DNA of 64,000 bases from Oligoflexia bacterium. GTDB taxonomy: Bacteria; Bdellovibrionota; UBA1018. The stretch is taken from contig JARLHE010000037.1 in NCBI GenBank assembly GCA_031292385.1, positions 33,573 through 97,572 of the forward strand, in the 5' to 3' direction. The position numbers and the translations under genes are program-made. This document shows positions 1-64,000 of the stretch, piece by piece. Below the pieces are notes generated by a model. It was not told the origin of the DNA and made no database searches. It worked only from the letters and a program-made list of their open reading frames with translations. Every line of letters starts with the position of its first letter. Positions within the stretch are counted from its first letter, which is position 1.

Positions 1-1019
1 GAGACCAGGATTCCCTCTTCGTGAGGCGTAACCGGCACAAGCCGGCAGCCGAACGAGGCATAGCCGCCCCAGTCCGTCACGACCGATGGCAGGCCGCAGG
101 CCATGGCTTCGGCCACCGCCATTCCGTAATCCTCATCGTGATACAGGCTCAGGCTCGAAAAAACGTCGGCCCCGCAATAAGCGCCCAGCAGTTCTTTTCC
201 CTCCAGTTGGCCGAGGAAACGAACGCGCCGCGCGACGCTCTCGGGGATCCCCGAAAGGATGCGATTGATTTGCTGAAAATAGTAGCCCTGGGGAGTCCGT
301 ATGCTGAGCAGCTTCGATCCGATATCGTCGTAGCCGCCCGCGAGATAAAGATAGTCGGTGCGTCCAGCGGTTTCCGGGATCCGGGCGAACTCTTGGATCA
401 GCCGCGTGACGTTTTTCTGCAAACTTAAACGCCCTGAATATAAAATAACCCGGTCATCCGGGCCCATGCTCCAGCGCTCGCGGGCCTTTTTGCGCAAGAC
501 CGGATCGAAGCGGAACTCCTCCGGGTTCACCGGGAAAGGGAGGCTTTGCACGCATCCCCCCTCTTTGGAGAATCCTTGAATCAGCTGCTTTTGCTTGTCC
601 GAAGCGCAAATGATCCGCAGCGTCGGCAGGCGCGGGCTGTTCTGAAGCTTGGACCACTTTTTCGCGTAATAGGTGAAGTCGCCGTAGATATGGATCGCGA
701 CGGGCGGAAGCACGAACGGGTCGTCGATCGCGAGAAATCCCGCGACCAAATCGGCGGCGTGCGGGAGGTGGTCGATGAAAACGACCTGGTCGGGCTGGCT
801 TGTTTTTATTTTCAGGTAAAGATCATGGACGGGAGCGATCTGATCGTAAGTATCGAGGTCGCTCCCGAGGTTCCCCGGCAACGTGACCCACTGGACCTGG
901 AAACTCCCGGGCAGTCGCTCATAGGCTTTTTTCAGGTTCGAGGAAATAGTCCGGCAGCTCCCCCAGTCGGAGGGGGTTCCGGAGGCGACGACGATGATTT
1001 TGTTCGTCTTGAGCGGCAT
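1..1019 (-). CDS. Glycosyltransferase family 4 (GT-B), C-terminus beyond window
   Basis: The minus strand is open from an ATG at 1019 to the window edge, giving about 339 residues. The N-terminal Rossmann half includes VASGTPSDWGSC and, further on, VFIDHLPHAADLVAG. The second half has the GT4 donor-site signature: VILYSGRLSLQKNVTRLI, then YLAGGYDD, VRFLGQLEG and, near the edge, EDYGMAVAEAMACGLPSVVT, which matches the usual E-X7-E region. The family transfers a sugar from an NDP-sugar to an acceptor. It starts 10 bases after the upstream oxygenase-like gene, so it is probably the tail of the radical SAM operon. A role in glycosylating the peptide product is inference; a cell-envelope role is equally possible. 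Confidence 0.88.
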   Translation of the reverse strand, partial: MPLKTNKIIVVASGTPSDWGSCRTISSNLKKAYERLPGSFQVQWVTLPGNLGSDLDTYDQIAPVHDLYLKIKTSQPDQVVFIDHLPHAADLVAGFLAIDDPFVLPPVAIHIYGDFTYYAKKWSKLQNSPRLPTLRIICASDKQKQLIQGFSKEGGCVQSLPFPVNPEEFRFDPVLRKKARERWSMGPDDRVILYSGRLSLQKNVTRLIQEFARIPETAGRTDYLYLAGGYDDIGSKLLSIRTPQGYYFQQINRILSGIPESVARRVRFLGQLEGKELLGAYCGADVFSSLSLYHDEDYGMAVAEAMACGLPSVVTDWGGYASFGCRLVPVTPHEEGILV

Positions 1020-1029
1020 TCTTCGGGGT

Positions 1030-1701
1030 TTATTGCCTGGAGGTCAAGGGAGCGCGCCCCGCACGTTCGAGCATTTTCCTCTCGTTCATGGCTACGCGAT
1101 TGAAGATCGCCCATTCGAACATCCCGGCAAAACAAATGCGCGGAAAAGTTCCGGTATAAGGGGGAACCAGGTGCCAGACGTAGCCGGGGAAAATGAGCAT
1201 GGTGCCGTCTTCGGGGTAGACGCAATGCTGGCTGTCGAAATCCTCGGCGTAGAGAAATTCATCGGGCATCCACCGGGGATCGCTGAGCTGGACATAGCCG
1301 CTGCCGTCGTTGCTGACTCCGGCGGATGAATAATAGACCGCCGTAAAATCGCCCAGCTGATGGGCATGGATGTTTCCGTAAGTGCCGTTCATGTAAATCT
1401 GGCACCAGGCGTCTTGGATGTATTTCTCGTTTTCCGGGCCCGTGAAATCCATGTCCTTCCCGTGCGCCTTCGCGTACCGGGTGTAGCTGTAGAGAAACAT
1501 TTTCTTGAGCTGCTCGAAATCGGGTCCGCCCCAGTCCCAGATATTGTGGTTTTCGGGCGTGAGCCTGCCGAGCCGGCCTAGCTGTTCGAGCGCGAAAGCG
1601 GAAATTCGGTCATTGAATTCTTTGCCGACATTGAAGCGGATTTGCATGATCTTCGTCGCCCAAAGATCATATTCGGTGACGTTTTTGATGTGCTGTTCCA
1701 T
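1030..1701 (-). CDS. 2OG-Fe(II) oxygenase-like protein (copy 3)
   Basis: 223 aa. The cupin-type core resembles the 2OG-Fe(II) oxygenase families in which a peptide or amino-acid side chain is hydroxylated using 2-oxoglutarate, O2 and Fe(II). Visible candidate ligands are H112 and H114 in NIHAHQLGDFTAVYY, a distal H177 in FPGYVWHLVPPY, and R188 as the 2OG-carboxylate ligand. The LSDPRW strand between them is shared with the neighbouring copy at 1707-2402. The start is ATG, 5 bases after the upstream gene ends. It is the last of three related proteins in the operon. The substrate is unknown; the radical-SAM-modified peptide is the natural suggestion. Confidence 0.8.
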   Translation of the reverse strand: MEQHIKNVTEYDLWATKIMQIRFNVGKEFNDRISAFALEQLGRLGRLTPENHNIWDWGGPDFEQLKKMFLYSYTRYAKAHGKDMDFTGPENEKYIQDAWCQIYMNGTYGNIHAHQLGDFTAVYYSSAGVSNDGSGYVQLSDPRWMPDEFLYAEDFDSQHCVYPEDGTMLIFPGYVWHLVPPYTGTFPRICFAGMFEWAIFNRVAMNERKMLERAGRAPLTSRQ

Positions 1702-1706
1702 TGAGC

Positions 1707-2402
1707 TTATCTTCTCCAGTTCGGAAACTCTTGCATGTAATGCTTTTCGTCCGAGTGCTTCAGGTGATGCGGAAAATGCGCGCTCGGAAGCTTGATCGTC
1801 GTGACCATGCTGATTCGCGTGGATTTATTCACCTGCGGGGCGACCTGGTGCCAGGTATAGCCGGGCGCGATCACCATTTTTCCGGGCTTCGCCTGGATGG
1901 TGTGCTGAATATAGCTCGTGTAGCGCAGGTTGTGATCCGGCCAGCGCGGGTCGAAAATCTCGAGATCGGCCCCGTCCTCGACGTTGACCCAGTAGACGGA
2001 CGTGAAATCCGAGCCGCTGTGGTTGTGCAGCTTGCGCTCGTGGTGAAGCACCCCGGCCGGAATGCAGAAATACCAGATATCGATGATGTCTTTCATTTTC
2101 ATTTCGGGAGCGTTGTCGAAGGCGCGAGGCAGCTCGCCCGGGCGGCATCCGATATCCGAGTCGTACATTTTCAGATGATCGCGAAAGGCTTCCAGGAGCC
2201 GCTCGGCGATTTGGTGCGCGGCCGGCGTATCCAGGCTGAAGACATAGTGGGGCTGATCGCCGATTTGGTTCTTCAGTGCGTTGATCTGCTGCGTGCAATC
2301 GAAGTAGAGCTGCGCATTGAGGTCGGTGACGTCACTGAATTCGTAAATGCCGACGTTGGTGGGCCAAAGCTTCAGTTCTTCTTTTTTTGAAAACAGGCTC
2401 AT
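1707..2402 (-). CDS. 2OG-Fe(II) oxygenase-like protein (copy 2)
   Basis: 231 aa from the ATG at 2402, which overlaps the upstream stop as ATGA; a longer reading frame reaches 2444 but would overlap more. Candidate metal ligands are H126 and H128 (LHNHSGSDFTSVYW) and H185 (APGYTWHQVAP), with R196 for 2-oxoglutarate. The strand EIFDPRWP is nearly identical in form to that of the 1030-1701 protein. The N-terminal DLNAQLYF motif recurs as DMNAQLFF in the protein at 3061-3675, so the three are diverged paralogues rather than one gene repeated recently. Predicted cytosolic tailoring enzyme of the operon; substrate not determinable. Confidence 0.8.
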   Translation of the reverse strand: MSLFSKKEELKLWPTNVGIYEFSDVTDLNAQLYFDCTQQINALKNQIGDQPHYVFSLDTPAAHQIAERLLEAFRDHLKMYDSDIGCRPGELPRAFDNAPEMKMKDIIDIWYFCIPAGVLHHERKLHNHSGSDFTSVYWVNVEDGADLEIFDPRWPDHNLRYTSYIQHTIQAKPGKMVIAPGYTWHQVAPQVNKSTRISMVTTIKLPSAHFPHHLKHSDEKHYMQEFPNWRR

Positions 2403-3061
2403 ATTTTTTCTATATTCTCCAACCTTGGGTCTTTTGGGTACCAATATCGCTTGAGCTTTAATATACGCATATTCCGCGCTGATTCGTAAGTGACTCCGAA
2501 AAGTTTCTGCGTTCCCGCAGGCTCTTCCCCCAGCTCGGGGAGAGGGGTGGGCGAATTCTGACCAAAATGCGCGTACACTTGATTCAGGTCTTCGTGGAAG
2601 AAATAGAGATCACGGAAGTTCTCGTGGCGCGGGCTTCCGAAATGCCGGCCGATGCCGAATCGGTGGGCCAGCCGCCAGCCCGCGGGCATCGCGGGGAGCG
2701 GATAGCGCCAAAACTCGCTATCGTAGATTTTGTAATAGCAATGCCCTGTTTTCAGCCCGATTTTAAGCGTGTAGCAATCAGTGCAATGGACTTCGTCCGG
2801 GACGCCGATCCGTTTTTTCAAATCGGAGTCGGGTACTCCTAGAAACGTAATGGACACGACGTCTTCAAAATAGGATCTTCCGTCTTGCTCGGTCAGACCA
2901 ACGATATCGGCTTGGTTAAAGACGTCCGAGTCCAAAAGTTCGGGTCGCGTGCTCACCGCCAGTGAAATGAGGTAGCGCCCTCTCACGTGCCGGGCGGAAT
3001 AAGTGTTTTCGCTGACGCCCTGCGCATCCAAACAGATTTCATTGGCTTCAAGGTCGAGCAT
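2399..3061 (-). CDS. Orphan protein, paralogue of the 4271-4963 product
   Basis: 220 aa. I do not recognise the family. It is clearly homologous to the plus-strand protein at 4271-4963: both share GVSENTY near residue 20, a FWRYPLPAMPAG / WWKYPLPPLPVG motif, RD(L/I)YFFH, and a C-terminal ILKLKRYWYP / VIKLKRYVHP motif. The ATG at 3061 overlaps the previous stop as TGATG; a TTG one codon upstream is also possible. It ends in an ATGA overlap with the next gene. Flanked on both sides by 2OG-oxygenase-like genes, it probably acts with them, for example as a partner or leader-binding protein. That role is inference only. Confidence 0.75.
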   Translation of the reverse strand: MLDLEANEICLDAQGVSENTYSARHVRGRYLISLAVSTRPELLDSDVFNQADIVGLTEQDGRSYFEDVVSITFLGVPDSDLKKRIGVPDEVHCTDCYTLKIGLKTGHCYYKIYDSEFWRYPLPAMPAGWRLAHRFGIGRHFGSPRHENFRDLYFFHEDLNQVYAHFGQNSPTPLPELGEEPAGTQKLFGVTYESARNMRILKLKRYWYPKDPRLENIEKI

Positions 3062-3675
3062 CAAGTTTTCTCAGAGGGCCAATAAAATGCGAGTTTCGCG
3101 TTTCTTGCGACTTTAATGCCTTGAATCTTGCAGTTCGAGACGACGCAAAGACGGTCTTCGGTGGCGTGAAAAGCTTTCACGTCATGCGGGAATTCACCGG
3201 GAAGAATGACGAGGAGCCCTTGGTAAGGCTGGATTTCAATATTCTCCCGCCGGACGAGCTTTGGGTTCCAGAGCCGCAGCAGTCCTTGATTGGGTGACGT
3301 GTTGATGTAGTAGACCAGAGTAAAATTAACGCCAAGGTGAATATGCGGATACAGAGGGCCCCGTCCCGGCGGCGGAACCAAAACATACGAGGTGTCTTCG
3401 TAATTGAGGTCACTCGCTATTACATCGGGTTTATAAAGACGCGCTATCGATAAAAAGGCCTCTTGGAAAAGATAGTGGAGCTTTTCGGTAGCCTCGTCGT
3501 TCCAATCCCAGAGTTTCCTGTCGAAACTCAGGTAATATTTGCGGGTCTCCTGCGCGTAGATTCGAGCCGAGAAAAAGAGCTGCGCATTCATGTCCTCGCA
3601 GTCGGTGACTTCGCCGAAGAGGCAGGTCTTCCCCCAATAGCGCTCGAATCGGTGGTTCAAGACAGGAGTTTTCAT
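3061..3675 (-). CDS. 2OG-Fe(II) oxygenase-like protein (copy 1)
   Basis: 204 aa from ATG at 3675. Candidate ligands are H111 and H113 in YPHIHLGVNFTLVYY, H164 in LPGEFPHDVKAF and R175 in RLCVVSN. The aromatic VYY strand after the HxH motif is shared by all three copies. The N-terminal DMNAQLFF motif links it to the copy at 1707-2402. It is the first gene of the minus-strand block left of the plus-strand insert and is separated from the divergent GTG start at 3706 by only 30 bases, so its promoter must lie inside that gene or further away. Fe-dependent oxygenase activity is predicted from the fold; the HxH (rather than HxD) pair could also indicate a non-standard cofactor geometry. Confidence 0.78.
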   Translation of the reverse strand: MKTPVLNHRFERYWGKTCLFGEVTDCEDMNAQLFFSARIYAQETRKYYLSFDRKLWDWNDEATEKLHYLFQEAFLSIARLYKPDVIASDLNYEDTSYVLVPPPGRGPLYPHIHLGVNFTLVYYINTSPNQGLLRLWNPKLVRRENIEIQPYQGLLVILPGEFPHDVKAFHATEDRLCVVSNCKIQGIKVARNAKLAFYWPSEKT

Positions 3676-3705
3676 TTGAGCTGACGCCAGGGTAAGCTAG
3701 AGCGC

Positions 3706-4281
3706 GTGACAAGACAAGGGCTTCAGCTCGACTTCCGGCAATTTATCCGGGATTCCGAACGATTTTTGGAAATTCGCACACCTCGGATTATTGATGGCGC
3801 GCTCATGCGGCGCTGGCCCGAGAGCATGCTGGTTCATGCGGACGGCGGGATCGTGCGGCCCGAGCCCACGAGCGAGCATCACCGGAGTTTTCTTCAGCGG
3901 ATGCACGAAGACGCGGGTTATTTCTCGAAACCCTTCTACGCTTTTGAGATCGCCGACTGCGCTCGCAACTCGAATTGCTTCGAGGTGGATGTTTCCCGGC
4001 CCGTCCGCGAATACGAGCTGGCTTGCTTCAATTCCTATAACGCGTTGATGGAGCCGAACTTCGACGCGCTTTCGGCCTTTCTTTCGCGACTGGGTTTGAC
4101 AATCGAGTATCACGAACTCCAGGGCACCGACGCCGAGTCGGATGTGGAGATCCTCGATGCGCGTATCGGCGTGATTTTCGGCCATTGGGAAGTACGGCCA
4201 TTTTTGAGCCATCTCCATAGCGAGCTTCAATTGCGCCTCACAACCATCGAATATTGGATCGGCAAAAAAAATGCGGAATGA
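3706..4281 (+). CDS. Orphan protein of the radical SAM locus
   Basis: 191 aa from a GTG at 3706. No family recognised. It contains paired cysteines in EIADCARNSNCFEVDV and a mixed alpha/beta composition without signal peptide or membrane segment. It overlaps the following gene by 11 bases on the same strand, which supports translation of this frame rather than the long antisense frame. These two genes form the only plus-strand segment inside the minus-strand operon. The exact start is uncertain: no strong ribosome-binding site precedes the GTG, and an internal ATG at about residue 34 exists. The function is unknown; association with peptide modification is by location only. Confidence 0.6.
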   Translation: MTRQGLQLDFRQFIRDSERFLEIRTPRIIDGALMRRWPESMLVHADGGIVRPEPTSEHHRSFLQRMHEDAGYFSKPFYAFEIADCARNSNCFEVDVSRPVREYELACFNSYNALMEPNFDALSAFLSRLGLTIEYHELQGTDAESDVEILDARIGVIFGHWEVRPFLSHLHSELQLRLTTIEYWIGKKNAE

Positions 4282-4963
4282 AATTCAAAATCCGGGAGTT
4301 TTCGATCCTGAAGCGAGCAGCGTGACCATCGATGCCGGCGGAGTGAGCGAAAATACCTATCATCCGGTGCGCTCGTTCCGGCATCCGCCCGTGCAGATGA
4401 TCCTGGCCGCCTTGTACGATGCGTTTCCGGAGACTCTTCGCGAAGATATCCAAACCTGGGAGATGGTCGGGATGACGCTCGCCAACGGCGATAATTATCG
4501 GGCCGACACCATCAGCGTCTTCTATGCCGGGGGACCGGCGTCGGAAACGCTCGATCGGTTCGAGACTCCCCAGGGCAATTATGTCAATGCTCACACGATT
4601 AAATACGAGCTCGCCACGCGGAAGAAGTATCTCAAAGTTTTTGACGGTGATTGGTGGAAGTACCCCTTGCCGCCATTGCCCGTGGGCGCCCAGTTCGGCG
4701 AGCATGGCGGCATTGGCCTTCACTATAAGAACGCCGTGCTCGAATCCCGGCGGGATATTTATTTTTTCCATCGGGACGAAAACGCGGTGATCGAATGGTG
4801 CCGCGGGCAAGCGGTCGATTACCCACTCTACGCCGGCGATCCCGGAGGCCCGATCTTACGTCTTTACGGCCTGGCTTTTGATCAGCAAACTCTGCGGGTC
4901 ATCAAGTTGAAGCGTTACGTGCATCCTTGGTCGCTGGATATCCAGCACGGAAGGCGGATGTAG
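4271..4963 (+). CDS. Orphan protein, paralogue of the 2399-3061 product
   Basis: 230 aa. It shares with the 2399-3061 protein the motifs GVSENTY, an AHTIKYEL / CYTLKIGL strand, YPLP(A/P)(M/L)P, RDIYFFH and IKLKRY, so both belong to one unrecognised family duplicated inside this locus. The start overlaps the previous gene by 11 bases. Its 3' end overlaps the convergent radical SAM gene at 4902-5975 by 62 bases, an unusually long tail-to-tail overlap. No catalytic motif can be named. The repeated presence of the family next to oxygenase-like genes suggests a scaffold, adaptor or unrecognised enzyme; undetermined. Confidence 0.72.
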   Translation: MRNEIQNPGVFDPEASSVTIDAGGVSENTYHPVRSFRHPPVQMILAALYDAFPETLREDIQTWEMVGMTLANGDNYRADTISVFYAGGPASETLDRFETPQGNYVNAHTIKYELATRKKYLKVFDGDWWKYPLPPLPVGAQFGEHGGIGLHYKNAVLESRRDIYFFHRDENAVIEWCRGQAVDYPLYAGDPGGPILRLYGLAFDQQTLRVIKLKRYVHPWSLDIQHGRRM

Positions 4964-5975
4964 CCGCGTTCCACCGGTGGAGCGCTTCCCTGGGCGCGAT
5001 GCAGTTTTTTGTGTCCAAATAGTCCTGAAGCTTGAAGAGGCCGTTTTTTGCGCAGGCGCCGGTAAAAGCGCAATCCACGCAATCGGTTTTTTGGTCCAGT
5101 CCGAGATAGGACTCCATCATGACGGTCTTTTCCCAGGTTTCGAATTCCTCGACTTTCCAGTCCTTCACCGGAATATGAAAATCCTCGCAAAAGCTCACAA
5201 GCGGGCTGTACAAAATGGGCGGCCAATACCATTGGCCATTGCGATAGGCGTAGTGACGGCTGAGGCCGTCGCGCTGCGAGCCGTAGTAGAAGTTCAGCGC
5301 TTTCGCGTCTTCGCCGTTTACGGCCCGGTCGAAATTTCGATTGAGGCGTTCGATCGCCTGCAATAAGCGCCGTTCGGAGACATGGGCGCCGCGAGCGACG
5401 CTGAACGTGTGATAGGGCTTGCGTCCGAGAATCCTGAAAACCGAATCGCTGACTTGCTTGAGGTCGAACTCCTGTCCGACGAATTCGGCGTTCAACAAGG
5501 GGTGGGGGAATGGATCATGCGGAAAGCGGCAAAGGCCGAGGAATCTATCCCGTTTTCGGCGAAGCAGCTCGAGCCGTTCGGGATCGCCCAGGGCGAACGG
5601 ATCGATCACGTGAAAAAAATTGATCCGACGATCCGCCATGGCCGAACTCAAATAATCCGCCCATTCCTCGGCCGAATCATCGAGAAACGTGGTGTTGAGC
5701 AGCGTGGAGCGGAACAGGCCTTGGAGCTCTTTGAACCTTCTCTGCTCGAAAACCTCGCGCGTGTTGCTTGCGGTCATGAAGTCGGTGGGACCGATCTCGA
5801 AATGATCGAGCACATAACCTTGGCGGCTGAATTCCTTCATCAAGGCAATCGTGCGATCGAGATCTTCCGGTGCCGCCCAGCCGAGCTGGGCGGTTTTCTC
5901 CACTCCGCAACCGCCGCAAGCCCAGCGGCAGCCGTGCAAGAGATCGAGGATGAGGTCGAGGTGAAACGGGCTCAT
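4902..5975 (-). CDS. Radical SAM protein, GPTD subfamily (1)
   Basis: 357 aa from the ATG at 5975 (ATGA overlap with the upstream stop; a longer frame to 6119 is ignored). The CX3CX2C cluster motif CRWACGGC is at residues 16-23 and would bind the 4Fe-4S/SAM centre. Where most peptide-modifying radical SAM enzymes have GGE, this one has EIGPTDF at about 60-66. The C-terminal region has WYWPPILY and the pattern CX2CX5CX16C followed by IAP, a likely auxiliary Fe-S ('twitch'-like) site. It is the last of eight adjacent radical SAM genes. Predicted radical peptide maturase; the bond made is unknown. Confidence 0.88.
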   Translation of the reverse strand: MSPFHLDLILDLLHGCRWACGGCGVEKTAQLGWAAPEDLDRTIALMKEFSRQGYVLDHFEIGPTDFMTASNTREVFEQRRFKELQGLFRSTLLNTTFLDDSAEEWADYLSSAMADRRINFFHVIDPFALGDPERLELLRRKRDRFLGLCRFPHDPFPHPLLNAEFVGQEFDLKQVSDSVFRILGRKPYHTFSVARGAHVSERRLLQAIERLNRNFDRAVNGEDAKALNFYYGSQRDGLSRHYAYRNGQWYWPPILYSPLVSFCEDFHIPVKDWKVEEFETWEKTVMMESYLGLDQKTDCVDCAFTGACAKNGLFKLQDYLDTKNCIAPREALHRWNAATSAFRAGYPATKDARNAST

Positions 5976-7054
5976 GGGTTTGCTCTCATGCCCCGCCCGC
6001 GGAGGCGGTACCCGTCGAAGGCTCTGCGTGGCGCGATGCACTCGCGGGTCTCCAGCGCTTGCGCAAGCTGCAAAATCCCCTGTTGCGCGCATTGGGAAAG
6101 ATGATCGCAACTCGCGCAATCTTCTTGCCGCTCGGCGACCGCGTATTGGGAAACCAGGCTTTTGGCCTCGAACTCATCGATGGCCCGCGCGGTCAGCTCG
6201 CCCGGCAATTTGAATCGCTCGTCGTAATTGACGAAATGACCATAGAGAACGGGAGGCCAGTACCAGCTGCCGCTGCGCCAGGCAAAGGCTTTGTTCGTGG
6301 GCTTGAGCTCGTTTCCGTACTGAAAATGCGGATCACAGTCGACACGGTCGTAGACCCAGTGATTGAAAATCGAATTGAGCCAGTGGATATCCTTGAGGAT
6401 CAGCGCCGAATGGGCCGTTAGATCGTCCTTACGCGAGCTCGAGATCGCGTGCCACGGACGGGATTCGAAGCTCTTCACCATTTCAGCGGTGATATTCAGG
6501 ATCTCCCTGAGCAGGCTGTTGTCTTTTTTGGCGCTGTTCGGCTGGCTGTTGAGCACCGGCTCAAAACGCGTGGGCAGCTCGAGCGTGTTTTTGAAGATCT
6601 CGACTCGCGCGAGGATTTCGGCCATTAACTCCGGATTGTCGATCTTGGTGGGTTCGATCACGAGGTAGAAATATATTTTTTTCCGTCCGAACAGATCCCG
6701 AAGCGTCTTGGCCCATGCTTGATAATCATCCCGGTTGCCGGCCCCGGTCAAAGTGGTGGTGAAATAAAGGATGTTGAATTGGCGGCTGAGCTCGGCAAAT
6801 CCAGGAGACGCGAGCAGCTCCTTGGTATTCACTGCGGTGGTGAAGTCGGTGGGACCGACCTCGAGGTGATCGAGGATAAATCCCGAATCCTCTTTCAAAG
6901 CATGGATGTTTGAGATGATCTTGGAGAATTCGGCTTCGGTCGGGATCGACTGACCGGATTTGGTCACGCCGCAGCCCCGGCATTGGCCCTGGCAACCGTT
7001 GAGCACGTCGAAAATCAGGTCGAAATAAGGAGGGCTCCAGGTATGAATCGCCAT
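5972..7054 (-). CDS. Radical SAM protein, GPTD subfamily (2)
   Basis: 360 aa. The SAM-cluster motif CQGQCRGC is at residues 21-28 and EVGPTDF replaces the GGE region. The C-terminal WYWPPVLYGHFVN strand and the CX2CX5CX16C-IAP tail are shared with its downstream neighbour, to which it is most similar among the five GPTD paralogues. It starts 1 base after the preceding stop and overlaps the next gene by ATGA, so it is translationally coupled. Predicted to initiate radical chemistry with 5'-deoxyadenosyl on a peptide substrate, with one auxiliary cluster. Divergence between the copies argues for distinct target residues rather than gene dosage (inference). Confidence 0.88.
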   Translation of the reverse strand: MAIHTWSPPYFDLIFDVLNGCQGQCRGCGVTKSGQSIPTEAEFSKIISNIHALKEDSGFILDHLEVGPTDFTTAVNTKELLASPGFAELSRQFNILYFTTTLTGAGNRDDYQAWAKTLRDLFGRKKIYFYLVIEPTKIDNPELMAEILARVEIFKNTLELPTRFEPVLNSQPNSAKKDNSLLREILNITAEMVKSFESRPWHAISSSRKDDLTAHSALILKDIHWLNSIFNHWVYDRVDCDPHFQYGNELKPTNKAFAWRSGSWYWPPVLYGHFVNYDERFKLPGELTARAIDEFEAKSLVSQYAVAERQEDCASCDHLSQCAQQGILQLAQALETRECIAPRRAFDGYRLRGRGMRANP

Positions 7055-7055
7055 A

Positions 7056-8066
7056 TCAATAGTTGGGAGGGGCGGCCTCGGCGTATCGAAGACATTCGAT
7101 CATTTTCGTTTTTGGCGCTACACAGCGGGCACGGTTAAGGATTTTCATATAGGCCGGGATGAAGCGCAGGCTGCACAGCTTTTGAAACTCGCAGTTCACG
7201 CACTCGATTCCTTCCTGGTAGTATTGGCTCACGAAGAGCTGGTTGAAGCTTTCGAGAAGCTCCAGGTAGCTGTTAAACCGGATTTCCATGCGGGGATCGG
7301 TCGCGTTCGCGAATTCGTAATAAAGATTCGGCGCCCAGTGCCACTTTCCCTCGTGCCATAGAATGTTGAGAAAGCTGTTCTCGCATTCGATATTGTTGGC
7401 GTTGAACATCCGGGTAACGAGCCCGATTTGATTGACGACGTCGAAAGCGCGATTGACGAGCGCCGGGTCGGTTTCGGTTCGGCGGGTGAAGTTGATCGCC
7501 AGCTCCAGCTCGAGATCGGGCATCGCCTGTGCGGCGTAGCGGTGGACCCGGCTTAAATCCTCTTTGAGAAACTCTTCGCTCGGTTCGACGTTGATTCCCG
7601 GCGCGAATTTGACGGTGTTCCTGCTCAGCTTCCGGATGAGCTCGATGTTTTCGCTGATTTTTCCGAGATAGGCCGGATGGTCGATTTGCTTGTGATTCAG
7701 CACGACATTGAAATGGATGTAGTCCTTTTTGTAGTGCCGGTTGAGGATCTCGATGATCTCGGTGATCCGCCCCTCGTTTTCAAGCAACGAGGTGTTAAAC
7801 GCCAGATCCGTTTGGGGCGACTTCGCCAAGTCGATGAAGCGCGGATCCAGGAGAAAGCTCGTCGCGTTGTCGGCCGAGAACACGTCGGTCGGGCCGACCC
7901 GGATGCAAGAGACGCGGAGTCCGTCCGCCTCGCATTCGGCGATCACTTTTTTAATTTTCTCGAATTCGTTGAAACTTTGATTCGCGTTACGGACATAGCA
8001 ACCCCGGCAGTACCAGCCGCAGCCGCTCAGGGTGTCCAATACGATGTTCAAGAACCTGGGTTTCAT
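7056..8066 (-). CDS. Radical SAM protein, GPTD subfamily (3)
   Basis: 336 aa. CGWYCRGC at residues 16-23 is the canonical CX3CX2C triad. IRVGPTDVF lies at about 55-63 in place of GGE. The C-terminal half has WHWAPNLYYEFAN and the CX2CX5CX16C cysteines followed by VAP. It resembles the divergent-strand paralogue at 17039-18109 most closely: both read GPTDVF, and RFIPAYMKIL here aligns with SLIPAFMDVL there. Start overlaps the upstream stop by ATGA. A member of the eight-gene radical SAM run; specific reaction unknown. Confidence 0.88.
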   Translation of the reverse strand: MKPRFLNIVLDTLSGCGWYCRGCYVRNANQSFNEFEKIKKVIAECEADGLRVSCIRVGPTDVFSADNATSFLLDPRFIDLAKSPQTDLAFNTSLLENEGRITEIIEILNRHYKKDYIHFNVVLNHKQIDHPAYLGKISENIELIRKLSRNTVKFAPGINVEPSEEFLKEDLSRVHRYAAQAMPDLELELAINFTRRTETDPALVNRAFDVVNQIGLVTRMFNANNIECENSFLNILWHEGKWHWAPNLYYEFANATDPRMEIRFNSYLELLESFNQLFVSQYYQEGIECVNCEFQKLCSLRFIPAYMKILNRARCVAPKTKMIECLRYAEAAPPNY

Positions 8067-8983
8067 CTCACCGCCGCCGTTTGATACCAGTCGAGGAGCT
8101 GCTTCCCGCCGTTGCAGGAGTGTTCAAGGGATTGAACGTCACGAAGATGCTCCGTCAAACAGTGTCCCAGATACTCGCACTCGTTGCAAAAGGGGTTTTT
8201 ACCGGCCTTCTCTTTCTCCTCGTAGCACCAATGCATGTATTCGGCGATGTCGCGTAAGGGACGGAAATATTCGCGATCCTGCGAGTCAAAATCGAGCACC
8301 GCGAGCTCTCCCCGCGGCGTGATGTAAAGGTGGTCGTTAGAGTAGGCGTTGTATACGCCCGATAGGCATTCTCGGATATTGACTTCGTTCATGAAGAGAA
8401 AGTTTTTCCGGACCGAGCTTTCGATCCAGCGCTTCACCCAGTCCTCCTGATCGCTCCACCGCATTGGAAGCTGGTTCCATTGGTTTTTGGAATAAGGCTT
8501 GATTTCCACGCTTTCGAGCCGTTCAAAGGTATTGAGAAGCTCGATGAGGGAGTCCGGATTTTTCTCGATGAGGCGCGGGGAGCTCAGCATCAACACCCGG
8601 AACGGCCGCTTCAGTTGTCGCATGTTTTCTATGACTTGCTCGTGCTTTTCGCGCGCGTCCCCGTCGTAACTGACCGCGAGCGTGATCCGCTCGGAGTTGA
8701 AAAAATCCCGGACCACGCTCAGGTTGGTGGTCACATCGACCGGGCCTTCGTAGAACTCCGAAACCGTGGAGAGGAGCTCTTCGAAATAAGGCGCTTTCAG
8801 CAATCCGATTTCCCCGCCATATAGGTCGACCCCGGTCAGCGCCTTGTACGACGAAATCTCCCTGAGGCGATCGCGCAGCCGGTCGATGCCGATACGGGCG
8901 GGGTCGGCCAAGGCGGCCGTGCCCAGATAACAAAAAGAACAGCGGAAATTGCAGTAGTAGCTGGGATTGATGCTTACGCGCAA
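8063..8983 (-). CDS. Radical SAM/SPASM-type protein with GGE motif
   Basis: About 306 aa from a TTG at 8983. The open frame extends to 9127, but that would run deep into the upstream gene, which ends at 8974; a GGGGGA stretch precedes the TTG. The cluster motif CNFRCSFC is at residues 11-18, followed by the canonical VDLYGGEIGLL. The C-terminal region has FCNECEYLGHC and a last cysteine in HSCNGG, a reduced SPASM-like set for auxiliary Fe-S binding. The family includes peptide maturases such as the sactionine and PqqE-type enzymes. Overlaps the next gene by ATGA. The very short N-terminus before the first cysteine makes the start choice only moderately secure. Confidence 0.84.
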   Translation of the reverse strand: MRVSINPSYYCNFRCSFCYLGTAALADPARIGIDRLRDRLREISSYKALTGVDLYGGEIGLLKAPYFEELLSTVSEFYEGPVDVTTNLSVVRDFFNSERITLAVSYDGDAREKHEQVIENMRQLKRPFRVLMLSSPRLIEKNPDSLIELLNTFERLESVEIKPYSKNQWNQLPMRWSDQEDWVKRWIESSVRKNFLFMNEVNIRECLSGVYNAYSNDHLYITPRGELAVLDFDSQDREYFRPLRDIAEYMHWCYEEKEKAGKNPFCNECEYLGHCLTEHLRDVQSLEHSCNGGKQLLDWYQTAAVR

Positions 8984-9987
8984 GGATCCCCCAAGCCCAT
9001 TTCGTGAAGTTCCGGCTTGAGCGCCTGCATGCCCTGGCAATGCGCTTCCACCTGGTCGGCGCGCTGGATGTCGCGAATGGTCTTGCGGCAGCCGTTGCAA
9101 AGCTCGAAAAATTCGCAGCTGAAGCAAACCGGCTTCAGGGATTGAAGCTCAGGATCGGTACTGAGGGGGCGCGCGACCGCAAGCGAACCCATCTCGACAT
9201 CCCATTCGATGGCATGTTCGCGGTCGTCCGCGATGCTTCCGCAGGAGTAGTAATCGCCTTCCGGATTGATCGCCCGGATATGCTCATCGCAATTTCTGGC
9301 CCTGGGGCACGAGAGCGACTGAGCGTCTTGCGCTTTGGCCAGCAGCTGCTTGGTGTTGAATTCCCAAGGCGCGAGTCCCTCTTTCCAGACCTGATGATAG
9401 ATTCGGTACATCTCGGATTGCGAAAAATGCCGTCCCTGCCGTCCTGACGCCATGGCGGCGTTGAGCTTGCATTCGACATCCAGTTTTTTCGCGAGCCGCA
9501 CGTTCTCGAGCGCGTAGGGCGCGGATTCCTCGTCCATGACCGAGATGAAGTCGGGACGATAGCCTACTTCCCGAAGCATGAGGTCCGACGTTTCGAGAAA
9601 TAAATCAACCGTGAATACCTGGGTTGGCGTGACTCTTCTGGAGCTTCCGTACTGGAAGCTCGTGATGACGCCGACGCGTGGATGGCGAAAGAGATCCCGC
9701 CATTTCGCCGGGTTTTTGTAAAACGACCAGAGGTTTGTCGTGAGGCCCAGATTTGCCGGATAGCCGTGCTTTTCGACGTGCTCCAGGATCGCGAAATAAT
9801 ACTCGGGCTTCATCATGAGCGGATCGCCGCCGTTGACGACGATCGATCGGGTGCGCGGAAAACGCTTCAGAAAATCGAAAATCCGTTGAAGGTCCAGCGT
9901 GGTTTTGGATGATTCGGCGATCTCGTTGCTCGAGCAAAACGTACACGAAAAATTGCAGGCTTGCGTCGGCTTGATGATCAATTCCAT
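8974..9987 (-). CDS. Radical SAM/SPASM peptide maturase-like protein
   Basis: 337 aa from ATG at 9987, 4 bases after the preceding stop; upstream residues to 10035 are discarded. CNFSCTFC at residues 11-18 binds the SAM cluster and IVVNGGDPLMM is the GGE-equivalent. The C-terminus is a full SPASM signature: a cysteine near SCPRARNC, GDYYSCGS, then CFSCEFFELCNGC and a final HC. This is the architecture of PqqE and anaerobic sulfatase-maturase-type enzymes, which carry two auxiliary 4Fe-4S clusters. Probably cytosolic and O2-sensitive. Its substrate is expected to be the 104-aa peptide encoded upstream in the operon, but this is inference. Confidence 0.9.
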   Translation of the reverse strand: MELIIKPTQACNFSCTFCSSNEIAESSKTTLDLQRIFDFLKRFPRTRSIVVNGGDPLMMKPEYYFAILEHVEKHGYPANLGLTTNLWSFYKNPAKWRDLFRHPRVGVITSFQYGSSRRVTPTQVFTVDLFLETSDLMLREVGYRPDFISVMDEESAPYALENVRLAKKLDVECKLNAAMASGRQGRHFSQSEMYRIYHQVWKEGLAPWEFNTKQLLAKAQDAQSLSCPRARNCDEHIRAINPEGDYYSCGSIADDREHAIEWDVEMGSLAVARPLSTDPELQSLKPVCFSCEFFELCNGCRKTIRDIQRADQVEAHCQGMQALKPELHEMGLGDPCA

Positions 9988-9991
9988 GTCG

Positions 9992-11062
9992 TTACCACTT
10001 CTTGTACTGATCCTGATATTGCTGAAGCGGCGCAATGCAGCCGTCGTATCCGATCACGTCGAGGGTGTGCAGGATCTGGCGCTCCACGCACTTGCCGACA
10101 TGCCCGCAATCACGGCAGCGTGGCTTTTCCGGCAGGCGGTTGAACTGGCTCACGATGAGTTCTTGCTCGCAGCGTTCGAACTCATCCACGCTCCACTCGC
10201 GCAGGGGGACTTTGAGCCCTTCGTCGAAATTGACCAGACAGGCGACCAGAAACGGAACATAATAAAATTCCCCGTTGCGGTACGTGTAGCGCCGGTTGAG
10301 AAAATCATAGGCGGTGTAGCTGTCCTCGCCCAGCGCCTCGAGCCGGCTCGTCTGCTCGAGATCGTTGTCTTGCGGAACGTAAGTGGCGATCACCTCGTTG
10401 AGCCAATCGATGCTTTTAATGAAGTCGTCTTTGTATTTTCTCATCTCGGGCTTCCGGGCGAAGCTCATGACGTAGTCTTGATTGGCGCTGAAGTGATCAC
10501 GGTACCATTTCGACGTGTTCACGTAGTCGCGGTGCGCGTTCATCACGCGCGGATCCGGGTACTCATACCAGTTGAAGATCACGAACTGGCGGAGGCTTCG
10601 CGTCTTGAGTCGGGAGATGAAGCGGTTCTTTTTCTCGACGATTCGCTGCATGTACTTCTCGTCCAAGACCTTCATCGGGTTCATGACGACGTAAAAATAC
10701 AGGCTGGTATCGGCATAATCCCGGTTGATGACGTCAATGATCTCTTCCTGGTGTTCATCAGGCTCGGCCAGAAAAGTCGAAGTCAGGTACCAGAAATCGA
10801 ATTTGTGAATGAGCGCCCGAAGCCCGGGATCTCGTAAAATATCGAGTGTGTTTCGCGCCACCATGAAGTCGGTGGGGGTGATGTTCAGGAAATTCAGGCG
10901 GTAGCCGCGCGATTTGAACTCATCGGCCAGGGCGTTGAGGCGCGCCAGGTCGCCGCCCGAGAAGCCGTCTTGCCCTTTCGTGGCGACGTGACATCCGCCG
11001 CACTGCCATTTGCAGTCATTCAAAAGCTCTAGGTTGAGATCCAGCAGCAGCGGCTTATCCAT
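9992..11062 (-). CDS. Radical SAM protein, GPTD subfamily (4)
   Basis: 356 aa. CKWQCGGC at residues 17-24 is the SAM-cluster triad; NITPTDFM replaces GGE, the one copy with T instead of the first G. YYVPFLVACLVN corresponds to the WxWxPxLY strand of the siblings. The terminal cysteines again follow CX2CX5CX16C before IAP. It is inserted between canonical SPASM enzymes rather than next to its relatives, so the operon order alternates subfamilies. Starts inside the end of the upstream gene (8-base overlap). Reaction unknown. Confidence 0.88.
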   Translation of the reverse strand: MDKPLLLDLNLELLNDCKWQCGGCHVATKGQDGFSGGDLARLNALADEFKSRGYRLNFLNITPTDFMVARNTLDILRDPGLRALIHKFDFWYLTSTFLAEPDEHQEEIIDVINRDYADTSLYFYVVMNPMKVLDEKYMQRIVEKKNRFISRLKTRSLRQFVIFNWYEYPDPRVMNAHRDYVNTSKWYRDHFSANQDYVMSFARKPEMRKYKDDFIKSIDWLNEVIATYVPQDNDLEQTSRLEALGEDSYTAYDFLNRRYTYRNGEFYYVPFLVACLVNFDEGLKVPLREWSVDEFERCEQELIVSQFNRLPEKPRCRDCGHVGKCVERQILHTLDVIGYDGCIAPLQQYQDQYKKW

Positions 11063-12101
11063 GCAGGGCCTCGTCGAAAAACTCCTTGATGAAACACGAT
11101 GCCTTCTGCTCGCGCCGGGCCCGATCCGCCTGCACGAAGCAGTGGAGGCCGCAACGATTGAAGTGAGAGCAGCTCAGGCACCCCTGCTCGTCGATGAACT
11201 TCAAGGCCATCTCGCTGATGGAAAAGCGGTCGAGCGGGGTTTTGAAGTCGGAGGGGCGGTACGGGAAATAGCGGCAAGACGAAATCGTATCGTTCGCGAG
11301 CACGGTCAGGCGGTTCAGCGAACAGCACTTCACCTCGTTGAATTCCTGGTTCAGCCAGCGGCGGATCGGCTCGACGTTCGGGTAATTTTTCGCCAGAAAC
11401 TTCCAGGCGCGGAGGTTATCCTCGTCGGACGGCGAGAACAGATCCTGCTGTTTGAGATCGGGGATGTAATATTCGAAAACCACCGGAACCCGCTGGTAAA
11501 GCCAGTCAAAGAGAGAATCGCGCTGTTCGATCATCTTGTCGATGCTGAGCCGGTGAAGAACGACTCCAACCAGCCGGATACGCTCGCGCAAGCGCTCGAC
11601 ATTCGCTTTGAAGAGCTCGCGCTGCTGGGCATTCCAGTTGCGCCCCACGAAATCGAAGCTGGTCGCGAGCTGCGCGGGACCGAGCTCGGCGCTGATCCGG
11701 TCCAAAAGGCTCTCCACGCGCCCGTATTTCTCGAAAATCAGGTTCGTCGTGAACATGAAGCGAGCGGTTTTTCCGTGAGCGTCGCAATCCTCGCGGAGGC
11801 GGCGGGCCAGCGCGAAGAGGTTTTCGAAGTGCTCGTCCGAGAAATGGTCCTGGAAAATCTCGCCGCCCATCAGGTTGAATTTGAAGTCCTTGCCCGGATG
11901 GTCGCGCATATAGTCTTTGACCAGATCCGCCTTGTTCATGAGGCTTTTCAGGCTGGCTTGCTCGAGCGAGGCGCGGTGGTCCTGCGAGCAGAAGGCGCAT
12001 CGCAGATTGCAGTTCTCGAAGAGCTGCATTTCCACTTCGACAAGATCGTATTCTTTCTCTTTCAGGAGATGGGCTAAAATTCGATCTTTCTGCGTGAGCA
12101 T
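11055..12101 (-). CDS. Radical SAM/SPASM protein
   Basis: 348 aa. An N-terminal extension of 30 residues precedes CNLRCAFC (31-38). NLMGGEIF is the canonical GGE strand. The SPASM region comprises KCCSLNRL, SSCRYFPY, then CLSCSHFNRCGLHC and a final KASCF, providing ligands for two auxiliary clusters. It is most similar to the protein encoded just upstream (12105-13238): both have MGGE followed by F, a TNLIF strand and CGL(H/G)CF in SPASM, so the two are a tandem duplicate pair. Three bases separate the genes. Probable peptide maturase of the operon. Confidence 0.9.
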   Translation of the reverse strand: MLTQKDRILAHLLKEKEYDLVEVEMQLFENCNLRCAFCSQDHRASLEQASLKSLMNKADLVKDYMRDHPGKDFKFNLMGGEIFQDHFSDEHFENLFALARRLREDCDAHGKTARFMFTTNLIFEKYGRVESLLDRISAELGPAQLATSFDFVGRNWNAQQRELFKANVERLRERIRLVGVVLHRLSIDKMIEQRDSLFDWLYQRVPVVFEYYIPDLKQQDLFSPSDEDNLRAWKFLAKNYPNVEPIRRWLNQEFNEVKCCSLNRLTVLANDTISSCRYFPYRPSDFKTPLDRFSISEMALKFIDEQGCLSCSHFNRCGLHCFVQADRARREQKASCFIKEFFDEALHG

Positions 12102-12104
12102 GGC

Positions 12105-13238
12105 TTACACACTCATTCCGTCGATTTTCTGATAAAGTTTCCGGAACAGGCAGGTGTCCATCTTGGGCCGCTTATCGTAATCGTGCAGCAGGAAGCACCC
12201 GAGCCCGCAGTTATCGAAGTACTCGCATTGCAGGCATCCCATGTTCTCCACGAAGCGCCCCTGCATGTTCCCGTTGTCGAAGTTATAGGGCGTTCCGCCG
12301 AAATCGCCGAGCGTGCGCTTGTCGACCAGAATGCGGCAACGGCCCACCGTCCCGTCCGGCTGCACGATTTGATCGGCCCGGCAGGACATTTTTTGGGGTC
12401 TTAGGTCGAACATGTCCTGAACCGGGCCGCTTTTCGGGAAATGCTCGATGAGCCAGCTGAAGGCTTCGAAAAGCTCTTGGTCGGACGGGCTGTAGCTTTC
12501 GGCGTTGTGTTGGGGCGAGAAATAATCGAAGTAGCAATAGAGCCCTCGATTATAAAGGCTTTTGAGATAGTCGATGGTCGCGCTTTCTTCCGACCTTTTG
12601 CCGAGCATGATCTCGACATTTGGCTTCGTGAGCACGGTCGAGATCATCTTGATCGAGGGGAAGAACGTTTCCAGGTTTCTTTTGAAGACCTCGAGCGTCG
12701 CTTTGTTGAATCGGCCGGAAAAGTCGTAGCTCACGCAGATCGGGACCTCGTGGCCGTGGCGCTTGAGCTGTTCCAGTAGATTCGTTACGCGCTCGGTTTT
12801 TGAAAAGATCAGGTTCGTCACGAAGTGAAAATGCGCGTATTTCCCTCGTGCACGGATTCCTTCGGATACTTTGATCACGAATTCGAAGTATTTTTCGAAG
12901 ACCTCGTCGGGCACTTCGTCCATGAACAGCTCGCCGCCCATCATATTTACCTGATAGCCGAGGTACTGCGAGCCCAGCCGGTCGACCTGCTTCAGCAGGC
13001 TATGTACCTTGCCTAAGATCCCGTCGATCCCCGTCCAATCGTCGTGCTTTTGGTAGCAGAACCCGCACTGCAGGTTGCATCTTTCGAAGAAATTGATGAA
13101 AAACTCGCCCTCGTCGTTCATCTTCCGGCGCAAAGCGACTTCGGCGAACGAGCGGAAGCCGAGCTCCCGCTCATCGGGCTTCTTTTCATCCGTCCATCTT
13201 CGAGCGCTGAAATCATCGGGTCGGGTTCGTTTCGTCAT
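12105..13238 (-). CDS. Radical SAM/SPASM protein
   Basis: 377 aa, the longest of the operon's radical SAM enzymes because about 50 residues precede the cluster motif CNLQCGFC (54-61). VNMMGGELFM is the GGE strand; FVTNLIFSKTERV is shared with the downstream paralogue. The SPASM cysteines appear in MSCRADQ, GRCRIL, CLQCEYFDNCGLGC and DTCLF. The basic, Asp/Glu-rich N-terminal extension may contact a leader peptide, but no RRE-type fold can be asserted from sequence alone. Start overlaps the stop of the upstream orphan gene (ATGA). First of the eight-gene radical SAM run. Confidence 0.9.
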   Translation of the reverse strand: MTKRTRPDDFSARRWTDEKKPDERELGFRSFAEVALRRKMNDEGEFFINFFERCNLQCGFCYQKHDDWTGIDGILGKVHSLLKQVDRLGSQYLGYQVNMMGGELFMDEVPDEVFEKYFEFVIKVSEGIRARGKYAHFHFVTNLIFSKTERVTNLLEQLKRHGHEVPICVSYDFSGRFNKATLEVFKRNLETFFPSIKMISTVLTKPNVEIMLGKRSEESATIDYLKSLYNRGLYCYFDYFSPQHNAESYSPSDQELFEAFSWLIEHFPKSGPVQDMFDLRPQKMSCRADQIVQPDGTVGRCRILVDKRTLGDFGGTPYNFDNGNMQGRFVENMGCLQCEYFDNCGLGCFLLHDYDKRPKMDTCLFRKLYQKIDGMSV

Positions 13239-13975
13239 GAATCCATCCAGATCAGTTGCTTCAACACGTCATTTCGCCGCAGGCGATAGCAGTTATAGAA
13301 ATAGGAGATCAAAAAAGGATTCACATCGCGGATTCGGTGAAAAATCTCCGAGCCTTGCGGAATCGCCATATCCAGGTCCAGGAGCTCCTGCAGGCCCATT
13401 TGCGGCCGGCTCGCGTAGTTCAGCTGAAACCGGACGACGGGATTATGTCCGCTCGGGTCGCGCAGCCAGCCGATTTCGAAGAAGTAGCGATGTTTGAGCT
13501 TGAGGAGCTCGATCTTTTGGCCTGGGTCCACGGAGCTTTGCCAGGAAGGGTTCAGCGTCCAAACCCATTCGGGATCGATCACCTGCATCCTCACGTCGGG
13601 GGTGTCGACGTTTCCGTTCAGGAAGACGTTCTGCAAGTAGATGCGCCGAAGCTCCTGAAGCTCGTCCTCGATCATGGTTTGATCCAGGACGTTTTTGATG
13701 TGCGTCTCGAAGGCCTCGCGACCGGGCCACCGCGGGTCGGCCAAAAAGCTTGAAAGCTGGAACTCCAGACGCGGCTCGGCGGGAATTTTGATGCCGGAGA
13801 TCGGGGTTTCCCAATAGTCGTCAAACGCGGCTTGGCTGTCGAGCGCGGGTAGGTGCTCATTGAGCAGGTAAAGCCGGTACTGTTGGTTCAAGCAGGCGAG
13901 GTGGTAGGCCGTCGATTTTGATAAGCCCGGAAAGCCGGTTTTTAGGCTTTGAACGAATGCCTGATCAAACTTCAA
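13235..13975 (-). CDS. Orphan protein between precursor and radical SAM genes
   Basis: 246 aa, no family recognised. No signal peptide, membrane segment or clear cofactor motif. It has an aromatic-rich middle (DPEWVWTLNPSWQ) and a helix-rich C-terminus ending in a VLKQLIWMDS stretch. It overlaps the upstream gene by 11 bases and the downstream radical SAM gene by ATGA, so it is co-translated with both. Sitting directly after the putative precursor and its neighbour, it is a candidate for precursor recognition or for assembling the modifying enzymes. That is a positional inference. Confidence 0.68.
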   Translation of the reverse strand: MKFDQAFVQSLKTGFPGLSKSTAYHLACLNQQYRLYLLNEHLPALDSQAAFDDYWETPISGIKIPAEPRLEFQLSSFLADPRWPGREAFETHIKNVLDQTMIEDELQELRRIYLQNVFLNGNVDTPDVRMQVIDPEWVWTLNPSWQSSVDPGQKIELLKLKHRYFFEIGWLRDPSGHNPVVRFQLNYASRPQMGLQELLDLDMAIPQGSEIFHRIRDVNPFLISYFYNCYRLRRNDVLKQLIWMDS

Positions 13976-14717
13976 GCCGCAAATCCTCTGGCCTGACTCG
14001 TTTTTCCATCAGGGCGACGAGCATTCCGAGCAGGCTGTTATTGGGATTGTAGAAAAAGTGGAAAAGATTCTTTCCGCGGAACATCTGCTCCCAGAACTGC
14101 CGCTTGAAAAAAGCCGGGGCGGATTTCGGAGCGGTCGAAAAATACGACTCGAAGAAGCCCGGGACGTAAAACAAGTCGACCACGTTCTGTCCGACGAAAA
14201 AAGGATCGTCGATGACCTCGGCCCCCTCTTGAGGGGCCTCTCCGAAAGCGCTGCGGTAGGCCTGGGTCGTGGTGATCGCGTAGAGCGGAAGGCTGTCGCA
14301 GAAGCGCTGCCAATTGCCGATCAAAGCCGGGTTTTTTTCGATGAACAGTTTGAGCTCTTCTTTGTTGAAAATAGTCGATTTGAACTCCAGGTCCGTTCGG
14401 TCCTGCTTCGAGAGAATCAGGGCGTCGGCTACCGAGAGCGTGAAGCTCGGCACGGAGAACATGTTTCGGCTCTCCATATAGCACTTCAACATCTCGAATT
14501 TTTCGTCGAGCGAAACATCGGGCGTAAAGCGAATCTCGCAAGGAATGTCGAGATTGGACAGGTAAATCAGCAACGACTTTCCTTTGAGCTGGCTCTCGGC
14601 GTAATTGATGACGAAAATCTTGGACTTATCGAGAAAAAATTCTCGCATCACGTCCATTGAAAATGGCGCCATGACTTCCCGGACTTTGGAAGGATCGGTT
14701 TTCGATAAATCGAACAT
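13965..14717 (-). CDS. Orphan protein directly downstream of the putative precursor
   Basis: 250 aa from ATG at 14717, preceded by a strong AGGAGA site inside the end of the precursor gene, so it should be well translated. No family recognised. Sequence features: KIFVINYAESQLKGKSLLIYLSN early on, a SVPSFTLSVADAL middle, and an aromatic C-terminal half with LFYVPGFFESYF and GKNLFHFFYNP. No Walker, radical SAM or protease motif is visible. Its fixed place beside the precursor suggests an essential partner such as a chaperone or leader-binding protein; unproven. Confidence 0.68.
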   Translation of the reverse strand: MFDLSKTDPSKVREVMAPFSMDVMREFFLDKSKIFVINYAESQLKGKSLLIYLSNLDIPCEIRFTPDVSLDEKFEMLKCYMESRNMFSVPSFTLSVADALILSKQDRTDLEFKSTIFNKEELKLFIEKNPALIGNWQRFCDSLPLYAITTTQAYRSAFGEAPQEGAEVIDDPFFVGQNVVDLFYVPGFFESYFSTAPKSAPAFFKRQFWEQMFRGKNLFHFFYNPNNSLLGMLVALMEKRVRPEDLRLEV

Positions 14718-14720
14718 ATC

Positions 14721-15035
14721 TTATCTCCTCGACCGGCTCTTGGGAGGCGGAGTGTAGCAATTCGAATGGCAGATGAAATTTGAGTTGCAAACGAAACCCG
14801 TTATTGCCGCCGGGGCGTCGTTTTGCTCCGGCAGGCGGACTAGAGGTGAAAGGGGCGAGCCGCCCTGATGCGCCTGTCCCGCATAAGCCGCGAAGATCGC
14901 CGCAAAGCGATGTGCTGCCTTCAAAGATTCTTGGGGAATATTGATCTCGTCCGCAACCGGCGCTTTCGCGCCACCGGTCAAATCGCTTACCAGTGTTTGC
15001 CACGGCGTAAGCTGATTCCTCTCTGGCTCGTTCAT
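14721..15035 (-). CDS. Putative RiPP precursor peptide with Cys-containing core
   Basis: 104 aa. The first ~78 residues are charged and Ala/Gln-rich, as in leader regions, with a helix-prone ESLKAAHRFAAIFAAYAG segment. After APAAITG the composition changes abruptly to GFVCNSNFICHSNCY (80-94) followed by TPPPKSRSRR. The three cysteines (83, 89, 93) lie in a degenerate repeat of the form V/I-C-N/H-S-N. Small size, leader/core asymmetry, a Cys-Asn-Ser core and position between two radical SAM-encoding parts of one operon fit a RiPP substrate, for example a thioether or C-C crosslinked peptide. No known precursor family is recognised. A GGAAAG site precedes the ATG. Confidence 0.72.
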   Translation of the reverse strand: MNEPERNQLTPWQTLVSDLTGGAKAPVADEINIPQESLKAAHRFAAIFAAYAGQAHQGGSPLSPLVRLPEQNDAPAAITGFVCNSNFICHSNCYTPPPKSRSRR

Positions 15036-15050
15036 ACGGACTTTCCTTTT

Positions 15051-16166
15051 CTACTCGGTTCCAAAAAAATCACTTAGAACAGTTTTATATTCGTCGATAT
15101 TTCTCTGTTCTTTGAGGTAGGTCATCAGCTTTTTAGGCGCGGCACAGATGTCTCCCTGCCATGCCAGCTGATTGCAGTCTCCGTTACAGACGTCGTAGAC
15201 GGGGCAAGTGTAGCAAATCGGATTTCGATTGGATTCGCATTGGATGTTTTTGATGCGCCCCGGGGAAAAAAGCAATTTGTGAATGCTGTCATCCAAAGTT
15301 CCGAAATGGTTATCGGGCGCGTGATTGGGGCAGCCGCCGATCGTACCGTCGGCATTGATGGTAAAGATCTTCTGCTCGCAGGCGCGGCAACGGCAGCCGC
15401 TATGCGTCGAATAAGTCAGGGAAGTCAAAATACTGTTCAAAAACAGGTTCTGCGGTCCCCATTCCCAAACCTTGTATTCAACCGTCTGCTGGTACATCCG
15501 GAAAAACCACTCATCCAGCTCCTGATTTGACGGCGTGATTGCGGGATTTAGCCGGGCATTTCCATTTGGAGTGATGCGCTCCAGGTGTAAATACGATGCG
15601 CCGACCTCCGCTGCCTTCCGAATGAGCTCAATGGGTTCGTTTTTGATGATGTCGCGGCCCAGGCTCACCATCATCGTCACGGTGAAGCCGAGCTCTTGGG
15701 TGAGCGTTTTTACGTTCTTGGTCCAAAGCTCTTCTTGCTTGGGGTTAGCAAAACGAATCCCGCGATCCCAGCTGGTGGCGATGTTTTTCTGGAAGCACTC
15801 GGTCATGAAATCGATCTTTTCTTGATCCAAGTTGTATACGAGATTTGTTGTGGTGCTCCAGGTGAGATTGGGCCAGAGGTCTTTGGTGTAAGTCCAAACC
15901 TCTCTCATCTTGGAAACCGGCGCCAGAAAGGGCTCGCCGCCATGAAAAACAATCTGGGCCTGCCGGAAGTGCGGGATCGCCGATTTCAGGCGGTGAAGCC
16001 AGTCGATGGTCTTAGTCGTGTCAAAAATGTTCTTCTTGCCGGATGATCCGCTCGTGAAGCAATGAGCGCAGTTCAGCTGACAAGTGTCCGTTGTTTTCAG
16101 GTAGATCATCAGATCCGTCATCGGAGAGCGGGAATATGGAACTGATGGGTTCGACTGAGCGCTCAT
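15051..16166 (-). CDS. Radical SAM/SPASM peptide maturase, operon head
   Basis: 371 aa from the ATG at 16166. An uninterrupted frame runs back to 16976 but lies antisense to a well-supported gene, so it is not used. CQLNCAHCFTSG is at residues 29-40, IVFHGGEPFL is the canonical GGE strand, and the SPASM domain shows CRCRACEQ, IGGCPNHA, CYTCPVYDVCNGDC and DICAAP. The protein resembles SPASM peptide maturases that install thioether or C-C crosslinks. It is the first gene of the minus-strand operon and lies 15 bases before the precursor gene, the usual place for the primary maturase. It is therefore the best single candidate to act on that peptide. Confidence 0.9.
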   Translation of the reverse strand: MSAQSNPSVPYSRSPMTDLMIYLKTTDTCQLNCAHCFTSGSSGKKNIFDTTKTIDWLHRLKSAIPHFRQAQIVFHGGEPFLAPVSKMREVWTYTKDLWPNLTWSTTTNLVYNLDQEKIDFMTECFQKNIATSWDRGIRFANPKQEELWTKNVKTLTQELGFTVTMMVSLGRDIIKNEPIELIRKAAEVGASYLHLERITPNGNARLNPAITPSNQELDEWFFRMYQQTVEYKVWEWGPQNLFLNSILTSLTYSTHSGCRCRACEQKIFTINADGTIGGCPNHAPDNHFGTLDDSIHKLLFSPGRIKNIQCESNRNPICYTCPVYDVCNGDCNQLAWQGDICAAPKKLMTYLKEQRNIDEYKTVLSDFFGTE

Positions 16167-16205
16167 ATGTATGATTTTTCCGTGAAAAAAACATATATCC
16201 AATGA

Positions 16206-16234
16206 TTGCCCATAGCAAGATTTTCTTGGATACT
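16206..16234 (+). promoter_or_regulatory. Possible sigma70-type promoter for the plus-strand pair
   Basis: TTGCCC at 16206-16211 and GATACT at 16229-16234 are 17 bases apart, upstream of the ATG at 16257. An AAGGGGA ribosome-binding site lies about 9 bases before that ATG. On the other strand TTGCTA and TATGTT also have 17-base spacing toward the operon start at 16166, so this 90-base gap is the likely divergent control region of the locus. Confidence 0.35.
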
Positions 16235-16256
16235 CGCTTTTAAGGGGACAATTTTC

Positions 16257-17042
16257 ATGAGCCTGACAGAGACGCGGCGGGATTCGATCATCCATTCGAC
16301 GAAATCGGCGGGAAACAACCCTCCCGTTTATTTTTGGCCAGAGGGAAGTACGCTTCCCGTCTATTTTTGGAATGAAGAAGATCTGGAGATCCGCGAAAAA
16401 ATTATCGCGCATATCACGGCCGAGACGCGCGCGTTGATCCAAGGCCTTCATTCGAGAATGAAAATTCGTCGAATCGAGTATCCGTCGATCGTGCCTTTTT
16501 CGGACCTGCGCGACCGGCCCCACGAGGCGTGGCGCCTTGCTGGAACCGATCTGGCCTTGAGCACGGGTGAAGGCGAGGGCGGTTGCGTCCCGTTTCTGCG
16601 GGAAGTGATGAAAGAATGGACGCCGGAAACGCTTCCGGTTTCTTATCAATATCAGAGTAAAAACTTCCGGTCGGAAAACCCGCGCTATACGGGGCCGTTT
16701 CGCTCGCTCGAGTTCTGGCAGCTCGATTGGGATTGTTACTGGGTGGCCGATCAAGTTCGATTCGCTCCCGAGGAAACCCAGGTTTTTTCCACAATTCTTG
16801 AGCCCATCATCGGACCGACTTACATGAAGCCGGAGCCGGAGCAGACGAAGGATGGGGCCTGGAGGCTCAACTTCGACATCCTCTCCGATGTGACGGATCC
16901 CGCCGTGGAAGTGGCTGGATACAGTACGCGCAGCCAGCAGCCTCCTTTCGTCGAGTGGAAGGGGCCAGAGCTTCACGGTTTCAACATCAGTTATGGGATC
17001 GACCGCCTGGTGACCGCTTATAAGCTTCTGAATCGTCGATGA
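16257..17042 (+). CDS. Class II aminoacyl-tRNA synthetase-like catalytic core, stand-alone
   Basis: 261 aa. The sequence matches the class II synthetase fold in order: a helix EIREKIIAHITAETRAL near the N-terminus, motif 2 as NFRSE followed by RYTGPFRSLEFWQLDWD (the FRxE...RxxxF consensus), and motif 3 as GFNISYGIDRLV near the C-terminus. It is closest in feel to ThrRS/ProRS/SerRS-type cores but has no anticodon-binding or editing domain and is about half a synthetase in length. Stand-alone class II cores elsewhere activate amino acids for carrier proteins, EF-P or natural products. Here it is coupled by ATGA to a radical SAM gene, suggesting that it adenylates an amino acid or peptide carboxylate. 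Substrate unknown. Confidence 0.75.
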   Translation: MSLTETRRDSIIHSTKSAGNNPPVYFWPEGSTLPVYFWNEEDLEIREKIIAHITAETRALIQGLHSRMKIRRIEYPSIVPFSDLRDRPHEAWRLAGTDLALSTGEGEGGCVPFLREVMKEWTPETLPVSYQYQSKNFRSENPRYTGPFRSLEFWQLDWDCYWVADQVRFAPEETQVFSTILEPIIGPTYMKPEPEQTKDGAWRLNFDILSDVTDPAVEVAGYSTRSQQPPFVEWKGPELHGFNISYGIDRLVTAYKLLNRR

Positions 17043-18109
17043 ATTACGAAACCCAGGGCGTTCGAATCGTTATCGACTGTTTGCGCGATTGCGACTGGAA
17101 ATGCCCAGGATGCTTCGTCGAGCGCTCGATGAAAAAAGAGTTCGACGCTCATGACAAGATCATCTCGCTTTACGAAGAATGCAAAGCGCGGGGAACGGTC
17201 GAGCCCTATTCGTTGACGATCGGTCCCACCGATGTCTTCGCTTCGACCAATAAAATCGCGTTTTTCGGCAATCCGAAAACACGCAAGATGTGCGGCTATG
17301 TTCCCGACCTGGCGATGACCACGACGCTCCTGGGCGAGGACGGGCGGTACGACGAGCTTTTGGAGATTTTGGACGATTACACGAACAAGCTCGTACTCGT
17401 GGTTCCTTTGAATCACCGTCAGATGCGGAATTCCAAATACGTCGAGGTCCTGCTGAAGCGGGGCGAGTACATCCGCAAAAGAACCCGCAGGGCGGTTTAT
17501 TTCGATCCAATCTTCAATATCACGGATAATAAAGAGTTCATGGATCTGGATGTCGACTATTGCATCAAGTTCCTCGACCGACTCCAGCCGAACGCCGACG
17601 TGGAGTTCGCTTTCGGTTTTACCCGGCAAACCGGCGTCAATAACCGCCTCGTCGCGGAACATCTGCAGGCTTTCGCGCGTTTCATCGACTCGAACCATCG
17701 TCAAGGAATCATGTTCCCGCAGTTCAGCGAGGCGACCCTGAAGCGGGACTGGAAGAACATTTATCTTTCGCTGCTTTGGCGCGAAGGCGAGTGGCATTGG
17801 TTGTCGATGATGTACGCCGATTTCCTGATCAACTACGCCGAGACGACGAAAATCCAGTTCAACAACCTGGATGATCTCCAGAATATCTTCCTGCAGAAGG
17901 TGAATAGCCAGTACTCGCTCCAGCAGGAATGCAATGAATGCGAGTTTTTCAAAAACTGCTCATGGAGCTTGATTCCCGCCTTCATGGACGTGTTAGGCGA
18001 AAAAAATTGCATCATTCCCCGCGAGCCCTACGTCGATTTCGTGAGGTATCACAAGTCGGCCTCGGCGATCGGCTTGTACGCCAAATCCGGCGAGCCGTTC
18101 TGGGATTGA
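17039..18109 (+). CDS. Radical SAM protein, GPTD subfamily (5), divergent strand
   Basis: 356 aa. CDWKCPGC is at residues 18-25, LTIGPTDVFAST replaces the GGE region, and WHWLSMMYADFLIN matches the conserved aromatic strand of the family. The C-terminal CX2CX5CX16C spacing is exactly that of the four minus-strand copies. Its closest relative here is the 7056-8066 product. The gene begins in an ATGA overlap with the aaRS-like gene and ends 12 bases from the convergent ynfA. This pairing suggests a two-enzyme sub-pathway: carboxylate activation plus radical modification (inference). Confidence 0.88.
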   Translation: MNYETQGVRIVIDCLRDCDWKCPGCFVERSMKKEFDAHDKIISLYEECKARGTVEPYSLTIGPTDVFASTNKIAFFGNPKTRKMCGYVPDLAMTTTLLGEDGRYDELLEILDDYTNKLVLVVPLNHRQMRNSKYVEVLLKRGEYIRKRTRRAVYFDPIFNITDNKEFMDLDVDYCIKFLDRLQPNADVEFAFGFTRQTGVNNRLVAEHLQAFARFIDSNHRQGIMFPQFSEATLKRDWKNIYLSLLWREGEWHWLSMMYADFLINYAETTKIQFNNLDDLQNIFLQKVNSQYSLQQECNECEFFKNCSWSLIPAFMDVLGEKNCIIPREPYVDFVRYHKSASAIGLYAKSGEPFWD

Positions 18110-18121
18110 GAGCGAGTCCGC

Positions 18122-18454
18122 CTATTTGTGGGGCCCGAAAGCGATGATGGCCATTCCCGCAAGCGTGACCGCCGCGCCGGCGACATCCCAGCGATCGGGA
18201 ATTTGTTTTTCGACCAGCCAAAGCCAAAGCACCGCGGTCGCCACGTAGACGCCGCCGTAAGCTGCGTAGGTCCTTCCGGCTCCGGTCGGATGCAGCGTCA
18301 GAAGCCACGAAAATATCGCCAAGCTCAAGGCCGCCGGCGCGAGCAGCCAGGCGGACCCGCTTTTTCTCAACCAGAGATAGGGAAGAAAGCATCCGAGGAT
18401 CTCGGCGCAAGCGGTTATCAAATAAATGCCGAAGGTTCGGGCAATGGGGGTCAT
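18122..18454 (-). CDS. ynfA: YnfA family (UPF0060) small membrane protein
   Basis: 110 aa, four predicted transmembrane helices filling nearly the whole chain, with the family signatures [14 protein letters not shown] near the N-terminus, [20 protein letters not shown] in the middle and [13 protein letters not shown] at the end. The YnfA family is SMR-like, and some members contribute to export of toxic cations. Start overlaps the upstream sterol-desaturase-like stop by ATGA, so it is the last gene of the permease-desaturase-ynfA operon. Inner membrane; physiological substrate here unknown. Confidence 0.93.
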
Positions 18455-19482
18455 TTCGATTCTTTTTTCACGGACGCGGCTTTAAAGCGACTCGAAAATA
18501 TGGAAATCGACCGCGAAAACGGGGAGAGTAGCGCGGAAATGACGTTTTGATACCTGGCCGAGTCGTCCGAAATGCCGAGCTTGAAGCGGCCGCCGCTCGC
18601 TTTCACGTCGGTTCCCGATAAGTAAGTGCCGAAAACATGGTCCCAGAGCGCGATATTATCGCCTAAATTGCGGTTGTGATGGGCCGGGTCGGCGGAGTGG
18701 TGGATCCAATGCGCCCTGGGTGAAATCACCGCGAGTCCCAGCCAGCCCCAACCGCTTCGGCACTGGGAATGTTGCAGATGCCCGTGGACGAAGCGAAGCG
18801 CCATGACGACGAAAATCGAGCCCATTGAAAGCCCAAGGAGCGCGAGCAACGCGACCCGAATGGAATCTTGAACGACGTTCAAGAGCGGGTGTTCCCGGTA
18901 GGCATTGAGAATCGTCATTTCCTCGGCCGTGTGATGGACCTTATGGAACTCCCAAAATTCAGGAACGTTATGCGATAGCCAATGAGTCCAGTACTCGATG
19001 AAAGTCGTGGCGAAGTACGAGACGATGGCTAAGGTCCAGGGGCCGAGAGCGTGCTCGAAATAGGTCAGTTTCCAGGCTTGAATCCATCGGTTGCTTGCGA
19101 TCCAGTAGGTGATGGTGCCGAGCCTCAATACGGAAGACGAGGCGCTGTACAACCAGAACCAGATATCGGTTTCCGCGCTGGGCGAGCCCTTGATGAGCCG
19201 ACCGAAGCTGGTTTCGCGATATTCCCGTTTCTTCAGGAAACGGAGCCAGGCGCCTTCTCCCAGCAGGAGCAAAATCGGGGAGGCCATCAGGACATCGAAA
19301 AGCGCCCAGCCGAAGGTCGGAGAAAATGGGGCTTTTCCGGGCCACTGGCTGATGATCCACTTCACATGGAGATTATTGAAAAAGAAATAGACGAGCGCGA
19401 AAAGAAGAAGTCCCGTCGCCAACGCGTGGCGCGCTCTGTGGGTTATGCTTTGGTTTTCGGGCAAAACCGCCAAAGTCGGCAA
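18451..19482 (-). CDS. Sterol desaturase / fatty acid hydroxylase family membrane protein
   Basis: About 343 aa from a TTG at 19482, placed 9 bases after an AAGGAGG site; a GTG at 19488 is the alternative. The frame stays open to 19938 inside the ABC permease and is ignored there. Several hydrophobic helices flank the di-iron histidine clusters HWLSH, EFHKVHH and HWIHHS with HHNRNLGD, the pattern of the integral-membrane fatty acid hydroxylase superfamily, which uses O2 to hydroxylate or desaturate lipids. It follows an ABC-2 permease gene and is coupled to ynfA. A lipid-modifying role in the inner membrane is expected; the substrate cannot be read from sequence. Confidence 0.88.
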
Positions 19483-19496
19483 GAGCACCGTCCTCC

Positions 19497-20261
19497 TTAG
19501 AGGTAATGATAAAACTCGTTCTTCCGCTTCTTCCAGTAGTAACTGGCGAGACCCAGCATCAATGATGCGACGATGATGCTTTTCGCGAAGGATGGGAAAA
19601 AGACACCGGGCGAAAACGCATAAATGCACTCCCGGATCGGCTTGATCAGCAGATACAAGGGGTTCAGGTCGATGAGCCAGCGGATGTTTTCCGGAATCAG
19701 CTGGGGCGGATAAAAAATGGGCGTCAGAAAGAAGAGAACGTTGATGATGAAGTGGACGAGAAAGCGGACATCCCGGTAGAAAACGTTGAGGAGCGCAAGA
19801 TAGCCCACGACCCCCGCCACCCCCGCCAAAAGAACGATCACCACGAAAGGGAGCAATAGAAGCCCAGGGGATACAACCCCGCTTAAGGCCAGCGTGGGAA
19901 TCAAGACCAGCAAGAACGCGGCGAGAAAGTTGATCCAATTATCCAAGAGTGAGCTGCTCAAAACGACGACGGGTTGGACCTTGAAGGCGACCAGGAGTTG
20001 CCTCGAGTTGACCAAGGTCGGGATTCCCATATCGAGTGAGGAGGTGATGAAAATCCAGGGAAGCAAGCCTCCGAGCAGGAAGATGGGGTAATTCGCCATG
20101 TTGATTTTCAAAATACTTTTAAAAACGATGGCTTGAGCGCTGAACATGATGGTCGGATTCATGATGACCCAGAAAAAGCCGGCGAAGGTCCGGCGATATC
20201 GCGCTTTCATCTGAGAGAGGGTCAGCGTTCGGGTCATCGTCCAGTACGAGTGCAAGTTCAT
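19497..20261 (-). CDS. ABC-2 type polysaccharide/lipid export permease
   Basis: 254 aa with six hydrophobic segments. It resembles O-antigen/teichoic-acid type export permeases (ABC2_membrane): an N-terminal amphipathic QMKARYRRTFAGFFWVIMNP, a central NVFYRDVRFL and a C-terminal FLTPIFYPPQLIPENIRWL. Such permeases need a cytosolic ATPase partner, usually encoded directly downstream. None is present here, where the next gene is the desaturase-like protein. The ATPase must therefore be encoded elsewhere. Transcribed away from the twitch radical SAM genes across a 99-base gap. Confidence 0.9.
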   Translation of the reverse strand: MNLHSYWTMTRTLTLSQMKARYRRTFAGFFWVIMNPTIMFSAQAIVFKSILKINMANYPIFLLGGLLPWIFITSSLDMGIPTLVNSRQLLVAFKVQPVVVLSSSLLDNWINFLAAFLLVLIPTLALSGVVSPGLLLLPFVVIVLLAGVAGVVGYLALLNVFYRDVRFLVHFIINVLFFLTPIFYPPQLIPENIRWLIDLNPLYLLIKPIRECIYAFSPGVFFPSFAKSIIVASLMLGLASYYWKKRKNEFYHYL

Positions 20262-20360
20262 TTCGTTTTCGAGTATGGCATGCTCCGAAGGGGGTCGCCT
20301 AGGGTCTCGTGGCAGGGAGCCGGAAAATAACGCGCCTGGCTTTCATCACGTCGTGCGATA

Positions 20361-21377
20361 ATGAAACCCGACGTCGCCATGGAACGGAAGAAAATAGATC
20401 CCGATAACTTTTGTTACTATCCCTTCATGCAGCTGCTTCTGCAGCCGACCGGGGTCGTCTCGCCCTGTTGCTGGAACCAGGAGATCACGCTCGGCAAAGT
20501 TCCGGAAAGCGATCTGTCGGAGATCTGGAACGGCCCGCGCATTCGCGAATTGCGCCGTGAGTTCTTGGAAGGAAATCCGAAAATGTGCGAGTCGCAGATT
20601 CGCAATATACGCTGCCATCTCTGGAGCGGGCGGGATTATTCCCATCGTCTCAGCCTCGATGAGGTGCAAAAGGGCGGGCCGAAGCGCCTTGACGTGCGCC
20701 TCAACGGAAAGTGCAATCTCCAATGCGTGATGTGCGATGTTTGGAAGCAGCCGAACGGTCTTTATGAGCAATCCGATTTTTGGAATAAAGGCCCGACCGA
20801 AATCTTCCCGAGCCTGCTCGAGCTGGATGTTCTGGGGGGCGAGCCTTTCGTTCAATCGGATACTTTCCGGTTGATAGACGAGGTCTCGGCCGTGAATCCG
20901 GGCTGCACCTGGGCTTTCGTCACCAACGGCAATTACAAATTCTCCGATCCGATCGTTCGTCGCCTGGATAAGATCAAAATCCGCTGGATGCAGGTCAGTC
21001 TCGACAGTTTGCGCGAAGAAACTTACCGCAAGATCCGCCTGGGCGGAGATCTCCAGAAAGCGATCCGCACTCTCGACGGGATACTGGCGTATCAGAAGGA
21101 GCGCGAAAAAATCGGGCGCGGCTTCAGGGTTTTGATCACCATGTGCGTGCAGAAGCTGAATTGGGCCGAGGTTGGAGAATTCGTCGGTTATGCAAAAAAG
21201 TGCGGGATCGAGTTGGTTCTGCAGTTCGCGTTTCAACCCGACACGGTCAGCTTGCTTTCATTGTCGAATGACGAGCTCGTTCCAGTCGAAAAATACTTTT
21301 CATCGCTTTCCGGCGAATTCGGCGAGCAAATCCTTCATGCGGTCCTGCAGCCCGTTCGGGACCGGTTGGGCGCTTAA
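20361..21377 (+). CDS. Twitch-domain radical SAM protein (A)
   Basis: 338 aa. Unlike the operon enzymes, the auxiliary cysteine segment comes first: FCYYPFMQLLLQPTG, SPCCWNQ and a LSEIWNGPRIRELRREF stretch before the radical SAM core CNLQCVMC (118-125) and LDVLGGEPFV. This is the organisation of twitch/SPASM radical SAM proteins found in surface-polysaccharide and peptide-modification loci. ATG at 20361 is used; an in-frame ATG six codons later is also possible. Followed after 3 bases by a second enzyme of the same type. Substrate unknown. Confidence 0.87.
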   Translation: MKPDVAMERKKIDPDNFCYYPFMQLLLQPTGVVSPCCWNQEITLGKVPESDLSEIWNGPRIRELRREFLEGNPKMCESQIRNIRCHLWSGRDYSHRLSLDEVQKGGPKRLDVRLNGKCNLQCVMCDVWKQPNGLYEQSDFWNKGPTEIFPSLLELDVLGGEPFVQSDTFRLIDEVSAVNPGCTWAFVTNGNYKFSDPIVRRLDKIKIRWMQVSLDSLREETYRKIRLGGDLQKAIRTLDGILAYQKEREKIGRGFRVLITMCVQKLNWAEVGEFVGYAKKCGIELVLQFAFQPDTVSLLSLSNDELVPVEKYFSSLSGEFGEQILHAVLQPVRDRLGA

Positions 21378-21380
21378 ACT

Positions 21381-22679
21381 ATGGACGCGCCGAAGACCTT
21401 CTGTTCATTGGCCTGGGTTCATCGCTTCACGAATATCGGCGGAGAGATCCAGGTTTGCTGCAGCAGCGAGGAAAAAGACAATAACATCCGCGCCGACGAC
21501 GGCCGGCCGATGAGTATCGCCGAAACCGCTTCCGACGAGCAAATCATGAACTCCCGATACATGAAGGAAGTTCGGCTGAAAATGCTCAGCGGCGAATGGC
21601 CGGAATTCTGCCATCGCTGCGAGGTCACCGAAAAAACGGGCGGAACCAGTCGCCGGAACAGCGAGAACTCTCGCTATTCCGGCATCATCGGGGACTTGAT
21701 CCGCGAGACCGCCGAAGACGGCACGATCCCGGTCCGCATCCGTTCGGCCGATTATCGGCTCGGAAACCTTTGCAACCTGGCTTGCCGGATGTGCAATCCG
21801 CGCGCGTCCTCCCAATGGATCAAGAACTGGAACGACGTCGATCAGAATCTGTTCAAGCTCTCTCCGGAAAGAGCCCGGGAGTTCAGCGAATACGATTGGT
21901 ATCAGAAGCCGAATTTGATGGAAAACATCAAGACGCAGGTCCCGGTGCTCGAGCATCTTCATTTTGCCGGGGGGGAGCCCTTGATCGTCCCGGAAATGGC
22001 CAAGATCCTGGAATACTGCGTGGCGGAAGGGCACGCCGCGCATATTCGCCTGACTTACAACACGAATATCACGAAGATTCCGGAAAAGGTGAAGCGCCTC
22101 TGGCCCCGCTTCAACGGAGTTCAACTCCTTTGCAGCGTCGACGGCTACGGCGAGCTGAACGAGTTTATTCGTCACCCGTCTTCATGGAAAACCATCGATC
22201 AGAACCTTCGGGAGCTGGATCGGAGTTTCGACGAATACGGGCTCTCGGAAGTCCAGATCATGACGACCTCGCAGGTTTATAACATCCTCTCGTTGGACCC
22301 GCTTTTTGATTACCTCGCGGAGAATATGACTCGGGTGTCGCAAATTCCCCATTTGATCGACCTTCATTACCCGCTCTATTACCGCACCCAGATTCTTCCG
22401 CCAGGGTTGAAGAAAATCGCCCGCGAGCGTCTGCGAAATATTTTGAAAAGGACACAAGAGAGGATCGAAGCCGGAAAGATTCCAAGAAGCCAGTCCTATC
22501 TTTTGGACCCCTTGGTCGGGGTATTGAATTTCATCGATCTTGAAGATCATCGAGAAGCGATCCCTGAATTCGTTCGCGCCGCGAAATCAAAAGACCGCAT
22601 GCGCGGACAAGACACGTTCAAGCTCTTGCCCGAGCTCGTCGAGCTCGAGGCGTCCCGGTTCATGAACGATGGCGATTAG
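21381..22679 (+). CDS. Twitch-domain radical SAM protein (B)
   Basis: 432 aa. The N-terminal region has TFCSLAWVH, EIQVCCSSEE and EFCHRCEVTEKTGG, supplying cysteines for an auxiliary cluster, then the radical SAM triad CNLACRMC (131-138) and LHFAGGEPLIV. A GTSRR-type stretch precedes the core. Related to but clearly distinct from the preceding protein. It overlaps the following nucleotidyltransferase-like gene by 11 bases, so the three are one translational unit. The combination suggests a modification pathway separate from the 16166 operon, though only 2-4 kb away. Confidence 0.87.
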   Translation: MDAPKTFCSLAWVHRFTNIGGEIQVCCSSEEKDNNIRADDGRPMSIAETASDEQIMNSRYMKEVRLKMLSGEWPEFCHRCEVTEKTGGTSRRNSENSRYSGIIGDLIRETAEDGTIPVRIRSADYRLGNLCNLACRMCNPRASSQWIKNWNDVDQNLFKLSPERAREFSEYDWYQKPNLMENIKTQVPVLEHLHFAGGEPLIVPEMAKILEYCVAEGHAAHIRLTYNTNITKIPEKVKRLWPRFNGVQLLCSVDGYGELNEFIRHPSSWKTIDQNLRELDRSFDEYGLSEVQIMTTSQVYNILSLDPLFDYLAENMTRVSQIPHLIDLHYPLYYRTQILPPGLKKIARERLRNILKRTQERIEAGKIPRSQSYLLDPLVGVLNFIDLEDHREAIPEFVRAAKSKDRMRGQDTFKLLPELVELEASRFMNDGD

Positions 22680-23700
22680 CAATCCGGCTTTGGCAAAATT
22701 CCTGGAGCTGGCCTCGGGCGCCACGCGGTCCGGCCTGTTTTTGCCTTTCAACGAGGCAGTCCGTTGGGGCCATAGAAAATGGGTTATTCCCGTCATCGAG
22801 CGCAAGCTGCGGCGTGAATTGGCTCTTCCCGAGCTCCGCTTGATCAGCCGGAACTCGGTTCTCGAAAAGGGCGTCTTCAATTTGTTCGAGAGCGACGTCG
22901 ACCTTTCCGTCATCCTGCCTTCGGGCCGCGCGGATGCAAGCGCTTGCGCTCGGGCAATCGCCGTCGTTTCAGGTCTTCGCGATTTTCTTCCCTTCGTCGG
23001 AGAGCTGGAAATTTACGAGGACTGGGAAGATCGACTCGCGGAAGTCATGTGGAGAAGAAATCCCGTTCTGCTCTCGCGTATTAAGTCACTTCGAAAGTGG
23101 AGGTGGCAGATCTCCGCTCTTTCCGCGGCGAATTCGGGTTATCACAGAAAAAAAGCGCTTAGATCCATACAAAGAATCCGGCGCTCGCTGGGGCTTGCGC
23201 CGGGACTGTCACAGCCGTCCTTTGACGACGGCCGCGAGATCGCCAGGAGACTTGACGACGCGTTGAACGGATATTTTTCATGCCGTCCGGAAATTCCGGG
23301 TCATTTATCGCCGGGCCACAGCAATTACTTGCAGTGGAGCCTGAGCGCGGACGTTCCCGCTCAGCCAATGGATTCGATTTTCGCGATCATCAATACCCCA
23401 GATTCGCTGCTCAGGTTGGCGGCCGTGCTTCCGGACGGGGTTTCGATTTTTCCGGAGCAGAAAGAATCGATTATCGCCTTGCGCGCGGATGCGGGCATTT
23501 CACGCTGTCTTTTCTGGGTGAGCTTGAACGAATGGCTTTTGGCTCGATCCGTTTTGCGGCTCGATACCCAGGAGAAGCGCCCCGAGCTGCGTCCATGGCT
23601 TAACGTGCTTTCCAGCCAGATGCGGCCGGCTCTTCTCGCGGATGACGACTTGCTTGCGCCTCCGCTTCGAGAGCTTCTCTTATCGGCGCTATCGCCGTAA
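22669..23700 (+). CDS. Nucleotidyltransferase-like protein
   Basis: 343 aa. The only recognisable signature is at about residues 60-86: RNSVLEKGVFNLFESDVDLSVIL is the kind of G/S...SDxDLxV strand-loop-strand used by the polymerase-beta nucleotidyltransferase fold to bind metal and NTP. The rest, helical and basic in the middle (RKKALRSIQRIRRSL), is not recognised. The start ATG overlaps the twitch radical SAM gene by 11 bases. Similar clusters pair twitch radical SAM proteins with nucleotidyltransferases, possibly activating the substrate. Assignment is moderate because only one motif supports it. Confidence 0.6.
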   Translation: MAISNPALAKFLELASGATRSGLFLPFNEAVRWGHRKWVIPVIERKLRRELALPELRLISRNSVLEKGVFNLFESDVDLSVILPSGRADASACARAIAVVSGLRDFLPFVGELEIYEDWEDRLAEVMWRRNPVLLSRIKSLRKWRWQISALSAANSGYHRKKALRSIQRIRRSLGLAPGLSQPSFDDGREIARRLDDALNGYFSCRPEIPGHLSPGHSNYLQWSLSADVPAQPMDSIFAIINTPDSLLRLAAVLPDGVSIFPEQKESIIALRADAGISRCLFWVSLNEWLLARSVLRLDTQEKRPELRPWLNVLSSQMRPALLADDDLLAPPLRELLLSALSP

Positions 23701-23711
23701 AGACGCCTGTC

Positions 23712-25277
23712 TCAGGCGCTCTTGTTGCGGAGCCGGTCTTCGAAAGCCGTGAGCGCGACCTTCGCGCCGTCGCCCATCGCGACGACGATCTGCTTGAATG
23801 GAGTCGTGGCAACGTCTCCGGCGGCATAGATTCCCGGGACGTTCGTTCTGCCCTTGGGGTCGACGACGATTTCCCCGTAGGGCGTGCATTCGACCGTGTC
23901 CTTGCAGAAATGCGAGTTGGGAAGCAGCCCGATTTGCACGAAAACGCCGTCGGTCTCCAAGACGCGGAGCTCTTTGCTCGCGAGATCTTGGTACTCCAGG
24001 CCCGTGACCTTTTTGCCATCCCCGATCACGCGGGTTGATTTTGCCTGCGTGATGATCTTGGCGTTGGGCAGCGCCTGGAGCTTCGACACAAGAACATCAT
24101 CGGCCTTGAGCTTGTCGCTGAACTCGAGCAACGTCACGTCGCTCGTGATATTGGCCAGATCGAGCGCGGCCTCAACGCCCGAGTTCCCGCCGCCGACAAC
24201 GACGACTCGTTTGCCTTTGTAAAAGGGACCGTCGCAGTGAGCGCAAAAGGCGACCCCTTGGCCGATATGCTCTTTTTCCCCGGGGATGCCAAGCTGGCGC
24301 CACCTTGCTCCGGTGGCGATGATCACGACCGGCGTATCGAGATACTCCCCGCTTTCGAGCGTGACCCGTTTCGGGTTTTCTCCCGTGATCTGGCTCACTC
24401 GCCGGTGCTCCAGCACCTGGATCGGATATTGCTGAATGTGGCGCGCCAGTTCGGCGGAAAGTTTCACGCCTTCGGTGTACGGCACGGAGATCATGTTCTC
24501 GATGCCCTTGGTTTCTTGAAGCTGGCCACCCATGCGTTCAGCGACGATCGCCGTCTTGAGACCTTTGCGCGCGCTGTAGATGGCGGCCGAGGCGCCGGCG
24601 GGGCCGCCGCCGATCACGACCACGTCAAACACGCCGAGATTTTCTTCCCGAACTCCTTCACCGGATTTTCCGAAAACTTCTTCAAGCTTCGAAAGCAGAT
24701 CGATCAGTTGGGCTTTGCCCGAGTGAATGAGGCTTCCGTCCGATATGACGCTGGGCACGCCTTGAATCCCGAGCGCTTCCACCTCGTCTTGGGCGATCGC
24801 ACCGTCGATCGTCTCGTGTTGGAAGTCAGGATGAACGAGCGCCATGACGTTGAGCGCCTGCACGACTTCCGGGCAGTTTTCGCATGAAAGCGAGACATAA
24901 GTTTTCAGTCGGATCGGGCCTCGCAGCTGGTGGATACGCGCTTGAATGCCCGCGTCCGGGAGCTTGCCTTTTCCGTCAGAGTTGAGAATGGCAAGAACGA
25001 GCGAAGAGAACTCGTGTCCGCCCGGAATGCCGCGAAACGCGATCGAGGCCTGTCCGCTGGAGCCGATCACCTCGAAGCGCGGGGCCTTGGACTCCGGGGA
25101 CTCCGGCGCGGCCGCGAGCTCGAGGCGGATCTTGTCAGACGTCGAAACGATATCTTTCAGCATCGAGAGGAGCTCTTCCTGATCGGCATGGGAACTCCGA
25201 GCGACTCGAAGAGTGACCGTACCGGTAAGTTTGCTGAAAACATCATGGAGCTGTTCTTTGAGCGTTTCGTCTAACAT
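23712..25277 (-). CDS. ahpF: Alkyl hydroperoxide reductase subunit F
   Basis: 521 aa, normal AhpF length. The N-terminal double-thioredoxin-like domain carries CENC near residue 134. The flavoprotein part has VVIGGGPAGASAAIYSARKG for FAD, the redox-active CAHCDG near 342, VVVGGGNSGVEAALDLA for NADH and GIYAAGDVATTPFKQ at the end. It transfers electrons from NADH through FAD and two disulfides to AhpC. A GAGGAGG site precedes the ATG. Encoded 96 bases after ahpC on the same strand, under the PerR-like box upstream of ahpC. Confidence 0.96.
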   Translation of the reverse strand: MLDETLKEQLHDVFSKLTGTVTLRVARSSHADQEELLSMLKDIVSTSDKIRLELAAAPESPESKAPRFEVIGSSGQASIAFRGIPGGHEFSSLVLAILNSDGKGKLPDAGIQARIHQLRGPIRLKTYVSLSCENCPEVVQALNVMALVHPDFQHETIDGAIAQDEVEALGIQGVPSVISDGSLIHSGKAQLIDLLSKLEEVFGKSGEGVREENLGVFDVVVIGGGPAGASAAIYSARKGLKTAIVAERMGGQLQETKGIENMISVPYTEGVKLSAELARHIQQYPIQVLEHRRVSQITGENPKRVTLESGEYLDTPVVIIATGARWRQLGIPGEKEHIGQGVAFCAHCDGPFYKGKRVVVVGGGNSGVEAALDLANITSDVTLLEFSDKLKADDVLVSKLQALPNAKIITQAKSTRVIGDGKKVTGLEYQDLASKELRVLETDGVFVQIGLLPNSHFCKDTVECTPYGEIVVDPKGRTNVPGIYAAGDVATTPFKQIVVAMGDGAKVALTAFEDRLRNKSA

Positions 25278-25373
25278 GGTGTCCTCCTCTCAAAATATCG
25301 GATTCGGGGTGCCGCTTGGGCATCTTGGCGCCGCCACGGCACCCCGTGTATCGTGTAGGGTTGAATCCGCGGT

Positions 25374-25940
25374 TTAGATTTTTCCGACGAGATCCAATCC
25401 AGGCTTCAAGGTCTTGTCGCCTGGCCTCCACTTGGCCGGGCAGACTTCGTTCGGGTGCGAGGCGATGAACTGCGCGGCCTGCACCTTTCTCAGAAGTTCG
25501 TCGGCGTTGCGGCCGATGCCGTTGTCTTGGATTTCCGCGATCTTGATTAAACCCTCGGGGTTCACCACGAAGGTGCCGCGATAAGCGAGCCCGGCTTCTT
25601 CGATGTGAACGCCAAAGGCGCGGGACAGATGGCCGGTCGGATCGGCGAGCATCGGATAACGGATCTTCTTGATCGTCTCGGAAGCGTCATGCCAGGCCTT
25701 GTGCACGAAATGGGTGTCCGTGCTGACGGAGTAAACTTCGACTCCCATTTTCTTGAAGGCGTCGTACTTGTCGGCCATGTCGCCAAGCTCGGTCGGGCAG
25801 ACGAAAGTGAAATCAGCCGGGTAGAAGAAAAAGATCGACCATTTTCCCCGCAAGTCGTCTTGCGTGACCGTGGTGAATTTTCCGTCGACATAGGCTTCGA
25901 CTTTGAAATTCGGAATGCGTGTATTGATCAGTGTGTTCAT
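25374..25940 (-). CDS. ahpC: Alkyl hydroperoxide reductase C (2-Cys peroxiredoxin)
   Basis: 188 aa, typical AhpC. The peroxidatic cysteine is C48 in DFTFVCPTE and the resolving cysteine is C167 in NEVCPAKW. FFFYPADFTF and GGLYR-equivalent FRGTF-type strands match the family: AYRGTFVVNPEG is present. It reduces H2O2 and organic peroxides in the cytosol, recycled by AhpF encoded downstream. A strong AGGAGG site precedes the ATG and a PerR-type operator lies about 55-69 bases upstream of it. Confidence 0.97.
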   Translation of the reverse strand: MNTLINTRIPNFKVEAYVDGKFTTVTQDDLRGKWSIFFFYPADFTFVCPTELGDMADKYDAFKKMGVEVYSVSTDTHFVHKAWHDASETIKKIRYPMLADPTGHLSRAFGVHIEEAGLAYRGTFVVNPEGLIKIAEIQDNGIGRNADELLRKVQAAQFIASHPNEVCPAKWRPGDKTLKPGLDLVGKI

Positions 25941-25994
25941 TTCTATGAATCCTCCTAGAAACGAACCTAACTCCTTTTTGGTAATAAGGAAAAT

Positions 25995-26009
25995 TGATAA
26001 TAATTATAA
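25995..26009 (-). promoter_or_regulatory. PerR-type box upstream of ahpC
   Basis: On the minus strand the 15 bases read TTATAATTATTATCA. The Fur-family PerR consensus is TTATAATnATTATAA, so 13 of 14 defined positions match. It lies 55-69 bases upstream of the ahpC start codon, where a repressor would block transcription. PerR controls ahpCF in Bacillus and some proteobacteria; no perR gene is present in this window. Confidence 0.6.
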
Positions 26010-26020
26010 TTAGATAGTTT

Positions 26021-26536
26021 TTATCTATCGAGTTGCCCGGGGCCGCGGTTCCAAGGCATCCTGCAGAGAAGCTCGGCCATTCCGCAGAAGCCGGTCGCGC
26101 CAGCGAGGGTCAGGCCGGCTCCAAAGAAAGCCGCTAACCAAGCAAATGCCGGATGAACGTAGAGGCTGAGGAGAGCGAAAACCAGTACGCCCGGGCCCAC
26201 CACGAGTTGAACCTGCCGCATGATGGGCAAGGGGGCTTTTCGCGTGATCTCGATAGGACGCCCTTGCTTCTTCCATTCGAGAATCCCGCCGGGGAAAACT
26301 TCGGTGCGGATCTGGCCCGAAAACCCCATTTGCTCGATCTGCTTTTGGGCGATTTTAGCCCGGGATCCGGCCCTGCAAATCAGCAGCACCGGGTTCGTGT
26401 TCCCGGATTGCGCGATTTTTTCCAAAGCACTGGGAGCTAGTTCCGCGAATTTCGAAAGCGGAACCAGGACTGCTCCAGGAATGTGTTCTGCCTTGAATTC
26501 GTCCGGTTCCCTGACGTCGATAATCACTTGGCTCAT
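26021..26536 (-). CDS. Rhodanese domain fused to DUF2892-type membrane domain
   Basis: 171 aa. Residues 1-95 are a rhodanese domain with IIDVREPDEF and the active-site loop LLICRAGSRA, where C54 would carry the persulfide. From about residue 105 two hydrophobic helices follow (LVVGPGVLVFALLSL and FGAGLTLAGATGFCGMAELL), the YgaP/DUF2892 arrangement that anchors the domain to the inner membrane and may move reactive sulfur across it. It starts 28 bases after the ArsR-family regulator gene and is presumably co-transcribed and controlled by it. Confidence 0.92.
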   Translation of the reverse strand: MSQVIIDVREPDEFKAEHIPGAVLVPLSKFAELAPSALEKIAQSGNTNPVLLICRAGSRAKIAQKQIEQMGFSGQIRTEVFPGGILEWKKQGRPIEITRKAPLPIMRQVQLVVGPGVLVFALLSLYVHPAFAWLAAFFGAGLTLAGATGFCGMAELLCRMPWNRGPGQLDR

Positions 26537-26564
26537 ATTTTTCTCCAGGTTGTTGGCGGGCTGC

Positions 26565-26870
26565 TTAGGGGCAAAAAATCTTGTGAAGCGCGCGGATCAG
26601 TTGAAGGATCTGCCGGTTGCGGATCTCGTAGCGAACGAATTTGCCTTCACGATAATGGGTTACGAGGTCCTCGCTCTTCATTCTGGCCAAGAATTGCGAA
26701 ATCAGCGATTGCGAGCAACCGCACAACCTCTGCAGTTCGCCCACGCTCTTGGAACCTTCGGACAAATAACACAGGATCATCAGCCGCTGGGGATGGGCCA
26801 GTAGCTTGATCGTGCGCGCCGCCAGATCGCATTGCTCAAGCAACGGGCTGAGCGTTTGGGCCTTTGACAT
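26565..26870 (-). CDS. ArsR-family regulator, BigR/SqrR-like (persulfide-sensing type)
   Basis: 101 aa winged helix protein. The recognition region is SVGELQRLCGCSQSLISQFLARMK, followed by the wing YREGKFVRYEI. Cysteines C34 and C100 are 66 residues apart, exactly the separation of the sensing pair in BigR (C42/C108) and SqrR (C41/C107), which form a tetrasulfide or disulfide and release DNA in response to sulfane sulfur. Gene order with a downstream rhodanese and a divergent OsmC gene fits this role. Metal sensing by C50/C52 is the alternative. Confidence 0.85.
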   Translation of the reverse strand: MSKAQTLSPLLEQCDLAARTIKLLAHPQRLMILCYLSEGSKSVGELQRLCGCSQSLISQFLARMKSEDLVTHYREGKFVRYEIRNRQILQLIRALHKIFCP

Positions 26871-26878
26871 ATTAACAA

Positions 26879-26894
26879 ATTATAATATGATAAT
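26879..26894. promoter_or_regulatory. AT-rich inverted repeat between arsR-type and osmC genes
   Basis: ATTAT at 26879-26883 and ATAAT at 26890-26894 form an inverted repeat around AATATG, 9-24 bases from the regulator's start codon and in the only gap between the divergent genes. Such short AT-rich dyads are typical ArsR/BigR-family operators, so autoregulation and control of both directions is plausible. Based on position and symmetry only. Confidence 0.4.
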
Positions 26895-26939
26895 GTGTAA
26901 GTCAAGTTTCAAGGTTTGAGCTTATCGAGAGGAGTATTT

Positions 26940-27341
26940 GTGGAGATAAAAATCAGGTTTCCGGGGAACAAGAAGGTTTCGGCCGAATTCGACGGTTACA
27001 CCGTTTTGACTGACCAGCCTAAAAGCGAGGGCGGCGACGGAAGCGCGCCGGCTCCTTTCGATCTGTTTTTGGCCTCAATCGGGACATGCGCCGGGTACGT
27101 CGTATCGGCCTTCTGCGAAAAGCGCGGAATCCCCACGAAAGAAATCGAGCTGGTTCAAAAGATGGAATGGGACGAGACAAAGCATCTCTTTTCGAAGATC
27201 AGCATCGAGATCCTGCTTCCGAAGGACTTTCCGGAGAAATACCGAAGCAGTCTCATCAGTGCCGCGAACCTCTGCTCGGTCAAGAAGCACATCCTGAATC
27301 CGCCGCAGTTCGAGATCGAAACAAAAAGCCGCCCTGAATAG
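26940..27341 (+). CDS. OsmC family peroxiredoxin-like protein
   Basis: 133 aa from a GTG at 26940, 5 bases after a GAGAGGAG site; an upstream TTG would lack that site. The family's two reactive cysteines are C50 in LASIGTCAGYVVSAF and one in NLCSVKKH near residue 112. The APFDLFLASIGTC strand-helix is the OsmC hallmark. Members detoxify organic hydroperoxides or handle protein/low-molecular-weight persulfides as dimers. Divergent from the BigR/SqrR-like regulator, it is probably part of the same reactive-sulfur response. Confidence 0.9.
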   Translation: MEIKIRFPGNKKVSAEFDGYTVLTDQPKSEGGDGSAPAPFDLFLASIGTCAGYVVSAFCEKRGIPTKEIELVQKMEWDETKHLFSKISIEILLPKDFPEKYRSSLISAANLCSVKKHILNPPQFEIETKSRPE

Positions 27342-27350
27342 CCCGGGCAC

Positions 27351-27749
27351 TCATTTTGAATCGAAGTTAGACTGCGCTTTCTTTACATCTTCCCAGTTCG
27401 CCGAGACCCATCCAATAAGGCCTTCCATTGGGCGTAGTAAGCTCTTCCCAAGAGCAGTCAGCTCATATTCAACTCGAGGAGGAACTTCCGGAAACACCTC
27501 TCTTGCAACTAGTCCATCCCGTTCCAGGTTTCGCAACGTCAGAGTCAACATTCGCTGGGAGATGCCCGGAACGGATTTCTCCAATTCCGAAAACCGAGCA
27601 CGGCTGCCATGGATCTTCGCCAGAGACAGGACCAGGAAGATACTCCACTTGTCGCCAATCCTTGTAAGCAGCTCACGGACCGCCGCGGGATCTTTGTGAC
27701 CACAGACGTAGGCTGGATCTAACTGTTTGGCCTTATTCGTATTTTTCAT
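27351..27749 (-). CDS. HxlR-family transcriptional regulator
   Basis: 132 aa. Typical HxlR order: an N-terminal cysteine (YVCGHKDP), helix LLTRIGDKWSIFLVLSLA, recognition region FSELEKSVPGISQRMLTLTLRNLERDGLVAR, the wing PRVEYELTALGKSLL and a C-terminal dimerisation helix. Redox-sensing members (YodB, HypR) use the N-terminal cysteine and control quinone/azo reductases. Here the divergent genes are a SnoaL-like protein and an azoreductase, with a matching operator in between. Confidence 0.92.
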   Translation of the reverse strand: MKNTNKAKQLDPAYVCGHKDPAAVRELLTRIGDKWSIFLVLSLAKIHGSRARFSELEKSVPGISQRMLTLTLRNLERDGLVAREVFPEVPPRVEYELTALGKSLLRPMEGLIGWVSANWEDVKKAQSNFDSK

Positions 27750-27814
27750 GGCTTACCTCCATGTTCGTAACCGAGTTCAATGTGCCTTCTTCTTTTTACG
27801 GAGCACGCGATTTA

Positions 27815-27832
27815 TAATGTAACTATACATTA
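27815..27832. promoter_or_regulatory. Inverted-repeat operator, probably for the HxlR regulator
   Basis: TAATGTA and TACATTA are perfect 7-base arms separated by ACTA, lying between the divergent hxlR-type gene (start 27749) and the SnoaL-like gene (start 27874). Size and symmetry fit an HxlR/YodB-type dimer site. It is about 40 bases from the plus-strand start, close to where RNA polymerase would bind. Confidence 0.55.
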
Positions 27833-27873
27833 GTAAGCTTGGAAAAAGCGCTAAATACACCAAGGAGTTTTTA

Positions 27874-28305
27874 ATGAAGAAAAAAAAGTACGCGGAATAT
27901 GAGGCCTCCAAGCCTTACTTCGATCTGGTTCGAGGGGCGCTAGGAGACCTCGTTGAAGGCGAGCACTTCTTCGACGCCGTTACCGACAATGTCATCTACG
28001 AAGTCCTCTACGACTTCCCCGGTTGGCCTCGCGTTATCCAAGGGCGCGCAGATTTGATGGACCAGTTCAGGGGGTATGGCGACTACATCAAGCTTCAGTC
28101 TGCCGATAACTTGATTACCCACAAGGCGGACAACGGTCGTGTTGTCGTCATCGAATACGAAGTCCATGGAACCATCCTCGCGACAGGCGTGAAGTACAAC
28201 AATCGCTTTTGCTCGATCATAAAGATTGAGGGCCGGAAAATCGCGCACTGGAGAGACTATATGGACTCCCTTGCCGCCTGGAACGCCCTTAACGGTAATC
28301 ATTAA
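27874..28305 (+). CDS. SnoaL-like / NTF2-superfamily protein
   Basis: 143 aa, single alpha+beta barrel. The opening helix pair, VIYEVLYDFPGWPRVIQGRADLMDQFR and the closing strand RFCSIIKIEGRKIAHWRDYMDS match the nuclear-transport-factor-2-like cone fold typical of SnoaL-like proteins. Members bind or isomerise small aromatic or polyketide-like molecules, and many are of unknown function. The gene is 13 bases before the azoreductase gene, divergent from the HxlR regulator. A role with quinone- or azo-type compounds is inferred from neighbours. Confidence 0.82.
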   Translation: MKKKKYAEYEASKPYFDLVRGALGDLVEGEHFFDAVTDNVIYEVLYDFPGWPRVIQGRADLMDQFRGYGDYIKLQSADNLITHKADNGRVVVIEYEVHGTILATGVKYNNRFCSIIKIEGRKIAHWRDYMDSLAAWNALNGNH

Positions 28306-28318
28306 AAGGAAACGCCCT

Positions 28319-28927
28319 ATGAAACAAATTCTTATTATCGAGGTAAGCCCCCGCACAGGAGTGTCAGCCAGCCGCAAAGTGACCGAGAAACTATCCGCTC
28401 GACTCAGGGCTGAGTTTCCGGATGCCAAGCTAGTCTATCGAGACTTGGCGAAAGATAAAACGCCGCATCTGGATGACAGCACGTTAAAAGCGATTTCATC
28501 AAAAGACCCCGTCGAAATTCAGGCCAACAGGGAGTCGGGGCGTCTCTCGGATCAGCTCATCGACGAGCTCTTGTCCTCGGATCTTTTGGTGATTGCAACG
28601 CCGATGTGGAACTTCGGAATACCTTCGTCGCTGAAAGCGTGGATCGACTTCGTCGTGCGTGCGGGCAAGACCTTTAGCTATACGGAGTCCGGCGTATCGG
28701 GATTAGCGAAGAACAAGAAAGCAATTTTGGTTATCGCTTCGGGTGGAGTTTTTAGCGATGGTCCTTGGAAGCCTTTCGACTTCGTGGAGCCCTACTTACG
28801 CCATATTTTGCGGTTCATCGGGATTGAAGACGTGCAGACAGTTCGAGTAGAAGGCTTGAATATTCCTTCGCTCGCTGGAGCGGCCGTACCAAACGCAGAG
28901 GCGGCTGTTGAGCGGCTTGTTTTATAG
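28319..28927 (+). CDS. azoR: FMN-dependent NADH-azoreductase
   Basis: 202 aa from the ATG at 28319 after an AAAAGGAA site; upstream residues in the open frame overlap the previous gene and are dropped. Flavodoxin-like fold with SPRTGVSASRKVTEKL binding the FMN phosphate, ATPMWNFGIPSSLKAWIDFVVRAGKTF (the family's PMxNF.IP.LK signature, seen here in two parts) and ILVIASGGVF. It reduces azo dyes and quinones with NADH in two-electron steps. Probably induced through the divergent HxlR regulator. Confidence 0.93.
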   Translation: MKQILIIEVSPRTGVSASRKVTEKLSARLRAEFPDAKLVYRDLAKDKTPHLDDSTLKAISSKDPVEIQANRESGRLSDQLIDELLSSDLLVIATPMWNFGIPSSLKAWIDFVVRAGKTFSYTESGVSGLAKNKKAILVIASGGVFSDGPWKPFDFVEPYLRHILRFIGIEDVQTVRVEGLNIPSLAGAAVPNAEAAVERLVL

Positions 28928-28986
28928 CCTGGCCAACAGAAGGATGACGCGGGTTTCAACCAAAAGGTACGGCCTACTTTTTTGAA

Positions 28987-29064
28987 TGGTCGGGGCGACT
29001 GGATTCGAACCAGCGACCCCTTGCACCCCATGCAAGTGCGCTAGCCAGACTGCGCTACGCCCCG
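28987..29064 (-). tRNA. tRNA-Pro (anticodon GGG)
   Basis: The minus strand folds as a complete cloverleaf: acceptor arms CGGGGCG/CGCCCCG, D-arm GCGC/GCGC, anticodon stem CTTGC/GCAAG around the loop ATGGGGT (anticodon GGG) and T-arm GCTGG-TTCGAAT-CCAGT... with discriminator A and encoded CCA at the 3' end. Reads proline CCC/CCU codons. Stands alone between azoR and the HdeD-like gene. Confidence 0.96.
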
Positions 29065-29175
29065 ACCTATGTAAGGCAGTGATTCCATTTGGGGTTTTCT
29101 CATACTTCGGAATCACGACTGCTTTGTGACAGTCAGAACCCCATAGGTACCGGACAATAGCGGCTTTTTCAATCG

Positions 29176-29793
29176 CTAAGCTGATTTTCGCTCTTCGGAG
29201 GGGCCTTCGCCGATTTGTCTGAGCTTTCGGTGAACATTTTTGAGGTCCGAAGAGAAGCCGATCAGGCTGGATCCATGGAATATGAAATCAATGCCCAGGA
29301 GAAGGCCTGGCACCCAGAGCGCTGAAATCGGGAAGGTCGCGATCATGTATGCGCCCAGAATAAAGGATGCGATCGCGCTGGCGAGCGCCCACCCCCAGCC
29401 TGCAAGCGGACGCATTCCGAAGGCGATCACGCCCTTCGCGGCGGCGCTGACAAAAAAATAAAATGTCATCGCGATCGCGATCCCCAGCATGCCGCTTGCC
29501 GGATACCTGAGTATCAAAAGGCCGGCCGCCAGGGCGGTGACCGCTTGGAGCACATGCCAGCCATTGCCGGTTTCCTTTCTTAGGCGGATCGATTGAATGA
29601 TGTTTACGACCCCGCTCACGGTGAACAGCGCTCCCAAAGCGAAGGTTAAGCCGAGGGTTGAGGTGACCGGCCAGGTTAAAGCGGCGATCCCGAAAACAAT
29701 GAAGCTGATCCCCGCGGCGAGGAACCAACCCCAATTCTGGCCCAATCGGGAAAGCTGCTCAGGCATTGTCAATTCGGATGGACGTTCAAGCAT
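29176..29793 (-). CDS. HdeD family membrane protein (DUF308)
   Basis: 205 aa with six hydrophobic helices arranged as tandem pairs, as in HdeD/DUF308 proteins: WGWFLAAGISFIVFGIAAL, ALGALFTVSGVVNIIQSI, ALAAGLLILRYP, MTFYFFVSAAAKGVIAF, SFILGAYMIATFP and GLLLGIDFIFHG. HdeD is linked to acid or stress resistance in enterobacteria; the molecular activity is not known. ATG at 29793 is used, a second ATG lies nine codons in. Monocistronic on the minus strand. Confidence 0.87.
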   Translation of the reverse strand: MLERPSELTMPEQLSRLGQNWGWFLAAGISFIVFGIAALTWPVTSTLGLTFALGALFTVSGVVNIIQSIRLRKETGNGWHVLQAVTALAAGLLILRYPASGMLGIAIAMTFYFFVSAAAKGVIAFGMRPLAGWGWALASAIASFILGAYMIATFPISALWVPGLLLGIDFIFHGSSLIGFSSDLKNVHRKLRQIGEGPSEERKSA

Positions 29794-29853
29794 GACAAGA
29801 GGGGCTGCATCTTAAATGCCACTCCACAACCAACTGTGGTATAGGAGCCCGAG

Positions 29854-30507
29854 ATGAAACCCGTTTGCAAGATGACTCAAGTGGCCGATTTGATTCCGGA
29901 CGGAGCGACTGTCCTGATTGCTGGATTTCTGGGTGTAGGAGCTCCGCTACGAATCATCGATGCGCTCGTTGCCGCCGGGCGCAAGAACCTCACGCTGATT
30001 GTGAACGATACGGCGCGACCCGATCTCGGAGTAGGCAAACTAATCGCCGCTCGCGCGGTAAAAAAGCTCTATGCGTCGCATATCGGTACCAATCCTGAAA
30101 CCCAACGCCAGATGCTGGCGGGCGAACTCGATGTCGAGTTGGTTCCCCAGGGGACATTGGTCGAGCGCATTCGCGCTCACGGGTTTGGGCTGGGTGGAGT
30201 TCTGACCAAGACCGGACTCGGGACTGTCGTCGCGGAAAAGAAGCGGATTATCGACATCAACGGTGAAAGCTGGCTTCTTGATCTCCCGCTAGGTGCCGAT
30301 TTCGCCCTGATCCACGCTCATAAAGCGGATTATGTCGGAAATCTCACGTATCAGTACACGGCCGATAATTTTAATACGATCATGGCCATGGCGGGGAAGA
30401 AAGTCATTGTCGAAGCCGATGAAATCGTCGCGGTGGGTGAAATCGCTCCTGACGATGTGAAAACTCCCGGTGTGGTTGTCGATTATTTATTGGAGAGCCG
30501 AGCTTGA
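29854..30507 (+). CDS. CoA-transferase family I, subunit A
   Basis: 217 aa. Signature DGATVLIAGFLGVGAPLRIIDALVA at the N-terminus, then VNDTARPDLGVGKL and the RHxFG-like GTLVERIRAHGFGLGGVLTKTG. Such alpha subunits bind CoA and pair with a beta subunit carrying the catalytic glutamate. The set resembles acetate/butyrate-acetoacetate CoA-transferase (AtoDA) and 3-oxoacid CoA-transferase. The stop overlaps the TTG start of subunit B. Exact acyl specificity cannot be told from sequence. Confidence 0.92.
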   Translation: MKPVCKMTQVADLIPDGATVLIAGFLGVGAPLRIIDALVAAGRKNLTLIVNDTARPDLGVGKLIAARAVKKLYASHIGTNPETQRQMLAGELDVELVPQGTLVERIRAHGFGLGGVLTKTGLGTVVAEKKRIIDINGESWLLDLPLGADFALIHAHKADYVGNLTYQYTADNFNTIMAMAGKKVIVEADEIVAVGEIAPDDVKTPGVVVDYLLESRA

Positions 30508-31178
30508 ACGCTAAAGAACTGATTGCAAGACGAGTCGCGCTCGAAATCAAATCCGGAACCTTGGTCAATCTGGGAATCGGGCTTCCCACTTGGGTTGCCA
30601 ATTTTATTCCCGAAGGCGTGTCGGTGACTTTGGATTCCGAAAACGGCCTGGTCGGCATGGGAGGGAAACCTCCCAGCGGACTCGAGAATTGGAATCTGAC
30701 GGATGCGGGAGCGTCCCCGGTGACCGCGCTTCCGGGCGCGGCGGCTTTTGATTCCTCCGTGTCTTTCGGTTTGATCCGAGGAGGACATCTCGATGTCACC
30801 GTGCTCGGTGGCCTCCAGGTGGACAGCGAAGGGCATTTGGCGAACTGGATGGTTCCCGGAAAAATGGTTCCGGGCATGGGCGGCGCGATGGATCTTCTGA
30901 ACGGCGCCCGGCGCGTGATCATCGCCATGCAGCACACCGCTCAGGGCGCGCCGAAAATCGTGAAGAAATGCACTTTTCCGCTCACCTCGATTCGGGTGGT
31001 GGATTTGATCGTGACTGAATTGGCAGTCATTCAACCGAGCGCTGCCGGCCTGGTTTTGCTCGAATACGCTCCCGGAGTTTCGGTAGCCGATATTCGCCAA
31101 GCCACGGAAGCGCCTTTGATCGTGAGCGAGAACGTTCGCGAAATGAAGCTGGTGCAAAATGAAGTTCCCGTCGTTTAA
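30504..31178 (+). CDS. CoA-transferase family I, subunit B
   Basis: 224 aa from a TTG at 30504, overlapping the subunit A stop and preceded by GGAG. The catalytic glutamate is E46 in SENGLVGMG, which forms the glutamyl-CoA thioester. VNLGIGLPTWVANFIPEG and GGHLDVTVLGGLQVD are further beta-subunit signatures. Together with subunit A it moves CoA between short-chain acids and acetoacetate-type acids. Its 3' end overlaps the MaoC gene by 20 bases. Confidence 0.92.
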   Translation: MNAKELIARRVALEIKSGTLVNLGIGLPTWVANFIPEGVSVTLDSENGLVGMGGKPPSGLENWNLTDAGASPVTALPGAAAFDSSVSFGLIRGGHLDVTVLGGLQVDSEGHLANWMVPGKMVPGMGGAMDLLNGARRVIIAMQHTAQGAPKIVKKCTFPLTSIRVVDLIVTELAVIQPSAAGLVLLEYAPGVSVADIRQATEAPLIVSENVREMKLVQNEVPVV

Positions 31179-31614
31179 AGAGCTCTCATCGAAAGTAGGC
31201 CAGGAAGTCGGCGTGAGCGATTGGCTCGAGGTCGATCAAAAGCGCATCAACCAATTCGCGGACGCGACTGAAGATCATCAGTGGATCCACGTGGACGCGG
31301 AACGTGCCCGGCGTGAATCGCCGACCAAGGCGACCATTGCCCACGGCTATCTGACCTTGTCCCTGATCGCGGGCTTGATCGATAAGACGATCCAGGCGCC
31401 GGATATCAAGCAAGTGATCAATTACGGCTTGAACAAGGTCCGCTTTCCCTCGCCAGTGCCGGTCGGAAGCCGTTTGCGCGCGCGTTTCACCTTGAAAAAC
31501 TGCGAGTGGATCAGCGAAACGGCGGCCCAGCTGACCTGGGCCGTGACCGTTGAGCGCGAAGGGCAGGAAAAGCCCGCCTGCGCCGCGGAAATCCTCTTCC
31601 GCTACTTTATCTAG
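31159..31614 (+). CDS. MaoC family enoyl-CoA hydratase
   Basis: 151 aa single hotdog domain. The hydratase-2 motif is FADATEDHQWIHVDAERA, with D39 and H44 as the likely catalytic pair, followed by AHGYLTLSLI on the central helix. It would hydrate trans-2-enoyl-CoA to (R)-3-hydroxyacyl-CoA. Overlap of 20 bases with the CoA-transferase beta gene marks one operon for short-chain acyl-CoA metabolism, perhaps feeding or draining a hydroxybutyrate pool. Confidence 0.9.
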   Translation: MKFPSFKELSSKVGQEVGVSDWLEVDQKRINQFADATEDHQWIHVDAERARRESPTKATIAHGYLTLSLIAGLIDKTIQAPDIKQVINYGLNKVRFPSPVPVGSRLRARFTLKNCEWISETAAQLTWAVTVEREGQEKPACAAEILFRYFI

Positions 31615-31641
31615 GCGCCCGACACCATTTTCTTGGGCGGG

Positions 31642-31932
31642 CTAACCGGATCGGCGTTTTTTCGAGAGCTTGAGGAACTCATCCTCGATTTGGAGGCGGG
31701 TTCTTTCGATCGCGTCGTCCAAAAGGGCGTTTTGGATTTGGTCGAGCGAGATATGATACAGCTCGGCCAACTTGTTCATTCTGCGAAACGGAGGGGCGGA
31801 GATCCCACGCTCCCAGCTCGAAACGAACTGTTGTTCGAATTTCAATTTTTTAGCGACGTCGTTTTGGGAAAGGCCTGCTTTTGTTCGGGCGGCTCGAAGA
31901 AGATCTCCGAGTTTTAGAAAATATCGAGTCAT
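31642..31932 (-). CDS. XRE-family helix-turn-helix protein
   Basis: 96 aa from the ATG at 31932; the frame also has an ATG at 31998 but the extra residues (SDFLLIFKNQQQ...) look non-domain and neither start has a good ribosome-binding site. The HTH is LGDLLRAARTKAGLSQNDVAKKLKFEQQFVSSWERGISAPPFRRMNKLAELY, a standard Cro/CI-type fold, followed by a short charged helix. A small DNA-binding regulator; target unknown. Converges on the MaoC gene. Confidence 0.85.
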   Translation of the reverse strand: MTRYFLKLGDLLRAARTKAGLSQNDVAKKLKFEQQFVSSWERGISAPPFRRMNKLAELYHISLDQIQNALLDDAIERTRLQIEDEFLKLSKKRRSG

Positions 31933-32173
31933 TGTTAAAGCACCACTTGTTGTTGATTCCTGTTGTTGATTTTTGAAGATTAACAAAAAGTCCGACATCT
32001 GTCGAGATGCTCGGAATTCGATCCGTCTCGTGTTTTGGGCCGGACTCGGCGCTCTCGCGTGATTCCTATTCGATTGCCGGAGGTTGGTTCAATCATCCTT
32101 GTTTGGCCCCGCTTGGCCGGACGGCATCGGCCTTGCTCATGGTCTCCCCGCGTCGAGCATGGTGCTTGATGCA

Positions 32174-32201
32174 AACTCAATTGAAAACTCAATTGAAAAC
32201 T
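32174..32201 (+). repeat. 12-base direct repeat before a small exported protein gene
   Basis: AACTCAATTGAA occurs twice in perfect tandem, then starts a third time (AACT), ending just before the AAAGGAG ribosome-binding site of the gene at 32218. Each unit contains the palindrome CAATTG. It may be a leader or regulatory repeat in the 5' untranslated region, or simply slippage. Confidence 0.6.
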
Positions 32202-32217
32202 AAAGGAGATCTAGTTG

Positions 32218-32481
32218 ATGTCTATTCAAAGAAATTTGTCGGCTTTGCTTATCGCTACCTGTGCCACCGCCGCCCTTGCGGCGCCGAGTTTCGCCGCTAC
32301 CCGCGGGATGCATCCGGTTCATGCTAAGGCGACTGCTCGCAAGTCAACCGAGCATAAGTCCGCGTCTCGCAAGGGAGTTGCCAAGGCAAGCGCGACTCAG
32401 AAGCGCTCGGGCGGCGAACGTCGTGGAAAGGATCGCATCAAAGCCGCTCCGGCCAAAGCGAACGGCGGCCAAGCCGTCTAA
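32218..32481 (+). CDS. Small basic exported protein, Ala/Lys-rich
   Basis: 87 aa from ATG at 32218 with an AAAGGAG site 9 bases before it. Residues 1-27 form a Sec signal peptide (hydrophobic LLIATCATAALAAPSFA, cleavage after AFA-type ASFAA). The mature ~60 residues are low-complexity, rich in Lys, Arg, Ala and Ser (ATARKSTEHKSASRKG), with no cysteines and a strong positive charge. No family is recognised; a nucleic-acid, LPS or peptidoglycan-binding periplasmic protein is possible. A strong hairpin terminator follows, so it is a single-gene unit. Confidence 0.72.
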   Translation: MSIQRNLSALLIATCATAALAAPSFAATRGMHPVHAKATARKSTEHKSASRKGVAKASATQKRSGGERRGKDRIKAAPAKANGGQAV

Positions 32482-32509
32482 CCGCTGACTTTATTGTTCC
32501 CTATCCATA

Positions 32510-32566
32510 GGGTGGGACGAGCGATGATCCCTCACAGGTGCTATCGCTTGTCCCATCCATTTTTCG
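32510..32566 (+). terminator. Rho-independent terminator
   Basis: Arms GGGTGGGACGAGCGAT (32510-32525) and ATCGCTTGTCCCATCC (32543-32558) pair over 16 bases with two G-U wobbles and a 17-base loop, followed by ATTTTTCG. It ends the transcript of the small basic protein gene. Confidence 0.82.
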
Positions 32567-32597
32567 CATCGTCAGGCGTTCGTTCTCCGGTTAGATT

Positions 32598-34367
32598 ATG
32601 AAGATGCGCGCAAGCTTCGGATTGATTCCGTTTATACTTTTTGTCTCATGTAGTTCAGGCTTCAATAAGCCCCAGACCAAGAGCGACATGATTCCTCCGG
32701 TCATCCGGGCCGTCGAGCAAACTCCGGATCAGCGGGCGGTTTCCGAGGCCCATGCCCAACACGTCATTATTTCCACCCAGGGCCGCGTCACGACTCAGAT
32801 CGCGAAAGGCATCCTGCAGCGGGGGGGAAATCTGGTCGATGCCGCGATCGCCGCATCCTTCGCGATCGGCGTGGAGCGACCCCATTCAACGGGGATCGGA
32901 GGCGGGGGATTTATGCTTTTCCGGGATGCCGCGACGGGGAAGGTTCATGTGCTCGACTTTCGGGAGCGTGCTCCCTCTCGGGCGAATGCCGAGGTGTTTT
33001 TGCGGAAAGACGGCAGTGTGACTCCGCTCGCGAGCGTCGAAGGGATCAGGTCGGTCGCGGTTCCGGGCTTTTTAAAGGCCATGGTCGAGCTTCATCGCAA
33101 GTTCGGAAAGCTTCCGCTCGAGGAGGTGATTGAGCCCGCGGCAAATCTCGCTGATTCGGGGGTGAAGGTTTATCCGGATCTTGCGGAGGCGATTTCGGAA
33201 AAGCGGGATTTGCTGGCCCGGTTTCCGGAAAGCCGCAAAATCTTCCTGCACAAGGACGGTACGCCTTATCAGCTGGGCGAGAAGCTGGTGCAGCGCGATT
33301 TGGCCCGAACGCTTCGTTGGCTCGCTCGAGCGTCCTTGGATGAGTGGGTGATTTCCGAGTTCAACGAGAAAATCGCCGGTGAGTCGATCCGTCGGAAGGG
33401 TCTTTTGACGATGAGCGATTTGAGCCGCTATTCGACACGCTGGCTTGACCCTCTTCTGGGCGGGTATAAGGACTACCAAATCATCTCCATGCCTCCGCCG
33501 AGCGGAGGCGGATTCCAGGTCGTCGAGACCTTGAATATTCTCGATCATTTCGGTTTATCCGATATGACCGCTCAGTCAGCGCCGTTTCTCCATCTTTTTG
33601 CTTCGGCGTCTCAATTGGTTTTCGCCGATCGCAGCCAATACCTGGGTGATCCGGCTTTCATTCGAGTCCCCATGAAGGATCTGACTTCCAAAGGCTATTC
33701 GCTTGAGCAAAGCCAGAGAATCGACTTGAATCATCACACTCCCTCGGATGTGGTGAATCCCGGGCGCCCAACCGCAAGGGAGTCGACGAGCACGACGCAT
33801 TTTTCGATGATGGACGATCAAGGGAACGTGATCGTTTCCACTCAAACGATCAACGGCTCTTTCGGATCGGGGATCGTGGTGCGAGGACTGGGGGTTGTCC
33901 TCAACGACGAAATGGACGATTTCTCGGCCAAGCCCGGCGTCGAAAACATGTACGGCGCGGTCGGCGGGGACGCGAATTCGATCGCGCCCGGAAAGACTCC
34001 CTTGAGCAGCATGGCTCCCACGATTGTCATTCAAAACAATAAGCCGGTGCTGGCGCTCGGCGCGCCGGGCGGGACGCGAATCGGGAGCTGCGTAGCCGAA
34101 GTCGCGCTTAATTTTTTGCAGTTTAAAATGTCCCTTTACGATGCGGTCAGCGCTTTCCGGATTCATCACCAATGGAAGCCCGATATTTTGAATATCGAAG
34201 CCCCCGGACCCTCGGCCGCGGCTTTCGAAGTGCTTCGAAAGGATGGCTACGCCATCAATCTCGCTCCTAAGGCCGTTCCCTGCCGGGTGATGGCTGTCGC
34301 GCGCGACAGCGGCGGTTTTGTCGGTGTTTCGGATCCGCGAGATGACGGGGCGAGCGCGGGCTTCTAA
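32598..34367 (+). CDS. ggt: Gamma-glutamyltransferase (lipoprotein-type)
   Basis: 589 aa. The N-terminus has a lipoprotein-type signal (LIPFILFVSCSSG, lipobox cysteine near 19). The large subunit contains GGNLVDAAIAASFAIGV and GGGGFML. Autocleavage would occur before T399 in STTHFSMMD, which becomes the N-terminal nucleophile of the small subunit. Small-subunit motifs NDEMDDFSAKPGVENMYG and PLSSMAPTIV match the E. coli enzyme closely. It hydrolyses or transfers the gamma-glutamyl group of glutathione, here probably anchored in the periplasm. Single gene after the terminator at 32510. Confidence 0.95.
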   Translation: MKMRASFGLIPFILFVSCSSGFNKPQTKSDMIPPVIRAVEQTPDQRAVSEAHAQHVIISTQGRVTTQIAKGILQRGGNLVDAAIAASFAIGVERPHSTGIGGGGFMLFRDAATGKVHVLDFRERAPSRANAEVFLRKDGSVTPLASVEGIRSVAVPGFLKAMVELHRKFGKLPLEEVIEPAANLADSGVKVYPDLAEAISEKRDLLARFPESRKIFLHKDGTPYQLGEKLVQRDLARTLRWLARASLDEWVISEFNEKIAGESIRRKGLLTMSDLSRYSTRWLDPLLGGYKDYQIISMPPPSGGGFQVVETLNILDHFGLSDMTAQSAPFLHLFASASQLVFADRSQYLGDPAFIRVPMKDLTSKGYSLEQSQRIDLNHHTPSDVVNPGRPTARESTSTTHFSMMDDQGNVIVSTQTINGSFGSGIVVRGLGVVLNDEMDDFSAKPGVENMYGAVGGDANSIAPGKTPLSSMAPTIVIQNNKPVLALGAPGGTRIGSCVAEVALNFLQFKMSLYDAVSAFRIHHQWKPDILNIEAPGPSAAAFEVLRKDGYAINLAPKAVPCRVMAVARDSGGFVGVSDPRDDGASAGF

Positions 34368-34377
34368 CCTGAACGCC

Positions 34378-35523
34378 CTAGGCGCGCTTTCTCGCAAGCA
34401 GCAGATGGACGGAATAGATTTCAAGCTGCCGGACGTGCTTGAAAAACAGCCAAGGAAGATGATTGATTCGGTCCTCGATGGTGAAACCGGCTTGTTCGTA
34501 GAGCCACTCGACCGCGCGGGCCGAATCGCCTCGAAGTTCGGCGGGTACGAGCGGCCTTAGGCGCTTCGAGACGAATTCGTGCCAAATATAAGGTCCGGTT
34601 TGTATGGCGATGCCGCCGGCCTTCAGAAGCTTGTGCTGCAATCTCGGCAGCGAGGCGGGTTCCTCGAGCATGTCAATGGCGTTTAAGACCAGGCAAAGAT
34701 CCCAGGATTCCGAAGCGAGGGGAGGGGCATCGATATCGCCTACGATGAAATCGCCGCTTCCGTCAAAACCCTTCGCGACGCGGAGTTTGAGCTTCCTTGC
34801 CGAATGGCCTTGAAGCAGGTCCTCCGGAATGGCGATGCTACCCGAGTACGGCATGCCCAGGGCGACGTGTCGGGCGAGCGCGATGCTGGAAAACGAGCTG
34901 TCGACGCCAAGATAGCTTTTTATGTAGGGTCTGATGACCGGATATATTCCGCCGACGCCGCAGCCGAGCTCGACGACGGTGCTCATGCTTTCGCCCTGCT
35001 TCGCGAGCCGCGAAACCCATTGGCCGATTTGAACGATGGGGCTTTTGTCCCAGTATTCGCGGATCAGGGAATCGATGAGCGGGCTCGCTTCGCCGGATCT
35101 CGGCTTCCACCAGCGCTCTCCGCTTTCGTCGCCGGCACTCAAATAATGGTTCATCAAATACAGGGCCATGACCCTTTGGGCCTCAAGGTCTTCCTCTACT
35201 TGCTCGATCTCGATTTCGGCTTTCGCGGTCAGAAAATCATCCCGGTATTCGAGGGGGATTTCCGGGAGCGGGACGAGCCGGGAGATTCCTTTGACGTGGC
35301 TGACGAGGTATTCGGAAACGTTCTCGACCAGCAGGACGATTCCGGAAATGATCGGGTAGCGGCTTCCGCAATCCTTGCACGTCAAGTTTCCGGAACGCAC
35401 TTCGTAAACCTCTGTGCGCTGTTGCGGCGGGTGGTTTGACGCGAGCTTGAGTTTGCCGGCGCAGCGATCCTTGCCCTTTCTTTTCTTCGGGCAGCGGAGG
35501 AACGGTAGCGTGGTGTTCAGCAC
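34378..35523 (-). CDS. SAM-dependent methyltransferase with N-terminal Zn-ribbon
   Basis: 381 aa from a GTG at 35523 with AAGGAC upstream. Residues 1-70 carry FLRC...DRC and LTCKDCGSRYPIISGIVLL, a Trm112-like zinc-ribbon. The class I methyltransferase core begins with VVELGCGVGGIYP (SAM-binding loop) and continues with YLGVDSS, GDIDAPPLASESWDLCLVLNAIDML and a post-core strand. Trm112-type ribbons fused to methyltransferases occur in lipid, quinone and peptide modifiers; the substrate here is unknown. Converges with ggt, 10 bases apart. Confidence 0.85.
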   Translation of the reverse strand: MLNTTLPFLRCPKKRKGKDRCAGKLKLASNHPPQQRTEVYEVRSGNLTCKDCGSRYPIISGIVLLVENVSEYLVSHVKGISRLVPLPEIPLEYRDDFLTAKAEIEIEQVEEDLEAQRVMALYLMNHYLSAGDESGERWWKPRSGEASPLIDSLIREYWDKSPIVQIGQWVSRLAKQGESMSTVVELGCGVGGIYPVIRPYIKSYLGVDSSFSSIALARHVALGMPYSGSIAIPEDLLQGHSARKLKLRVAKGFDGSGDFIVGDIDAPPLASESWDLCLVLNAIDMLEEPASLPRLQHKLLKAGGIAIQTGPYIWHEFVSKRLRPLVPAELRGDSARAVEWLYEQAGFTIEDRINHLPWLFFKHVRQLEIYSVHLLLARKRA

Positions 35524-35556
35524 GATCGGGAGTCCTTAAGACATGAGGTTAAGCCG

Positions 35557-38385
35557 TTAGGCGACGGTTTTCTTCGGCGCGGCCTTTACCGCGGTGAGCT
35601 CGTTTTGCAAACGTATGATACTTCTTTTGTACTCGGCTTCGCGAGCATCTTTTTCGACCATTTGGCGTTTTAGCAGCTCGAGCTCCTGCTTTTTCGCGGC
35701 GAGGGCCTTTTCCGCGACCACTGCATTTTTCTGAGCCCGGGTCAGCTCGCGCTGCTGAGCGGCGTTCTGCTGGGTGCTTGGGGCGCTTTGCGCGCGGCGG
35801 TTCAGGCGCTCGATTTCTTCTTTGAGAGCCTCGATTTGGCGTTGGTTGTGCTCGTTCTTTACGCGCATCTGGACTTCGCTCGCCGCGCTTTCTCCGGAAG
35901 TTTCCTTATCCGCCCGGATTCGTTGCTGCATGGCGGCCATGAGCTCCTTCATGCGTTCGACATTGGCATTGCGCTGGTTGACCTGGTGCCGCGCTTGCCG
36001 AAGTTCCTCGGTCAACGCGGTTTCACGGGTTTTGAACGCGAATTCCTTCTTGCGGAAGGCGGCGGCGAGCTCGCGACTCAGCTCGTTGATCCTCGCCTTT
36101 TCGTGGAAGACTTCCCGGAGCATGCCATCGACGTGCTTTTTCGCCTTTTCTTCAGGCAGTTCGGCTTTCAGCTCCTCGATGTTGCTGATGAAGCCGTTCA
36201 AATTCTTATCGAGTTTTCGGGTCTCTTCGTCGAGCTCGCGTTGCACCTCCTCAACCGTGAGGTCGTCACGCAATGCCGCCGGTGATGCTTCGGCGGACTC
36301 GCCGGGTAATGCTTGAGAAGTGTCTGGCGATATTGGCGGAACTTCGCTTGGCGGTGCGGCGATCGCCGACGCGTCAGCCGGAGCTTGCTCGGGCCGAGCC
36401 GCGACATCGGGCGATTTGAAATTAGCCATTTTCGGCCTGACGTGACCGGCCTGCAGGCGCCGGATCTCGGCTTGGGCCTCGCCCAAATCGACTTCGAATT
36501 CGCGGCAGCGCTTCTGGAAAAGGCGCGCGGTTTCGCGCTCACGGATGAGGGACGGGGCGATAGATGTTTTGCTTGGGGCCGCCGTCTGGGGTTCCGCTTC
36601 CGTTTTCCCGGTCGCTGCTTTCTGCAATTCGATTTCGGCTAGCCGTGATTTCAAAAGTCGGGCGTCCTGTTCGGCGAGCTGCCTTTGATCCTCCGCCGCG
36701 CGAAGCCGGGTTTCGAGCTCGCGGGTCCGGGTGATGTAGAATTCCACCGCTTTGCTCGAGTCATCGAGCTTCTTTTCCAGCTGGTGATTCGGCATCGCCG
36801 CGGTGTCCAGGATCTGGTAGTCCATAAGCCGGGATGCGACTTGGGTGGCGACTTGGGAGTCGGGCAGAAAGTTTTCGAGCTCGACGGTGACTTCGGACTT
36901 CGGGATCGTGCCGGTGAAGATGCTCTCGGCGGCGGATCTGGACATGACCTGGCAAAGAATCGAAATAGATTCGTTTCGGGTTGTCTCGGGTTTCATAAGG
37001 ATTTCGACTTGATCCTTCGTCAGCAAGGCCTGTTTCGATTCTTGGGTATCGTCATCGCCCTCGGCAAGGGAAAGCGCTTCGGCGATTTTCGGTTCCGGCA
37101 CCACGGTCGATACCAGTTTCGCGAATTGGAGTTTCGGCAGGCCTTCGGCGAGCGCTTTCGCGATTTCCCTCGGCGGCAGGCCGTCGGTGATGATTTCCGA
37201 ATACCGATCCTTTGGAAGGGCGGAGGTAATCGCCTTTGCCAGTTCATCTCTCGGAAGGCCCGCGCTGATGGCTTCCATCAGGTCGTCTTCGCTCATTCGC
37301 GAAACCACGATTTCTCCGACTTTCTTGAGGGGCATCGCGGAGACGATCGCCTTCGCCAGTTCTTCCGGGGTAAGGTTGTCAATGACGGCTTTTGCGGTCT
37401 CTTCGTTCGCCAGGTTCGAGCTTGAGAGCAGCCGCTCCATTGTTTCAGGAGTGTGAGCTTTTCTGAGCGCGGCGACGGCTAGCAACGGCTCGTTTTGGGC
37501 GAGCGCCTTCGCTTCTTGGAGAAGGGAGAGGAGGTTACCGGCATTGTTGTCCGCGTTTGATCCGGATACCAGAACGGCGTTGGCCTGGGGCGCCGGAGAA
37601 TCGCCTCTGACCACGGTGCTTTCGACATTCGTTTCTTGCTGAGGCCCACCTTTCGCGACTTGTTGAGCTTCCTGCCGGGAGTCTTCCGCCGAGAGACGGG
37701 TTTCGGCTTCGGCCAAGACGGCCTGGGCGCTGATCCTTTCTTCTGGCGACGTCGCCGCTTCGATCAGTTTTCGCGCGTTTGACCGACGGTTTTCGAGCAG
37801 TTCCGTGTAGGCGACATCGCCCAGTTCCACGTATTCACGGTCTGGCGAGACAGTCGAGCTGTCCCGGGAAACGAATACGCATTCGATCGGCGCCGGAGCC
37901 CGGAGCCGATTCGCTTTGAGCGGGAAGGAAATGGAAAATTCGGCGTATTTGGAGAATATGTCGAGCTTCAGCGTCACTTCGGCCGTGAATTTCGCGATAA
38001 TGTAAAGCGACTTGACGAGCGATGGCGATTCCATCGAATCTTTCGGAAATTCATGATCCGAGAATTCCGATATGACGTCGCTGTAGGCGGGATCGAAAGT
38101 GAAGCCGACCGAGGCGAGCGCCTTCTCTCCGTCAGCCGCGAACTCGATCGCGACCGGATCTCTCGGCGACTGTGCGCCTTCAAACATTCCCTGGTTCTGG
38201 CAGGCTTCGGTTACAGCAACGCTCAGCGCGTACCTGAAGGACGCGATCGGTATGCCCGAACCGGCGGCGATCGCCGAGAGCAGGTCGGTCACGCGGCCGA
38301 TCTGATGCTGAGAAAAGATGTTTTCGTAGTAGATCTTTACCTCGGGTCCGACTGATGCGGCGATTCCGAATTGAGGTTTATTCAT
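35557..38385 (-). CDS. Large coiled-coil protein with helical repeats
   Basis: 942 aa from the ATG at 38385, which overlaps the upstream stop by 8 bases. Residues 1-190 form a globular domain; ALSVAVTEACQNQGMFEG resembles the N-box of RsbW/GHKL kinases (ALSEAVTNA...), so a degenerate anti-sigma-type ATPase fold is possible. At about 300-460 a degenerate 19-20 residue repeat of the type LxxDELAKAIxSxLPK occurs several times. From ~520 to the end it is mainly Glu/Arg/Gln-rich coiled coil with a Pro/Ala-rich break near 640-700. No membrane segment. Probably a cytoplasmic scaffold; paired with the 38378-39253 gene. Confidence 0.8.
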   Translation of the reverse strand: MNKPQFGIAASVGPEVKIYYENIFSQHQIGRVTDLLSAIAAGSGIPIASFRYALSVAVTEACQNQGMFEGAQSPRDPVAIEFAADGEKALASVGFTFDPAYSDVISEFSDHEFPKDSMESPSLVKSLYIIAKFTAEVTLKLDIFSKYAEFSISFPLKANRLRAPAPIECVFVSRDSSTVSPDREYVELGDVAYTELLENRRSNARKLIEAATSPEERISAQAVLAEAETRLSAEDSRQEAQQVAKGGPQQETNVESTVVRGDSPAPQANAVLVSGSNADNNAGNLLSLLQEAKALAQNEPLLAVAALRKAHTPETMERLLSSSNLANEETAKAVIDNLTPEELAKAIVSAMPLKKVGEIVVSRMSEDDLMEAISAGLPRDELAKAITSALPKDRYSEIITDGLPPREIAKALAEGLPKLQFAKLVSTVVPEPKIAEALSLAEGDDDTQESKQALLTKDQVEILMKPETTRNESISILCQVMSRSAAESIFTGTIPKSEVTVELENFLPDSQVATQVASRLMDYQILDTAAMPNHQLEKKLDDSSKAVEFYITRTRELETRLRAAEDQRQLAEQDARLLKSRLAEIELQKAATGKTEAEPQTAAPSKTSIAPSLIRERETARLFQKRCREFEVDLGEAQAEIRRLQAGHVRPKMANFKSPDVAARPEQAPADASAIAAPPSEVPPISPDTSQALPGESAEASPAALRDDLTVEEVQRELDEETRKLDKNLNGFISNIEELKAELPEEKAKKHVDGMLREVFHEKARINELSRELAAAFRKKEFAFKTRETALTEELRQARHQVNQRNANVERMKELMAAMQQRIRADKETSGESAASEVQMRVKNEHNQRQIEALKEEIERLNRRAQSAPSTQQNAAQQRELTRAQKNAVVAEKALAAKKQELELLKRQMVEKDAREAEYKRSIIRLQNELTAVKAAPKKTVA

Positions 38386-39253
38386 CGATAAACCCCTGTT
38401 CGCCGTAGATGCTCGGAGCGGGCGCATCCATTTTGATCAGTTCCGCGTTGACCCGGCTCAGGCGCGAGATCAGCTTGCGCGTGCTTTTTCCGCCGTTCCC
38501 CGGTTCGTGAAGCAATTCCATTATGCGTTGCAGCGACAGCGAGCGGGTCTCGGCGGATGGAATCGCCGCGCGGATTAAGCGAACGAGCTCGGCCGTTTCG
38601 CCCTGGTTGGAGAAGCGCGCCGTGCCGAATACCGTGTTATCGAAAACCTGTTCCCGGATATTTTTCAAGGCCGTCAGGTCGCAATAGCCCAAGTGGAGAG
38701 CGAAGAATACCGCGGTGCTTGCGCGAAGAAGCGCCAGTTCGAAAAGCTCGATGTTTTCCTCGGCCGATCGAACGAGTTTTTCCGGGGGCAGGGGATCGCA
38801 AACTTCTTCCGCGAAAAAGCAGAGAAAGAAGGGCTCGATTTGAACTCCCTTGCTCCAAAGGGGACCGGTTACCTGAAGCACGGCATCGTCAAGCTGGTAT
38901 TGCGGAACGGGGAGAACGACCTCCAGGTCACCGGAGTTTGTTTTTACGCCGTATTTTTGACGGGTCGTGAGGAGATTGCGGACTTTGGCGCCCGCGTTTT
39001 GGAAGGGGATGATTTGCTTGACGAATTCGGGGAGATAGAAATTCTCGAGCGGCCTGTTTTTTTCGAGATCGGTCGGACTGAAAAACTGCAAAGGCGCTTT
39101 GATGGCGACGAATTTCTGGTTTTTCGGAAGATAGACGTACACCGGAGTCAAAAGAATGCCGTACGGTTCGCAGGTCGCGACCTCAACACGTCTTAATGAG
39201 GCGAGGGCCTCTTTCGGCAGCTTTTTTCGACTAAATTGCACACGGTCTCCCAT
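38378..39253 (-). CDS. Unrecognised protein coupled to the coiled-coil gene
   Basis: 291 aa. No family recognised. The first 60 residues look like a small beta domain (VATCEPYGILLTPVYVYLPK), possibly PilZ-like in outline but without the RxxxR/DxSxxG signature. The C-terminal third is helical with SLSLQRIMELLHEPGNGG. No signal or membrane segment. The end overlaps the coiled-coil gene by 8 bases, so the two products are likely made together and may interact. Possibly part of the same apparatus as the MotAB/FHA operon 4 kb away; that link is inference. Confidence 0.68.
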   Translation of the reverse strand: MGDRVQFSRKKLPKEALASLRRVEVATCEPYGILLTPVYVYLPKNQKFVAIKAPLQFFSPTDLEKNRPLENFYLPEFVKQIIPFQNAGAKVRNLLTTRQKYGVKTNSGDLEVVLPVPQYQLDDAVLQVTGPLWSKGVQIEPFFLCFFAEEVCDPLPPEKLVRSAEENIELFELALLRASTAVFFALHLGYCDLTALKNIREQVFDNTVFGTARFSNQGETAELVRLIRAAIPSAETRSLSLQRIMELLHEPGNGGKSTRKLISRLSRVNAELIKMDAPAPSIYGEQGFIDE

Positions 39254-39349
39254 AAGGGGTTTCGGCGTTTAATTGAGAAAAGTTTACGTTTTGGGGCACG
39301 GATATTGAACAAGAAGTCGTCAATAATCTAACCCCCACAGGAGGCTATT

Positions 39350-39757
39350 ATGTTTAAAGGGACTGCTCTGTTCATTGGATTGCTTGCGTCATTGATTTCG
39401 GTTTCTTCGGTCGTCCGCGCGGATGAAGCCGCGGATCCGGCGAAGGGCGCATTAAGTGATGCCTGTCGAACCGATATCAAACAGTTTTGCAGCGATGTCA
39501 CCGCGGGCGGCGGCAGAGTCATGGCGTGCCTCAAGGCGCATGAAGACAAGCTCTCAGCAGGGTGTTCGGCGCAATGGCAGGCCGCTCGTACGCAGGTAAA
39601 ATCCAAAATGCAGGCTTCGCGTGCAGCGTGCGGAGCGGATATTCAGAAATTCTGCGGTAACGCCATGGGACCTAAGGAAATCGGAAGCTGCTTGGACAGT
39701 CATACGTCCGATTTGTCCGATAGCTGCAAAAGCTACAGAAGCGGCAATAAAGGCTGA
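39350..39757 (+). CDS. Exported cysteine-rich repeat protein
   Basis: 135 aa. A Sec signal peptide (LFIGLLASLISVSSVVRADE) is followed by two copies of the GLG1-type cysteine-rich repeat: DACRTDIKQFCSDV...ACLKAHEDKLSAGC and AACGADIQKFCGNA...SCLDSHTSDLSDSC. Each repeat has four cysteines that should form two disulfides in the periplasm. Such small proteins are common in proteobacteria and of unknown role. AGGAGG precedes the ATG; a perfect hairpin terminator follows. Confidence 0.88.
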   Translation: MFKGTALFIGLLASLISVSSVVRADEAADPAKGALSDACRTDIKQFCSDVTAGGGRVMACLKAHEDKLSAGCSAQWQAARTQVKSKMQASRAACGADIQKFCGNAMGPKEIGSCLDSHTSDLSDSCKSYRSGNKG

Positions 39758-39770
39758 TTAGGAAATTAGA

Positions 39771-39803
39771 AATGGAGTGCCGCCAAACTGGCGGCACTCC
39801 ATT
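39771..39803. terminator. Bidirectional hairpin terminator
   Basis: AATGGAGTGCCGCCA and TGGCGGCACTCCATT are perfect 15-base arms around AAC, between the convergent genes ending at 39757 and 39830. The U-tract is short in both directions, but the stem is exceptionally strong. Confidence 0.8.
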
Positions 39804-39829
39804 CTCTGTGGTTGCCCCGATCCGACGGT

Positions 39830-40672
39830 TTAGTACGTCGGAAGCGGTTGCTGGTGGAGAGCCGCGTTGAAGAGCTTCCAGGCGAAGGCGGTGTCGTCGG
39901 TATCCGGCGTGACTCCAAGGCCGTCGAGATCGGCTTGGGTCATCGTGGGGTGAACTCCCGAGAGCACGACAAATCCGGTGCCCGACCACATTTCGCTGAT
40001 CGCGGGATCACCGGTCGGATATTTGGCGATGACGCCGGTACTAGGAGTAACCGGGCCGCCGTACCAAAGGATCGGCATCGTCGTTGAATCGGGGAAGGAT
40101 TCGACCGTGCTTTGGTAATTCACGCCCTGGTTTTCGAGCTGGTAGTAATTTTCCAATGGCCCGTCCACGACGCCGAATCCGTAGCTGACGTCTTGTCCCG
40201 CGGCGGGAGCAGGCGCGACCGCGATGAATGCGCCGGCGCAAAAGCCGATATAGCTTACGCCATATTGTTGGACGGCCGCGCGAAGATTGGCGTGGGTCTG
40301 GGCGCTCACGCTGCCTGCTTCGGTTCCGCCCTCTCCTCCCGGAAAGACAAACATTCCGAATTGGGTCAGTTGCGACAGTGTCATGGCATCCAGTTGCGCT
40401 GACGTGACGGCTTGATAACTGACGCCGTTATTTTTGAAGATGGTCTGGATGGAGTCGGTCTCGGTGCTCCAAGTTCCGTCTCCAACGAAGAGCATCGCAT
40501 CGGTGGTCCAGCTTCTCTGTACCGCGGTGGTTGGCGCTCCGGGCAGGGATCCTGCTCCGGAACTTGTGGGCGCGCCCGGAGTTCCGCCTCCGCTTCCAGA
40601 GCAAGCCTGGAAGGGGAACGTGACCAAGGCTAAAATGATCGCGCCCAGGTAATTCGTTTTTTTGAACACCAT
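39830..40672 (-). CDS. Lipoprotein with BPL_N (glutamine-amidotransferase-like) domain
   Basis: 280 aa. Lipoprotein signal ending FQACSGSGGG (lipobox cysteine near 24), a Gly/Ser/Pro-rich linker, then a class I glutamine-amidotransferase-like fold from about residue 58: MLFVGDGTWS, MFVFPGGEGGTEAG and the nucleophile-elbow SYIGFCAGAFIA with a cysteine, plus HPTM near the C-terminus. This is the BPL_N-type domain seen in biotin-ligase-like exported proteins. Probably periplasmic, perhaps acting on peptides or surface amides. Activity not established for the family. Confidence 0.84.
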   Translation of the reverse strand: MVFKKTNYLGAIILALVTFPFQACSGSGGGTPGAPTSSGAGSLPGAPTTAVQRSWTTDAMLFVGDGTWSTETDSIQTIFKNNGVSYQAVTSAQLDAMTLSQLTQFGMFVFPGGEGGTEAGSVSAQTHANLRAAVQQYGVSYIGFCAGAFIAVAPAPAAGQDVSYGFGVVDGPLENYYQLENQGVNYQSTVESFPDSTTMPILWYGGPVTPSTGVIAKYPTGDPAISEMWSGTGFVVLSGVHPTMTQADLDGLGVTPDTDDTAFAWKLFNAALHQQPLPTY

Positions 40673-40782
40673 TTCTCACACTCTCTTTCTCTAATGGGTG
40701 GAAACCCATCCTTTCGAAAGTGCGTCGAAATTGCGAGCAAGCGGCTGGGATGTTTACAGAAAACTTACACTGGCCATATTTT

Positions 40783-42198
40783 TTATCGCCGCTTCCAAAC
40801 GGAGCGGATCCAGGCTTCGATTTCCTTGATTTCGGTGGGGATCCCGGCGGAAAGATTGCGGAAGCCGGTTTTCGTGACGACGACGTCGTCTTCGATGCGG
40901 ACGCCGATGCCGCGAAATCGCGCCGGAACCGTGAGATCGTCCGCTTGAAAGTACAATCCCGGTTCGACGGTGAGAACCATTCCGGCTTCGAGTTTTCCGT
41001 ACTTGTAGGCTTCGGCCCGGGCTTGCGCGCAATCGTGAACGTCCAGGCCGAGCATGTGGCTCACGTTGTGAAGCGAATACCGCTTGTAGAACTGGTTTTC
41101 GTCCTTCAGCGCTTCTTCCGCCGAGGTGGGAAGGATTCCGAGGGCTTCGAGCCCTTCCGCCAGGACCTTCATAGCGGCCCGGTTGGGTGCCATGAAATCA
41201 TTTCCGGGCTTTACCGCCTTGAACGCGGCTTTCTGCGCCGAAAGCACCAGATTATAGATCGTCGCCTGCTCGCGCGAGAACTTTCCGCCGATCGGAAGCG
41301 TGCGGGTGATGTCGGCGGTGTAGAGGGAATTGCCCTCGATTCCGGCATCCAGCAGGAGTAGGTCGCCTTTACGGAGGTGGCCGTCGTTTTTCTTCCAATG
41401 GAGCGTGCAGGCGTGCGCGCCCGAGGCGACGATCGAGCCGTAGCCGACGTCGTTTCCTTCCATCCGGGCGCGGGTGAAGAAAACCCCTTCGAGTTCGCGC
41501 TCGGTCTTGGCGGTTTTCATGCGCCGAATGACGTCTTCGAAGCCGCGATGGGTCGCGCGCACGACGGCGGCGAGCTCGTTGATTTCTTCTTTGTCCTTGA
41601 TGAGCCGCATTTCGGACAGGACGGTCCCGAGCTCTTCGTCGCGCCGGGGTTGCTCGGTTGCGGAAGAGGCCAGCCAGCTTTCGAGCATCCGCGAATGTCC
41701 GCGCAGCACACGAACTCTTCCGTTCGCGGCTTTCACGAAGGCCTCGAGCTCGGCTAACGGGCGGGTATCGCTGACGCCGTATTTGGCTCGGCTTTCCGGC
41801 ACGCCGAGGCGCGCGCCCTCCCAGAGCTCGCCCTTGACCCGGTCGGTGAAAAAGGTCGCGTCCGTTTTTCCCGGATTGGGCTCAACGAAAAGAATTTCCC
41901 GATGGCCTCCGCCGCCGGTCGGGGCGAGCGCCAGGACGCAATCGGGCTCTAGGTTGCCGGTCAGGTAGAAAAAGTCGGTGCCCGGTCGGAAGCTGTAGAA
42001 GGTGTCGTTCGCGCGCACCTTTAAATGCCCGGTCGGGATCAAGAGCAGCTCACCGGGAAATTTTCCCGAGAGCGTTTCCCGGCGGCGCCTGAAATTCCCG
42101 GGATTCCGGATTTTCTTGGGCAATTTGCCCGCTGGCTTTTTCCAGTTCGTGAGCATGAAGGAAACAAGATTGGGAGGGTTCAGAGTGTCGTGGCTCAT
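40783..42198 (-). CDS. pepP: Xaa-Pro aminopeptidase (aminopeptidase P)
   Basis: 471 aa. N-terminal creatinase-like domain with FLYLTGNLEPDCVLAL-type strand (FFYLTGNLEPDCV) followed by the pita-bread metallopeptidase domain. Dinuclear metal ligands are visible: LLDAGIEGNSLYTADITRT (two Asp), HNVSHMLGLDVHD (His), LTVEPGLYF (Glu) and GVRIEDDVVV (Glu). It removes N-terminal residues before proline, using Mn2+ or similar. Cytosolic; encoded 22 bases after the carbonic anhydrase gene on the same strand. Confidence 0.94.
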   Translation of the reverse strand: MSHDTLNPPNLVSFMLTNWKKPAGKLPKKIRNPGNFRRRRETLSGKFPGELLLIPTGHLKVRANDTFYSFRPGTDFFYLTGNLEPDCVLALAPTGGGGHREILFVEPNPGKTDATFFTDRVKGELWEGARLGVPESRAKYGVSDTRPLAELEAFVKAANGRVRVLRGHSRMLESWLASSATEQPRRDEELGTVLSEMRLIKDKEEINELAAVVRATHRGFEDVIRRMKTAKTERELEGVFFTRARMEGNDVGYGSIVASGAHACTLHWKKNDGHLRKGDLLLLDAGIEGNSLYTADITRTLPIGGKFSREQATIYNLVLSAQKAAFKAVKPGNDFMAPNRAAMKVLAEGLEALGILPTSAEEALKDENQFYKRYSLHNVSHMLGLDVHDCAQARAEAYKYGKLEAGMVLTVEPGLYFQADDLTVPARFRGIGVRIEDDVVVTKTGFRNLSAGIPTEIKEIEAWIRSVWKRR

Positions 42199-42220
42199 GC
42201 GTTTGAACTTACCACAGAGC

Positions 42221-42862
42221 TTAAAGGGCGATGGCGGAAAATTCCCCGTCTTTTTCGTTCAGCTCGAGCATCTCGCCCGTCTCTAGATCGAAGTAAAGAC
42301 CAAGCACATTGAGTCCGCGGTTTTGCAATGCCTCTTCCACGAACGGGAACGACCGCAGATTCTCGATCGACGTGCGGATACTTTCCAATTCGCAATGGCG
42401 CCAAAGCGCATCCTGATCCTCGATCGGGGCTTTGCGGAGCGCCCGCGATTTCGCAGGCTCGGCGATTTTCATCCAGTGCTGAACGAAGCCTCCGGCCTGG
42501 GTTTCCTTCGGGTAGAGGAGCGCCTTGATTCCGCCGCACTGGCGGTGTCCGAGAATGATCACGTTTTCCACTTTGAGATTGACCACGGCGAACTCGATGG
42601 CGGCGCTGACGCCGTGGCTTCCCCCGCCGTGCTCGTAAGGCGGCACCAGGTTGGCGATGTTCCGGACGACGAAGAGCTCGCCCGGACCCGCAGACGAAAG
42701 AATGGCGGGGTCCACTCTCGAGTCGCTGCAGCCGATGATCAGGGTTTTGGGCCCCTGCCCGCCGCTGGAGAGCTTGTTGTAGGTGGTGTCATCGCCAAGG
42801 TAGAATTTCTCGCGAAACTGCCGGAAGCCGCTCATGAGGCGGGCGATCGCTCTTTTAGGCAT
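42221..42862 (-). CDS. Beta-class carbonic anhydrase
   Basis: 213 aa, standard length. Zinc ligands and catalytic dyad are clear: C45, D47 and R49 in IGCSDSRVD, H106 and C109 in ILGHRQCGG. VVRNIANLVPPYEHGG and GVSAAIEFAV are conserved around the active site. It interconverts CO2 and bicarbonate in the cytosol, supplying bicarbonate to carboxylases. Upstream of pepP in one two-gene unit. Confidence 0.96.
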   Translation of the reverse strand: MPKRAIARLMSGFRQFREKFYLGDDTTYNKLSSGGQGPKTLIIGCSDSRVDPAILSSAGPGELFVVRNIANLVPPYEHGGGSHGVSAAIEFAVVNLKVENVIILGHRQCGGIKALLYPKETQAGGFVQHWMKIAEPAKSRALRKAPIEDQDALWRHCELESIRTSIENLRSFPFVEEALQNRGLNVLGLYFDLETGEMLELNEKDGEFSAIAL

Positions 42863-42987
42863 ACCTCACCTATACCTTACCGCACCCTACCTCAGCAAGA
42901 ACGCCGAGCCGCGGCGTCAAAAGAATGGTGCGCGGCAACAAGTTTTGGTTCTTTAGTTCGATCGTAATGCCACCGATACAGGCATTG

Positions 42988-44718
42988 ATGAGTTTCGACT
43001 ACGACAAAGTCAGCAAGCATAGCGAGCACAGTTCATGGTGGACGTCTTACGCCGACCTGTTCATGATGTTATCGATCGTTTTTCTGCTTATGTACGTGGC
43101 GTCCAGCCTCCGAAGCGGAAGCGCCGGTTATCAGCAACAGGTGGAGTACAAGAAGCTTTCTCAAAAGGCGCAAGATCTGGAAGAGCAGATCCGTGTCTAT
43201 AACACCCTTAAAGATGAAGCCTTGAAGAAGCAGTCCACCGAGGCCGAGCAGCAGGTTTACTCCAAGCTCATGGATAAGCTCAGCTTGCTCCAGGACGAGG
43301 CGCATCAGGAAAAGCTGAGCCTCGAAGCGAAGGCTAAAGAGAACTCGGAAAAGGAATTCGCGCTGAACCAGTACCAGCAGCTGATCCGCAACATCGTGAA
43401 CGCGAACATCCTCGCGAAGAGCCAGATTATCCATCGCGACCAGTTGATCGTTTCGAAGGACGCGACGATCGAGGAGAAGCGCCAGAAGATCGCCGAAATG
43501 GGACAGGTGATCGCCCAGAACGAGGCACAGATCTCCAAGATCAATTCTCAGCTCGACCAGCAAATCAAGAACTTGCGGGCCGAACAGCATCATTCGAAGA
43601 CGTCCAAGGCGACGCTCGAGAAGCGGATCGCGGAGCTGCGCCGTCAGAGCGAGGGCAAGATCCAAGCGCTCGAGGGCGCCAATCAGGGAATCAGCCTGCA
43701 GTTGAGCCAGGTGAAGAGCACCTTGGATCAGACCGCTTCCAAGCTGGGTGAAGCGACCCAGACGATCGCTCAGCAACAGCAGGAAGTGGGCAATCTTTCC
43801 ACCCAGCTTAAGTCCGATCACGATCGCTACGTCGCCGAGCTCGAAGGCCTTAAAAAACAGCATGACGATCAGTTGGCGGCGGAGCGCGCCGCGTTCGACG
43901 CGAACCTCAAAAAGCAGCGCTTGAGCGCGGCGGAACGGTCGAAAAAACTCGCGAATTTCCTGAAAGGCGAGCAGGAGAAGGCGGCGGCCCTCGAAGGTCA
44001 ATTGAGCGGGTTGCGCTCGAAAGTGGCTGACACCGAAAAGCGTTTGAACGGCGCCCAGAACGATTTGGCCGGAGCGCAGGCCGAAAAGAACCGCGCATTG
44101 GCTTCGGTCGAGAACCTGAAGGGGGATTTGGCCCGTACCCGCGAGCTCGCCAACGCGAGAAAGAAGCTAGCGCAGCAGATCGCCGACCAATTCGCGAAAT
44201 CGGGGATGAAGGGCGCGGTCGATGCCCGCACCGGCGAAGTCACGCTTGATTTCGGCGGAGAGTACTTCGATACCGGCAGCGCCAATCTGAAGCCTAAAAT
44301 GCGCGTCACTCTCGACAAGTTCATGCCGATTTACGCCAAGAGCCTGTTCAATGACCCGAAAATCGCGGCAAAGATCGGAAGCGTGGAAATCATCGGATTC
44401 GCCTCCTCGACCTTCAAGGGGCGCTATGTGAACCCGAAGAGTATCCGGCCCGAGGACAAGGAAGCGATCGAGTACAATTTGAAGCTCAGCTTCGGGCGTG
44501 CCAACGCCATCTTCAAGCACGTAATCAATCAAAACGAACTTTCCCAAAAGGACCGCGAGCAGCTCATGCCGCTGCTCAAGGTCGTGGGGCGCGGTTATCT
44601 GCCGGACGGAAAATCCGCGAGCGATCTTCCGGACCACATGACCGAGCAGGAGTTTTGCTCGCGCTACAACTGCAAGCAAGCTCAAAAAGTCGTCGTTAAG
44701 TTCAATATGAAAGACTAA
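42988..44718 (+). CDS. MotB/OmpA-like stator protein with long coiled coil
   Basis: 576 aa from the ATG at 42988; ATGs at 42925 and 42967 are alternatives. Near the N-terminus one membrane helix is preceded by the MotB-like SWWTSYADLFMMLSIVFLLMYVASS, where the aspartate in YAD is at the position of the ion-binding Asp of MotB/ExbD-type units. About 350 residues of coiled coil follow, then an OmpA-like peptidoglycan-binding domain (VEIIGFASSTFKG, LKLSFGRANAIFKHV). It is encoded 11 bases before a MotA-like gene, so the two should form an ion-driven unit spanning inner membrane to cell wall. Confidence 0.85.
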   Translation: MSFDYDKVSKHSEHSSWWTSYADLFMMLSIVFLLMYVASSLRSGSAGYQQQVEYKKLSQKAQDLEEQIRVYNTLKDEALKKQSTEAEQQVYSKLMDKLSLLQDEAHQEKLSLEAKAKENSEKEFALNQYQQLIRNIVNANILAKSQIIHRDQLIVSKDATIEEKRQKIAEMGQVIAQNEAQISKINSQLDQQIKNLRAEQHHSKTSKATLEKRIAELRRQSEGKIQALEGANQGISLQLSQVKSTLDQTASKLGEATQTIAQQQQEVGNLSTQLKSDHDRYVAELEGLKKQHDDQLAAERAAFDANLKKQRLSAAERSKKLANFLKGEQEKAAALEGQLSGLRSKVADTEKRLNGAQNDLAGAQAEKNRALASVENLKGDLARTRELANARKKLAQQIADQFAKSGMKGAVDARTGEVTLDFGGEYFDTGSANLKPKMRVTLDKFMPIYAKSLFNDPKIAAKIGSVEIIGFASSTFKGRYVNPKSIRPEDKEAIEYNLKLSFGRANAIFKHVINQNELSQKDREQLMPLLKVVGRGYLPDGKSASDLPDHMTEQEFCSRYNCKQAQKVVVKFNMKD

Positions 44719-44729
44719 CGGAGGAATTT

Positions 44730-45815
44730 ATGGATCCAGCAACTCAAGCCGACAACGCCGTTCAAGCCGCCCAACCGGTCGCCCAGGCCGCGGCCGATGC
44801 GGCGGTTCAGGCAGTTCAAACGGTGGCGCACAGCGTACCGGTCCAGCCCTTTGTCCTCGATTTGATCGTCTTCACTAAGGCGTTGATCATGCCGACGATG
44901 TTTTTCGTTTTCTTCGCGGCGATCGTTCTCCGGGCCCTGATTTATTATACTGTAAAGAGAGAGGACAGCTTCGTTAAGGAGTTCGAGAGACGCGTCAACT
45001 TCCACCTGGACGGCGACGATCATCTCGCGCCCCGCTCGTTTTTCGTCCTGACGAAGAAGCTGATCGAAAAAACCTACTACGAAATGTTCGAAATGCGCGC
45101 CATCATGAAGCGCCGCAAGCTCGACCACGTCATGGTTCCGAGCGACCGCATTTTCCTGGTCCAAGAAGGAACCGCGCGTCTGGTCCGGGACACGCTCAAG
45201 GAAGTTCAATTCGTGAAATACGACGGCATCCGCCCGCCGTTGCTCGAGATCATTAAAAACGTGTTCTCCAACAATCCCTGCTTCACCCGCGTTTTCGGGA
45301 TTCTTCCGGTGGGCGCGTTCAACGATCTTCTGAACATCATCCCAGGTCTTTTCATCGTTGCCGGCATTTTCGGCACCTTCCTCGGAATCATGCAGGCGCT
45401 TCCGGAACTCGGTGCGATGGATATCCGGGATCCGGAATCCACGAAACTGGTCATGGATACCTTTTTGGCCAAGATCGCGTTTTCGATGAGTACGTCGACC
45501 GTCGGCATCATGCTTTCGGTCGTCACCACGGTTTTCAACAACTTCCTCTCGCCCGAGCGGCTTTTCGTCAAGATCGTGGACCGCTTCGAGCGGAACCTCT
45601 TCCGCCTCTGGAGCCGTTGCGATAACAATCAGCTGCCCAGCCAGATTCCGGCGTTTGACGAGCACCGCGATCCGATCGAAGCGCTTGCTTCGCTTGCTAT
45701 CGAAAAGGCGATTCCGGTTCCGCCGGCCGGGAAGGGCAACCCGTCTTACGGGGCTCCCGCAGCCCCAGCGGCCCCGGCTGCGATTGAAGAGGCGAAGAAG
45801 AAAGACGTGGCATGA
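44730..45815 (+). CDS. MotA/TolQ/ExbB-like proton channel protein
   Basis: 361 aa. An Ala/Gln/Val-rich N-terminus leads to a first helix (ALIMPTMFFVFFAAIVLRALIYY), a cytoplasmic loop of about 120 residues, and the paired helices GLFIVAGIFGTFLGIMQAL and AFSMSTSTVGIMLSVVTTVF, which are the MotA/ExbB signature. The C-terminal tail is Pro/Ala-rich. With the MotB-like partner it should conduct H+ or Na+ and do work on an envelope structure. It is not accompanied by the helicase and nuclease genes of Zorya defence systems. Overlaps the FHA gene by ATGA. Confidence 0.87.
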   Translation: MDPATQADNAVQAAQPVAQAAADAAVQAVQTVAHSVPVQPFVLDLIVFTKALIMPTMFFVFFAAIVLRALIYYTVKREDSFVKEFERRVNFHLDGDDHLAPRSFFVLTKKLIEKTYYEMFEMRAIMKRRKLDHVMVPSDRIFLVQEGTARLVRDTLKEVQFVKYDGIRPPLLEIIKNVFSNNPCFTRVFGILPVGAFNDLLNIIPGLFIVAGIFGTFLGIMQALPELGAMDIRDPESTKLVMDTFLAKIAFSMSTSTVGIMLSVVTTVFNNFLSPERLFVKIVDRFERNLFRLWSRCDNNQLPSQIPAFDEHRDPIEALASLAIEKAIPVPPAGKGNPSYGAPAAPAAPAAIEEAKKKDVA

Positions 45816-48382
45816 AACGCAACGTCGTTCACATTTCCGACGGCGACGCGACGAAGGCGGTCGAAGTCGATCTTGATGAGTTCATCGTCGGGCGTGACGA
45901 GAGCGCCGCGGTGCGCTTGTCGATTCCGGCGGTCAGCCGGCGTCACGTTTTGGTTCGGGTTTCGAAAGGCGTCGTGTACATCCGGGACCTTGGAAGCGCC
46001 AACGGAACGTTTCTTGGCAGCACCCGCCTGAATACGAATGAGGAGGTGCGCCTTACGGACCCTGGCGAGCAGGTGTCGTTGGGTAACGCGGTTTGGATTT
46101 CCATCGAGCCTCGCAACGAGGGCGCGGATGTTCCTGTCATCGAAAATTATTATGAAACCGGATCAAGAGAACTGAAAAGCGACCAGATTCAAGGTCCGGT
46201 CGTTCGCAACGAGCTAAGCAAAAGCGGTTTGAGCCGCAGTCATAGCCAGAAGGGGCCGCGGGAGCCCAGCATCAGAAAACTGGGCCAGGTGGATCTCCCG
46301 CTTGGCGGAACCCGTCTTGAGTTGGAAGTACCCGCTGCGCCTCCTTCACGCACTCAAATGGAGGCGGCTAGCCGCGCGCTCATTGATCAGTGCGAGGCGC
46401 TGAAACACGAAATCTTCGCTTTGAGAAAAGAGCGTGTCCAGTGCGAGCGCGAATTGGCGACCAAGCGCAAATCGCTGGAAGATGATTTGAACGACCTCAA
46501 AGAGGAACGGGCGGCGATGGAGCGCGGCGTGGCCCGCTCCCGCGAAGAGATGCAGAATGAGCTTGAAGAGCTCAAGAAGCAGCATGAACAAAGTGTTGAG
46601 TCGAAGAAGCAGGCGATAGAGGAGCTGGATTCCGAGCGCGGGCGCACAGAAAGAGTCACGGCGGAGCTTCGGGAGCGCAGAGTCGCCGATGAAACTGATT
46701 ACGAGGAGAAAAAGGCCGCCATTGAGGAATCCATGGCCTCTTTGGTCGAGAAAGAGGCGGAGGCAAAGCGAGCGCTAGAGGCGTCCATGGCTTCTTTGGC
46801 CGAGGAAGAGGCGGAAGCGAAGCGAGCGCTGGAGGCTGTCCTCAAGCAACGCGACGAAGTCGTGACCGAGATGGAGGATCTGAAGGATGCCGCGAGAAAT
46901 GCAGTCGAAGCGGCCACTGACGATCTCAAGCTGCTTCAGGCACAGGCCGAAATCGCCAAGAAAGACGCAAGAGAAGGCCGCGAGCAAGCTTCAAGGCTGC
47001 GCGAGGATTCGGAGGCGATAGCTGCCGAGATTTCCGATTTCAGGGAGCGCAGGGAGAAAATCAAGGCCCAGGTCGCAGGCCTGGAAGAGGAGCGGACGAG
47101 GCTGGAAACGACCTTGGACGAGCTTCGCGGCGAAGCCCAAAAGCAGGCTGACTTGCGCGATCTTGAAGTCAGAAAGAGCAAAGCGCTTTGCGATACCCTG
47201 GATGCCGAGCTCCAGGCCAAGAAAATGAATCTCGAGGCCGTGGTCGGCGAGCTCAATCTGCGACAGACGGACTCGAAGCGGGAGCTTCAATCGGTGGAGG
47301 AGCAGCGCGAAGCCGTCCTTTCCGAAATCGAACGACTGAAGGCCGAAACGGACCGCCAGGGCGAGGAAATCGCGGCCCGCGCGGCGAAGATGGACGAGCT
47401 TGAGCTGAATGCCCGACAGAAGTCGGATGAAATCGAACGCTATAAGGGGACGTTAGCCGAGCTCGAGGCCGCCAGGCAGTCGATGGAAAAGAGCATCGAC
47501 GCCGAGCGTGAGCGACGAAACGAGGAGCTCCAGAAGGAGTTCACTTCGAGAGCGACTCAGGTCGAGCGCGAAATCGCCGAGTCGCGCCTGGATAAGATAA
47601 AAGAGATCGACAAGCTGGGCGCGGAGTCCGCCGCGCAGTTGAAGGCCCGGCGCGAATCGATGCTGAACGAAATCGTTCAGGGAGTTTTGGATCTGGCTCA
47701 AAAGGAAGACGTATCGGGAGCCCGAACCGATCTGGAGCTGCTCGTAAGATCCGTCTTCGAAGGCAAGACGGTCGGGGCATTGAACTCGCAGGCGGAGGCG
47801 CGTACCCGAAAATTTTGGAAAAAGACGGCATTGATCGCCGCCGTTCCGGCAGTCGCCGCGCTCGTGCTTGCGCTCTTCCCGAGCTTGCCTCAGCTGGCGG
47901 TGAACCAGGTCAACCGTACCATCGCTTCCGAGAAAAAAGAGGGCAGCGTTTTCCTGGACGAAATCAAGAAGAAGGGCATGAAGTTTCAGCCGCCCTTGGA
48001 CGGGAAATACCGAGGCACCTATAGCGACAACATTCTTTATCTTGAGAAATACGTCGAGATGAAATTGAGTGCCGAGGAAAAGCGGCAGTGGACCCTCGAC
48101 TTGAACGATTTCATCGTCGGGCGCCTGGGCCTGAGCGATCGTATCATCACGGATTTCATTTCGTCGGAGGCCGTGATGGTGACCGAGCTGCTCCATATCC
48201 GCGAGGGTATTCTCCCTCAATTCAAGGAACAAGGGCTGGCCCGGATGGCCAGTACCGAGAAACAGCAGGCAAGCCGGCTGATCGAGCTTCTGCAAGGCCA
48301 GGAAAATTACCAGAAATTCCGGAATTTCGAAAAAAGCTTTTACGAGGACTATGCGCGTCGCCGTTCCGGCGCTTCTCGATAA
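45812..48382 (+). CDS. FHA-domain coiled-coil membrane protein
   Basis: 856 aa. An N-terminal FHA domain (about 8-100) has VGRDESAAVRLSIPAVSRRHVLV and LGSANGTFLG, the GR...SRxH...NG signature for phosphothreonine binding. Residues ~165-650 form a very long Glu/Lys/Arg coiled coil. One transmembrane helix lies near 670-690 (TALIAAVPAVAALVLALF), followed by a ~160-residue domain on the other side. The FHA domain should face the cytoplasm. Coupled to the MotA-like gene, it could sense kinase signals and regulate or anchor the motor. Confidence 0.85.
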   Translation: MKRNVVHISDGDATKAVEVDLDEFIVGRDESAAVRLSIPAVSRRHVLVRVSKGVVYIRDLGSANGTFLGSTRLNTNEEVRLTDPGEQVSLGNAVWISIEPRNEGADVPVIENYYETGSRELKSDQIQGPVVRNELSKSGLSRSHSQKGPREPSIRKLGQVDLPLGGTRLELEVPAAPPSRTQMEAASRALIDQCEALKHEIFALRKERVQCERELATKRKSLEDDLNDLKEERAAMERGVARSREEMQNELEELKKQHEQSVESKKQAIEELDSERGRTERVTAELRERRVADETDYEEKKAAIEESMASLVEKEAEAKRALEASMASLAEEEAEAKRALEAVLKQRDEVVTEMEDLKDAARNAVEAATDDLKLLQAQAEIAKKDAREGREQASRLREDSEAIAAEISDFRERREKIKAQVAGLEEERTRLETTLDELRGEAQKQADLRDLEVRKSKALCDTLDAELQAKKMNLEAVVGELNLRQTDSKRELQSVEEQREAVLSEIERLKAETDRQGEEIAARAAKMDELELNARQKSDEIERYKGTLAELEAARQSMEKSIDAERERRNEELQKEFTSRATQVEREIAESRLDKIKEIDKLGAESAAQLKARRESMLNEIVQGVLDLAQKEDVSGARTDLELLVRSVFEGKTVGALNSQAEARTRKFWKKTALIAAVPAVAALVLALFPSLPQLAVNQVNRTIASEKKEGSVFLDEIKKKGMKFQPPLDGKYRGTYSDNILYLEKYVEMKLSAEEKRQWTLDLNDFIVGRLGLSDRIITDFISSEAVMVTELLHIREGILPQFKEQGLARMASTEKQQASRLIELLQGQENYQKFRNFEKSFYEDYARRRSGASR

Positions 48383-48425
48383 CGGATGTTTGAATCGGGC
48401 CGATTTTAGCTTATAAGCTATTTTC

Positions 48426-48959
48426 ATGAAAAAAATAATTCTCGGATTCGTGCTGGGCGTCGGAACGATCGTCGTCTTTGCCTCGGCTTTTATAGTGGCC
48501 GGAGGCATGCCTGTCGCGACTCGCGGTAACCCGCTGCCCTTGGAGCGATTGATCGCGAAGATCGCTTTGAATGCCGCGCTTCGCGGTTCGGATCAGCTGG
48601 TCGCGCCGTTCGCGGCAAATGAAGCCGCCTATTTGGCCGGAGCGAAAGTTTATCGTGCCCAGTGCGCGGTTTGCCATTCGTTGCCGGGAGAATCCCCTGG
48701 CCCGATCGCTCAAGGTCTTTTTCCCAAGCCTCCGCGCCTTTTCGCGGAACATCACGGAGTGGTGGGGGTGAGCGACGATTCCGCGGGTGAGACCTATTGG
48801 AAGGTGAAAAACGGGATTCGCCTGACCGGGATGCCGGGCTTTGAAAAGGGCCTTACCGACGATGAGATCTGGCAGGTTAGCTTGCTTTTGAAGAATGCCG
48901 ATAAACTCCCGAAGAGCGTTCAGGATTTTCTGGCCGCGAAAATTCCGGCCTCGCCTTAA
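48426..48959 (+). CDS. Membrane-anchored monoheme cytochrome c
   Basis: 177 aa. The N-terminal helix ILGFVLGVGTIVVFASAFIVAGG anchors or exports the protein. The single haem motif is QCAVCH near residue 82, with a likely methionine ligand in RLTGMPGFEKGLTDDEIW, the usual class I cytochrome c ending. Periplasmic electron carrier; partner unknown. Single gene. The 202 bases after it hold two small hairpins, TGACTAA/TTAGTCA at 48961 and GGACCG/CGGTCC around a T-tract at 49012, but no gene. Confidence 0.88.
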   Translation: MKKIILGFVLGVGTIVVFASAFIVAGGMPVATRGNPLPLERLIAKIALNAALRGSDQLVAPFAANEAAYLAGAKVYRAQCAVCHSLPGESPGPIAQGLFPKPPRLFAEHHGVVGVSDDSAGETYWKVKNGIRLTGMPGFEKGLTDDEIWQVSLLLKNADKLPKSVQDFLAAKIPASP

Positions 48960-49161
48960 CTGACTAACTTTTAGTCACTCACGGTCGAAGAAGGCGTGGC
49001 TTCGGCGATCGGGACCGTTTTTTTGCGGTCCATTCGGACACTTCCCTCCAGCTTTGACAGTGTCTAATTCTTATAGGTCTATTCGGCGGCGCCCGCTCAT
49101 AAAACGGCACATGGGGGTTGGTTTGCGTTTTGCACCATTCCGTCCCCAGGGGGGTCTAGAA

Positions 49162-50949
49162 ATGAAATTCTTCCAGACCAGTTTTTATGGGGTGCCTTCT
49201 ATCGCTTTCATTGTACTCGCGGCTAGCGGTTGTAAATCTTCGCAATCCGGCTTCTCGACCCAACCTGCAACTGGACAAGTCCAAATCCAGCAGGGTGGAT
49301 CCTATCGTGTTTATGCGGGATCTAACCCGGTATCGACCTCGCCTGGTTCGACCGGCGGTACAAGCGATCCGGTGACCTCTTCATCCCCAACACCCTCCCC
49401 GACACCTTCCAGCTCGACTGGCGGAACATCCGATCCAGTGACGACCTCTCCCGGCTCGAGCGGCGGAACATCCGATCCAGTGACGACCTCGCCAGGTTCG
49501 ACCGGCGGTTCATCCGATCCGGTGACCTCTCCGTCTCCATCCCCATCTCCATCCGGTTCGACCGGCGGCAGCTCTGACCCGGTTTCAGGTAAGCCCGGCT
49601 CGACCGGCGGCAGCTCCGATCCGGTCTCGGGTAAGCCCGGCTCGACTGGCGGCAGCTCTGATCCGGTAACGACTCCATCTCCACGGCCGTCTCGGTCACC
49701 CTCGGGCTCGACCGGTGGCAGCTCTGACCCGGTTTCAGGTAAGCCCGGCTCGACCGGCGGTAGCTCCGATCCAGTGTCGGGTAATCCTGGCTCGACCGGC
49801 GGCAGCTCCGATCCGGTCTCGGGTAATCCTGGCTCGACCAGCGGTTCATCCGATCCGGTTTCATCCGGCTCAACGGGCGGCGGGACCGACGTGGTCACGT
49901 GCCCGAGCGGAACTCCTCCGACGATCACGATCGTTCCGAGCCCGGTTTGCGGACCTGCGATAACGACCAATCAGGCAATACTTTCTTCAACGCCTCAAAT
50001 TTCGGCGGTTCTATACCAGTCGTCGAATTTCGCGGGCAATAGCGCGACGGTCGTACAGGCTTGGGATACTTCGGCCTCAACCTCGACCCTGCAGGGTGAG
50101 CTCACGGCGAATAAGCCGTTCCAGCTCAGCCTGAATCAGCCCCTGGCGTCGGGTAAATATACTGTGGTTATGTATGATGCATCCAAGGTAAAGGCTCCGT
50201 ATACCTATAACTGGTCCAATGGCTCGACCGCGGTGGCTCCAATAATGGATTCGATCGCGCATAACCTCAACTACACGTCATATGTCAGTGTCAACGGCTC
50301 GAACGGGGCGTGCGCGTCGATTACGCTTCCGGTCATTGTCGGAGTCAACGGCGATTCCGTATGCCAGAATGCCGGGACGATCGACCCGTTGACGGTCAAT
50401 CTCGGCAATTCTCCGATTGTGCTCACTTCGCAAGCGAACGGCGTGTCGATGGATCTCGATGGAAACGGGACCATGGAGCAGATTTCCTGGTTCAGCAACC
50501 CGGCTTCGAGCGCCTTCATGGTGAATGTCTCGAACGGCATGCCTTCGAACGGCGCGATCGGTCCGCAGCAGCTTTTCGGAAACTACACCGTGGGTCCGGA
50601 CAATCTGGTCGCTCCGAACGGTTATGACGCTCTTGCCAAGTACGATAGCAACGGCGACGGCGTCATCGACAGCAAGGACCCGATCTGGTCCAACCTGCGG
50701 CTCTGGAAAGACCTGAACCACAACGGCGTCATCGACTCGGGCGAGCTGATCACGCTCTCGCAAGCGGGAATCACCTCGATCGAGTTGCCGCAAACCGTCG
50801 GGGCCAACCACATCGTCAAAGAGAAGTGCAAGACGGACCAATACGGGAACGTCAGCTGCCAAGGCCGGAACGCCTACGTCAACATGAACTCGGGTTCGAG
50901 CTCCAGCAGGCAGCCTCTCGTTGACATCAGCTTCAAGCCTCTCCAATAG
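49162..50949 (+). CDS. Lipoprotein with Ser/Thr/Gly/Pro repeat stalk and Ca-binding-type C-domain
   Basis: 595 aa from ATG at 49162 after a GGGGGG-containing site; earlier in-frame residues are ignored because the signal starts here. Lipobox IVLAASGCKSS places the acylated cysteine near 23. Residues ~50-240 are a tandem repeat of GSTGGSSDPVSGKP-type units, broken by SPSPSPS-like spacers. Beyond it is a beta-rich region and, near the end, EF-hand-like calcium loops: DLDGNGTME, DSNGDGVIDSKD and DLNHNGVIDSGE. Likely a surface or periplasmic stalked protein. Function otherwise unknown. Confidence 0.85.
   Translation: MKFFQTSFYGVPSIAFIVLAASGCKSSQSGFSTQPATGQVQIQQGGSYRVYAGSNPVSTSPGSTGGTSDPVTSSSPTPSPTPSSSTGGTSDPVTTSPGSSGGTSDPVTTSPGSTGGSSDPVTSPSPSPSPSGSTGGSSDPVSGKPGSTGGSSDPVSGKPGSTGGSSDPVTTPSPRPSRSPSGSTGGSSDPVSGKPGSTGGSSDPVSGNPGSTGGSSDPVSGNPGSTSGSSDPVSSGSTGGGTDVVTCPSGTPPTITIVPSPVCGPAITTNQAILSSTPQISAVLYQSSNFAGNSATVVQAWDTSASTSTLQGELTANKPFQLSLNQPLASGKYTVVMYDASKVKAPYTYNWSNGSTAVAPIMDSIAHNLNYTSYVSVNGSNGACASITLPVIVGVNGDSVCQNAGTIDPLTVNLGNSPIVLTSQANGVSMDLDGNGTMEQISWFSNPASSAFMVNVSNGMPSNGAIGPQQLFGNYTVGPDNLVAPNGYDALAKYDSNGDGVIDSKDPIWSNLRLWKDLNHNGVIDSGELITLSQAGITSIELPQTVGANHIVKEKCKTDQYGNVSCQGRNAYVNMNSGSSSSRQPLVDISFKPLQ
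49336..49877 (+). repeat. Tandem coding repeat, 42-base STGGSSDPVSG units
   Basis: The stalk region is built of 14-residue (42-base) units such as GSTGGSSDPVSGKP; several adjacent copies differ at only a few bases, while outer copies are diverged (GSTGGTSDPVTSS). Units vary mainly at S/T before SDPV and in the last three residues. Interspersed SPTPSPTPS or SPSPSPS linkers show insertion between blocks. Copy number is likely unstable. Confidence 0.85.
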
Positions 50950-50975
50950 AGCGCGAGCTGATTGATGGATCGAAG

Positions 50976-51005
50976 CGCCCACTCCCTTCGAGGAGTGGGC
51001 GTTTT
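50976..51005 (+). terminator. Rho-independent terminator
   Basis: CGCCCACTCC and GGAGTGGGCG form a perfect 10-base stem with a six-base loop (CTTCGA), followed by TTTT. It closes the lipoprotein gene and lies between convergent genes. Confidence 0.88.
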
Positions 51006-51018
51006 CATTATAGGCGCG

Positions 51019-52758
51019 CTAGCCGAAGGTAAACGCAAAAACCTCCACCCCTGAATCGAAAAATTCGATCAGAACGGTGTGATCGGCCTGGCTCCGTTTT
51101 TGCCTGACCAATTGATAGAGCCGGTGAGACTTCACTGTTCCATAGCCCTCTTGATCCGTGTCTTCACCGTGATCGTTGCCAGGAGGTTTTCCGTCGATCG
51201 TTACGCGAAAACGGATCGCTTTTCCTTCGGGGTTTCCCATCACGAGATGCACATCGCGAGCGTGAAAGCGGAAAGCGAGCTGCCCATGATCAAAACGGAG
51301 CGAGGCTTTTTCCCCGGTGATCTTCCAGGAGCCGGATAGGCCCCATTGATTCAGCCGGTAATGAGAGGGTTGATGATACGTCCGGACACCATCCTTTTCT
51401 ATATCCGGAGTGGATGAAAATCCTTCCTGGCGCTCGTAGCCCAAGTAGGTTTCCGGAGAAAGGACTTCCTCAGCGCCCGGAGCTGCCTCGATTCCCGTTC
51501 CTTTTACCGACGAAGCCGTAACTGGCACTCCTTCAATTCCGGCGGTGGTTCCGCTGGGCTTGCCTCCATGCGCTTCTTTTAAGAGCTCTTGAATGACCCG
51601 CTCCGACTCTTCGTAGTCCCCCTCGCCAAAATGATGGTAGCGAACATGTCCATTGGCATCGATGAAGTAATGGGCAGGCCAATACTGATTTCGGAAGGCG
51701 GACCAAAGGATCTGATCGTTATCGATCGCGACCGGGTAAGTAATTCCCAGATCCCGGACGGCCTTTTTGACATTGGTCAAGTCTTTCTCGAAAGCGAACT
51801 CAGGGGCGTGGACGCCAATCACTACGAGTCCTTGATTGCGATACTTCTCTGCCCAAGCTTTCAAATAGGGCAGCGTTCGCAAGCAGTTGATACAAGAGTA
51901 AGTCCAAAAATCGATCAAGACGACTTTCCCGCGGAGAGCTTGAAGCGTAAGAGGCGCCGAGTTCAGCCATTGGGTTGCTCCCTCGAGCGACGGGGCAGGG
52001 CCTTCATCTGAAAGACCCGTTATATCCCTCGTGGCCGCCTTATTTCCCGCAGCCAAATCAACCAGGCTTTGCTCGATCTTATTGGTATTCACGTAAGATA
52101 ACGTCGCGAGAAATTTCGTATCGAGTCCCAGGGCGATCGCGATCACCGCGCCTAGAACGGCGACTCCGATGGCTCGCTTGATCCACTCTTCCGCGAAGAG
52201 CCCTTTTTTTAAAGTCCGAAGAACCTTTCCGCCGGCGAAAATAGCGATGCCCAGCGAAGTTGCCGCACCCATTGCAAACGCCAGAAGCAGAAAGAAAGTG
52301 TTTTGAGTCGACTTGCCCAGGGAAGCTCCCGCGAGCACCAATCCTAGAATGGGGCCCGCGCAAGGAGCCCAAAGAAGTCCAACCGATGCTCCCAGCAAAA
52401 GAGAGGAGCCTATCCCGGGTCTCGCGTCCGCCCTTTTCTGAAGAATGCCGCCCAACCGCACGAGAGGTTGGGCCAAGCGCTCCGCGAATCGCGAAAAGAG
52501 CAAGCTTAAGCCAAGAATGGTGAAAATGACGAGGGCAAGAATTCTGCCGATCTGACTGGCCTGAATCACCCAGCGTCCTCCGGCGACCGAGAGAGCCGCG
52601 AACGAAGCAAAGCTGATTCCCATTCCGACCAGCATGGGCAAGCCCGATTTACGAAAGGGCTGATCTGACCGGGCGAAAACAAAAGGAACCACCGGAAGCA
52701 CGCAGGGGCTGAAGATCGTTAGGACTCCCCCGAGATAGGATAGAACGAACGTTAGCAT
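51019..52758 (-). CDS. DipZ-type thiol:disulfide protein (CcdA + thioredoxin + C-domain)
   Basis: 579 aa from the ATG at 52758. Residues 1-235 are a CcdA-like membrane domain (SYLGGVLTIFSPCVLPVVPFVFA with its cysteine, and LLWAPCAGPILGL with the second). Residues ~270-410 are a TlpA/thioredoxin-like domain with FWTYSCINCLRTLPYL. The last ~140 residues are the beta-sandwich C-domain of DipZ (GLSGSWKITGEKASLRF). It should carry reducing equivalents across the inner membrane to periplasmic thiols, for example in cytochrome c maturation, which fits the cytochrome genes nearby. Confidence 0.9.
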   Translation of the reverse strand: MLTFVLSYLGGVLTIFSPCVLPVVPFVFARSDQPFRKSGLPMLVGMGISFASFAALSVAGGRWVIQASQIGRILALVIFTILGLSLLFSRFAERLAQPLVRLGGILQKRADARPGIGSSLLLGASVGLLWAPCAGPILGLVLAGASLGKSTQNTFFLLLAFAMGAATSLGIAIFAGGKVLRTLKKGLFAEEWIKRAIGVAVLGAVIAIALGLDTKFLATLSYVNTNKIEQSLVDLAAGNKAATRDITGLSDEGPAPSLEGATQWLNSAPLTLQALRGKVVLIDFWTYSCINCLRTLPYLKAWAEKYRNQGLVVIGVHAPEFAFEKDLTNVKKAVRDLGITYPVAIDNDQILWSAFRNQYWPAHYFIDANGHVRYHHFGEGDYEESERVIQELLKEAHGGKPSGTTAGIEGVPVTASSVKGTGIEAAPGAEEVLSPETYLGYERQEGFSSTPDIEKDGVRTYHQPSHYRLNQWGLSGSWKITGEKASLRFDHGQLAFRFHARDVHLVMGNPEGKAIRFRVTIDGKPPGNDHGEDTDQEGYGTVKSHRLYQLVRQKRSQADHTVLIEFFDSGVEVFAFTFG

Positions 52759-53041
52759 GCCGCCCTTATTTCTCAGGTCCACGACGTTCGCGCAATAGCA
52801 GAGCATCGCGGCTTTAAATTTTCGACGTCAGTCAGCTCAGCGCCATTTTCGTTGACGCGGATCCTTATCGGGGTTCCGTGGGACAAAGATCGCTCTAATG
52901 CTGCGCAAAAGCTGAAGATGGACGTCAGGCTGTATTTAAAAACTACGCCAATCATGTTTTCGTCAAGACGGCGTAAACCGGCCCGTCGCGAGGAGAATAA
53001 AAGAAGATCTCGTCACGGCTTTCCAGGGCTTGAAGCTTACT

Positions 53042-53266
53042 TTACTTCTTCTTAGGTCCCGCACACTCGTCGTAGTGGTTGCCATGCTTCTTATGATAAT
53101 GCGAACCATGCTTGTAATCCGTGTGGTTGCCATGCTTCACGGCTTTATGGCCGCAGCCGTCACCATGCTTATGAGCATGGTTGGCGTGGATCTTGTGCCC
53201 CGTCGCTTTCTTCGCGGTTTTCTTTTTTGCAGCCTTTTTGCGAGTCGTTTTTTTCTTAGCGGCCAT
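53042..53266 (-). CDS. Small Lys/His-rich protein
   Basis: 74 aa from ATG at 53266, 10 bases after GGGAG. The first ~22 residues are an H1-histone-like lysine tail (AAKKKTTRKKAAKKK); the rest is extraordinarily histidine-rich with HANHAHKHGDGCGHK and HGNHTDYKHGSHYHKKHG, more than 15 histidines and two cysteines. It has no signal peptide. Such composition binds Zn, Ni or Cu. A Zur-like palindrome separates it from a divergent ZIP transporter gene. A zinc reserve or chaperone is the best guess. Confidence 0.72.
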   Translation of the reverse strand: MAAKKKTTRKKAAKKKTAKKATGHKIHANHAHKHGDGCGHKAVKHGNHTDYKHGSHYHKKHGNHYDECAGPKKK

Positions 53267-53344
53267 TTTCAACGGTCTCCCTTTTTAGCTTTTTTTGAAC
53301 TGCTCGTTTCTATAGTTGAGCTTTCACTCTACTTGATTAAGAGT

Positions 53345-53367
53345 CAAATGCAAGTAACTTGCATTTG
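53345..53367. promoter_or_regulatory. Perfect 23-base palindrome, Zur-like operator
   Basis: Arms CAAATGCAAGT and ACTTGCATTTG are exact reverse complements around a single A at 53356. Length, AATG...CATT ends and the single-base axis resemble Zur/Fur-family boxes. It lies 36 bases before the ZIP transporter start and 79 bases from the His-rich protein start, so one dimer pair could control both directions. Confidence 0.7.
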
Positions 53368-53402
53368 CAAATCACGTCGTCGCGGACTAGAGTTCTTCAG
53401 AA

Positions 53403-54203
53403 ATGGGAATTTTCGAACTGCTTTTAGCATCGGCTGGTTGTTCCGTTTTCACTTTTCTCGGTGGTCTCGCGTTTACTCGCTTTCAAGAAAATCCGACCCA
53501 CTCCCGCATTCTTCCCTCAGTGATTTCCGCGGGCGGCGGTTATCTGATCGCCATTTCTTTCTTTGAGCTTCTGCCGATTTCAATGGAGCGTCATCGCGAC
53601 CAGTGGCATCAAATCGCGGGCCTCGTAGTGCTGGGCGCGGGCACGGTTGCGCTAGCTCATAGTCTAATGAGACATGGCCTGAAGATCCACGCTGATCGAA
53701 ACCGTGAAGATCACGACGAAGAACATGCTCATTCTTGCCACTCGCACTCGCACGGTCATGCCTGTTGCGCGCCGATTCTTGGCGTACCGACCGCTCAGGC
53801 CGCGATCGGATGCGTGGTCATTTGTTCGCTTTTCGATGGACTTCTCGTTACATCCGGGTTCCAAGCCGGAGCACGCGTCGGACTCGGCCTGCTTGTCGGA
53901 CAGGTCTTTCATCTCGTTCCCGAGGGAGTGATCGCGGCGTCGCTCGCGCTGGCGTCGGGACTCGGCTCGCGCGCTTCGCGCGGATGCGCGCTCAGCGTGG
54001 GAATCGCCTTTTTCCTCGGCAGCCTAATCCCATTTCTCATCAGCTCGCGACCGCTTTGGGCGCTGCCGTTTTCCCTCGGGATCGCCCTCTATGTTGCCCT
54101 TCGTCAGCTCCTTCCCATGGCGCTTCGTAACCCGGGCTCTTGGAGATGGTTAGCCTGTGGGGTCGGCTTCTATTTTTTCGTTCATCGTCTGATCGAACAC
54201 TGA
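53403..54203 (+). CDS. ZIP-family metal transporter
   Basis: 266 aa with eight hydrophobic segments. The variable cytoplasmic loop between helices 3 and 4 is histidine-rich (EEHAHSCHSHSHGHACC). The metal path carries VFHLVPEGVIAASLAL, corresponding to the HxxPEG motif of ZIP helix IV/V, and GGGYLIAISFFELLP on helix II. ZIP proteins import Zn2+ or Fe2+. Upstream is the Zur-like palindrome and the divergent His-rich protein, pointing to zinc. Direction of transport is assumed from the family. Confidence 0.88.
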   Translation: MGIFELLLASAGCSVFTFLGGLAFTRFQENPTHSRILPSVISAGGGYLIAISFFELLPISMERHRDQWHQIAGLVVLGAGTVALAHSLMRHGLKIHADRNREDHDEEHAHSCHSHSHGHACCAPILGVPTAQAAIGCVVICSLFDGLLVTSGFQAGARVGLGLLVGQVFHLVPEGVIAASLALASGLGSRASRGCALSVGIAFFLGSLIPFLISSRPLWALPFSLGIALYVALRQLLPMALRNPGSWRWLACGVGFYFFVHRLIEH

Positions 54204-54208
54204 AAGAT

Positions 54209-54475
54209 CTAAATCTTAAAGCCGATACCGATACCGTAGATCCATGGATTGATGTGAACGGTGTCGAGAGTGGCTCCGCCCAATGGTCCGACGTCCGTCG
54301 CGATCAGGATTTTCTTCACGTCGATGTTGATAAAGGTGCGCTCCGTCAGCATGAAGTCGCTGCCCAATTGGAAAGCGGGGCCCACGCTGATTCTGGAAAG
54401 ATTCAAATTGTTCGGCAAATCGACGCTATAGAGCCAGGTCAGGTTGATGCCCACCCCGGCGCAGGGTTTGGCCCA
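54209..54475 (-). pseudogene. ompW: C-terminal fragment of OmpW
   Basis: About 85 codons encode the last strands of an OmpW barrel: GVGINLTWLYSVD, ISVGPAFQLGSDFMLTE, TFINIDVKKI, then DPWVYGIG-like HINPWIYGIGIGFKI ending in the expected terminal aromatic-type strand. OmpW is normally ~200 residues, so the signal peptide and first half are absent; upstream residues in the open frame are unrelated. The intact plus-strand gene at 54575 occupies the space where the rest would be. It is a decayed outer-membrane protein gene, the 5' part apparently lost in a rearrangement. Confidence 0.72.
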
Positions 54476-54574
54476 GGCCCGTCTCGGTTGTTTTACGTAT
54501 GAATTGTGGCCGTAGAGGTTATTATAGAACTCGGGCGCGATTGCCCGAAGTTGAGAAAGGGAGCCAGGGAATTC

Positions 54575-55081
54575 ATGATGATGACCAAGTGTTTTTGCAT
54601 TCCGATGCTTTTGACGGCCCTTGTTTCGGCGAACTCCTCCGCGCTGGCGGACCAAGGAAAATCCAAGGAGTTACCCATGGTCAAACAGGTACGCAGCATG
54701 GTCACGGGAGCGGCCGCTCGCTGGGAAGAAAGTTGCGTGGTGTTTGAGAATGGCGATGTGGTTATCAATAAATTTTACCAAAATAACGATGGTCAGTCCT
54801 GGTCCACGTCATCGAAAAAGGAAATCACCATTCACGGGATCCGCGAACTGATTCAATCCGCCCAGAAAACCCAGCTCTCGGATTTGAAGCCACCCATGTC
54901 CAATATCGCGGCCCGCTCGAAGTTAACGGTTTTTCCGATTGATTCCGCCAAAGGACAGGATTTGGTCGATTATGACAACGGCGGCGAGGAGGTTCATAAC
55001 AGAATCAATTCATCCAATGCGAGCCTGTCCATCCAGGATTTCGTGAGCTCCGTTTGTCATCTGAGCGAAATACGGCAATAG
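54575..55081 (+). CDS. Exported protein of unknown function
   Basis: 168 aa from the first of three consecutive methionine codons at 54575, preceded by AGGGA. A Sec signal peptide is present (CFCIPMLLTALVSANSSALADQ). The mature part has ARWEESCVVFENGDVVINKFY and a C-terminal SVCHLSEIRQ; two cysteines could pair in the periplasm. No family recognised. Followed after 5 bases by the DUF4442-like gene, so a two-gene unit. Confidence 0.68.
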   Translation: MMMTKCFCIPMLLTALVSANSSALADQGKSKELPMVKQVRSMVTGAAARWEESCVVFENGDVVINKFYQNNDGQSWSTSSKKEITIHGIRELIQSAQKTQLSDLKPPMSNIAARSKLTVFPIDSAKGQDLVDYDNGGEEVHNRINSSNASLSIQDFVSSVCHLSEIRQ

Positions 55082-55086
55082 CCCCG

Positions 55087-55569
55087 ATGCTCGTAAAACT
55101 CCTTCGCGCCATCGCGGAACGAAGCCCGACTTTCGTGATGCGGTTTTTCTTCAATATCTATCCGCCCTATTTCGGATCCGGAATCAAAGTCGAAAAAATC
55201 GCATCGGATTACAAGTATCTTAGGGTTGCTTTAAAGCTGCGCTTCTACAATCGCAATTACGTCGGCACGCAGTTCGGCGGTTCCATCTATTCGATGACTG
55301 ACCCGCATTTCATGTTCCTATTGATCAATAACCTCGGGTCCGACTACGTCGTTTGGGATAAGGCCGCTCGAATCGAATTCGTGAAGCCGGGAAGGGCGCA
55401 TTTGATTGCCGAGTTTCGCATCAACGATGAGTTGTTGGCTACGATCAAGGAGAAGACCAAAACCGGAGAGAAGTATGTCTTTGACCTGCCAGTGACGGTT
55501 CACGATATCAACGGCCAGGTCATCGCTGAGGTTTTCAAAACTCTTTATGTCCGCAGGAAGCGTGAATAG
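55087..55569 (+). CDS. DUF4442 hotdog-fold protein
   Basis: 160 aa from ATG at 55087. The fold is recognised by NRNYVGTQFGGSIYSMTDPHFMFLLINNLG, where FGG.IY leads into the central helix, and by the strand WDKAARIEFVKPGRAHLIAEFRI. DUF4442 proteins resemble acyl-CoA thioesterases but usually lack an assigned substrate. The start in the earlier open frame (55054) would overlap the previous gene by 28 bases and is less likely. Cytosolic, dimeric hotdog expected. Confidence 0.82.
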   Translation: MLVKLLRAIAERSPTFVMRFFFNIYPPYFGSGIKVEKIASDYKYLRVALKLRFYNRNYVGTQFGGSIYSMTDPHFMFLLINNLGSDYVVWDKAARIEFVKPGRAHLIAEFRINDELLATIKEKTKTGEKYVFDLPVTVHDINGQVIAEVFKTLYVRRKRE

Positions 55570-55581
55570 GAGAAGACCAAA

Positions 55582-56121
55582 TTGCGTGACCTTTTTTTTT
55601 GGAAATCAAAACGGACTCATCTCTTTTGGGTGCTCTTGGCAGTTACGGTTTTCGAGCTTTTTGACATCATTGGGGATTTTCGAGGCGGTGAGTCTTTTGC
55701 TCACCTCTTAGGTGAAGGCTTAATCTCGTTTGCGAGTTTTGTCGGCGCTGTCGGGCTCGGTCGCAAAATTTTGAGGCAAAGGGCGGAGCATGAAGAGGCG
55801 CTGGAGAACGCTCACAAAGCTTTGACGGAAGCAAAAGCTGAGGCAGCGCGTTGGAAGAACGAAGCCTCGACCTATCTATTGGGACTCAGTCACGCCATCG
55901 ACGGGCAATTTCAGCGATGGGGATTAACTCTAGCGGAGAAGGAAATCGGTCTTTTAATTCTTAAGGGATTGAGCCTGAAAGAAATCGCCGTCATTCGCAA
56001 TGTAAGCGAAAAGACTGTCCGCGCTCAGAGTCTCGCAATCTATTCAAAGTCTGGCCTTAAAGGCCGAGCCGAATTATCGGCCTTCTTTCTTGAAGACCTT
56101 TTGGTCCCGACCGAAGGATAA
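55582..56121 (+). CDS. Membrane-anchored LuxR-type HTH protein
   Basis: 179 aa from a TTG at 55582, 8 bases after AGGAGA. Two hydrophobic helices (FWVLLAVTVFELFDIIG and LISFASFVGAVGLG) are followed by a coiled coil (QRAEHEEALENAHKALTEAK) and a C-terminal LuxR-type HTH: LTLAEKEIGLLILKGLSLKEIAVIRNVSEKTVRAQSLAIYSKSGLKGR. So the DNA-binding domain is tethered to the inner membrane with no periplasmic sensor, a rare arrangement. Starts 12 bases after the DUF4442-like gene. Confidence 0.82.
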   Translation: MRDLFFWKSKRTHLFWVLLAVTVFELFDIIGDFRGGESFAHLLGEGLISFASFVGAVGLGRKILRQRAEHEEALENAHKALTEAKAEAARWKNEASTYLLGLSHAIDGQFQRWGLTLAEKEIGLLILKGLSLKEIAVIRNVSEKTVRAQSLAIYSKSGLKGRAELSAFFLEDLLVPTEG

Positions 56122-56214
56122 AGGCACGTTATTTTAGACATAGGTCATTTGCCATGTGCTTATAGGGCAAACGGTGGATGCGCTTTTTCGCGATAAGCAT
56201 TAGCACGTATCGTG

Positions 56215-57387
56215 ATGAGACCTTGTTTAGTCAAAAGACTTCACGGATCGTTGCTGCTGATTTCCACCCTGATCGTCTCCCTTTCCGGATGCAGCTTTAG
56301 TCGAGATAAAAGCGCAACCGCGGACAACTCGGGGGTCAGCGCAGTATTCCTGGATGCGCACGGAAACCTCACGTTACCGCCCGGAAAAGTCCCAGGTTAC
56401 AATACGCTATATAGTCTCATCTTTTCAAAGCAAACCCAAGGCTGTGCTGAATGCCATCTGAACGCTCAAGCATTAGGAGGAGTCTCTCTTGATAGCTACA
56501 GTTCAGCTAAAGCGCATATGGCGGAAATTTACCAACAAACGGCCGGGGACCAAACAATGCCTCCCTCGGGCGCCCTCCCCAAAATCAAGCAGGCCTTCAT
56601 CGCAGCCTGGTACAACGCGGGCGGGCCTGAGAATGATTTAGATAATGGCAACGCTCCAGCTGCCTGTATCAAGGCTCCTGGAATTAACCCGGCTTTCTAC
56701 GACAGTGCCTGTCAGCCTATACTGCCGACTGCAATCTACCCCGGCTACAACACGTTGAAGACCCTCGTTCTCCAAAACAAATGCTTGGGTTGTCATTATC
56801 AAGGAGGAAAAGCGGAGCCTCTTCTCGATAACTATGCGGACGCGAAAGCATCTCTCGACGCCGGTGATATTATAAAGGCGGTGTTTCAGGGCAAGTTTAT
56901 GCCAAAAAAGGGAACCCTCACCGACGGTGAGCGTGATCTGATCGGAGCTTGGTTTCAAGCGGGTGGCCCAGTCAATGATCTGACCGCGGCGGAAGTTCCA
57001 AATCCAACGCCAATTCCGCCTTCGCACCCGATTCCATCGCCACTTCCTCTTGCGGACCCTTCGTTTTTGGATGCGAACGGGCAAGCAACGGTGCCCGCAG
57101 GCAAGGCGCCCGGTTATAATACCGTTTACACTCTCGTTTTCGCGAAAAGCTGCGTTCAATGCCATCGAGTCGATCATGACAGCGGAGATCCCGACCCGGT
57201 TCAAGTGGACGATTACGAAGATGCACGAAACTCAAAAGCTTTGATCGAGAAGGAAGTGATGACTCGGAAAATGCCCCCTGCGTCGATCCATCAGCCGCTT
57301 CTTCCTGGGCAAATTGCCGTCGTGAAAGCCTGGGTCGATGCCGGAGCCCCGCTAGACGACGTCTCTACGCAGGCACAGACCCAATAA
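56215..57387 (+). CDS. Triheme cytochrome c-like lipoprotein
   Basis: 390 aa from the ATG at 56215. Lipoprotein signal STLIVSLSGCSFS. Three repeated ~115-residue units each contain a haem motif: GCAECH, KCLGCH and SCVQCH, each preceded by PGYNTLYSL / PGYNTLKTL / PGYNTVYTL and followed by a conserved (M)PP and W.(N/D/Q)AG.P ending. Only one haem per unit. An exported multi-domain electron carrier or terminal reductase component on the periplasmic side. The start of YceI lies 26 bases downstream. Confidence 0.85.
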   Translation: MRPCLVKRLHGSLLLISTLIVSLSGCSFSRDKSATADNSGVSAVFLDAHGNLTLPPGKVPGYNTLYSLIFSKQTQGCAECHLNAQALGGVSLDSYSSAKAHMAEIYQQTAGDQTMPPSGALPKIKQAFIAAWYNAGGPENDLDNGNAPAACIKAPGINPAFYDSACQPILPTAIYPGYNTLKTLVLQNKCLGCHYQGGKAEPLLDNYADAKASLDAGDIIKAVFQGKFMPKKGTLTDGERDLIGAWFQAGGPVNDLTAAEVPNPTPIPPSHPIPSPLPLADPSFLDANGQATVPAGKAPGYNTVYTLVFAKSCVQCHRVDHDSGDPDPVQVDDYEDARNSKALIEKEVMTRKMPPASIHQPLLPGQIAVVKAWVDAGAPLDDVSTQAQTQ

Positions 57388-57413
57388 TGCAGTATCTATT
57401 CAGGAGGAGCTTC

Positions 57414-58019
57414 ATGCTTTACTTTCGATTCTCGAAACTGATTTTTATCGGAAGCGCTTTTTTACCGGCGACCTCGGTATGGGCGCAGACTCAAAAATTA
57501 GACTTCAATCAGTCTACCGGATCGACGGAGTTTCACGCGATCGGAAGGCCTTCCGCCATTAAAATTAACGGGACAGGCGCATCCCCTAAAGGGGCGGTCC
57601 TAATTTCCCAGGATGGAAAAATATCGGGCGAGCTGCTGCTCGATCTCTCGACCTTGGACACGGGGATTTCAATGAGAACGAATCATATGAAAGAGAAGTA
57701 CCTTGAAGTAGGCAAGTACCCGCAAGCAAGGCTGGCGATCACCGATGTCCTTCTGCCCAAGCAGGATCTTACTAAAGTGGATTATTCTGAGAACGCGGTC
57801 CCTTTTAAAGGGATGCTCTTTTTGCACGGCGCGAGCAAACCCGTTGAAGGACTTGCTCATATTGAACGACACGGCCAGAGTTCGATGATCAAGGCGGAAT
57901 TCTCCGTCAAAATTACCGACTTCCAGATTCCTGTTCCTGTTTTTGCTGGCATTACGGTCGCAAACGACGTTTCCCTCGTGGTCACGGCGAATGCTCCGTT
58001 TGCTTTATTGCAGCAGTGA
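57414..58019 (+). CDS. YceI family periplasmic protein
   Basis: 201 aa from the ATG at 57414, 6 bases after AGGAGG; an ATG at 57387 lacks such a site. Signal peptide LIFIGSAFLPATSVWAQT. The beta-barrel signature is DLSTLDTGISMRTNHMKEKYLEVGKYPQARLAI, with the conserved R and H of YceI. YceI lipocalin-like proteins bind isoprenoid or quinone-like lipids in the periplasm. It follows the triheme cytochrome, so a quinone or redox link is plausible. Confidence 0.92.
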   Translation: MLYFRFSKLIFIGSAFLPATSVWAQTQKLDFNQSTGSTEFHAIGRPSAIKINGTGASPKGAVLISQDGKISGELLLDLSTLDTGISMRTNHMKEKYLEVGKYPQARLAITDVLLPKQDLTKVDYSENAVPFKGMLFLHGASKPVEGLAHIERHGQSSMIKAEFSVKITDFQIPVPVFAGITVANDVSLVVTANAPFALLQQ

Positions 58020-58312
58020 AGCCCGTCTTCGCCGCCTCGCTCATTGCGATGTTTGGTTTGATCGGGAACAAGAGGAGCCGGCACATCCGTGGCCGAGCCC
58101 CTTGCCTTGCTATTCGTAGCGATCGACCGGTCCGCTAGCAAAAGTCTTGAGTGCGAGTGACCAATGCTGGCGATTTTCTTGCAACGCAGAAGTGGCGTTG
58201 AGGTTCGCATGGATATGCTCCGCAAAATTCTGCGGCAGCGAACGCGGCGTCCACTTCTAAACGGAGAAGGGGACGCTCGCTATGACCTAAGCGCAAACTT
58301 CAAAAGCAAAAA

Positions 58313-58334
58313 GCCCGAGGAGTGATCCCCGGGC
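58313..58334. terminator. GC-rich hairpin, probable terminator
   Basis: GCCCGAGG and CCCCGGGC pair except for one A-C mismatch; flanks AAAA and CTTTC extend it. On the minus strand it is followed by TTTTTG, so it can terminate in that direction, and possibly in both. Confidence 0.6.
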
Positions 58335-58429
58335 CTTTCAAATTTGTCGTTGTCAGCTTCCTGATCTTGGCGGGTCCCGAAGCTGATCTTTCAACCTGAA
58401 CCGGAGCTGCTTTGCAGCGGCTCCTGGCA

Positions 58430-58459
58430 GGCACTTCTCCATTCTTAAAGAGAAGTGCC
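58430..58459. repeat. Perfect 10-base inverted repeat before the parA fragment
   Basis: GGCACTTCTC and GAGAAGTGCC are separated by ten bases, 31 bases before the ATG at 58491. It could be an operator for the parA transcript or an attenuator. A second dyad (GCTGC/GCAGC) sits just upstream. Confidence 0.6.
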
Positions 58460-58487
58460 GAGCCCGTCAATCCTGAATGGAGAATAA

Positions 58488-63421
<4,934 letters not shown>

Positions 63422-63431
63422 TAAGAGAACT

Positions 63432-63653
63432 ATGATTAAAAAAATCTATTTTCTTCTCGTTTCTATAGTTATTGTCTTTTTAGGGATTCGAGGAATACTT
63501 AAAGTGTTTCATGGTGAGTGCTTATTGTCGCGATTTGGGATGACGAGCTGCGGGCCGGAAAACTATGTTCCAATGGTAATGGTCGCCGCTGCTGGAGTAT
63601 ATTTTTCCTATATTTTTGGAATCGACGTTTTTAAAAGCTATCGCCGGAAATAA
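63432..63653 (+). CDS. Small membrane protein behind the Rhs gene, possible immunity protein
   Basis: 73 aa from ATG at 63432, 10 bases after the Rhs stop. Two hydrophobic helices (IYFLLVSIVIVFLGIRGIL and YVPMVMVAAAGVYFSYIFGI) flank a short loop with two cysteines (GECLLSRFGMTSCG). Genes directly after Rhs toxins usually encode the cognate immunity protein, and membrane immunity is expected when the toxin acts on membranes, as the glycine-zipper tip suggests. Inference from position and size. Confidence 0.55.
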   Translation: MIKKIYFLLVSIVIVFLGIRGILKVFHGECLLSRFGMTSCGPENYVPMVMVAAAGVYFSYIFGIDVFKSYRRK

Positions 63654-63865
63654 TTGGCATTTATTTGCAGGTTTTTTGCTTCTCACAAACTGATGAGATA
63701 GATATGGAAGGCACAAAAGATGGCTGAGAGAAAACTCGCCGCATGGGCTGCGGCCGAGATTCTAGCTCGCGTATTCGCCATCGATATGAGCCATTGCCAG
63801 AAACCGCAGAGCGTCGTGTCCAGCGCACATTCAAAGAGGTACGAATCCAAAACTCGATGTGGGCT

Positions 63866-64000
63866 TGACCCGGTTTGGTGGACACCAAAGGAGTGTGCTA
63901 TATGGCGTCCACAATGCAGGAAAACAAAGGACAGAAGCGAGCTCGCAGGAGCTTTTCGGATGAGTTCAAGGCCGAGGCAGTTCGCCTGGTCCTAGAGGAA
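63866..64000 (+). mobile_element. Left end of an IS3-type insertion sequence (cut by window)
   Basis: The terminal inverted-repeat-like sequence TGACCCGGTTTGGTGGACAC begins at 63866, and the transposase orfA starts 36 bases further in. Typical of IS3-family ends. The other end and orfB lie beyond the window. Confidence 0.65.
63902..64000 (+). CDS. IS3-family transposase OrfA (N-terminus only)
   Basis: 33 codons from ATG at 63902 to the edge. RRSFSDEFKAEAVRLVLEE is the start of the HTH of IS3/IS911-type OrfA, which binds the terminal repeats and is fused to OrfB by -1 frameshifting. Truncated by the window, so completeness is unknown. It may have taken part in building the nearby Rhs junction. 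Confidence 0.88.
   Translation, partial: MASTMQENKGQKRARRSFSDEFKAEAVRLVLEE

What the first reader, a model, noticed from the sequence alone, without database searches (positions are those of the whole stretch)
1..18109. Very large radical-SAM peptide-modification locus
Ten radical SAM genes, one putative precursor, three 2OG-oxygenase-like proteins, an aaRS-like core, a glycosyltransferase and several orphan families lie in 18 kb, mostly with overlapping or near-abutting ends. RiPP loci normally have one to three radical SAM enzymes. Seen: gene content and coupling. Known: SPASM/twitch radical SAM enzymes next to small peptides usually modify them. Inferred: one heavily modified peptide product.
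Basis: partly seen in the sequence, partly recalled or inferred. Interest (0 to 1): 0.96.

Follow-up and report, generated by a model that had tools for sequence, protein, structure and literature searches.

The report
New peptide class, twelve radical enzymes
A bacterial genome from the predator-rich phylum Bdellovibrionota carries twelve predicted radical enzymes around one short gene whose protein tail they likely modify, and 16 other genomes of that phylum carry a matching tail gene with related enzymes, which points to a likely new class of modified peptide.

Summary
Confirmed and extended. The 18 kb hold ten Cx3Cx2C radical SAM (rSAM) type genes. On the same contig the locus runs about 10.5 kb further left, with two more (12 in all), a second glycosyltransferase and three more oxygenase-like genes. 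The 104-aa ORF at 14721-15035 is a RiPP-type precursor candidate. The next gene's family (13965-14717) occurs in 17 of 368 genomes of the phylum (Bdellovibrionota, one of them matching Peredibacter starrii). All 17 carry exactly one ORF ending [SA]R[GS]RR behind a Cys-His-rich tail, often CHxxCHxxCHGSRGRR; shuffled tails give about 0.3 per set. Partners track it: GPTD rSAM 12 of 17 versus 0 of 351; a 150-aa protein 17 of 17 versus 1 of 351; a 195-aa protein beside pilin-like genes 15 of 17 versus 5 of 351. Three of those five extra loci hold an unrelated CxC-tailed precursor candidate with six rSAM-type genes each. Best reading: a new RiPP class whose leader presents a CHxx core to several rSAM maturases (seven in eight loci, twelve here) plus oxygenases. 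Bond chemistry, product and role are untested. Main weakness: the window's own precursor matches the others by tail motif and gene position only.

The parts
14721..15035 (-). precursor candidate, 104 aa, tail VCNSNFICHSNCYTPPPKSRSRR
   Evidence: tail class present once in each of 17 of 17 genomes with the 13965 family; RBS-like AGGAAAG before the ATG; no sequence relative of the whole protein found
13965..14717 (-). u13965, marker family of unknown function, starts 3 bases after the precursor
   Evidence: 17 of 368 phylum genomes; confident model without a clear PDB match
13235..13975 (-). orphan u13235, probably a short relative of the c3 family (about 360 aa) of other loci
   Evidence: hhalign 85%, E 6e-6 for the single comparison; no HMM hit in the other 16 loci
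15051..16166 (-). rSAM/SPASM, 15051 type
   Evidence: 49-55% identical in five named loci
12105..13238 (-). rSAM, 11055 type (second copy)
11055..12101 (-). rSAM, 11055 type
   Evidence: 40% identical in G084
9992..11062 (-). GPTD-family rSAM
   Evidence: model
8974..9987 (-). rSAM/SPASM, 8974 type
   Evidence: 53% identical in G084
8063..8977 (-). rSAM, 8063 type (GTG start inferred)
7056..8066 (-). GPTD-family rSAM
5972..7054 (-). GPTD-family rSAM
4902..5975 (-). GPTD-family rSAM
17039..18109 (+). GPTD-family rSAM
16257..17042 (+). class II aaRS-like core, free-standing
   Evidence: PF00587 15.3 bits, cut-off 29.3; no PDB sequence hit; not in the other 16 loci at E <= 1e-5
3061..3675 (-). 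2OG-Fe(II) oxygenase-like
   Evidence: PF13759 29.0 bits, cut-off 27; HxH...H conserved
1707..2402 (-). 2OG-Fe(II) oxygenase-like
   Evidence: PF13759 33.4 bits
1030..1701 (-). 2OG-Fe(II) oxygenase-like
   Evidence: PF13759 45.2 bits
2399..3061 (-). SENTY orphan family, copy 1
   Evidence: 33% identical to copy 2; one relative in G280
4271..4963 (+). SENTY orphan family, copy 2
3706..4281 (+). orphan, 191 aa
   Evidence: no Pfam match; no hit in other loci
1..1019 (-). GT4-type glycosyltransferase, N-terminal part; gene ends at L002:17692
   Evidence: PF00534; 45% identical to L002:12893-15280

Best explanation
The locus encodes one small protein whose C-terminal Cys-His-rich tail is predicted to be modified by the twelve predicted radical SAM enzymes encoded around it (ten in the window), likely together with oxygenases of the Fe(II)/2-oxoglutarate kind. 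Inferred mechanism: the leader, probably with u13965 and the 150-aa family uL10127 as docking partners, presents the core (in many loci CHxxCHxxCHGSRGRR) to a series of SPASM/twitch-type maturases; each abstracts a hydrogen and installs a cross-link (thioether or carbon-carbon) or another change at Cys, His, Ser or Asn; oxygenases then hydroxylate the core, and in this genome a glycosyltransferase cassette may add sugar. Shown here: the conserved precursor tail, gene co-occurrence, and rSAM identity by motif, profile or model. Inferred: which residues change, the order of steps, leader removal. The linked pilin-like genes suggest, without proof, that the product works at the cell surface.
For: u13965 in 17 of 368 phylum genomes; 17 of 17 carry one ORF ending [SA]R[GS]RR after a Cys-His tail, 17 of 3380 ORFs examined, against 0.325 per shuffled set and 0.01 with a preceding C[HN]. 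GPTD rSAM 12 of 368, all among the 17; uL10127 18 of 368, all 17 plus G168. GPTD model aligns with RiPP maturases. Operon-like packing. Oxygenase genes recur though of different subfamilies.
Against: The window's own precursor has no BLASTP or profile match to the other 16 and no relative in 5.8 billion proteins. GPTD enzymes are missing from 5 of 17 genomes. No leader peptidase or exporter was recognised, though not every ORF was scanned. No expression or product data. Profiles of the four other rSAM types overlap, so type labels are best-score only.
Confidence: 0.72

Rival explanations
1. The tailed protein is not the source of a free peptide but a surface or structural protein whose tail is modified in place and stays attached, for example as part of a pilin-like fibre.
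For: Leaders are long (about 150-220 aa in the other loci); the c1 family beside an S74-type prepilin is in 15 of 17 system genomes and 5 of 351 others; no protease or exporter recognised.
Against: The precursors show no obvious signal peptide by eye; the strongly conserved part is the short C-terminal tail, as in RiPP cores.
Confidence: 0.17
2. The region merges unrelated pathways: a smaller RiPP system (15051, precursor, u13965, 11055, 8974, 8063 types) and a separate rSAM/oxygenase/glycosyltransferase pathway with another substrate.
For: Oxygenase/SENTY genes were seen only here and in G280, the glycosyltransferases and aaRS-like core only here; polysaccharide-export-type genes flank the locus.
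Against: GPTD enzymes lie inside the precursor operon here and occur only in genomes with u13965; uL10127, a system marker, sits inside the left-hand cassette (L002:10127-10576).
Confidence: 0.08
3. The product is a metal-binding peptide (metallophore or redox cofactor) rather than a weapon or surface element.
For: Repeated Cys-His tails would suit metal binding (inference from the sequences).
Against: Some tails have a single Cys with His-Ser repeats and others one PPP spacer, so there is no fixed ligand set.
Confidence: 0.1

Closest known systems
SPASM/twitch radical SAM RiPP maturases (anSME fold kin: SuiB, CteB, ChlB, SkfB; the name CteB is recalled)
   Same: Cx3Cx2C, later Cys set, overall fold of the GPTD model
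   Different: No window enzyme reaches the cut-off of a full-length named maturase family; GPTD stands where GGE-type motifs usually stand (recalled)
His-Xaa-Ser system (HxsABCD)
   Same: His-Ser-rich tail in one locus (G198); weak HxsA match for 1 of 15 precursors, E 0.0082; 8974 and 15051 resemble HxsC and HxsB
   Different: 32.1 against 267.9 bits and 28.2 against 370 bits; different tail and gene set
Darobactin/dynobactin maturases (DarE, DynA)
   Same: 8974 and 15051 score best against these among named models
   Different: 49.3 bits (DynA, cut-off 450) and 37.5-37.6 bits (DarE 650, DynA 450); no similar precursor
Multi-rSAM RiPP loci such as 'Cluster 115' of PMC9062424 (3 to 5 rSAM, Asp-Cys motif; passages seen)
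   Same: several rSAM enzymes with one Cys-bearing precursor
   Different: 7 rSAM genes in eight loci and 12 here; CHxx/SRGRR tail; u13965, uL10127 and c1 partners

Membership tests
RiPP biosynthetic locus (general) | encoded precursor with leader and a conserved C-terminal core, next to the modifying enzymes | tested here: met
   17 of 17 genomes with u13965; for the window's own gene by tail motif and position only
RiPP biosynthetic locus (general) | modified peptide product | not testable with these tools
   needs mass spectrometry
RiPP biosynthetic locus (general) | leader peptidase and exporter (common, not universal) | tested here: inconclusive
   none among the ORFs scanned with Pfam; not every ORF was scanned
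SPASM/twitch radical SAM enzymes | Cx3Cx2C cluster motif | tested here: met
   ten of ten window genes
SPASM/twitch radical SAM enzymes | partial TIM barrel plus C-terminal auxiliary Cys domain | tested here: met
His-Xaa-Ser system | rSAM pair above the HxsB/HxsC cut-offs | tested here: not met
   28.2 of 370 and 32.1 of 267.9 bits
Darobactin/dynobactin | maturase above the DarE/DynA cut-off | tested here: not met
CXXX-repeat peptide family (TIGR04115 maturase) | maturase above cut-off | tested here: not met
   11055: 15.6 of 350 bits
Class II aaRS (16257-17042) | catalytic core model above its gathering score | tested here: not met
   PF00587 15.3 of 29.3 bits

The most novel reading that the evidence does not exclude
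Bdellovibrionota build radical-armoured surface peptides: unrelated precursor classes (CHxx...SRGRR and CxC...GCHY) are each modified by batteries of six to twelve radical SAM enzymes and then displayed on, or delivered by, a shared c1/prepilin appendage, giving a chemically modified fibre used to attach to or attack prey.
Probability: 0.25. Interest if true: 0.96.

Novelty: new variant of a known kind. Interest (0 to 1): 0.87.

Why it matters
If right, this is a RiPP class with an unusually high number of radical SAM enzymes per precursor (seven in eight of the loci, twelve here), an rSAM subfamily (GPTD) that Pfam and NCBIfam models largely miss, and at least three protein families of no known function tied to it. 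It is testable now, because one carrier contig matches Peredibacter starrii, which has a complete genome. It would let the division of labour among many radical enzymes on one short core be dissected and, through the linked pilin-like genes, offers a possible chemical basis for surface structures in a predatory phylum.

Tried and rejected

Papers: ten searches; no listed title describes this system, but two lists were cut (12 of 134, 10 of 19). Seen: listings with abstract starts; passages of PMC9062424, PMC8067016 (RiPP named as one cluster category in Bdellovibrionota; its Table S4 not seen) and PMC11656739 (no occurrence of 'radical' or 'Peredibacter').

Rows left out: A9 holds 15 of 17 precursors (G177, identical to G171, and G257, found later, are missing); its G084 row is only the last 53 residues and its G279 row starts at an inner Met, so saw those two in part. 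A10 holds 29 of 33 GPTD copies (three G177 copies and a truncated G141 copy dropped). A19 holds 10 of 11 c1 copies (G177 dropped). A14 joins two groups (c4, c20) by my choice, 18% identical. In some searches the tool scored only part of the candidates in many genomes, so counts per genome are lower bounds. A sixth hit (Streptomyces orinoci, 26% over 190 residues) was not studied.
Full report
What was checked. The window is contig C4:33573-97572 of a 3.39-Mb genome in 62 contigs. Open frames, translations and family scans confirm ten radical SAM (rSAM) type genes in 1-18109, three PF13759 oxygenase-like genes, a glycosyltransferase, two 'SENTY' orphans, an aaRS-like core, further orphans and a 104-aa ORF. 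Twelve genes from 16166 down to 4902 lie on the minus strand and overlap or nearly abut, in the order 15051 rSAM, precursor, u13965, u13235, 12105, 11055, 9992, 8974, 8063, 7056, 5972, 4902. A divergent pair (16257-17042, 17039-18109) faces it.

The locus is larger. The stretch to the left on the same contig (L002) carries two more GPTD rSAM genes (L002:8510-9550, 10551-11597), three more oxygenase-like genes (aligned), a 149-aa gene (uL10127, L002:10127-10576), a second glycosyltransferase 45% identical to the first and a gene that looks methyltransferase-like by eye only. That makes 12 rSAM genes in about 28.6 kb (C4:23109-51681). Two more rSAM genes (20361, 21381; PF04055) lie just beyond and are not counted.

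Finding relatives. The precursor finds only itself in 5.8 billion proteins. A GPTD profile found one syntenic locus, G084, among 97 genomes. A profile of the two u13965 proteins then found the family in 17 of 368 genomes of the phylum, own genome included. P0017, with a longest contig of 4,153,408 bases like G195, is named Peredibacter starrii. The phylum is Bdellovibrionota by this kinship.

The precursor class is conserved. Of 3380 ORFs of at least 40 aa in the loci examined, 17 end in [SA]R[GS]RR, one per genome with u13965. Tails include ACHSNCHSNCHGSRGRR (G084), TCHGSCHGSCHGSRGRR (G127), VCHSSCHSSCHGSRGRR (G121), YCHGNFPPPCHGSRGRR (G171, G172, G176, G177), WCHSSHSSHSSHSSRGRR (G198), YCHSNHCSHSNHGSRGRR (G138); the window's is VCNSNFICHSNCYTPPPKSRSRR. 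Shuffling the last 40 residues gives 0.325 hits per set, 0.01 if a preceding C[HN] is required. The other 16 precursors form one BLASTP network at E <= 0.01, run without composition correction and in part through the core only. The window's precursor has no hit there and no profile match; its claim rests on tail motif, position (3 bases before u13965; directly upstream of u13965 also in seven other loci) and an RBS-like site.

Partners. GPTD: 12 of 368 genomes, all among the 17. uL10127: 18 of 368, all 17 plus G168, where it lies with four other system genes at a contig end and no tailed ORF was seen. Fisher p 6e-19 and 2e-28; the genomes are related, so these overstate independence. Four rSAM types (15051, 8974, 8063, 11055) recur; labels are best-score choices within one superfamily. 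rSAM counts in the first stretch fetched: 12 (G000), 7 in eight loci, 5 or fewer in eight (G164 only 2, G197 1); four of these eight gained members on second contigs. In five loci one of the seven has Cx6Cx3C, and one of G141's seven is a truncated copy. B12-type rSAM genes add one in G121, G164, G280 (one scanned) and G279. Oxygenases differ by lineage: JmjC_2 type in 10 of 17 (one member scanned), 2OG_Oxy_3 type in G121 and G164 and, below the Pfam cut-off, G197, PF13759 type here and, by profile only, G280. None was recognised in G084, G141 and G279 (a few ORFs scanned). A family of about 360 aa (c3) is related to the c4/c20 group (97%) and probably to window 13235 (85%).

A link to the cell surface. 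A 195-aa family (c1; no Pfam match in 10 of 10), beside a gene with a prepilin motif and an S74 chaperone domain (one representative scanned), is in 20 of 368 genomes: 15 of the 17 (not G000, not G198) and 5 others (p 1e-20). In 13 of the 15 it lies on the same contig within about 10 kb of the system. Three of the 5 others (G098, G096, G219) hold a different locus with six Cx3Cx2C genes each and a precursor candidate of another kind, such as ...DCICNTDCACNAVCTCHNDCGCHY; these three match one another and not the SRGRR precursors nor any NCBIfam family. G278 has four Cx3Cx2C genes and no recognised precursor; in G146 none was seen in the 11 kb fetched. The window's genome has no c1 hit but has three genes that look prepilin-like by eye directly before L002:8510, one of which groups with the S74 prepilins by BLAST.

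Interpretation. Shown: anatomy, co-occurrence, tail conservation, rSAM assignment. Inferred: leader-directed, stepwise radical modification of the core, oxygenation, and glycosylation here. Not known: bond type, product, protease, export, role. RiPPs with rSAM maturases are a known kind; no named family fits and ten paper searches listed no description, so I rate it a new variant (new class) of a known kind.

Noticed in passing
L057:6809-7318 (-), L058:12832-13425 (+), L060:9389-9850 (-): A second precursor class with CxC-rich tails (e.g. DCICNTDCACNAVCTCHNDCGCHY), each in a locus with six Cx3Cx2C genes and a c1 gene.
   Followed up: partly
L044:5561-6505 and kin in L047, L048, L049, L050: The 8063-type enzyme has a changed cluster motif, Cx6Cx3C in place of Cx3Cx2C, in five genomes including the Peredibacter starrii match.
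   Followed up: partly
L002:1672-2484 and window 19497-20261: An ABC ATPase and an ABC-2 permease of polysaccharide-export type lie on either side of the locus, some 36 kb apart, with other glycosyltransferase genes, as if the locus sat inside a polysaccharide region.
   Followed up: no
20361-21377 and 21381-22679 (+): Two further radical SAM genes of another type just outside the locus.
   Followed up: no
L002:5905-8455 (+): Three genes that look prepilin-like by eye directly before the left-most GPTD gene.
   Followed up: partly
16257-17042 (+): Free-standing class II aaRS-like core with motif 2- and motif 3-like stretches by eye, seen only in this locus of the 17.
   Followed up: partly
L052:79-4017: G168 holds 8974-, 8063- and 15051-type rSAM, JmjC_2-type and uL10127 genes at a contig end, but no u13965 hit and no tailed ORF in 16 kb.
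   Followed up: partly
58412-63421 (+): A 1669-aa open frame in the A+T-richer right end of the window.
   Followed up: no
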